From: a virus
IMG/VR virus record: IMGVR_UViG_3300037246_000489
Location: 1-25,345 of that record
Reading direction: 5' to 3' (one strand)
DNA: 25,345 nucleotides
Below the pieces are notes generated by a model, which did no database searches, had not been told where the DNA came from, and saw only the letters and a list, made by a program, of their open reading frames with translations. Positions 1 through 25,345 of the stretch are shown piece by piece (the first letter of the stretch is position 1; each line of letters opens with the position of its first letter). A program made the translations under genes and the position numbers.

Positions 1-2
1 TG

Positions 3-581
3 GTTGGGGACGATGTAGACATACAGGACCAAGTCCTCATAGCTCGTGTCATTGCTGTCACCATCACGGACGATGTGGGCGTCAATAGTGCAGTACTGCA
101 CGCAAAGAATGCATTGGTGAGCGTGGGCGAGACTGTTGGCGCAACAGACAGCACGGCACGCACGATGGCGAAGGTCAGGGTGTTCGTGGATGAGATAGCA
201 GCAGGAGACACGGTTACAAGGATCACTGTCACTGACAGGATGGTGACTGATGGTGTCATCGTCACTGGTAACACCAACTTCATCAAAGTGGGCCCGCAGC
301 TTCTTATCAGGAGAGGGAGTACACGTGCAAGGTATGGAGACAATTCAACAAGGGAGAAGCAGATGGCTTACGCTGGAACAGCGCCGGACATGGAGAAGGA
401 ATCCCATGGCCCAGACGACAAGGAAAGTCGGAGCAATGTTGAGGACGGAAGTACCGAGCAGTATGACGACATGGTGGAGACGTCAGAAAAAGACATGACC
501 GATTCATCCATTTCGTACCAAGAAGCTAGGGACTCCAAGACTAAGATGGGACCCACATCTAGCACGGTCGAAGGAAATTAA
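3..581 (+). CDS. C-terminal part of a beta-rich repetitive phage protein (5' end outside window)
   Basis: The frame is open from the left edge and ends in TAA directly before the next ATG. The gene therefore starts upstream, and the first internal GTG at 75 is probably not its start. The visible first 100 or so residues are short beta-type stretches with recurring V-T-D / D-x-V motifs (for example VTITDDV and VTDRMVTDGV). This pattern is usual in repetitive virion surface or tail appendage proteins. The last 85 or so residues are hydrophilic, rich in D, E, S, T and K, and probably disordered. I recognise no enzyme motif. The abutting BppU-like gene supports a structural role, but that is inference. 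The family is unknown. Confidence 0.7.
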   Translation, partial: VGDDVDIQDQVLIARVIAVTITDDVGVNSAVLHAKNALVSVGETVGATDSTARTMAKVRVFVDEIAAGDTVTRITVTDRMVTDGVIVTGNTNFIKVGPQLLIRRGSTRARYGDNSTREKQMAYAGTAPDMEKESHGPDDKESRSNVEDGSTEQYDDMVETSEKDMTDSSISYQEARDSKTKMGPTSSTVEGN

Positions 582-938
582 ATGGCGAACACACCCGTAA
601 AGCAAGAGCTTGGAGCGTTTGCGGAGGGGGCGATACCGCCGCCTTTCGAGCACACGTTCTTGGACTTTGACGGTGTGGTTGTCGACATCTCTGGTTTCGG
701 AACTCTCGCAATGAACATCGAAGCCATACCTTCGGTAACAGGTCCACTGGGTGGGGGGTCGATCGGTTTCACCACTGATGGCACGGACGGCAAGGTCACC
801 TACAACTGGTCTACCACTGACATGGCTGAAGCCTCAGATTACTCAGCCCAGATGTGGGTCTCCAATGGGACTACCCAGAAATACGAATCAGACCTCCTTA
901 CCTACAGGGTCTACGATGGACCGGGGAGCGCACCGTAA
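582..938 (+). CDS. Small BppU-like / Ig-like baseplate or fibre protein
   Basis: This is a 118-residue protein. Its ATG directly follows the previous stop, and AAGGA at 571-575 lies six bases upstream. After a short leader, residues 25-115 read as one beta domain: a 'DFDGVVVDISG' strand, a central 'TDGTDGKVTYNWSTTDMAEASDYSAQM' region (residues about 64-92, quoted in part), then closing strands. A 'G.v.Y.W...D...a..Y.a....' pattern is typical of the N-terminal domain of BppU-type baseplate upper proteins and related domains common in Gram-positive phages. It probably sits in a tail or virion appendage. The last base of its stop is the first base of the next ATG (TAATG), which implies translational coupling. 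The family call is from pattern memory only. Confidence 0.72.
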   Translation: MANTPVKQELGAFAEGAIPPPFEHTFLDFDGVVVDISGFGTLAMNIEAIPSVTGPLGGGSIGFTTDGTDGKVTYNWSTTDMAEASDYSAQMWVSNGTTQKYESDLLTYRVYDGPGSAP

Positions 939-1471
939 TGGCAACGCCACTTCCAGATTTAATCCCGATGATGAACCGTGAGTTGAACGCTCCGGGCACA
1001 GAGCAATACCCAACCATGGGTGCTGGTGACTATCTCGGATATTTGGCTGATGGGTTCTGGGACGCGCGCCTTTATACGATGCTTACGCAATACACACTGG
1101 TAGACGGCGCAGATCTCGGAACCCCCCAGCCAACAGGTACGGACTACATCACAGACCAAGCAACGAAAGAGGATGATCTCCCAACAGAACTGCATATGTT
1201 GGTCGTAATACTGGCTGGAGCCAGACTTTTGAGGAACAAGATCCTGACTCTAGCCGTCAACTTCAAAGCTGAAGCTGGACCCGTCTCTTATGATCAGCAA
1301 GCGTCGGCTACCACGCTTCGTGCAATTCTGGCAACTCTGAACCGGCGTCTTGACGAATTGAAGCTCATGTACACGGACGAGTTCTCACCGGGTGCATTCG
1401 TATATATGGACGGCGTTTTGCAGCGAGCGTCGTCTGAACTCAATGGCTATCTGGAGCTGACGGTGTTATAG
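938..1471 (+). CDS. Phage protein of unknown function, probably structural
   Basis: This is a 177-residue protein. ATG 938 is chosen because it overlaps the upstream stop as TAATG and has GGGGAG a few bases before it. An in-frame ATG at 854 would overlap the upstream gene by 85 bases and is less likely. The N-terminus is 'MATPLPDLIPMMNRELN', followed by aromatic and acidic sequence. A helical segment spans about residues 85-110 (LHMLVVILAGARLLRNKIL). The C-terminal half has 'LRAILATLNRRLDELKL' and a short beta end. There are no catalytic motifs. It is the last gene before a strong terminator, so it closes the operon that holds the two upstream genes. A virion or assembly role is suggested by context only. 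Confidence 0.75.
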   Translation: MATPLPDLIPMMNRELNAPGTEQYPTMGAGDYLGYLADGFWDARLYTMLTQYTLVDGADLGTPQPTGTDYITDQATKEDDLPTELHMLVVILAGARLLRNKILTLAVNFKAEAGPVSYDQQASATTLRAILATLNRRLDELKLMYTDEFSPGAFVYMDGVLQRASSELNGYLELTVL

Positions 1472-1519
1472 TCAGCAGTGGATGGGCTTCCTGTCAGATG
1501 CCCTGCCATCGGTGAGCAT

Positions 1520-1547
1520 GGGGACCCTTCGGGGTCCTCTTGCTTTT
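1520..1547 (+). terminator. Intrinsic terminator with a TTCG loop
   Basis: The arms GGGGACCC (1520-1527) and GGGTCCTC (1532-1539) pair over eight positions, one of them G-T. They enclose a TTCG tetraloop, and TTGCTTTT follows. It lies 48 bases after the stop of the upstream gene and directly before a promoter, so it separates two transcription units. Confidence 0.85.
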
Positions 1548-1550
1548 GTG

Positions 1551-1578
1551 TTGACTTATCCTACTGTTCGAGTATAGT
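1551..1578 (+). promoter_or_regulatory. Sigma70-like promoter, TTGACT-16-TATAGT
   Basis: The -35 box is TTGACT (1551-1556), the spacer is 16 bases, and the -10 box is TATAGT (1573-1578). The expected transcription start, six to seven bases past the -10, falls at 1584-1585. That is on or next to the A of an ATG. It is the clearest housekeeping-type promoter in the window, placed straight after a terminator. Confidence 0.75.
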
Positions 1579-1583
1579 AGAAC

Positions 1584-1985
1584 ATGAATGAAAGGAAGTG
1601 CATGGCACTTTGGGAAAGAGTAGAACTCTCGGAGGTTTTGATTGCAGCTCCGAAGGAAACCGGCCAGTTCGTTTTTTCGGGCGACATGTCAGAGATGTGG
1701 AACTACGTATTCTCTGACACGTGGGATGAGTACATGTACGACGAGTACACGTCATACTTTTGGGAAGATATCCTGAGGGAACTGGAGAAGCGCAAAACGG
1801 TCACCGAGATAGTGGTGGATATGGTTTACGACTTCGGTGAGGCAGAAGAAAAGGACGTACGTGAGTACATGATGGAGCACAAGGACGAAGGTCCGAGATT
1901 CCTCATCATGCCCCGCACCGACAAGGTCGCTATGGCCTGTGCATGGTTGCGTGGATATGTAATCAAGGACATAGAAAGCCTCTGA
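1584..1985 (+). CDS. Acidic phage protein of unknown function, possibly leaderless
   Basis: This protein has 133 residues if it starts at 1584, or 127 if it starts at 1602. The upstream promoter would begin transcription at about 1584, which makes the first ATG leaderless. The in-frame ATG at 1602 has AGGA at 1593-1596, five bases upstream, so a short-leader start is equally possible. The protein is acidic and rich in aromatics (W, Y, F), with 'MWNYVFSDTWDEYMYDEYTSYFW' across residues about 37-59 (quoted in part). Helical acidic stretches and a C-terminal 'VAMACAWLRGYVIKD' follow. I recognise no family. Its place first behind a strong promoter, away from the head genes, suggests an accessory or early role, but nothing in the sequence shows what it does. 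Confidence 0.75.
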   Translation: MNERKCMALWERVELSEVLIAAPKETGQFVFSGDMSEMWNYVFSDTWDEYMYDEYTSYFWEDILRELEKRKTVTEIVVDMVYDFGEAEEKDVREYMMEHKDEGPRFLIMPRTDKVAMACAWLRGYVIKDIESL

Positions 1986-1986
1986 A

Positions 1987-2000
1987 CGTTCACGTGAAGG
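1987..2000 (+). promoter_or_regulatory. Palindrome copy 1: cgTTCACGTGAAgg
   Basis: An exact TTCACGTGAA lies at 1989-1998, four bases after the stop of the preceding gene. It matches the 14-base consensus CCTTCACGTGAAGG at 13 of 14 positions. It heads the region leading to the winged-helix gene at 2219. The sequence before it (TCTGAACG) is at best a weak -10. Confidence 0.75.
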
Positions 2001-2015
2001 AAGGCGGGTTGTGGT

Positions 2016-2222
2016 GTGCTAGGATCATCAGCAAAGTTGACACATAAGACTTACAAAGCCTTCCGAAGTTTCCAACTCTTAGTGACGAGCGCAGCGAGTC
2101 GTTTTCCGTCGCGCAGCAGGGAAACATGGCGTTCCATTGACCCATATGTAGCAGATATGTCTTATCTGTCAAGGAAGCGTCGCTCCTTCACTGATTACCT
2201 AACCAGCGAGGGGGATTCATGA
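2016..2222 (+). CDS. Doubtful small ORF between the palindrome and the winged-helix gene
   Basis: This is a possible 68-residue product starting at GTG 2016. AAGGAAGG and GGCGGG lie upstream, but at loose spacing. Its stop overlaps the next ATG as ATGA, the coupling style used by real genes here. Against it, the product is rich in Ser and Arg (for example SRFPSRSRETW), unlike the acidic proteins around it, and no domain is seen. The same 233-base gap also contains TTGACC, an inverted repeat and possible promoter sequence, so it may instead be an untranslated control region. I list it because nothing else explains the gap from 1986 to 2218. Confidence 0.3.
   Translation: MLGSSAKLTHKTYKAFRSFQLLVTSAASRFPSRSRETWRSIDPYVADMSYLSRKRRSFTDYLTSEGDS
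2137..2168 (+). promoter_or_regulatory. Possible promoter and operator upstream of the winged-helix gene
   Basis: A perfect inverted repeat CAGATA-TGTCT-TATCTG spans 2152-2168. Its right half overlaps a possible -10 (TTATCT, 2162-2167), which lies 19 bases after TTGACC (2137-2142). A repeat across a promoter 50 bases ahead of a DNA-binding protein gene would suit autoregulation. The 19-base spacer is longer than ideal, so the promoter call is weak. Confidence 0.35.
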
Positions 2223-2470
2223 GTTCCATACCTAGGAACACCAAATTCCATGTCCTCACTGCCGTGAAGGAACACTGGAGTTCCAACAGATTCGGCCCCA
2301 CTGTTCAGGAGATCAAGGACAGGGTTGGTTTGGCTTCTCGCTCTACTGTGCAGTTCCACATCAATGATCTTCTCGATGATGGATATCTGTCTCACCGTGA
2401 AAGAAAACGCAGAACTCACAAGGTCACCAAGAAGGGTGACCAGCTCATCTCCATACTGACGGAGGACTAA
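2219..2470 (+). CDS. LexA-type winged-helix DNA-binding protein (DNA-binding domain only)
   Basis: This is an 83-residue protein. The start ATG 2219 is preceded by GAGGGGG. The layout follows the LexA N-terminal domain: a first helix 'TKFHVLTAVKEHW' (residues 8-20), then 'GPTVQEIKDRVGL' (residues 26-38), a recognition helix 'SRSTVQFHINDLLDDGYL' (residues 40-57), and a basic wing 'HRERKRRTHKVTKKG'. LexA's C-terminal protease domain is absent, so it should not self-cleave. It is probably a small transcription regulator. It sits behind palindrome copy 1 and an inverted repeat, and either could be its operator. A replication or packaging DNA-binding role cannot be excluded. The next gene overlaps its stop by one base and has GGAGGA just upstream. 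Confidence 0.8.
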   Translation: MSSIPRNTKFHVLTAVKEHWSSNRFGPTVQEIKDRVGLASRSTVQFHINDLLDDGYLSHRERKRRTHKVTKKGDQLISILTED

Positions 2471-2751
2471 TGAAACTTCAAACCAAAGCATCCAGTGGTC
2501 AGCAGTTCGTTGCCCAGCAAAACATTCCCGCCGAAAGTGCCTTCTCTGACTCGAACGTGATATTGGCTGCGTTCATAGAGGCGCTCGAATCACTTCTGAT
2601 TTTGTGCGACACACCGACTGACTCTGAGACTATCCTCACAAGCATGTATCAGAACTACAGCACTCTTCACCAAATGAGAGACCAGTTCAAAGAAGATATG
2701 CTGCGTGCTGACGTGATGTTGGAAGCAATATCTGTGAAATTGTCGCTATGA
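2470..2751 (+). CDS. Small phage protein of unknown function
   Basis: This is a 93-residue protein. The start ATG 2470 shares a base with the previous stop (TAATG) and has GGAGGA at 2461-2466, an excellent ribosome site. Residues 28-50 form a hydrophobic helix (SNVILAAFIEALESLLILC), and residues 60-93 form a second amphipathic helix ending 'MLEAISVKLSL'. No motif, signal peptide or clear membrane segment is seen. Tight coupling to the winged-helix gene suggests co-expression and perhaps a partner role, but there is no direct evidence. Confidence 0.75.
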   Translation: MKLQTKASSGQQFVAQQNIPAESAFSDSNVILAAFIEALESLLILCDTPTDSETILTSMYQNYSTLHQMRDQFKEDMLRADVMLEAISVKLSL

Positions 2752-2761
2752 GGGAGCCTGA

Positions 2762-3460
2762 TTGATATACGCCGTCATGATCGTCGGTCCCGGAGAGGCC
2801 GAAAGATATCTAGAGCCTGTCGTGGAAAGAGTTCTGCGATGGGCTGATGGTCTTCACATTGCCTTGGAGCCAGATTCATACGAAGAAGAGAAGGTGCTGG
2901 GTGGTATCGACTCCATGGGGTATCTACGTGTGTCTGCAGACGAGAATGACGGTATGGCGAAGACTGACGCATGGACCGATGCTGTTAATGTGTTTCGTCC
3001 CTCTGATGATGATCTCATGGCGTTCGTGAAGCCAACAGAAGTGATTCTTGATCCAGACGCAGTACGAATGGCTGCTAAAGAGCATCCAAACCTAGCGCTT
3101 AAGTGCAGGCTGTGCCACATGTGGGATGAGGATCACATTCGTATAGATGGTTCGTGGGAACCCAAGGACGAGACTGTGTTCGTGCCGTTCAAACGCGGCG
3201 GCTCCTATCCGGACTACAGGCTGAGGGCAGGGAGACTCCCTACCTATCATTTCAATTTCCAGACTCATGGAGTGCCCATGAGCTACATGCTTGACTACGA
3301 CATGATGTCTTTTGATGACAAGTTGGCGAAATGGGACTGGTTCGAACGTGTCGGTGGGTCTGATTTCTTTTCGATAGATCACATCACATCCATAAAGCGT
3401 ACGCCCACACTCCGTACATGGAAGAAGGGTGGTGTGCTGAATGTCGGACAGACCTTCTGA
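2762..3460 (+). CDS. Glycosyltransferase-like protein (GT2 / GT-A style)
   Basis: This is a 232-residue protein starting at TTG 2762, five bases after GAGGGAG; the next in-frame ATG is six codons in ('MIYAVMIVGPGEAERYLEPV'). The N-terminal strand and helix 'ERYLEPVVERVLRWADGLHIAL' match the start of GT2-like enzymes that handle sugar nucleotides. A central 'KPTEVILDPDAVRMAAKEHP' (residues about 89-108) stands where such enzymes have their acidic metal-binding loop. Then come 'CRLCHMWDEDHIRIDG' and a C-terminal 'RLPTYHFNFQTHGVP' followed by a helix. A clear DxD is not seen, so activity is uncertain. Phage glycosyltransferases can modify DNA, virion proteins or host surface. The placement just before the terminase and head genes favours virion modification, which is inference. 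It overlaps the next gene by 20 bases. Confidence 0.62.
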   Translation: MIYAVMIVGPGEAERYLEPVVERVLRWADGLHIALEPDSYEEEKVLGGIDSMGYLRVSADENDGMAKTDAWTDAVNVFRPSDDDLMAFVKPTEVILDPDAVRMAAKEHPNLALKCRLCHMWDEDHIRIDGSWEPKDETVFVPFKRGGSYPDYRLRAGRLPTYHFNFQTHGVPMSYMLDYDMMSFDDKLAKWDWFERVGGSDFFSIDHITSIKRTPTLRTWKKGGVLNVGQTF

Positions 3461-4109
3461 TGAAGAAATACTTAGCATGCTTCAGGAGAAGGATGAAGCT
3501 GACGCCCTAGACGAGATTACAGTACAGGGTGCTTCAGGTACTGAATTCCAAGTGCTCATTTCTGAAGAAGCAGTGTGGTTTGACGAGTCGCTTAAACGCT
3601 ATAATGAGCAGTACAACTTTGACAACATAGCTGATTTGCAAGACCTTGACCGACTGCTTTCCATGGAGTTACTTTCGTATCGCTATGCAAACTGGATGAT
3701 ACGAGAGACTGATTACGAAGGTTCGCAGTATGACGATAAGGCTGTGCGAGATACGAAAGATCGTATAGATAAGCAGATACTGCAGCTCAAAGCTCACCTT
3801 GGTATTGGTAGGAAGAACCGCGTAGAATCTGAGCAGCAGTCTGTGTCTGAATATATGGCCGAGCTTCTCAAGCGTGCAGGCCAGTTTGGTGTGCATCGTG
3901 ACACACAGAACGCCGAGATACTCAACTGGTTCATGGAGCTTCGCACGAAGATAGGGCTACACGATCGTTCAGACGATGAGGAACGTACGCATAACAAAGT
4001 GCATATTGATCAGATAATCGAATGGGTACGAGACGAGCTACTTCCTGCGGTAGACGAGATAGATGGTCACTTCAGAGACAATCAGAAGTACTGGATCAAG
4101 GACCTCTGA
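3441..4109 (+). CDS. Probable terminase small subunit
   Basis: This is a 222-residue, acidic, mostly helical protein encoded directly before the large terminase, with stop and start overlapping as TGATG. The start ATG 3441 has GAAGGGTGG upstream. The N-terminal 40 residues are acidic. The middle has 'NIADLQDLDRLLSMELLSYRYANWM' (residues 53-77, quoted across a helix), then a long helix 'KDRIDKQILQLKAHLGIGRK' that may be a coiled coil. The C-terminal part includes 'HIDQIIEWVRDELLPAVDEID'. Small terminase subunits recognise phage DNA and hand it to the large subunit at the portal. The call rests on position, size and helical character, as no diagnostic helix-turn-helix is obvious. A regulator or packaging accessory protein is the alternative. 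Confidence 0.62.
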   Translation: MSDRPSDEEILSMLQEKDEADALDEITVQGASGTEFQVLISEEAVWFDESLKRYNEQYNFDNIADLQDLDRLLSMELLSYRYANWMIRETDYEGSQYDDKAVRDTKDRIDKQILQLKAHLGIGRKNRVESEQQSVSEYMAELLKRAGQFGVHRDTQNAEILNWFMELRTKIGLHDRSDDEERTHNKVHIDQIIEWVRDELLPAVDEIDGHFRDNQKYWIKDL

Positions 4110-5704
4110 TGGCGATAACACCGAAAGAGAAACCGCTTACTGAGGAGGAGATGTATCTCATCTCTCTCATTCAGGACAACGCTGGTATCGACTTGGCCGA
4201 GTTGTTGTGGGAAGACCCCATGGCTTCCAACAAAGAGCAGATTTTCAGGTGCTGGGATTTTCAGTACAAATGGTGGCGTGACGACAGCACGCAGGTGATA
4301 GACCAGTGTGCGCGAGCTATTGGCAAGACCGCTTCAATCATAGCCAGAGCGTGGGTCTTCCCTATCCAGCATCCCGGCGCAGAGATGGTTGTCACCGCAC
4401 CAGAAGCCGTCCACCTGCAGCCTTTGACCTCACGCATAGAGGACAGGATCAAATCGACACGTCTTACCCGTGAGCTTCTACCCGGAGGTGTGGGGAGAGG
4501 CTTTAAGCACAGACCGTTCCAAGTCGACTTCATGAACGGTGCGAAGATACTTGGCCGCATACCACAGCGAGACGGAAAGGGAGTGAAGGGACTCCACCCA
4601 TTGAGATTGGAGATGGATGAAGCACAAGACTTCCCCACCGCAGGCTGGATCGAGCTTGTCGAGACCCTCAAGCATGGTGACGAGGGCGCACAGTGGCGTG
4701 CCCACGGGGTTTCCAGAGGAGTACACGACGAGTTCTACCGTCACAGCCAACCGGGCTCTGGGTGGTCGGTACACAGGGTCACGGGCATGTCCCGGCCCAA
4801 TTGGGACGATGAGGAACGCACCAACAAGATCGAAGCCTACGGATCGCGTGACTCCCCTGACTACAAGAGGAACATCCTAGGTCTTCACGGTGACGCAACG
4901 AATCCGCTGTTTGTTCTACACCGGCTCATGGCTTGTGTCGACGACAACCTCGCGTCCGAGTACAACGATGATTGGTATTATGTCGTGCGCCTGAGTGACG
5001 AGATGATGTTGGATGGATCGACCGTAGAACACCACATTGATTTCCCCGGATCACACAAGAAGTGGACTGAGACGTGGGTCGGTATGGACGTGGGGCTTAC
5101 ATCTCACCCATCAGAGTTGCTCATTTTCGGTGAGGAGAAGATGCCGAAAGTGTCAGAAACTGGTCTCCGACTTCTGACACGTTTGAATCTGCAGCGTATT
5201 TCGGCAGCCGACCAGCGCCGTGTCGTTCAGATGATATTCGACTTCTACAACCCAAGGCGTTTCGCAATGGATCGTGGTGGACTTGGCTTACCTGTCTATC
5301 AGGACCTGCAAGCCGAGATGCCAGATCGTCGCAACAGAATGGTGGGATACACCGCTGACGAGAAGATCGTAGTGGGGTGGGACGATCACGAGACAACAGA
5401 GGATTCGAAGGATTTCGAGATCAGGGCAAGGGTCAAGGAGTACGGATACGACATGTTGCGTCAGTACGTTGACACCAAGAGGCTGATTCTTCCTTGGGAT
5501 CAGGAACTTCTTGGTGAGTGGCAGGGTTCCACGTGGTATCGGGAACGCTCAGAAACGAATCCATATGGCAAGAAAGCCTTCAACCGTGGGTCGTTCCACT
5601 CTTTGGATGCTGGCGCTATGATGATTGTTGGCAAAGAACAGATGGTATTGGACGCAATGGTCAAGATGAAGAAACCAGAACCAGTAGACATAGTCTTCGC
5701 ATGA
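4109..5704 (+). CDS. terL: Terminase large subunit (ATPase and nuclease)
   Basis: This is a 531-residue motor protein that pumps DNA into the prohead and cuts it. ATG 4109 (TGATG overlap with the upstream stop) is preferred over an in-frame ATG at 4022 that would overlap the upstream gene by 88 bases. The ATPase half shows a Walker A-like 'ARAIGKT' (G72-K73-T74) and a Walker B 'LEMDEAQ' (D170, E171). The nuclease half has the three acidic positions of the RNase H-like fold: 'GMDVG' (D327), 'FAMDRGG' (D388) and 'SLDAGA' (D500). Order, spacing and total length are normal for an intact TerL. The next gene overlaps as ATGA. Confidence 0.96.
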   Translation: MAITPKEKPLTEEEMYLISLIQDNAGIDLAELLWEDPMASNKEQIFRCWDFQYKWWRDDSTQVIDQCARAIGKTASIIARAWVFPIQHPGAEMVVTAPEAVHLQPLTSRIEDRIKSTRLTRELLPGGVGRGFKHRPFQVDFMNGAKILGRIPQRDGKGVKGLHPLRLEMDEAQDFPTAGWIELVETLKHGDEGAQWRAHGVSRGVHDEFYRHSQPGSGWSVHRVTGMSRPNWDDEERTNKIEAYGSRDSPDYKRNILGLHGDATNPLFVLHRLMACVDDNLASEYNDDWYYVVRLSDEMMLDGSTVEHHIDFPGSHKKWTETWVGMDVGLTSHPSELLIFGEEKMPKVSETGLRLLTRLNLQRISAADQRRVVQMIFDFYNPRRFAMDRGGLGLPVYQDLQAEMPDRRNRMVGYTADEKIVVGWDDHETTEDSKDFEIRARVKEYGYDMLRQYVDTKRLILPWDQELLGEWQGSTWYRERSETNPYGKKAFNRGSFHSLDAGAMMIVGKEQMVLDAMVKMKKPEPVDIVFA

Positions 5705-5883
5705 GTGAATTCCGATGTGCGAATTGTAATGAAGTGTTTCTCAAAGGTGGTTCTGACGAGGCAGCCGAGAACCGGTGGGTGGCAGAGTTCCCTCTGGAGT
5801 CCAGAGAAGACAGGATTATCATCTGTAACGATTGCCACAGAAAGCTAATGCTCTTCAGAAACACTAGCTTGCACCTTCCGTGA
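5701..5883 (+). CDS. Small zinc-ribbon protein
   Basis: This is a 60-residue protein whose ATG overlaps the TerL stop (ATGA). The metal site is C6-x2-C9 near the N-terminus and C42-x2-C45-H46 near the C-terminus, which is the pattern of a zinc ribbon or a trimmed HNH-like knuckle. The catalytic residues of an HNH nuclease are not visible in so short a chain. Between the pairs lies an acidic loop with 'NRWVAEFPLESRED'. Small zinc proteins next to terminases may bind DNA or the packaging motor, and in some phages an HNH protein near the terminase is needed for packaging. That role here is only suggested by position. Confidence 0.8.
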   Translation: MSEFRCANCNEVFLKGGSDEAAENRWVAEFPLESREDRIIICNDCHRKLMLFRNTSLHLP

Positions 5884-5895
5884 GTAAGGACGTGC

Positions 5896-5925
5896 TAAGC
5901 TCCTTTTCATGAAGCTTCACGTGAC
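5896..5925 (+). promoter_or_regulatory. Extended -10 and palindrome copy 2 at the start of the pre-portal gene
   Basis: TGC-TAAGCT (5893-5901) fits an extended -10 box, and its predicted start point is at or beside ATG 5909. The variant palindrome gcTTCACGTGACgg has its core at 5916-5925 (nine of ten bases of TTCACGTGAA) and lies inside the first codons of that gene. The gap from 5884 to 5908 has no ribosome site at normal distance, since AAGGA at 5886-5890 is 18 bases away. Confidence 0.45.
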
Positions 5926-6262
5926 GGATGCTACCGATAGCTCGTTTAAGGCCGGAAAAGGCGCAGTTACCGTTAACGCATTTGATGGAATGAACCTCTA
6001 CGAAGAAGTGGAGGCAATGATTCACACTATTCAGAGCGTGATGGACGCCCAACCTGATGTCATCATGACTACATGTATGGCACTGATGGCTCGATGTACA
6101 GAGATATGGATACAGCTCCTGCATGTCGAGAAGACCGAACGCAAGGCTAAGGCGTTCAGAACGATGCAGCTTCAGAAAATCATGGATCTGATCGACTTCG
6201 AATTCAAGGGCGCATCACGCCTTATCGAAGTGGCACGTCAAGAAGTGGAGCTGTCCAGATGA
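5909..6262 (+). CDS. Small helical protein upstream of portal, unknown function
   Basis: This is a 117-residue protein. ATG 5909 lacks a well-spaced ribosome site and may be read from a leaderless transcript. A later in-frame start (for example GTG 5921 or ATG at codon 28) is possible. After a short polar N-terminus, residues 30-117 are almost all helix, including 'VEAMIHTIQSVMDAQPDVIM', 'ALMARCTEIWIQLLHVEKTERK' (quoted in part) and 'SRLIEVARQEVELSR'. It could form a helical bundle or dimer. The stop overlaps the portal start as ATGA, so it is translated with the portal. No family is recognised. A packaging or portal-associated role is context only. Confidence 0.72.
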   Translation: MKLHVTDATDSSFKAGKGAVTVNAFDGMNLYEEVEAMIHTIQSVMDAQPDVIMTTCMALMARCTEIWIQLLHVEKTERKAKAFRTMQLQKIMDLIDFEFKGASRLIEVARQEVELSR

Positions 6263-7842
6263 GCGAGAATGAGAACAACTTCGAATCTGAAATCAAAGAC
6301 GGAGCGATCATTGTCTCCGAAGTTCCACCTGAAGACATTCAAGCCTCAATGGCTGAAGGGTTGACATCGGGAGTGGATCCTCGCGTTACACGTGCGCTTG
6401 CTTCGTGGGCTGAGGACGCTCAGGGTAGGGGCAGGGCAACTCGTGGGATTTTCCAACGAGACAAGTATGTTACACCCGGCAAGGTGTTTTCACAGATGGC
6501 TGTCTCATATGACTCGCTTGATGATGATGTGGTAGGCAACGTTGCAGACCTATCTGAGTCGATGGCGTTCCAGAAAGTCACGTTCGAGACCGAGAACGAC
6601 AAGGATCAGGAGAACGTCTGGCATCAGATAGGTCGTGATCTAGACCTTGACGGCTTTGTGCGGACTATGTGGCGTGAGCTGTACGTAACGTCGCAATGCT
6701 ACATGGTGAGATGGTGGGGCCAGAAGACCTACAAGGTTGAGGGGAAGCGCGACAAGCGTCAGGCTCGTAAGGAATACAACATCACTGTTCCTGTGGCTCT
6801 GGGTTTTCTCGACCCCACGAGAGTCGTTCCTGTAAACCTTGACCCCTTCGGGAACGCCAGCCTTGCATGGATCATGAATTCTGATGATGAGATTGAGGGC
6901 GCTGGTGACGATGAACTTGTAGGGGCGCTGTTCCTTAGTAGGTACACCCCTTCGGCAGAAGAATCACAGAAGCTTGAGAAGGAAGGCATCGAAGTCGACA
7001 AGCTGATGCTCCTCAACCCCCAGTATGTGTGGCAGCACACTCTCACAAAGTCACCGTTCGAGAGATGGTCACGTGTTCGGATGAAATCCATCTTCCCGTT
7101 GCTCGACCTCAAGCACCAGTTGAGAGAGATGGATCGTGCATTCCTCCTTGGTGGAATCAACTTCATTGTCCTCGTGACTCGTGGAACAGATCAGATTCCA
7201 ACCACCAAATCAGAGGTTGACAAGACAGCCACACAGGTGAGGTCGCAAAGCCGCTCGCCTGTCATTGTGTCTGATCACCGCATCAAAATCGAAATCATCA
7301 CACCGGACATAACGCACGTTCTCAACGAAAACAAGTGGGATGTGTTAGATCAGCGCCTGCTGATGAGGCTGTGGGGTATGTTCACCATGCCGAATGACAC
7401 AGGCAACCGTGAGACCTCTATGACCATGGGACGAGTTATTGCCCGTGGGCTGGCGAGCAGACGTCATATGATGAGACGGTCAATTGAAGACCATGTACTG
7501 AGGCCGACGTATGAGCACCCAGCAAACGCGAAAGAGTTCTCCGCTATTACTGCGATTGAGTTCGCTCCACGCAGAATGGAGCTGGAATTCGATCCGTCAG
7601 TTATCAGCATGCTCCAGTCTCTCAGGGATCGTGGCGACATGTCACGCGAAACCCTCCTCACTGAGTTCGGGTTCGATCAGACACTTGAAGCTTCGAGACG
7701 TGAGTACGAGGACGAGCGTTGGGAAGACGTGTTCACACCAGTCGATGTCCCATTCGATTCACCCAACAAAGGCAACCCAGACAAGTCCGGACGTAAGGGT
7801 GGTCAACCAACTGGACCAACCAAGAAGAAGGAAGATGAATGA
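6259..7842 (+). CDS. Portal protein
   Basis: This is a 527-residue protein at the expected place between the terminase and the protease/scaffold/capsid genes. The start overlaps the previous stop (ATGA). The order is an acidic N-terminal arm (residues 1-60), an alpha/beta wing region with 'LYVTSQCYMVRWWG' and 'PVALGFLDPTRVVPVNLDPFG', a helical stretch 'RMKSIFPLLDLKHQLREMDR' leading into the clip and crown region, and a polar C-terminal tail 'KGNPDKSGRKGGQPTGPTKK'. Portals form a dodecameric ring at one capsid vertex through which DNA enters and leaves and to which the tail attaches. Length and composition fit. The call rests on context plus a remembered actinophage portal pattern. Confidence 0.88.
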   Translation: MSENENNFESEIKDGAIIVSEVPPEDIQASMAEGLTSGVDPRVTRALASWAEDAQGRGRATRGIFQRDKYVTPGKVFSQMAVSYDSLDDDVVGNVADLSESMAFQKVTFETENDKDQENVWHQIGRDLDLDGFVRTMWRELYVTSQCYMVRWWGQKTYKVEGKRDKRQARKEYNITVPVALGFLDPTRVVPVNLDPFGNASLAWIMNSDDEIEGAGDDELVGALFLSRYTPSAEESQKLEKEGIEVDKLMLLNPQYVWQHTLTKSPFERWSRVRMKSIFPLLDLKHQLREMDRAFLLGGINFIVLVTRGTDQIPTTKSEVDKTATQVRSQSRSPVIVSDHRIKIEIITPDITHVLNENKWDVLDQRLLMRLWGMFTMPNDTGNRETSMTMGRVIARGLASRRHMMRRSIEDHVLRPTYEHPANAKEFSAITAIEFAPRRMELEFDPSVISMLQSLRDRGDMSRETLLTEFGFDQTLEASRREYEDERWEDVFTPVDVPFDSPNKGNPDKSGRKGGQPTGPTKKKEDE

Positions 7843-8582
7843 TGTCTGACGAAATGATTCTGCAGCAGATCAACGACAAGCTCTACATGTCAGCACGTGC
7901 ATACATCGTGTCTGACCCGACACAGCTTCCACGTGGCATGGCGTCCGAGTGGGCTGAACAAAAGATGAACGACTCCTTTCTTTGGATCGCCGGTAGATAC
8001 GTTCAGGCGAACGAAGCGAACAAGAACGGTGACTTCTGGTCGTATGACGACATCGTGGTGGGTGAGCCGAGCATCAAGTACACGCCCCTGAATGTCCTAC
8101 ACAAATGGGACCGTCCTGTTGGAACTTTTGTCGAAACCAAAATCGTCCACAGGGCTAAGGCGGACGGTGAGGATGGAGAGATTCTACCCGAGGTGCAGGC
8201 ACTGGCCGTGTTGTGGACTGCGAACTTCCCGAATGTGGCGAAAGCAGCAAGAGACGCTCATGAGTTGGGTCGTTTGTGGTATTCAATGGAATGTACCGCA
8301 GAGACAACTCAATGCATGGCATGTGAACGTACGTTCTCATTCCGCTCTGCTGCATCAGAACTTTGCGAGCATCTTGCGAATAGGACTGCCGCGAGGCGTT
8401 GGATAAACCCTACCTTCTTGGGCGGCGCCCTGATCTTCCCTCCAGCAACTCCCGGTTGGGAAGATGCTGACATCACAACGATAGCTACCGAGTTGACTAG
8501 GGAATATGCAAACCGTAAGACTGAATCATCTCCTCTCAGCGCATCCGAGTGGGAAGACGCAATGGAGACACTGAGCGTATAG
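7839..8582 (+). CDS. Prohead (capsid maturation) protease, with a Cys/His metal site
   Basis: This is a 247-residue protein starting at ATG 7839 (ATG 7842 is the alternative), with AAGGA at 7828-7832 and overlap with the portal stop. The middle shows 'NGDFWSYDDI', 'LNVLHKWDRPVGTFVETKIV' and 'LGRLWYSMECTAET', the layout of herpesvirus/T4-type prohead proteases: a histidine after a leucine-rich strand, then a strand ending in a 'S-x-E'-like element. I therefore infer a Ser/His protease that trims scaffold and capsid during maturation, but cannot assign the residues with certainty. An insert has C159-x2-C162-x13-C176-x-H178, a likely zinc knuckle. The C-terminal part has 'GGALIFPPATPGWEDADI'. 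Position between portal and scaffold supports the call. Confidence 0.8.
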   Translation: MMSDEMILQQINDKLYMSARAYIVSDPTQLPRGMASEWAEQKMNDSFLWIAGRYVQANEANKNGDFWSYDDIVVGEPSIKYTPLNVLHKWDRPVGTFVETKIVHRAKADGEDGEILPEVQALAVLWTANFPNVAKAARDAHELGRLWYSMECTAETTQCMACERTFSFRSAASELCEHLANRTAARRWINPTFLGGALIFPPATPGWEDADITTIATELTREYANRKTESSPLSASEWEDAMETLSV

Positions 8583-8616
8583 CTCGGACTGCACCCACAA
8601 AGCGAGCATGTTGGTC

Positions 8617-8635
8617 TATAGTTTCACGTGAAGGA
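8617..8635 (+). promoter_or_regulatory. TATAGT -10 box fused to palindrome copy 3
   Basis: TATAGT (8617-8622) is followed with no gap by TTCACGTGAA (8623-8632) and then GGA. The predicted transcription start would fall inside the palindrome. The right half supplies AAGGA (8631-8635), a ribosome site seven bases before ATG 8643. No good -35 is present near 8594. Confidence 0.65.
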
Positions 8636-8642
8636 TGTGCAA

Positions 8643-9260
8643 ATGAGCATGACTGACAAGCAAAAGCATGATCTTCTTATGGAGATGCGTCCCGACGGGT
8701 CGCACCATGACGAAGCTATCTGCATGCATTGCACCAGTAAAGCCTCTGAGGAGGGAATTGTGGCAGACGACGCGAAAGCGATCTTCACGCAGGAGCAGCA
8801 CGAGCAGCTCCTAGCTACTGCCGTCGAGAATGCAAAGTCGGAAGCTACCGCTTCCGCCGATGCTGAAGTCCTCAGCCTAAACGAAAAGCTCGAAGCTGCC
8901 TCGACGGTTGCTGAAGACGCTGCTCGGACGATTGCAGAGCTGGAAACAGCCGCTACTGATCGTGACGAAGCGGAACGTCTGGCAGTCCTCGAAGGTGAGC
9001 GCGTCGAGGCCGTTAAGGCTGTGGTCGAGTTCTCTGACGAGCAGGTCGAGACAAGAAAAGAAGCCTGGACGGAAATGTCTGAGGAAAACTTCGAAGCCTA
9101 TCTGGAAGACCTCCAGTTTAGTGCTAAGGCTACGGCCAAAGAGAAGCTCCCCACGTCAAGTTTCGACGGGACACGAGTGACCGCAGACGCAGAAGGGTCG
9201 GAGGAATTTGTCATTAATGGCTTCTTCTCCAGTGACCTTGCTGGCGCCTCGCAGTCCTAA
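8643..9260 (+). CDS. Capsid scaffolding protein
   Basis: This is a 205-residue, strongly acidic, Ala/Glu-rich helical protein between the protease and the capsid genes. I choose ATG 8643 because AAGGA lies seven bases upstream; a GTG at 8628 lies inside the palindrome itself. Residues 45-165 form a long predicted coiled coil (heptad-like 'LSLNEKLEAASTVAEDAART', 'ERLAVLEGERVEAVKAVVEF'). This matches scaffolds that guide capsid protein assembly and are removed by the protease. Unusually, the N-terminus has H21-H22-x4-C27-x2-C30, a possible zinc site, and the protease next door also carries a Cys/His cluster. The C-terminus 'EEFVINGFFSSDLAG' could be the capsid-binding end. No enzyme motif is seen. 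Confidence 0.78.
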   Translation: MSMTDKQKHDLLMEMRPDGSHHDEAICMHCTSKASEEGIVADDAKAIFTQEQHEQLLATAVENAKSEATASADAEVLSLNEKLEAASTVAEDAARTIAELETAATDRDEAERLAVLEGERVEAVKAVVEFSDEQVETRKEAWTEMSEENFEAYLEDLQFSAKATAKEKLPTSSFDGTRVTADAEGSEEFVINGFFSSDLAGASQS

Positions 9261-9275
9261 GGAGGAAACCAAAAG

Positions 9276-9860
9276 ATGGGATCTAGCACGACAACCCGTA
9301 ACTTCGGGATGCGTCGCTTCACCAACTTGGTTCGTGAGGGAAGGTTCCGCGCTCCAGCGGCTACTGAACTTCGCCTTGGCACTCTCGTCCAGATTGACCC
9401 GGCAGATACTGACCGGGTCGAGCAGGCCGATGCAAGCGCTGATGGCGTTGGTGTTGGTGGCTCAAAGGACGTGAGACAAGACGTTTGCGGTATCCTGTGG
9501 TATGAGCATGACTCTCAGACCTTTAACGCTCCCCCTTGGGGTGGCGCTGCTGGTCTGCTTCCACAGGACCTAGACACTGCACCTGCAAACCGCATGGTGC
9601 AGGTTCTTCACGGTCCAGGCGTCAAGGTGTGGCTCCGCAATACCCTGATCGACGAGACTGAGCCGGGTCTGAATTACGATAGCGACAGAGCTGCTGTCAC
9701 AATGGTGGACAGCATTGGTTCTGTGGCGGTCAACGACCTTCTGGGTTGGGACCCGACCGGCTATTGGGCGGTAACGACAGACGCAACAGAAGCAGTACTT
9801 CGAGTAACTGCTCTCAACACGAACGGCGATCTTTCACTAGACGCCGAGTTCATCATATAG
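9276..9860 (+). CDS. Probable capsid decoration / head stabilising protein
   Basis: This is a 194-residue, beta-rich protein encoded between scaffold and major capsid. The ribosome site AAGGAGG (9259-9265) overlaps the scaffold stop codon, ten bases before ATG 9276. The N-terminus 'TTTRNFGMRRFTNLVREGRF' is basic. The body has 'ELRLGTLVQIDPADTDRVE', 'GILWYEHDSQTFN' and 'QVLHGPGVKVWLRNT', a beta-barrel style seen in decoration proteins that sit on the capsid surface (compare the DUF2190 and lambda gpD position in the gene order). The strong ribosome site suits a high copy number. The identity is inferred from position and fold style. A minor head protein is the alternative. Confidence 0.62.
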   Translation: MGSSTTTRNFGMRRFTNLVREGRFRAPAATELRLGTLVQIDPADTDRVEQADASADGVGVGGSKDVRQDVCGILWYEHDSQTFNAPPWGGAAGLLPQDLDTAPANRMVQVLHGPGVKVWLRNTLIDETEPGLNYDSDRAAVTMVDSIGSVAVNDLLGWDPTGYWAVTTDATEAVLRVTALNTNGDLSLDAEFII

Positions 9861-9872
9861 GAGGTGGGATAA

Positions 9873-10814
9873 ATGTCTAAAGCAGCATTCAAAAAGCTAA
9901 TCGACAACTATGGCCGCTCTCCTGAGCAGCGTGCTGAGGAACTCGAACTGATCGAAAAGGTCAACGCTGAAGCAAAGGCTCAGTGGCACAATCCCGCATG
10001 GAGGCGTGCAATGGCCGCGGTGCTCACAGAGAGCATCCTTGAAGGGTTCACATTTGAGACCTTCTACGATCAGATCATTCAGGTAGACCGCGTTGGTTTC
10101 GACGATCGTGTCATCCTTGAAGAGGAAACTGGCCTACAGGTCTTCTTCATCGCAAAGGGTGGACACATCGAGGCGAGCGCCATGGTCAGCGAGTCGATGG
10201 AGATTCCAAGAGACACTCTTGGTTTCCACGTCTACGAGTTCGAGGACAAGATGGAGTCCAACTTCGCCAAGAACGCGGCGACACTCCGGAACCTCGCAGT
10301 GAAGCGTCTCGACTGGGGCGTTAACAAGCAGATCAAGGCACTCATCGAAGCTGGTATCGACTCCGGTTCTCCGTACTATGTTACGGGTACCAATGTTGAT
10401 CAGTCTGCACTTAATCAGGCGATCCGTGAGGTTCGTGATGAGTCGCAGTCCGGCGTAGTGACGCTCTATGGTCGTTCCACGATGGTGGATCAGATCATGG
10501 ACTTCCCCGGCTTCGCTGATGAAGCTCTGGAAGAAATCCGCAAGCGTGGACGCCTTGGTGTCTACCGTGGATCGTCCGTTGTGCAGGTCAAGAACTGGAA
10601 GGACGAGCAAGGCGATTCGTTCATTCCAGCGAATGAGATGTACGTGGTCGGTGACGATGCTGGACTGTTCGCCATGTATGGTGGATTGAAGTCCAAAGAG
10701 TACGTCGAAGACGACAACTGGTACTGGCACTACATTGGTAGGCAGGACTTTGGTGGAGTCCTCCACCGTCCCGAAAGGGCACGTCGGTTCGTCGATACGA
10801 GTATCACGCCATAA
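9873..10814 (+). CDS. Major capsid protein (HK97 fold expected)
   Basis: This is a 313-residue protein with a near-perfect ribosome site (TAGGAGGTG at 9858-9866) before ATG 9873, as expected for the most abundant virion protein. The N-terminal 60 residues are a charged helix (RAEELELIEKVNAEAKAQW) that could serve as a delta domain or scaffold contact. Then come an extended loop region with 'FYDQIIQVDRVGFDDRVIL' and 'GGHIEASAMVSESMEIPRDT', a spine helix 'NAATLRNLAVKRLDWGVNKQ' and an A-domain end 'NWYWHYIGRQDFGGVLHRPE'. The encoded order (protease, scaffold, decoration candidate, capsid, then a terminator) supports the call strongly. Family membership in HK97 is assumed from size and context. 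Confidence 0.9.
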   Translation: MSKAAFKKLIDNYGRSPEQRAEELELIEKVNAEAKAQWHNPAWRRAMAAVLTESILEGFTFETFYDQIIQVDRVGFDDRVILEEETGLQVFFIAKGGHIEASAMVSESMEIPRDTLGFHVYEFEDKMESNFAKNAATLRNLAVKRLDWGVNKQIKALIEAGIDSGSPYYVTGTNVDQSALNQAIREVRDESQSGVVTLYGRSTMVDQIMDFPGFADEALEEIRKRGRLGVYRGSSVVQVKNWKDEQGDSFIPANEMYVVGDDAGLFAMYGGLKSKEYVEDDNWYWHYIGRQDFGGVLHRPERARRFVDTSITP

Positions 10815-10832
10815 GTTTCGAACCACGAAACT
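10814..10832 (+). repeat. Inverted repeat at the end of the capsid gene
   Basis: AGTTTCG (10814-10820) and CGAAACT (10826-10832) are perfect seven-base arms around AACCA, beginning on the last base of the capsid stop codon. It is eight bases before the main terminator, so it may protect the capsid mRNA 3' end or aid termination. Confidence 0.55.
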
Positions 10833-10839
10833 AAGACAA

Positions 10840-10874
10840 AAGGGAGTCCCGCTTCGGCGGGGCTCTCTTGTTTC
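10840..10874 (+). terminator. Strong intrinsic terminator after the major capsid gene
   Basis: The arms 10841-10852 and 10857-10868 pair over 12 positions (two of them G-T) around a TTCG tetraloop, extended by A10840-T10869 and followed by GTTTC. It ends the head operon. From here to 10958 I see no convincing gene, only TTGCAC- and TATGGC-like words without proper spacing. Confidence 0.88.
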
Positions 10875-10958
10875 TGAAACATTCCCTGTTTCTTGCCTGT
10901 TTTGCACCGTTTGTTCGAGAGGTATGGCTTATGGTGAGGAGTCCGAGTAAGGAAGCTT

Positions 10959-11006
10959 ATGGACAGATGTACAGGAGATTGTTGCTGTAATTGTGGTGGA
11001 AAATGA
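10959..11006 (+). CDS. Cys-rich micro-ORF (15 residues)
   Basis: The product MDRCTGDCCCNCGGK has five cysteines in 15 residues. AAGGA (10949-10953) lies five bases before ATG 10959, a proper ribosome site. The stop overlaps the next ATG as ATGA, the coupling used by real genes throughout this genome. It is too short for family recognition. It could be a leader peptide whose translation controls the next ORF, or the first part of a single zinc-binding product if ribosomes slip by -1 on the A run at the junction. Expression is unproven. Confidence 0.4.
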   Translation: MDRCTGDCCCNCGGK

Positions 11007-11104
11007 GGGATGATAAGTGCTCTCATTGCGGTAACACACGAATGATTCCGGCTGGTACGTGTTTCATCTGCACGGTTTGTGGTGAGACCACCGGATGTTC
11101 GTGA
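11003..11104 (+). CDS. Tiny zinc-ribbon protein resembling the NrdJ C-terminal tail
   Basis: This is a 33-residue ORF. C6-x2-C9-G10, then G18-T-C20-x2-C23-x2-C26-G27 and an ending 'ETTGCS' give seven cysteines in a dense ribbon. Class II (B12-dependent) ribonucleotide reductases end in a very similar segment: a CxxCG, a short loop, then 'G-x-C-Y-x-C-x-x-C-G-x-T-x-GCS' at the C-terminus. This ORF matches that tail and has nothing else. It is coupled (ATGA) to the upstream Cys-rich micro-ORF, and its own ribosome site is poor (GGTGGA only two bases away), so it would depend on that coupling. It is flanked by the capsid terminator and a promoter-like box. It could be a free-standing redox or zinc peptide, or a relic. 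Confidence 0.6.
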   Translation: MRDDKCSHCGNTRMIPAGTCFICTVCGETTGCS

Positions 11105-11110
11105 TATAGT
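11102..11110 (+). promoter_or_regulatory. Extended -10 box TGA-TATAGT
   Basis: TGATATAGT overlaps the stop codon of the zinc-ribbon ORF and fits TGn-TATAnT. The predicted start is near 11117, just ahead of the hairpin at 11128-11145. No good -35 is seen, which an extended -10 does not strictly need. It may drive the connector operon through the hairpin or give a short leader RNA. Confidence 0.5.
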
Positions 11111-11127
11111 TCGGAAATGACACGATG

Positions 11128-11148
11128 GCCTCGCTTCTGCGGGGCTTT
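11128..11148 (+). terminator. Hairpin, terminator or attenuator
   Basis: GCCTCGC (11128-11134) pairs with GCGGGGC (11139-11145) around TTCT, with one G-T pair, and TTT follows. The T run is short, so termination may be partial. It sits between an extended -10 box and palindrome copy 4, which invites an attenuation role. Confidence 0.6.
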
Positions 11149-11152
11149 CGTG

Positions 11153-11172
11153 TATCATCCTTCACGTGAAGG
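11153..11172 (+). promoter_or_regulatory. TATCAT box and palindrome copy 4 (perfect 14-base form)
   Basis: CCTTCACGTGAAGG (11159-11172) is a perfect 14-base palindrome and equals the consensus of the six copies. TATCAT (11153-11158), a fair -10 box, abuts it. The connector operon begins 28 bases further at ATG 11200. Confidence 0.72.
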
Positions 11173-11199
11173 CCAGATTGGTCTAGGAAAGGAACAGGA

Positions 11200-11778
11200 A
11201 TGCCAGACGAGACACTCGAAGTTTGGAAGAACACAACCCACGGGATGCGGTGGTGTAAGTACCACGACCGCAGCGGCAACGAGAATACGAGAATTGTCAA
11301 TTCTAAGCGTACGTTCTCCATCACACCGCTTGACCGTCAACTGAATCAGGATATTGCCGCCACCCCTCAGCTTGACTTGTTCCGCAATGGAACGTTCGAG
11401 TTGGTTAGGGAGGCAGGAGACACGAACCTAGAAGAAATTCAGTCGTCCGATTCGCTCACAGAGAATGAAGTCATTGCTCTGTCCGTGGAGACATTGGGCA
11501 GTCCCGAAAAAGTGGACTACTACCTGAGAGATATCAGGAGCCCCATTGCCCTTAATAGGGTTTTGGATCAGTACGTAGCTGACGACGTGGACAAATCTGC
11601 GATCGAATATGTGAAGGCAAAGATCGCCAAGTTTGACCCAAGCGTGAGAGCCGCTGTCGTCCACGAGCAGGTAACAGAGCCAGTGGAAGAGCCAGAGGTC
11701 AAGACTCCTCGTGCGGGTATCCCGGAAGTGGAGACACCCGAGTATGTCCAGACCCGACCTGAGAAGATTGGTGGCTAG
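11200..11778 (+). CDS. Conserved-type protein after the capsid gene, unknown function
   Basis: This is a 192-residue protein. The start ATG 11200 follows a purine-rich ribosome region (AGGAAAGGAACAGG). Residues 5-70 look like a beta domain: 'LEVWKNTTHGMRWCKYHD', 'SKRTFSITPLDRQLNQ' and 'LDLFRNGTFELVRE'. Residues 90-150 are helical (LTENEVIALSVETLG, IEYVKAKIAKFDPSVRAAVV). The C-terminal 35 residues are a Pro/Glu-rich linker (VEEPEVKTPRAGIPEVETPE) that is probably disordered. Similar small proteins often follow the capsid gene in actinophages, where they are annotated as head-tail or structural proteins. I cannot name the function. It begins the connector operon under palindrome copy 4. Confidence 0.75.
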   Translation: MPDETLEVWKNTTHGMRWCKYHDRSGNENTRIVNSKRTFSITPLDRQLNQDIAATPQLDLFRNGTFELVREAGDTNLEEIQSSDSLTENEVIALSVETLGSPEKVDYYLRDIRSPIALNRVLDQYVADDVDKSAIEYVKAKIAKFDPSVRAAVVHEQVTEPVEEPEVKTPRAGIPEVETPEYVQTRPEKIGG

Positions 11779-11780
11779 TC

Positions 11781-12251
11781 ATGGCAGAGAAGCTCGGTGG
11801 CATTGAGTCGATAGCGGTCATACCGACTGCTGATCTTCGTGACATCCTACGTAGGACGATGGTGATGGGTATTGCGGAGAACGAACAGCCCACGTTCTAT
11901 TTTGAGGGTGAGCAGACATTCGACGATGCTGACTTGGAGGGCAGTCCTTGGAACTGGACAGACACTCCTTCTGTAGATACTGCCAAGGGGCCCTTACAGA
12001 TATTGTGTGCTGTCGAGTTCTTCGCTCCGCTAGGTAGGCAGGGCGCGTTCTCTACCGAGGTCGGTGAGTTCAATCCGAACACCGTGGTTCTCACCATGTT
12101 CGAAGACGAATTCAGCGAAGCGTATGGATTCACCTACCTGACGATTGGACCATCAGATCAGCGGTACTACTTCAGGTTCTACAAACCTGCCGTGGGGTTG
12201 AATGACCTGACGGTATACCAATTGCATTGCGTAGCGACGGGAACTGAATAA
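11781..12251 (+). CDS. Probable head-tail connector (head closure) protein
   Basis: This is a 156-residue protein starting at ATG 11781, two bases after the previous stop. Residues 10-40 hold a helix and strands. The second half is beta-rich: 'NTVVLTMFEDEFSEAYGFTY', 'LTIGPSDQRYYFRFYKPAVG' and 'LNDLTVYQLHCVATG'. The end pattern (a strand, an 'x-G-x-x-Y' strand, then 'gLndltVYqlHc') is that of head-closure or stopper proteins that seal the portal and dock the tail. It overlaps the next gene by one base (TAATG). The call rests on position in the classic connector cluster and the shape of the C-terminal strands. Confidence 0.6.
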   Translation: MAEKLGGIESIAVIPTADLRDILRRTMVMGIAENEQPTFYFEGEQTFDDADLEGSPWNWTDTPSVDTAKGPLQILCAVEFFAPLGRQGAFSTEVGEFNPNTVVLTMFEDEFSEAYGFTYLTIGPSDQRYYFRFYKPAVGLNDLTVYQLHCVATGTE

Positions 12252-12745
12252 TGCCACTTGAAGGCGGTCTTCGTGACAGGATGATGCTTGAGTCCGTGGT
12301 CAACGACATCGTTGCTGATCTCACTACTCGTGGGTGGTTCAACAACACGAACAAGCAGTACGCACCGATCACAGTGGTGGATGAATACCCAGAAGACGAT
12401 GATGCTGTTGAGTTGAACACGATTGCCTTTTCTATGGGTGACACAACGTCACTTGCCTTGGAGTTGGGGTCAAAAGCAGAGCGCCTTCATACATCAATCT
12501 TTGTCGATTTCTTCGCAGAGAATGATGGTCTTGGTAGGCACGTCGTTGGTGACGTTGCTGCTCATGTGAACGATGTCGGCCAGTTCACTGTGTATGACTA
12601 TGAGCAGGTCTCGCCTACTGCAGAGTTTGTGGTGCAGGTCATGGAGAGTACTTTGGAAAGAAGCAAACCCACAAGAGCTACGAATGCGTGGCAGAAGCAT
12701 TGGCATTCTGTGGCGTGGGTTGTGGTAGAGGAAAGGTTCAACTGA
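12251..12745 (+). CDS. Probable tail terminator / tail completion protein
   Basis: This is a 164-residue protein, coupled to both neighbours (TAATG before, TGATG after). It starts with a helix 'DRMMLESVVNDIVADLTTRGWF'. Beta strands follow, 'SLALELGSKAERLHTSIFVDFFAENDG' (residues about 60-86, quoted as key part), then a helix 'LGRHVVGDVAAHVNDVG' and a final strand set 'HWHSVAWVVVEERFN'. This is the helix-strand-helix-strand order of tail terminator proteins such as lambda gpU-like and SPP1 gp17-like families, which form a hexameric ring capping the tail tube. Position between connector and major tail protein agrees. Confidence 0.6.
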   Translation: MPLEGGLRDRMMLESVVNDIVADLTTRGWFNNTNKQYAPITVVDEYPEDDDAVELNTIAFSMGDTTSLALELGSKAERLHTSIFVDFFAENDGLGRHVVGDVAAHVNDVGQFTVYDYEQVSPTAEFVVQVMESTLERSKPTRATNAWQKHWHSVAWVVVEERFN

Positions 12746-13017
12746 TGAAAAGAGAGAATTCATTCTCGGCAAAGCTTGTGGCTACGCGAGGCAACAGATG
12801 CTCGGCGTCCATTCTGGGGTGGCTTGAATCGAACATCTACAAGGCGTATCCAGATATATCCACGAAGGATCAGAAGGCTATTCGTCAGGTCATCCTTGAC
12901 AATGTGAACCAGTTCAAGGATCTCGCTATGGACATAGTGAAGTCTGAGGTGGATGTGCTCAACGATGAGTATGTCAAGAAGATTGACGAAATTCATAGGT
13001 ACGTGCGTAATGGTTAG
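12745..13017 (+). CDS. Small protein of the connector cluster, unknown function
   Basis: This is a 90-residue protein from ATG 12745, which overlaps the previous stop as TGATG. GAGGAAAGG lies about eight bases upstream. A longer in-frame start at 12688 would overlap the upstream gene and is not favoured. The protein is basic at the N-terminus (MKRENSFSAKLVATRGNR) and helical afterwards, including 'DQKAIRQVILDNVNQFKDLA' and 'LNDEYVKKIDEIHRYVRNG'. No motif is recognised. It overlaps the next gene by eight bases. A structural or assembly role is likely from context only. Confidence 0.7.
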   Translation: MKRENSFSAKLVATRGNRCSASILGWLESNIYKAYPDISTKDQKAIRQVILDNVNQFKDLAMDIVKSEVDVLNDEYVKKIDEIHRYVRNG

Positions 13018-13729
13018 TGCTGCTTCACTGAGGAACCTTGGAGGGGGGCGTGGAGGTTCTGCTCGTCTCGAAGTGGATGAGGATGGCTTCCAGCGCATGG
13101 TGACTGCGATTCAGGCGCTGCCTGTCAACCTCAAGAAGAACACACAGCAATCCGCTGTTGCAATGATCGGTGTTGTGGGCAGGGCTGCTGCAAGCAACTT
13201 TCACTCCTCCATTAGGCGACCCGGCGAGCAGGGTCGTGGCGCAGAGCGTGGCAGACGGACCGGCGATTTCACCTTTGGCGATAAAGACTCTGGCAATACT
13301 TTTCATGGCAATGTATTCGAGATCAAGGAGGGTGTGTTTGGATTCGGCTATCCCAATGTGTCTACAGCGGATTCCAAGACAAAATATGTTTGGCGTTCTC
13401 TTGAATTTGGACTTTCAGGTACACAAAATGCTCCTGAAACTATATTGGGTGATGCCTCACTCTTTCCGCGAGGAACACATATCTTACCGAAGCGATTCTA
13501 TTTCACTACCGGCTCACCGTCTAATGCGGTCCTGGTTATCCCCAAGAAGTTTGCAAGAAAAGGCCCGGAGGGTCAGACGATACTGAAGGGTGGCAAGGCG
13601 AATCCAGGTGCGGGTTTCGAGGGGAAGCACTTCATAGAGCGAGCGTGGCTGTCTACATTGGAACGTCTGCCCCAAGTGTGGAAACGTGACATAGTTGCCA
13701 CTGTCAAGACGTTTGGTAGATCAGCGTAA
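13010..13729 (+). CDS. Minor tail / neck protein, HK97 gp10-like (tentative)
   Basis: This is a 239-residue protein starting at ATG 13010 inside the end of the previous gene; an in-frame ATG at 12953 would overlap 65 bases and is not favoured. A Gly-rich N-terminus precedes a helix 'DGFQRMVTAIQALPVNLKKN' and 'SAVAMIGVVGRAAASNF'. A glycine/arginine loop follows (RRPGEQGRGAERGRRTG). Beta strands occupy the middle, and the end is 'FIERAWLSTLERLPQVWKRD'. A lone helix pair at the start with 'G..FIerAw' near the C-terminus is the plan of HK97 gp10-type tail-completion proteins, though this one is longer than the usual 110-150 residues. It ends the connector operon. No terminator is seen after it. 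Confidence 0.55.
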   Translation: MVSAASLRNLGGGRGGSARLEVDEDGFQRMVTAIQALPVNLKKNTQQSAVAMIGVVGRAAASNFHSSIRRPGEQGRGAERGRRTGDFTFGDKDSGNTFHGNVFEIKEGVFGFGYPNVSTADSKTKYVWRSLEFGLSGTQNAPETILGDASLFPRGTHILPKRFYFTTGSPSNAVLVIPKKFARKGPEGQTILKGGKANPGAGFEGKHFIERAWLSTLERLPQVWKRDIVATVKTFGRSA

Positions 13730-13747
13730 ACTGTCCGTGAGACACAA

Positions 13748-13761
13748 CCTTCACGTGATAG
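13748..13761 (+). promoter_or_regulatory. Palindrome copy 5: ccTTCACGTGATag
   Basis: The core at 13750-13759 matches nine of ten bases of TTCACGTGAA. It lies in the 80-base gap before the major tail gene, 50 bases ahead of the start. GATAGT (13757-13762) overlaps its right half and may be a -10 box, but no -35 is clear. Confidence 0.6.
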
Positions 13762-13809
13762 TCTGTGCTCGACCCAATAAGGGAATACAACTAGGAGAGG
13801 TGAGCCTTT

Positions 13810-14979
13810 ATGGCAATTAAGGGCGGACAGATCCTCCACGTTACTGGTGGATTCGTCATAGACCGCATTCAGACAGGCGGCGTGACCGGGATCAACGTGA
13901 ATGAAGACCGTCTGGAAGAATTGGGTAATACCATAGCAATTGGTACCATACGCGATATTCCTGACCTCACGTTCGAAATCGAATCTTTTGACGTAACCAC
14001 AGAACTGGAATCAATACTCACGGGTGGCATCAACGATGAAGCCGACGCGACATTGTTTGATCTCGCATTGAATGTACCCATCAACGTCATTTCGCCGTTC
14101 AAGGCTTCAGGTGCCCAGACGGTTGACGGTGGTGTGGTTATCCCCTACCTGTCACTTGAGTCGATGAGCTATGCTTTCTCGCTCGGTGATCCAGCAACGC
14201 AGACAGCCACCATGCGTGGAGACTCGGTCTTTTATGTTCCTGGCTCTGTGTATGAGGAAACCTTCGATGGTGATACCACTACCGGACCATTCAACTTCAC
14301 TGACGGCCCTGCGTTCAAGTCCACCATCGGTGGGACTGAGTATTTCGCGCTGTCTGTCACGGTTGATGGCATCAGACAGAAGAACATCATCGACTACACG
14401 GACACTGCTACTGGCGTTACGTTCGAAGCAGGTAGCGAACCTGCTACAGGTACTGACAACATTGTCCTTACCTACGGTTCTGCTGTTGCATCGACGTATG
14501 CGCAGGGTGTACACAACGTCGCTGATCCGATCGGTATTCGTGGACGTGACACGTACATCTCCGTTGATGCTGGCAACAACTGGCTTGGTGTGCAGTCCGG
14601 CAACATTGACTGGTCTGTGTCCCTTGAACGAGACGAGGAGTTCGGTAACTCCTTCATTGTTGCTCAGGACTTTGACATTCCGGATGTTTCCGGTTCGGTC
14701 TCGATGAAGGCTGCTGATGTGAACGCACTGTTCGCACAGATTCAGCTTGTGACTGGATTGACTGGCACTGACATTGCGAATGCTACGGAGGACCCACCCG
14801 AGCTTGACGTTGAGATCATCACCGTCGACTCTGCTGGTGCCACAACCAAGACTTGGATCGTTCCTGATGCCAAGTTCACGGTTCCGTCGCTGCAGGGCTC
14901 GGTTGGTTCTAAGCTTGAGACGGACTTTTCGTTTGTGTCAGCTACGGGCATTCTTGAGGTCTACAAGGCTGACGATTAG
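13810..14979 (+). CDS. Major tail protein (tail tube)
   Basis: This is a 389-residue, beta-rich protein with a strong purine ribosome region (AGGAGAGG at 13793-13800) before ATG 13810, fitting an abundant protein. It is encoded after the connectors and directly before the frameshifted chaperones. The N-terminal 'GGQILHVTGGFVIDRIQTGG' and the C-terminal 'SVGSKLETDFSFVSATGILE' strands frame the tube fold. 'IPDLTFEIESFDVTTELESI' near residue 50 is typical of tube subunits. The middle (residues about 150-230) holds an acidic, Thr/Gly-rich region (EETFDGDTTTGPFNFTDGPA) that may be an outward-facing insertion. The subunits stack as rings around the tape measure. Confidence 0.85.
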   Translation: MAIKGGQILHVTGGFVIDRIQTGGVTGINVNEDRLEELGNTIAIGTIRDIPDLTFEIESFDVTTELESILTGGINDEADATLFDLALNVPINVISPFKASGAQTVDGGVVIPYLSLESMSYAFSLGDPATQTATMRGDSVFYVPGSVYEETFDGDTTTGPFNFTDGPAFKSTIGGTEYFALSVTVDGIRQKNIIDYTDTATGVTFEAGSEPATGTDNIVLTYGSAVASTYAQGVHNVADPIGIRGRDTYISVDAGNNWLGVQSGNIDWSVSLERDEEFGNSFIVAQDFDIPDVSGSVSMKAADVNALFAQIQLVTGLTGTDIANATEDPPELDVEIITVDSAGATTKTWIVPDAKFTVPSLQGSVGSKLETDFSFVSATGILEVYKADD

Positions 14980-14999
14980 TCACTAGCTAAAAGCGCATG

Positions 15000-15034
15000 A
15001 GAAGGAGGGGTGCTGTGACACCTCTCCTTCTTTG
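15000..15034 (+). terminator. Intrinsic terminator after the major tail gene
   Basis: GAAGGAGGGGTG (15001-15012) pairs with CACCTCTCCTTC (15019-15030) over 12 positions (one G-T) around CTGTGA. A15000-T15031 adds a pair, and TT follows. It would raise the ratio of tail tube to chaperone transcripts. Confidence 0.82.
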
Positions 15035-15040
15035 TGTTAC

Positions 15041-15054
15041 CCTTCACGTGAACG
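15041..15054 (+). promoter_or_regulatory. Palindrome copy 6: ccTTCACGTGAAcg
   Basis: An exact TTCACGTGAA lies at 15043-15052, nine bases after the terminator T run and 15 bases before ATG 15068. The abutting TGTTACCC could be a poor -10. Its place right after a terminator repeats the layout at 11128-11172. Confidence 0.72.
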
Positions 15055-15067
15055 ACCGGGAGAATGA

Positions 15068-15925
15068 ATGGCGAAGAATGCCAATGCTAAGAAAGCTGCG
15101 AATGAAAAGCGACCCCACCTGTCTGATCTATTCAAGGTTGGGGAGTTAGTCACTGTCGTTGATAGTGACGACAACGAATACCAAATTTATGTGCGTAGGC
15201 CTTCACCTACACAACTCGAAGAGGCACGTGAACATGCAAATGGCAAGATGGGTCGCTATAAGCGTGCAGCTCGTGACGAGTCATCCGATACGCGTATCGC
15301 ACTAGAGGAGTCGCTGGAGGATCAGGACCGTGATGAATTAATCTCGTCTCGTGCCATATTCGACGGCCCAGAGATCAGGGACATAGCATTCAACGAAGTT
15401 CTGTATGACGAGGACTTGGGTGAGGATTGGGAAACTGACGATCGTTACATAGGAGTTCTTACTGCTGTTACTACGCGTATGGGTGAGATCGAGAAGTACA
15501 ACACAGAGATGAAAGAAGCGGATGCAGACGACCGTATAGACGAAGATGAAGATGCACAATTGAAGGAACTGCTTGTAGAGTACGATCTTTTTCAAAGTCA
15601 GGTGTTAGAGCGTTCCGAAGTTCTTTTGAAAGCCAAGATAGAGGAACGTGGCGACAAGACTGATGAGCAACTTCGCGAAGACATCATCAATGTCACGATT
15701 GATCTTGAGTCCAAAATGATGTGGTATGAAGCGTATCAAGTCCAGATGCTTTACTATGCGTGTCGTTATCCAGACAATAAGCGCAGTCTGTATTTTACTG
15801 AACCCAGTGAGGTTCTTGAGATACCGCAGTACATAAGATCACAACTTTATGACGCATATGAACGTCTTGAGGCTGGGAGCGATGATGTAAAAAACTCGCT
15901 CAGTCTCCCCAGTTCCTCAGCCTAG
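15068..15925 (+). CDS. Tail assembly chaperone, short product (G-like)
   Basis: This is a 285-residue protein. The start ATG 15068 follows GGGAG (15058-15062). It is encoded between the major tail protein and the tape measure, the fixed position of lambda gpG-like chaperones. The N-terminus is basic, followed by a short domain 'LVTVVDSDDNEYQIYVRRPS', then a long acidic helical middle and a helical C-terminus with 'YEAYQVQMLYYACRYPDNK' and 'IPQYIRSQLYDAYERLEAG'. The protein wraps the tape measure and recruits tube subunits. At 285 residues it is longer than lambda gpG (140), as is common in actinophages. Codon 276 lies in a slippery site, so part of the ribosomes shift to the -1 frame. Confidence 0.85.
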   Translation: MAKNANAKKAANEKRPHLSDLFKVGELVTVVDSDDNEYQIYVRRPSPTQLEEAREHANGKMGRYKRAARDESSDTRIALEESLEDQDRDELISSRAIFDGPEIRDIAFNEVLYDEDLGEDWETDDRYIGVLTAVTTRMGEIEKYNTEMKEADADDRIDEDEDAQLKELLVEYDLFQSQVLERSEVLLKAKIEERGDKTDEQLREDIINVTIDLESKMMWYEAYQVQMLYYACRYPDNKRSLYFTEPSEVLEIPQYIRSQLYDAYERLEAGSDDVKNSLSLPSSSA

Positions 15926-16248
15926 TTCGAGGCGTCAAGGGAATTGGAGGAGGCTTTTCAGCCTTCTGGGAAGGATCTGTAGAGGATTCACCATGGCCTA
16001 TCAGTATGGCCGTGAATCATGCACTCACGGTGATAAGCTGGCATGAGAACTTGCCAAAGGATGAACAACCACCCCGAAGCATATGGCATAGCGGGGATCT
16101 GGTTGATAAGTGGTTCAGGAACGTTGAGGACAAGAGGTCGGCTAAGTATGGCGATTCGGGCAAGTCGCGTTCTCGCTATGAGGATGCTGATGAATCACCT
16201 ACTGGTATGACGACTAATGAACTAGCGGAATCCTATAGGCCCAAGTAA
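15068..16248 (+). CDS. Tail assembly chaperone, -1 frameshift product (GT-like)
   Basis: This is the longer product, joined as 15068-15895 and 15895-16248, 393 residues in all. The -1 frame is open from 15886 to the stop at 16246-16248. After N276 it continues 'LAQSPQFLSLVRGVKGIGGG' and later 'WPISMAVNHALTVISWHENL', then a polar end. A separate start at ATG 16006 inside this stretch has no good ribosome site, which supports frameshifting over an independent gene. In lambda and most long-tailed phages the T extension binds the tail tube protein while the G part binds the tape measure. The stop overlaps the tape measure start (TAATG). Confidence 0.85.
15875..15947 (+). promoter_or_regulatory. 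Programmed -1 frameshift site with stimulatory elements
   Basis: The slippery heptamer A-AAA-AAC is at 15889-15895, in the right phase with the chaperone frame. GGGAG (15875-15879), nine bases upstream, resembles the internal ribosome-site stimulator of dnaX. Downstream, 15909-15917 can pair with 15939-15947 (nine pairs, two of them G-T), with an inner GCCT/AGGC helix at 15920-15933 that contains the zero-frame stop. Confidence 0.85.
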
Positions 16249-19200
16249 TGGCGTTACCAGAACTCGGTACCAAATTTGTCTTAGATATTACGGACTTCCA
16301 GGCGAAGTCCAAGATCCTTGTTCAGGAAATGAACAGGCTCAAGGAGGGTCTGAAATCCGTAACAGGAGATGACAGAGCTGGGAAGAACCTCGACAAGCTC
16401 GGAGTTAGCTATCGCAGGATAACTCGTGAACTCAAAGAGCAACTCAGAGTCCTCGAACAACTTGAGTCTTTACGCGCTGCGGGTGGCAGGGGCTCTAGGG
16501 CATTAGGCGCCGGTGCCGGGAAGGCACTGAGTGCTGCCGGAGTTGTTGGAGCAGGGGGCAAGCTAACACCGGGTAGGGGTCGCGGTGATGCAGGGGCAAG
16601 AGTATCGGTAGAGCAGATTGACAAGGCTATTGTCGCAACTACTGCCAGCATAAGGCTGCTTGGCGAGGAACAAGCAGAAGCTTTTGGTGCCTTTGATGCA
16701 CAGGCAGCTAAAGCTGGTGCAGCGTACGCCTTCGTAGATCAGCGAGTTCAAGAGCTGATATCTCACATTCAGCAGATGCAAGCCCTCACTAGAGGTGGCG
16801 CAGAAGCGAACCTACGTGCGGGCTTGGCTTCCGGAGCAGAATCTCAGATAGCACAGATCGACCAACAGATCAGAGAGATTCGAGCGGCTAATGCAGCACA
16901 AAGCAACCAGAGAAGGCAGAAGAACCTTGAAGCTGTACCGGCTCTCTTGCGTAGAGCTAACAATCTGCGGAAAGAAGGCAAGTCTCTCGAAAGACAGATA
17001 ACAAGGGAGACAAATAGACAGGCTGTTGCTGCTGTTAAAGGAGTAGACGCTACCGAGAAGCAGGTACAAGCTCTTTCACTCCTGCGTCAACGTCGGTTTG
17101 AGTCTGCTCAGGACGAAGATGCTTTACGTCGCAAAGCAAGAAGACCGCAGGATTTGGAGGCTGGCGATCTAAAGCAGGCCGGGCAAGACAAAGATATTGA
17201 GGAGCTTGGTCGTAGAAGGAAAGCGCTACTCGACTTCAGCAATAATGCTCTGAAGAAGAGTGGCGATTTCATAGGTCAGAATTCCAAACTGATAGCAGAC
17301 GAACTCTCACTGATCAAAACTCGTAATACCGAACTTCTTCTTGGTGTAAAACACGAGGACCAACGGAATCAGCTTATTGCGGAGAATGCACGGTCTCAAG
17401 ACAGGATCGGTCGCGAAACTGCGCGTTTGTCTGCTAAGGGTGGCGACCTTCAAGGGGCGTTCGACGCTAACCGAATAAAGCAAGCAGTCAGTAAAGCCCG
17501 TCCCGGCATAAACAGGCTGTTTGAAAATGTGTTTCAAGACATGGGTCGTAGATTCACAGCGACTTTGCAGTTCGCTATCTCTGGCGCAGCCATTTTCGGT
17601 GCCCAGAAGCTGGTCAGGGAGTTTTTTGAAGCTGCGATAGATGTTGAGCGGGCGTTTGCAGACATCGAGAGTGCCCTTGAGTTTGATATTGAGGCACCTA
17701 GGAACACAACGGAGTTCAAACTTGAGGTTGAGTCTGTTCGTAGGGAGATTCTGCTTCTTGCAGATACCTACAACGTCCTTCCAGTTGAGGCGAACAAGGC
17801 TGCGTTCGTGATGATCTCACGCTTCAAGGATACGGGCAATGCGATGATCGCGCTTCGTGCTCAACTTCTTGCCACCAAGGTGTCGACGATAGATCAGTCC
17901 GAGACTTTGCGTGCATTGACTGCTGTGGCAGAGGGTTTCTCTGCTGCGGTGTTCGACGGTACCGGCATTCTCGACCTGAACGAAAGATTGCTGCGCAGAG
18001 AAGCTATTGCAGCCAGTCTGTATGGTCGTGCCCTTGACCTCGCAGTCCAGATCCAGCAAAAGTTTGGTGTAGAGGTTGAGGACACACTTGAGGGTGGTGC
18101 TCGTGCTACGGAAGTGTTTCGTCAAATGGGCTTCACGATGGAGGAGACATTCGCGATTGTCGCTGCTACCTCACGTGAACTTGGCCAAACAGGGCAGCAG
18201 GTCGCTGAGCGGTTGAACCGTTCGTTGGGTCAGTTGACAGACCCCAAGATCAGGGATGCATTGCTGGATCTTGCTGGTGCGTCCTCTGCATTCAACATCG
18301 AGATACGTGATTTTGATACTGGAGCCAGAGCGTGGGAGAGGATCGTTGACCAGTTCGAGAGGCTGGAAAATGTCGATCCCAAGTCGGCACAAAAGGTTCT
18401 ACAGATCATTGGTCAGCGTCGTGAACTTGAGGCTGTGGCTGCAGCGTTGGGTACTTCTGATCTCCAAGCGTCAATTGTTGCTGGTGCAAGTGCTGCTGCT
18501 GGTGCGGCAGATCAAAGGTTTGCGTTCTTGAGTCGAACCATATCTGAATTGATTGCTTCCATATCTGTAGGGTTCCAGTCGCTGGCGCAAAACTTCGAAC
18601 GACTGGGCGGCATCAGTTCATTCAAGATTCTTCTTACAACCGTAGAAACGCTCATCAAGGCAATGAACAGCATGCTTGAGATATTGCTTCTCGCGAAGGA
18701 TGCGCTTGATTCATTCTCGGGTGTCCCGTTTGGTTCGGTCATTTCGAAGTTTGCGTTACTTACTCTGGCTGTTGGTGGTGCGTTGCGTGTCGCTCTTGCT
18801 TTGAGAAAGACGTTTACCAAGCTGACAACACAGAAGGGATTCTTGTCTGGGTTCTTTAGGCTGGGCGGGGGCGACACTCCCGAAGCTTTCCTATTGGCAC
18901 AAACTGCTCGTCAAAATGCATTGAGTGCGGGCCGTTTCCCCGGTCGAGGCGCCGTTGCTGCTGGTAAGTCTCTCGGAGGTTCGGCGGCTTCTGCAGTATC
19001 AGCTCATCCCGTTATCGCCATGGCTGCTGCTGCTGCTGTTGCAGCGCTTTCGCTGAAAGCCCTGCACGATGCTGGTAAGGCACTTGAGAAGTCATTCAAA
19101 GAGGGATCCGATTCCATCAAGCAAGCTTCTATTGAAGCTCGCAGAAGGATTGCAGATGAAGACCTAACAGGCAGGGAAGCTGACTTGGTCAGACAGGAGC

Positions 19201-21377
19201 TTCGTGTAGAGGCTATCAAGGGTCTTGCCGCGACTACGACTGTTGGACAGCCTGGACTTCTAGAAATGCTCGGAGCAGCGGGTCTTGCTGGTGTTGCAGG
19301 GAGTGTCGGGATCATTCCTACGGCTATTTCTGGTGTTGCGGGTGGACCCGATCCTTTCGCTCCGTTACGTGAGGTAGCTGCTCGTTCACACAATCCACAG
19401 AACATCCCCGGAACTCAGCAGTATTGGGCGAGGTTGCTGGAGGAGTCCACTGAGCAATTCCTGAGAACACAGTCAGAAGAAATTCGAGACGCTATAAGCG
19501 ATATTCCGGAGCCAACAGAGCCACTGGATAGCAGCGCAATTCTTGCAATAGCTGCGGCAGCAAACGTGGGTTTCGGACGTAGGGGTGGTAAGGGTGTTCT
19601 TGAGTTGGCTCGTGAGGCATTAAACGAGAAACTTAATGAAGCACTTGCTGAACTTGCAGACGATGCAGGTAAATCCCAGTCGGAACGGGACATTGATACT
19701 GCGAATGTGATAACGGTCTTTGCTGAAATCCAACAGGTCATTAATGAGGTTGTCAATGCGTATGAGGACTTCATAACAGAGTCCGGTCAAAGCATTAACC
19801 AGTTGAATAATGCACTTGCTGGTCTTGACAACGACATTTTCCTAGGTCGAGAAACAGCTCAAAGCGCGGCAACGGAGGCGTTACGTATATCTAAGAATCT
19901 ACGTACTGCATCAGAAGATTTTGAAGCCACGGGCGATACCGAAGAGGCTGCTAGGGCTCGGGAAGATTCTGAGAAGGCGTACATAGATGGTCTACGCAGA
20001 CAGGAAAAGAACGCACAGGATGCTGTTTCAAGACGTACTTTCTTTGCAGATCAGGAGACCCAACTTTCTGAGTCGATAATAAGTTTGAGACAAGATCGAG
20101 CGGACGCTGAGGATCGAGGCGAGGACACACTCCATCTGGATGATCAGATACGAGAGGAAGTGAAGCAGCTACGTGACGTGAGACGTTCCAACTCAACCGC
20201 AGTTAAGCAGCACCGTATAGCAATGGCACGTTCCTTCGCAGAGAAAGATGCTGCTACTCGTGATTACATAAAGGAACTTCGGCGTCAAGCTATTGCCGAA
20301 CGAGAGGTCTTGGGTAATAACCAGCTTGCGAACGAATTGGAACGCACGGCGGAACTAGCGGAGAAGCAGCGTATAGACGATGCTCGTGAAGAAGCGATCG
20401 CAGCACGCGAGGCCCAGATACGACTTAACGCTCCTGCTTTGTCTGGTTCAGCAAGGCTGATTGCGCAGATATCTGCCGTGAAGTCCAGGATTGCGAACGC
20501 CCAGAAAGACAACGACTCCACAAGGATTGCAACACTCACTGTTGAACTTCGCGAATTGCTGGCACAGCAGGCACAGAATGAGCTTCAGAAATTAACGGCG
20601 CTCACCCTGTCGAAGGTGTCTGTTCGTGATTCTTTAGGGCAGATTTTGGTACAACTTTCTTCCCTTGAAAGGGAAGCCGAGCTTACTGCAATCATATTTG
20701 GCGATACATCAAAGGAGTTCCTTAATGCTTCAAGGGCAGTCCTAGAGACGAAAGCTACGATTCAGAATATGGCCCTTGATCTTGAGTCCATCAATAGGCA
20801 GTTGGCAGGTGATTTTGACGTTACAAGCTCGCTTGATGCGGCAAATGAGGACTACATACGGGTGATGCGCGCCCTTCAAATCCCAGACTTGGGCCCTATC
20901 GAAGAAGCCGGACTGTTGCTTGAAAAGAAGAACGCCATAGCTGCGCAGATTGCGGCCCAATTTGATGAGGGGTTGTTCAATCTGAAGTTCCAGTTCGAGC
21001 GCGGAGATCTCGGCCTAAATGGTTACATCGCCAGTCTCAAAACCATGCTTGCAGAAGTGGATATCAGCACGGATGCAGGAAAGAAGCTCTGGATACAAAT
21101 CAATGGGCTCATAGATGGTTTGGTAGACGATATCTCTGGTGCAGCCTTCAACATCCCCGGCCAGATACGCCTTCCAACCCTGTTTGAGGTCCGACGTGCG
21201 GTGCAGGCCGAGTCGTTGGGTGTCAACTATCTCGACAACAGGGATCAGACGATCAATGTGTTTATCAGTGACGACGTTCAGGCGGATGTCGTGTTTGACG
21301 CTATCGCTGGTGCATTCGAAGTAGAAGACCTGCGTAATGCTCCGGGCGGAGCAGGTATAACTTTGGGGGTCTTGTAA
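16248..21377 (+). CDS. Tape measure protein
   Basis: This is a 1709-residue protein, the longest gene in the window, and it starts in TAATG overlap with the chaperone extension. It is the ruler that sets tail length and is ejected with the DNA. Residues 1-430 are long charged helices (coiled coil). From about residue 436, 'FTATLQFAISGAAIFGAQKL' opens a TP901-like tape measure core (to about 690) with 'MGFTMEETFAIVAATSRELG'. Hydrophobic, membrane-like segments occur near 830 (ISKFALLTLAVGGALRVALA), 920 (VIAMAAAAAVAALSLKAL) and 1003 (LGAAGLAGVAGSVGIIPTAI). Residues 1100-1640 are again coiled coil. I see no lytic domain inside. At about 0.15 nm per residue the tail would be near 250 nm. Confidence 0.95.
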   Translation: MALPELGTKFVLDITDFQAKSKILVQEMNRLKEGLKSVTGDDRAGKNLDKLGVSYRRITRELKEQLRVLEQLESLRAAGGRGSRALGAGAGKALSAAGVVGAGGKLTPGRGRGDAGARVSVEQIDKAIVATTASIRLLGEEQAEAFGAFDAQAAKAGAAYAFVDQRVQELISHIQQMQALTRGGAEANLRAGLASGAESQIAQIDQQIREIRAANAAQSNQRRQKNLEAVPALLRRANNLRKEGKSLERQITRETNRQAVAAVKGVDATEKQVQALSLLRQRRFESAQDEDALRRKARRPQDLEAGDLKQAGQDKDIEELGRRRKALLDFSNNALKKSGDFIGQNSKLIADELSLIKTRNTELLLGVKHEDQRNQLIAENARSQDRIGRETARLSAKGGDLQGAFDANRIKQAVSKARPGINRLFENVFQDMGRRFTATLQFAISGAAIFGAQKLVREFFEAAIDVERAFADIESALEFDIEAPRNTTEFKLEVESVRREILLLADTYNVLPVEANKAAFVMISRFKDTGNAMIALRAQLLATKVSTIDQSETLRALTAVAEGFSAAVFDGTGILDLNERLLRREAIAASLYGRALDLAVQIQQKFGVEVEDTLEGGARATEVFRQMGFTMEETFAIVAATSRELGQTGQQVAERLNRSLGQLTDPKIRDALLDLAGASSAFNIEIRDFDTGARAWERIVDQFERLENVDPKSAQKVLQIIGQRRELEAVAAALGTSDLQASIVAGASAAAGAADQRFAFLSRTISELIASISVGFQSLAQNFERLGGISSFKILLTTVETLIKAMNSMLEILLLAKDALDSFSGVPFGSVISKFALLTLAVGGALRVALALRKTFTKLTTQKGFLSGFFRLGGGDTPEAFLLAQTARQNALSAGRFPGRGAVAAGKSLGGSAASAVSAHPVIAMAAAAAVAALSLKALHDAGKALEKSFKEGSDSIKQASIEARRRIADEDLTGREADLVRQELRVEAIKGLAATTTVGQPGLLEMLGAAGLAGVAGSVGIIPTAISGVAGGPDPFAPLREVAARSHNPQNIPGTQQYWARLLEESTEQFLRTQSEEIRDAISDIPEPTEPLDSSAILAIAAAANVGFGRRGGKGVLELAREALNEKLNEALAELADDAGKSQSERDIDTANVITVFAEIQQVINEVVNAYEDFITESGQSINQLNNALAGLDNDIFLGRETAQSAATEALRISKNLRTASEDFEATGDTEEAARAREDSEKAYIDGLRRQEKNAQDAVSRRTFFADQETQLSESIISLRQDRADAEDRGEDTLHLDDQIREEVKQLRDVRRSNSTAVKQHRIAMARSFAEKDAATRDYIKELRRQAIAEREVLGNNQLANELERTAELAEKQRIDDAREEAIAAREAQIRLNAPALSGSARLIAQISAVKSRIANAQKDNDSTRIATLTVELRELLAQQAQNELQKLTALTLSKVSVRDSLGQILVQLSSLEREAELTAIIFGDTSKEFLNASRAVLETKATIQNMALDLESINRQLAGDFDVTSSLDAANEDYIRVMRALQIPDLGPIEEAGLLLEKKNAIAAQIAAQFDEGLFNLKFQFERGDLGLNGYIASLKTMLAEVDISTDAGKKLWIQINGLIDGLVDDISGAAFNIPGQIRLPTLFEVRRAVQAESLGVNYLDNRDQTINVFISDDVQADVVFDAIAGAFEVEDLRNAPGGAGITLGVL

Positions 21378-21754
21378 TGGCACAGTGGACTATCACCGAC
21401 AACTCGACGGGCTCCCCTGTTGTGTGGACGTTCCCGATGAATCCGATTGAGTTCGATCACCCCGGTAGAAAAGCAAGCATTCAGATCGAAACCACGACTG
21501 GATCTATCGGTGGGACGATCCTCTTTCAGGGTCGTGATGGGGTGCCTGTCTTAACGTTCGGGGGAACGATCAATAGCGCTACGTTCTACTCTGAGTTGAG
21601 AGCGGAGCTTGACAAGTGGAATGACCTCATCCTGACTGACGATCAGGGTGCGACATGGAACATCATTGTTGACTCATATTCGATGCAAAGAAAGAAGTCC
21701 TCCCTTAACCAACACCGCTATTCGTACAACGTTACGTGTAAGGTGTTGGTGTGA
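21377..21754 (+). CDS. Minor tail protein, possibly distal tail (Dit position)
   Basis: This is a 125-residue protein whose ATG overlaps the tape measure stop (TAATG), and whose own stop overlaps the next start (GTGA). It is rich in beta strands: 'QWTITDNSTGSPVVWTF', 'ASIQIETTTGSIGGTILFQG', 'VPVLTFGGTINSATFYSELR' and 'WNIIVDSYSMQRKKSSLN', then 'YSYNVTCKVLV'. The gene after the tape measure usually encodes the distal tail protein or a tail tip adaptor. At 125 residues it is shorter than a typical Dit (200-250), so it may be only the ring-forming core or another hub adaptor. Tail tip location is inferred from order. Confidence 0.68.
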   Translation: MAQWTITDNSTGSPVVWTFPMNPIEFDHPGRKASIQIETTTGSIGGTILFQGRDGVPVLTFGGTINSATFYSELRAELDKWNDLILTDDQGATWNIIVDSYSMQRKKSSLNQHRYSYNVTCKVLV

Positions 21755-24700
21755 AACTCGCATCGGATGAATTGTGGTACCTCTGGGAGCAAGGCAATTT
21801 TGTCGGTTCCAACAAACCCCATTGTCGTGTAATACTGTCTAAGCAGACCTTGAGGACATCCAATGACCTGTTTCGTACACAGTTGTTTGGTAGTCCTTGG
21901 CGCAGTGATGATTACTTTGAAATTCCAACCATCAATATCAAGTCTCTTTCAAGGTCGCACAAAGTGGGTACCGACGCCGCGAGTATGACGTTGACAATGT
22001 ACAACGTGCTGCCATTGGCTATTGGTGAGGACTTGGATGTCGGGTATGACGGCGGCTCTTCCTATCCGACGAAGCGTGACCTCAAGGAGCAGGGTGCACC
22101 GGGTACGTTCACCTATCGTCGTGGACTTTCAAGTGACGGTTCAGAATCTAATCCTTGGGGTCATATTCCAGACAACTACACAGACGCATTTCTACCGAAC
22201 AGGCTCCTTTGGACATTCGAGGGTTACGGAACGGATGGCTCCACCCTTCCTTGGGACGACGGAAAGATGGTTCTAACCGGGACTTGGCTTATCGACAGAG
22301 TTCAAATAGACGCCAAGGGTAACTTCTCGGTCGAATGTCGTGACCTTGCAAAGCTTCTCATTGAGCAACGTTTGTATCCACCGATCGTGCCTCTGGACAA
22401 CTACCCCGTCGAGTTCTGTTCGGATCGTGAAGAAACCACGGACAAATCCACGCAGACCACAACCACAACTTCTACTCCCGAAGTCATAGGCACCGATGTT
22501 GCCAGACATTCAACCGATGTGTACGATTCGTCTGCAGCACCTTGGTACGGAACGAACGCGTCTGTCTATGGGCACCAAGCTTCGCATGCATTTGATGGTG
22601 ATCCGTCGACGTATTGGATTTCCATGCGTAACAGTGTCGGTGGTATCTCCACTGACTGGTCGTTTGAGTGGTTGGATGCCATGACTGACGGTCAACCTAT
22701 CAATCGTATCAGGTTCAAACCGTGGGTTGGCAACTACGTGCTGTACGTGGGGGTGATGGAGAACGGCGTGTGGCAAGGAACGCAGCGGGTGCCTTACAAC
22801 CCGAACGCCGAGCCTGCGTACCCCAACGGTGCTGACATCCTGTATGTCCAGAAGCTCTCACTCCCAGTCAGTGAGAACTGGTTCACAATTGACCTTGACA
22901 GGGTCTACAGCGCAGACAGGGTGAGGCTGGTCTTCACGAACCTTCAGGACTTTGGGAGAATTTCAGGCGGAGACTTCCGAGCTGGCGTTTATGAATTTGA
23001 AGTCATGGGCTACACACCCGCAGGAACCTCAACAGAGACTGTCGATGTAACAGAAGAAGTTGTCACACAGATACCCGGCAACATAGACGACTACACGGAC
23101 ATGGTGAAGCTGTTTCTTGCATGGGCTGGGTTCTATTGGGCTGAGGGCGAGGACGACCCCCTGTTCCTTGAGGAGGAGTGGGGTTCACGTGGCGGACGAG
23201 TGTGGGGAGACTTCTTCTATTCAGGTGCCTATCCCGTAGAGCCAGCCTGTATTCCCGGATCATACTGGGACAACAAATCTGTCATGGATGCGATCAATCA
23301 GGTCAAAGAGACACTTGGTTTCTTGGGATATGTGGACGCCACAGGTGGGTTTATATGGCGCCCACCAAACATCTGGGCCAACGGTAACTACATCACGGGT
23401 GACGGGTGGAGAGGTGAGTCCTCCATACCCATAGTGGCTGAGAACAATCTCATCATGGACTATGGCGTGACTGTGGACGATCAGGCCTTACGATCTGAGA
23501 TAGTCGTCGTAGCCGACGGAGACCCAGCGGTTTATGGTTCCTATTCACCCGGATACGCCGAAGGTGAGGAGGCCCCCAAGAGCATTGAAGGCAGTGGGGA
23601 AACTACAACTGGGGAACAGGTGGTTACTGACCTTTCACTCCTTGCCGGGCAACAGAGGGTCATGATTGTGCCTGACTATCCGTTCGGTGGCGTAGGCGAA
23701 AACCGCACCGAAGAGGCTGCTCGTGCTGAAGTTGAGAAATTCGCCTACCTTGTCTCTCTTTGGATTCACTGGTCATATCGCAAGGGGAAGGTGCGTATCC
23801 CGGCTAATCCCGCCCTTGACGTGGACGACCAGATACGCATTTACGAGGCGAAGACATCAGAGACATACATTCATTACATCTTGGGGATGAACGTCACGCT
23901 TGACATGCAATCAGGCTCTTACGTGGCTGATATCGAGACTCATTGGCTCGGCAACGGTCCCGAATCTCAGTGGCACATGTTTATCAACGATCTGCCGCCA
24001 GCTCTACTCGCATACTTATGCCAACAGAAGATTCTTGAGGGCGCCCCATGTGGTGAGCCAGATGAGGGTGATGTTGGTCTGCCGTTTGACCCAGAATTAC
24101 CAGAGGTACCTGATACGCCTCTCCCAACGTTCCGTACGCCTCCTCACTTGCGGGTGCCTTACCCGAATCTTCCGGATGTCGACCCTGCACCGCCTATTGA
24201 CGACGGTATTGGCGGTGGCACGTATGTGCCTCCTGACGGTAGCGGTGGAGGTGACGGTGGGGGCAGCGTGTCGTCGTGCGGGAACGAGTTCATGTGGGCC
24301 TATTGGCCCGGCACCGGCCCTACTCGCAGTGGAGGCAAAATCACTGGTGCTCCGGCTTCTCGTAGAAAGTTGCGTCATTCCGACTCTTACGGGGGCTGGA
24401 CAATTCTAGACAACAGGGTGTGGAATGCATTCAACCTTCTTGCTGACATTTTCAACGATAAAGGCGTGTTTATAGAAACTGCTTCAGGCAAGTACCAAAA
24501 GCATGTCAGTGGTTCAAGTTCGTGGTCTAATCACTCTTGGGGTACTGCCTGTGACCTTAACGGAGCCATCCTCCCAGTGGGGAGGTCGATCCACTCTTAC
24601 TCGGCTGCATTACGTAATAAGTATCTCGCCATTGCTTCGGCTGCATCAGCCATAAGGGGCTATGACGGAAACGTTTTCGTGGGGGTGTTCTACTGGGGCG

Positions 24701-24813
24701 AGAATTTCAGTAACAATGACCCGATGCATTGGCAGGTGTGCTGCAAGGCAAGCGACCTTTCTCGCGGTGTGTGGGACGTCTCCAATGGGTATCCGACGAG
24801 CTTCCCGCAGTGA
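21751..24813 (+). CDS. Tail tip protein with discoidin-like insert and C-terminal M15-type peptidase
   Basis: This is a 1020-residue protein from GTG 21751, which overlaps the previous stop. Residues 1-215 and about 440-760 look like a tail hub ('WLIDRVQIDAKGNFSVECRD', 'DQIRIYEAKTSETYIHYILG'). Between them, about 246-430, lies an F5/8 type C (discoidin) style domain with 'AFDGDPSTYW' (280-289) and a closing 'YEFEVMGYTP', so it may bind sugars. A Pro/Gly-rich linker (about 785-845) leads to a domain with H928-x6-D935 in 'NHSWGTACD' and H993-W994 in 'PMHWQV'. These are the zinc ligands of M15 (VanY-like / extensin-like) D-Ala carboxypeptidases or endopeptidases. It should open the cell wall at infection. 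No separate tail lysin is seen in the window. Confidence 0.85.
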   Translation: MKLASDELWYLWEQGNFVGSNKPHCRVILSKQTLRTSNDLFRTQLFGSPWRSDDYFEIPTINIKSLSRSHKVGTDAASMTLTMYNVLPLAIGEDLDVGYDGGSSYPTKRDLKEQGAPGTFTYRRGLSSDGSESNPWGHIPDNYTDAFLPNRLLWTFEGYGTDGSTLPWDDGKMVLTGTWLIDRVQIDAKGNFSVECRDLAKLLIEQRLYPPIVPLDNYPVEFCSDREETTDKSTQTTTTTSTPEVIGTDVARHSTDVYDSSAAPWYGTNASVYGHQASHAFDGDPSTYWISMRNSVGGISTDWSFEWLDAMTDGQPINRIRFKPWVGNYVLYVGVMENGVWQGTQRVPYNPNAEPAYPNGADILYVQKLSLPVSENWFTIDLDRVYSADRVRLVFTNLQDFGRISGGDFRAGVYEFEVMGYTPAGTSTETVDVTEEVVTQIPGNIDDYTDMVKLFLAWAGFYWAEGEDDPLFLEEEWGSRGGRVWGDFFYSGAYPVEPACIPGSYWDNKSVMDAINQVKETLGFLGYVDATGGFIWRPPNIWANGNYITGDGWRGESSIPIVAENNLIMDYGVTVDDQALRSEIVVVADGDPAVYGSYSPGYAEGEEAPKSIEGSGETTTGEQVVTDLSLLAGQQRVMIVPDYPFGGVGENRTEEAARAEVEKFAYLVSLWIHWSYRKGKVRIPANPALDVDDQIRIYEAKTSETYIHYILGMNVTLDMQSGSYVADIETHWLGNGPESQWHMFINDLPPALLAYLCQQKILEGAPCGEPDEGDVGLPFDPELPEVPDTPLPTFRTPPHLRVPYPNLPDVDPAPPIDDGIGGGTYVPPDGSGGGDGGGSVSSCGNEFMWAYWPGTGPTRSGGKITGAPASRRKLRHSDSYGGWTILDNRVWNAFNLLADIFNDKGVFIETASGKYQKHVSGSSSWSNHSWGTACDLNGAILPVGRSIHSYSAALRNKYLAIASAASAIRGYDGNVFVGVFYWGENFSNNDPMHWQVCCKASDLSRGVWDVSNGYPTSFPQ

Positions 24814-24819
24814 GGCATG

Positions 24820-25345
24820 ATGGCCAGCAAACTTACAGGTGAACTTCATAGTCGGACGATAGAGCGTGGACAGTGGTCCGATATCAACCACCATTATTCA
24901 GACCTTCACCTGATAGGTCGTGGCGAGGGGTACGTGGAGGAGTTGTACTTTGGCAAGGGCTTCTCTCGACCACCCTCTTTCCGATATTCTGCCGTGTTCA
25001 ACATCGAGGAAACAGAGGTCCTGTCTTGGTTTCTGACATCCCCAAAAGGAAGTCTGAATCGTGTTGTGGATCAGTACGGTATGGGGAACGATTCACAGTC
25101 AACCAATGGGATGATCCAGGACCCCGGCTTCGAGTCGCAAGCCAAGTACCATGTGCTGGACACAACTGCTGCCACAACAATCCCGACTGTCAATACGGTG
25201 GTGAATCAGCAGTACAACTATTACCCAGCTTTTGACGAAACGACCTTGTGGTTTCCGCTTCGTGAGATGCTGCAGAATGTCCAGCCGGTTAATGATTGGG
25301 CCCCGAAGTACTACTTGTACGATTTCGAAGCGATCAGTGCACATA
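24820..25345 (+). CDS. Minor tail protein, 5' part (runs off the right edge)
   Basis: The frame stays open from ATG 24820 to the window end (175 codons visible). GAGG (24812-24815) lies four bases before ATG 24820; ATG 24817 is in the same frame but too close. The N-terminus 'MASKLTGELHSRTIERGQWS' continues with 'DINHHYSDLHLIGRGEGYVE', 'LYFGKGFSRPPSFRYSAVFN' and 'TEVLSWFLTSPKGSLN'. This opening recurs in minor tail proteins of actinobacterial phages in my memory. A 'DPGFESQAKYHVLDTTAATT' stretch follows, which may begin a carbohydrate-binding domain. It probably belongs to the tail tip or side fibres. Confidence 0.82.
   Translation, partial: MASKLTGELHSRTIERGQWSDINHHYSDLHLIGRGEGYVEELYFGKGFSRPPSFRYSAVFNIEETEVLSWFLTSPKGSLNRVVDQYGMGNDSQSTNGMIQDPGFESQAKYHVLDTTAATTIPTVNTVVNQQYNYYPAFDETTLWFPLREMLQNVQPVNDWAPKYYLYDFEAISAH

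Follow-up and report, generated by a model that had tools for sequence, protein, structure and literature searches.

The late genes of tailed phages are usually pictured as being read in one or a few long transcripts, with an activator or an antiterminator as the switch. Dispersed phage operators are already known (SPBRE of SPbeta and the cluster A stoperators), and in the actinobacterial phage phiC31 the c repressor binds conserved inverted repeats that are dispersed over the genome. SPBRE is a short motif found across intergenic promoter regions and served by one master repressor, MrpR; sequence analysis turned up the motif first, 24 years ahead of the protein (PMC10516654). The cluster A stoperators are numerous dispersed sites with a consensus that is distinct but related in each lineage and matched by repressor specificity (PMC6550527, PMC9283540). 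Cluster K phages have short repeats close to gene starts, SAS and ESAS, which are conserved at homologous genes of different subclusters. SAS, a non-palindromic 13-mer, takes the place of the Shine-Dalgarno, 3-7 bp away from start codons, and belongs to the non-structural half of the genome; the inverted-repeat consensus of ESAS varies between subclusters (PMC3203893).

We analysed a stretch of viral DNA of 25,345 nucleotides (the window; IMG/VR record IMGVR_UViG_3300037246_000489) carrying six short palindromes, or dyads. We consider it probable that they are operators for a dimeric, sequence-specific DNA-binding protein, set in the promoters of late operons, and the product of the gene at 2219-2470 would be the likely binder. 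Like SPBRE, the dyads recur as one short motif in the intergenic promoter regions of a single phage genome. However, they differ in sequence, no domain with the tyrosine-recombinase fold of MrpR was found here, and they lie on individual late operons, whereas none of the SPBRE promoters on record is known to belong to a structural operon. With the cluster A stoperators they share dispersed sites and a related but lineage-distinct consensus; stoperators, however, have no symmetry, mostly share one orientation and are for the most part not associated with promoters, whereas the sites here are palindromes on promoters, beside -10-like boxes. Like SAS and ESAS, they are short repeats near gene starts and are kept at homologous genes of relatives, but they differ in sequence from SAS (GGGATAGGAGCCC), are palindromic, belong to structural operons and can be as much as about 220 bp away from the start codon. 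The resemblance to stoperators and start-associated sequences suggested in the original prediction thus holds loosely, the present sites being palindromic and promoter-bound. The phiC31 repeats are likewise palindromic sites dispersed over the genome of an actinobacterial phage, and appear to differ in sequence and length. What is new here is a set of putative dispersed operators, unrelated in sequence to SPBRE and the stoperators, on individual late operons and in a natural series of specificity variants. The structural region appears to consist of short operons that have a promoter and an operator of their own, and the dyads would provide a regulatory signature marking operon starts in unclassified, probably actinobacterial phages.

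Six palindromes in the gaps between late genes

The core TTCACGTGAA is exact at 1989, 8623, 11161 and 15043 and has variant copies at 5916 (TTCACGTGAC) and 13750 (TTCACGTGAT), so that all six copies announced in the original prediction were found where it had placed them. The dyads, with one degenerate neighbour, are:

1987-2000, + strand: dyad 1, CGTTCACGTGAAGG, upstream of the leader of the winged-helix gene, at about -39 from the predicted start
5904-5913, + strand: degenerate proximal dyad, TTTTCATGAA, whose counterpart in relatives L032 and L086 is TTCACATGAA
5914-5927, + strand: dyad 2, GCTTCACGTGACGG, overlapping the start of gene 5909/5921-6262
8621-8634, + strand: dyad 3, GTTTCACGTGAAGG, preceding gene 8628/8643-9260 (scaffold-position gene)
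11159-11172, + strand: dyad 4, perfect, CCTTCACGTGAAGG, preceding gene 11200-11778
13748-13761, + strand: dyad 5, CCTTCACGTGATAG, preceding gene 13810-14979 (tail-tube position)
15041-15054, + strand: dyad 6, CCTTCACGTGAACG, preceding gene 15068-15925

The count exceeds chance. TTCACGTGA occurs six times, as against a maximum of 2 in 400 first-order Markov simulations, and TCACGTGA seven times as against 0.8 expected, a count matched in none of 100 dinucleotide shuffles. Six of these seven 8-base cores lie at the sites, as had been claimed, and the seventh is at 18171, within the tape-measure gene. The 14-base palindrome is perfect at 11159-11172 only, again in agreement with the prediction, and in the remaining five 14-mers 5 or 6 of the 7 positions pair. 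The motif, for which a comparison inside and between genes had been suggested, is concentrated outside genes; a short motif is thus repeated beyond chance, outside genes, in one phage genome, as in dispersed phage operators. The exact 14-mer had 54 matches in viral contigs, mostly lone copies in unrelated contigs and at about the chance level, and only the present phage group had it repeated at gene starts.

After position 1985, the site-bearing gaps longer than 20 bases are 1986-2218 (a leader region rather than a short promoter gap), 5705-5920, 8583-8642, 10815-11199, 13730-13809 and 14980-15067. The sole apparent exception, 15926-16005, is coding sequence entered by a conserved -1 frameshift: it is no true gap, because the reading frame of the downstream gene is already open at 15886, and the slippery sequence A-AAA-AAC at 15889-15895 lies in the correct frame. 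With this correction, sites were present in 6 of 6 true gaps and at none of 16 tight junctions (1/C(22,6) = 1.3e-5), which upholds the proposed rule of one site per long gap and none at coupled junctions. Two sites (5914 and 8621) border on a start codon; for the gene following 8621, a start at ATG 8643, with a GAAGGA Shine-Dalgarno, is more likely than one at GTG 8628.

Conservation in related phages

Relatives were found by their capsid gene, and most of the records cover about half a genome. In close relatives (80-89% capsid identity), TTCACGTGA is retained at homologous junctions, as the prediction required of related phages. More distant relatives (66-76% capsid identity) lack TTCACGTGA and have other TTC-N4-GAA dyads at those junctions, mostly TTCGTACGAA in clade 2 and mixed in clade 3; the outer half-sites are therefore shared and the centre is lineage-specific. 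In a search of all dyads, the top non-coding enrichment was that of TTC-N4-GAA, independently in clade 2 (25 vs 5.4 expected) and clade 3 (16 vs 3.9), and that of TCACGTGA in clade 1 (19 vs 0.9). Across clades, sites recur at the junctions of genes 5909, 8628, 11200, 13810 and 15068, with almost none at the portal, 9276, capsid, 11781 and tape-measure junctions. When the 11159 and 13748 junctions were aligned, conservation was nearly limited to the dyad and its neighbouring bases; the right flank (GAAGGA/GAACGA) is conserved asymmetrically, which a purely symmetric operator does not explain. Since the centre differs in three related lineages at fixed positions, these phages offer a ready test of a joint change in regulator and site specificity.

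The phages form an unclassified, poorly known and probably actinobacterial group; a search of phage records for near-identical DNA and a capsid-alignment search of genome contigs for the host gave no match. tRNA genes are present in two relatives of clade 2, 27 of them in one.

A candidate DNA-binding protein

The most likely binder of the dyads is a protein whose gene itself has a dyad upstream:

2219-2470, + strand: 83-residue LexA-like winged-helix protein, candidate binder (PF01726, E=1.7e-8, above cut-off)

The protein has the N-terminal winged-helix domain of LexA, that is, its DNA-binding part only: it scores far under the lexA equivalog cut-off and ends after the winged helix, lacking the self-cleaving S24 C-terminal domain. 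Fold comparison also indicated a winged helix, with LexA structures among the best matches, none of them below E 0.001. In the available material the gene was found only in dyad-bearing phages, and it is present in the relatives covering its region; gene and dyad are both absent from the longer outgroup records, and a winged-helix profile search of more distant capsid relatives, run without a positive control, gave no match. This co-occurrence lends support to the role guessed for the protein, which appears plausible, but it is a co-occurrence with the whole lineage, and any other conserved gene there therefore shows the same pattern. The protein is small, without an obvious dimerisation domain, and the recognition helix changes little between clades despite the differing dyad centre.

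It is conceivable, if rather unlikely, that the dyads are instead operators of a temperate-phage immunity repressor or of a host repressor, to which the winged-helix protein is unrelated. Dispersed, lineage-specific operators are typical of immunity systems, and most records lack half of the genome, which may encode a further repressor; among about 100 non-structural proteins of the relatives, a Pfam scan found no other repressor-like protein except a WhiB. However, the sites lie here on late structural operons, no tyrosine integrase was found in the window and 13 relatives, and tRNA genes such as those of the two clade-2 relatives are more usual in virulent phages, the last two points not being decisive because the records are incomplete.

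If the winged-helix protein is the binder, we may tentatively go further: a solo LexA-like winged-helix protein without a cleavage domain might be a phage-wide regulator of late operons, acting on everted half-sites TTC-N4-GAA, with operators re-specified in concert at at least five operons per lineage, giving co-evolved regulator-operator pairs.

Predicted promoters and position of the dyads

The following promoter and terminator-like features accompany the dyads:

2020-2025, + strand: predicted -10 TAGGAT of the leader promoter, TGC/TAC before the box; conserved in three relatives
5896-5901, + strand: predicted -10 TAAGCT, promoter at gene 5921-6262; identical box present in L059 and L032
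8617-8622, + strand: predicted -10 TATAGT abutting dyad 3; identical in five relatives, one base nearer the dyad in L064
11133-11145, + strand: terminator-like hairpin directly upstream of dyad 4
11153-11158, + strand: predicted -10 TATCAT, two bases ahead of the dyad 4 core
13759-13764, + strand: predicted -10 TAGTCT downstream of the dyad 5 core; TANNCT at +9 in 6 of 6 clade-1 orthologues
15000-15031, + strand: strong inverted repeat followed by T-rich DNA, seen in the sequence; terminator-like, ending the preceding operon
15038-15043, + strand: predicted -10 TACCCT, its last T common to dyad 6

Almost every dyad overlaps or abuts a TANNNT -10 box, with a geometry that varies (just downstream, just upstream, near -39). 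Among 72 sites, the box is at offset -5 in 25 (about 4.5 expected, given that dyad and box have a T in common), at -8 in 12 and at -6 in 7, TANNNT being a weak consensus and sites in orthologous junctions non-independent observations. Elsewhere the offset is +9 (every tail-tube junction of clade 1), +12 (terminase junctions of clade 2), -13 to -15 (two junctions of clade 2) or, for the leader, +30/31; there, dyad 1, the spacing of 30-31 and TAGGAT are common to L059 and L086, with the same layout in L181.

We infer that the boxes are used as promoters. Each late operon would have a sigma-70-type promoter of its own, in which the -10, TANNNT, is often TG-extended and a -35 is not evident, and a putative terminator hairpin would precede at least the 11159 and 15041 sites. 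The dyad would lie over the -10/start-site region at most sites, or over nearby promoter DNA, so that a bound dimer would block RNA polymerase, holding off or tuning all operons together. The element recognised across the group would be TTC-N4-GAA, with a centre preferred by each lineage, and the winged-helix protein, as likeliest binder, would also regulate its own leader.

Operators in sigma-70-type promoters fit these observations better than core promoter elements, translation signals or parS sites. We regard it as improbable that the dyad is a core promoter part read by a phage-encoded or modified RNA polymerase or sigma factor that switches the late operons on. Most sites do fall at a few offsets (-5, -6, -8) from TANNNT, no -35 is recognisable and the right flank is conserved asymmetrically. 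However, the dyad shifts from downstream to upstream of the -10, even at the tail-tube junction between clades 1 and 3, it is symmetric, with a drifting centre beside a stable -10 box, and a separate promoter at 1550-1583 (-35-like TTGACT and TATAGT) has no dyad of the TTC-N4-GAA class. The original prediction had offered a dimeric operator or a phage promoter element; the former is supported, and the latter is disfavoured because the position relative to the -10 is unfixed, even at one junction across lineages.

A function in RNA, as a 5'-terminal hairpin or a stem masking the Shine-Dalgarno in the manner of start-associated sequences, is very unlikely. The right half of the dyad overlaps a plausible Shine-Dalgarno (TTCACGTGAAGGATG) at several sites, but the 11159, 13748 and 15041 junctions have a separate one downstream. 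The outer TTC/GAA stem of clades 2 and 3 would have three pairs and a mostly unpaired centre, and with a transcription start some 7 bases past the -10 the transcript would lack the left half at most sites. A pure translation reading was rejected.

Hardly credible, finally, are parS-like centromere sites recruiting host ParB: the chromosomal parS of M. smegmatis, GTTTCACGTGAAAC (PMC7022226), has the 10-base core TTCACGTGAA in common with the dyads, and dyad 3 fits its left half, but no site matches its right-hand outer bases, relatives replace the core by TTCGTACGAA and others whereas parS is nearly invariant, the dyads are tied to promoters, and no cognate ParB is encoded nearby, the ParB_N domain (PF02195) being absent from the window and 13 relatives (14 records, with working controls), a result that leaves a ParB from the host conceivable. 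A restriction-site reading was also rejected.

Leader of the winged-helix gene

Downstream of dyad 1 lies the leader of this gene:

2026-2218, + strand: leader, with a conserved two-hairpin RNA core at about 2084-2126

The leader RNA had no match in Rfam. Its 16-base loop was found in 63 stretches of viral contigs, the flanking hairpin in no tested match beyond the known relatives. Among four sequences, the RNA core has compensatory changes at 4 of 14 pairs.

Dyads at gene gaps

The original prediction had placed a palindrome at six sites of the window, and all six positions were confirmed (dyads 1–6, at 1987, 5914, 8621, 11159, 13748 and 15041). The 8-mer TCACGTGA was over-represented, as claimed, with 7 copies against 0.8 expected and as many in none of 100 shuffles, and TTCACGTGA was present in 6 copies, the maximum across 400 simulations being 2. 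The proposed rule of one site per longer gene gap was also borne out, with a site in 6/6 real gaps and at 0/16 tight junctions of the window. The sole apparent exception, 15926–16005, drops out because a probable −1 frameshift reads through it. The genes on either side (15068–15925 and 16006–16248) probably correspond to a tail assembly chaperone pair expressed by −1 frameshifting: they lie directly 5' of the tape-measure gene (1709 residues), no stop codon interrupts the second frame from 15886 on, a slippery A AAA AAC is in frame at 15889–15895, and the AAAAAAC-TCGCTCAGTCT stretch was found again in relatives.

Conservation and lineage-specific centre

The window, a 25,345-base IMG/VR-type record, had no close match among named phages, and a capsid protein search yielded 28 viral contigs (46–89% identity). 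Gene order was strongly conserved among the window and these relatives, so a junction-by-junction comparison was possible, with partial genomes and gene calls from a simple script for the relatives. We distinguished clade 1 (L032, L059–L064, 80–89% capsid identity, and L086, placed by its terminase), clade 2 (L066, L068–L074, 66–70%) and clade 3 (L065 and L067, 71–76%). The predicted retention of TTCACGTGA at the same junctions in related phages held for clade 1; the sequence was essentially absent from clades 2 and 3. When all inverted half-sites were counted without bias and ranked for non-coding DNA in each clade, TTC-N4-GAA came first in both clade 2 (25 occurrences for 5.4 expected) and clade 3 (16 for 3.9 expected), and these dyads occupied the same junctions as the clade 1 sites. 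The central four bases were ACGT at 24/34 sites in clade 1, GTAC at 10/24 in clade 2 (with variants GTAG, GTAT and GCAC) and mixed, of purine-N-N-pyrimidine form, in clade 3. At the junctions orthologous to 11159 and 13748, clade 1 conservation was nearly confined to the dyad and its edges. The dyad was not enriched in the more distant capsid relatives examined.

Geometry of the predicted promoters

Using consensus matches, we found a TANNNT box near almost every one of 72 sites in the window and relatives, those at orthologous junctions not being independent. The commonest offset from the dyad was −5 (25/72 sites, with about 4.5 expected because box and dyad share a T, the last base of the one and the first of the other), followed by −8 (12 sites) and −6 (7 sites). 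The box was on the opposite side of the dyad at 6/6 clade 1 tail-tube junctions (+9) and at clade 2 terminase junctions (+12), about 13–15 bases upstream at two clade 2 junctions and, at the winged-helix leader, 30–31 bases downstream. A dyad always on a predicted promoter, without one fixed place there, is operator-like, and the dyads appear to behave as operators. Terminator-like hairpins lie just 5' of dyads 4 and 6.

As a kind, the set is one of putative dispersed phage operators. It is nearest in layout to SPBRE of SPbeta (PMC10516654) and in lineage-specific divergence to the cluster A stoperators (PMC6550527), whereas the cluster K SAS (PMC3203893) are a different thing and the likeness to parS (PMC7022226) is limited to the ten-base core and gone in relatives. 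We did not assign the site to any of these four named families.

A candidate binder

Within the shared region a single DNA-binding protein was identified, the 83-residue product of 2219–2470. It has a Pfam LexA-type winged helix (1.7e-8), lacks the LexA cleavage domain, and was modelled as a winged-helix protein (pLDDT 83) whose best fold matches, none with E below 0.001, include LexA and the centromere protein AspA. Homologues were present in relatives of all three clades covering the region, with a recognition helix that varies little between clades; a search of outgroup records as long as 79 kb, lacking a positive control, detected none. A dyad lies upstream of the leader of this gene in the window, L059, L086 and L181. 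What ties this candidate binder to the dyads is association with a lineage, not proof.

In the same four sequences, the leader (2026–2218 in the window) holds a conserved two-hairpin RNA (core about 2084–2126), with compensatory changes at 4/14 pairs and the loop GTCGCGCAGCAG in 3/4; it matched no Rfam family. Another class of dyad, GTTC-N10-GAAC enclosing a TANNNT box, was observed at 1566–1583 and in L059, L086, L181 and G003. In clade 1 it is directly 5' of the start codons of the 1584 gene and the winged-helix gene, and the genes behind it are possibly leaderless.

Host and other observations

A clade 3 relative carries a WhiB-family gene (L105:4136–4453), transcribed divergently from a gene whose start bears a TTCACATGAA dyad. 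WhiB is an actinobacterial family, and its presence suggests a host of that group, with which TANNNT promoters with weak −35 elements agree. Neither a tyrosine integrase nor ParB was found in 14 incomplete records. One clade 2 record carries an array of 27 tRNA genes (L109:12215–17051). In the gap after the window's capsid gene, an ORF at 11003–11104 encodes a 33-residue zinc-ribbon-like product (CSHCGN...CTVCGETTGCS), conserved in one relative (G004, near 6516).
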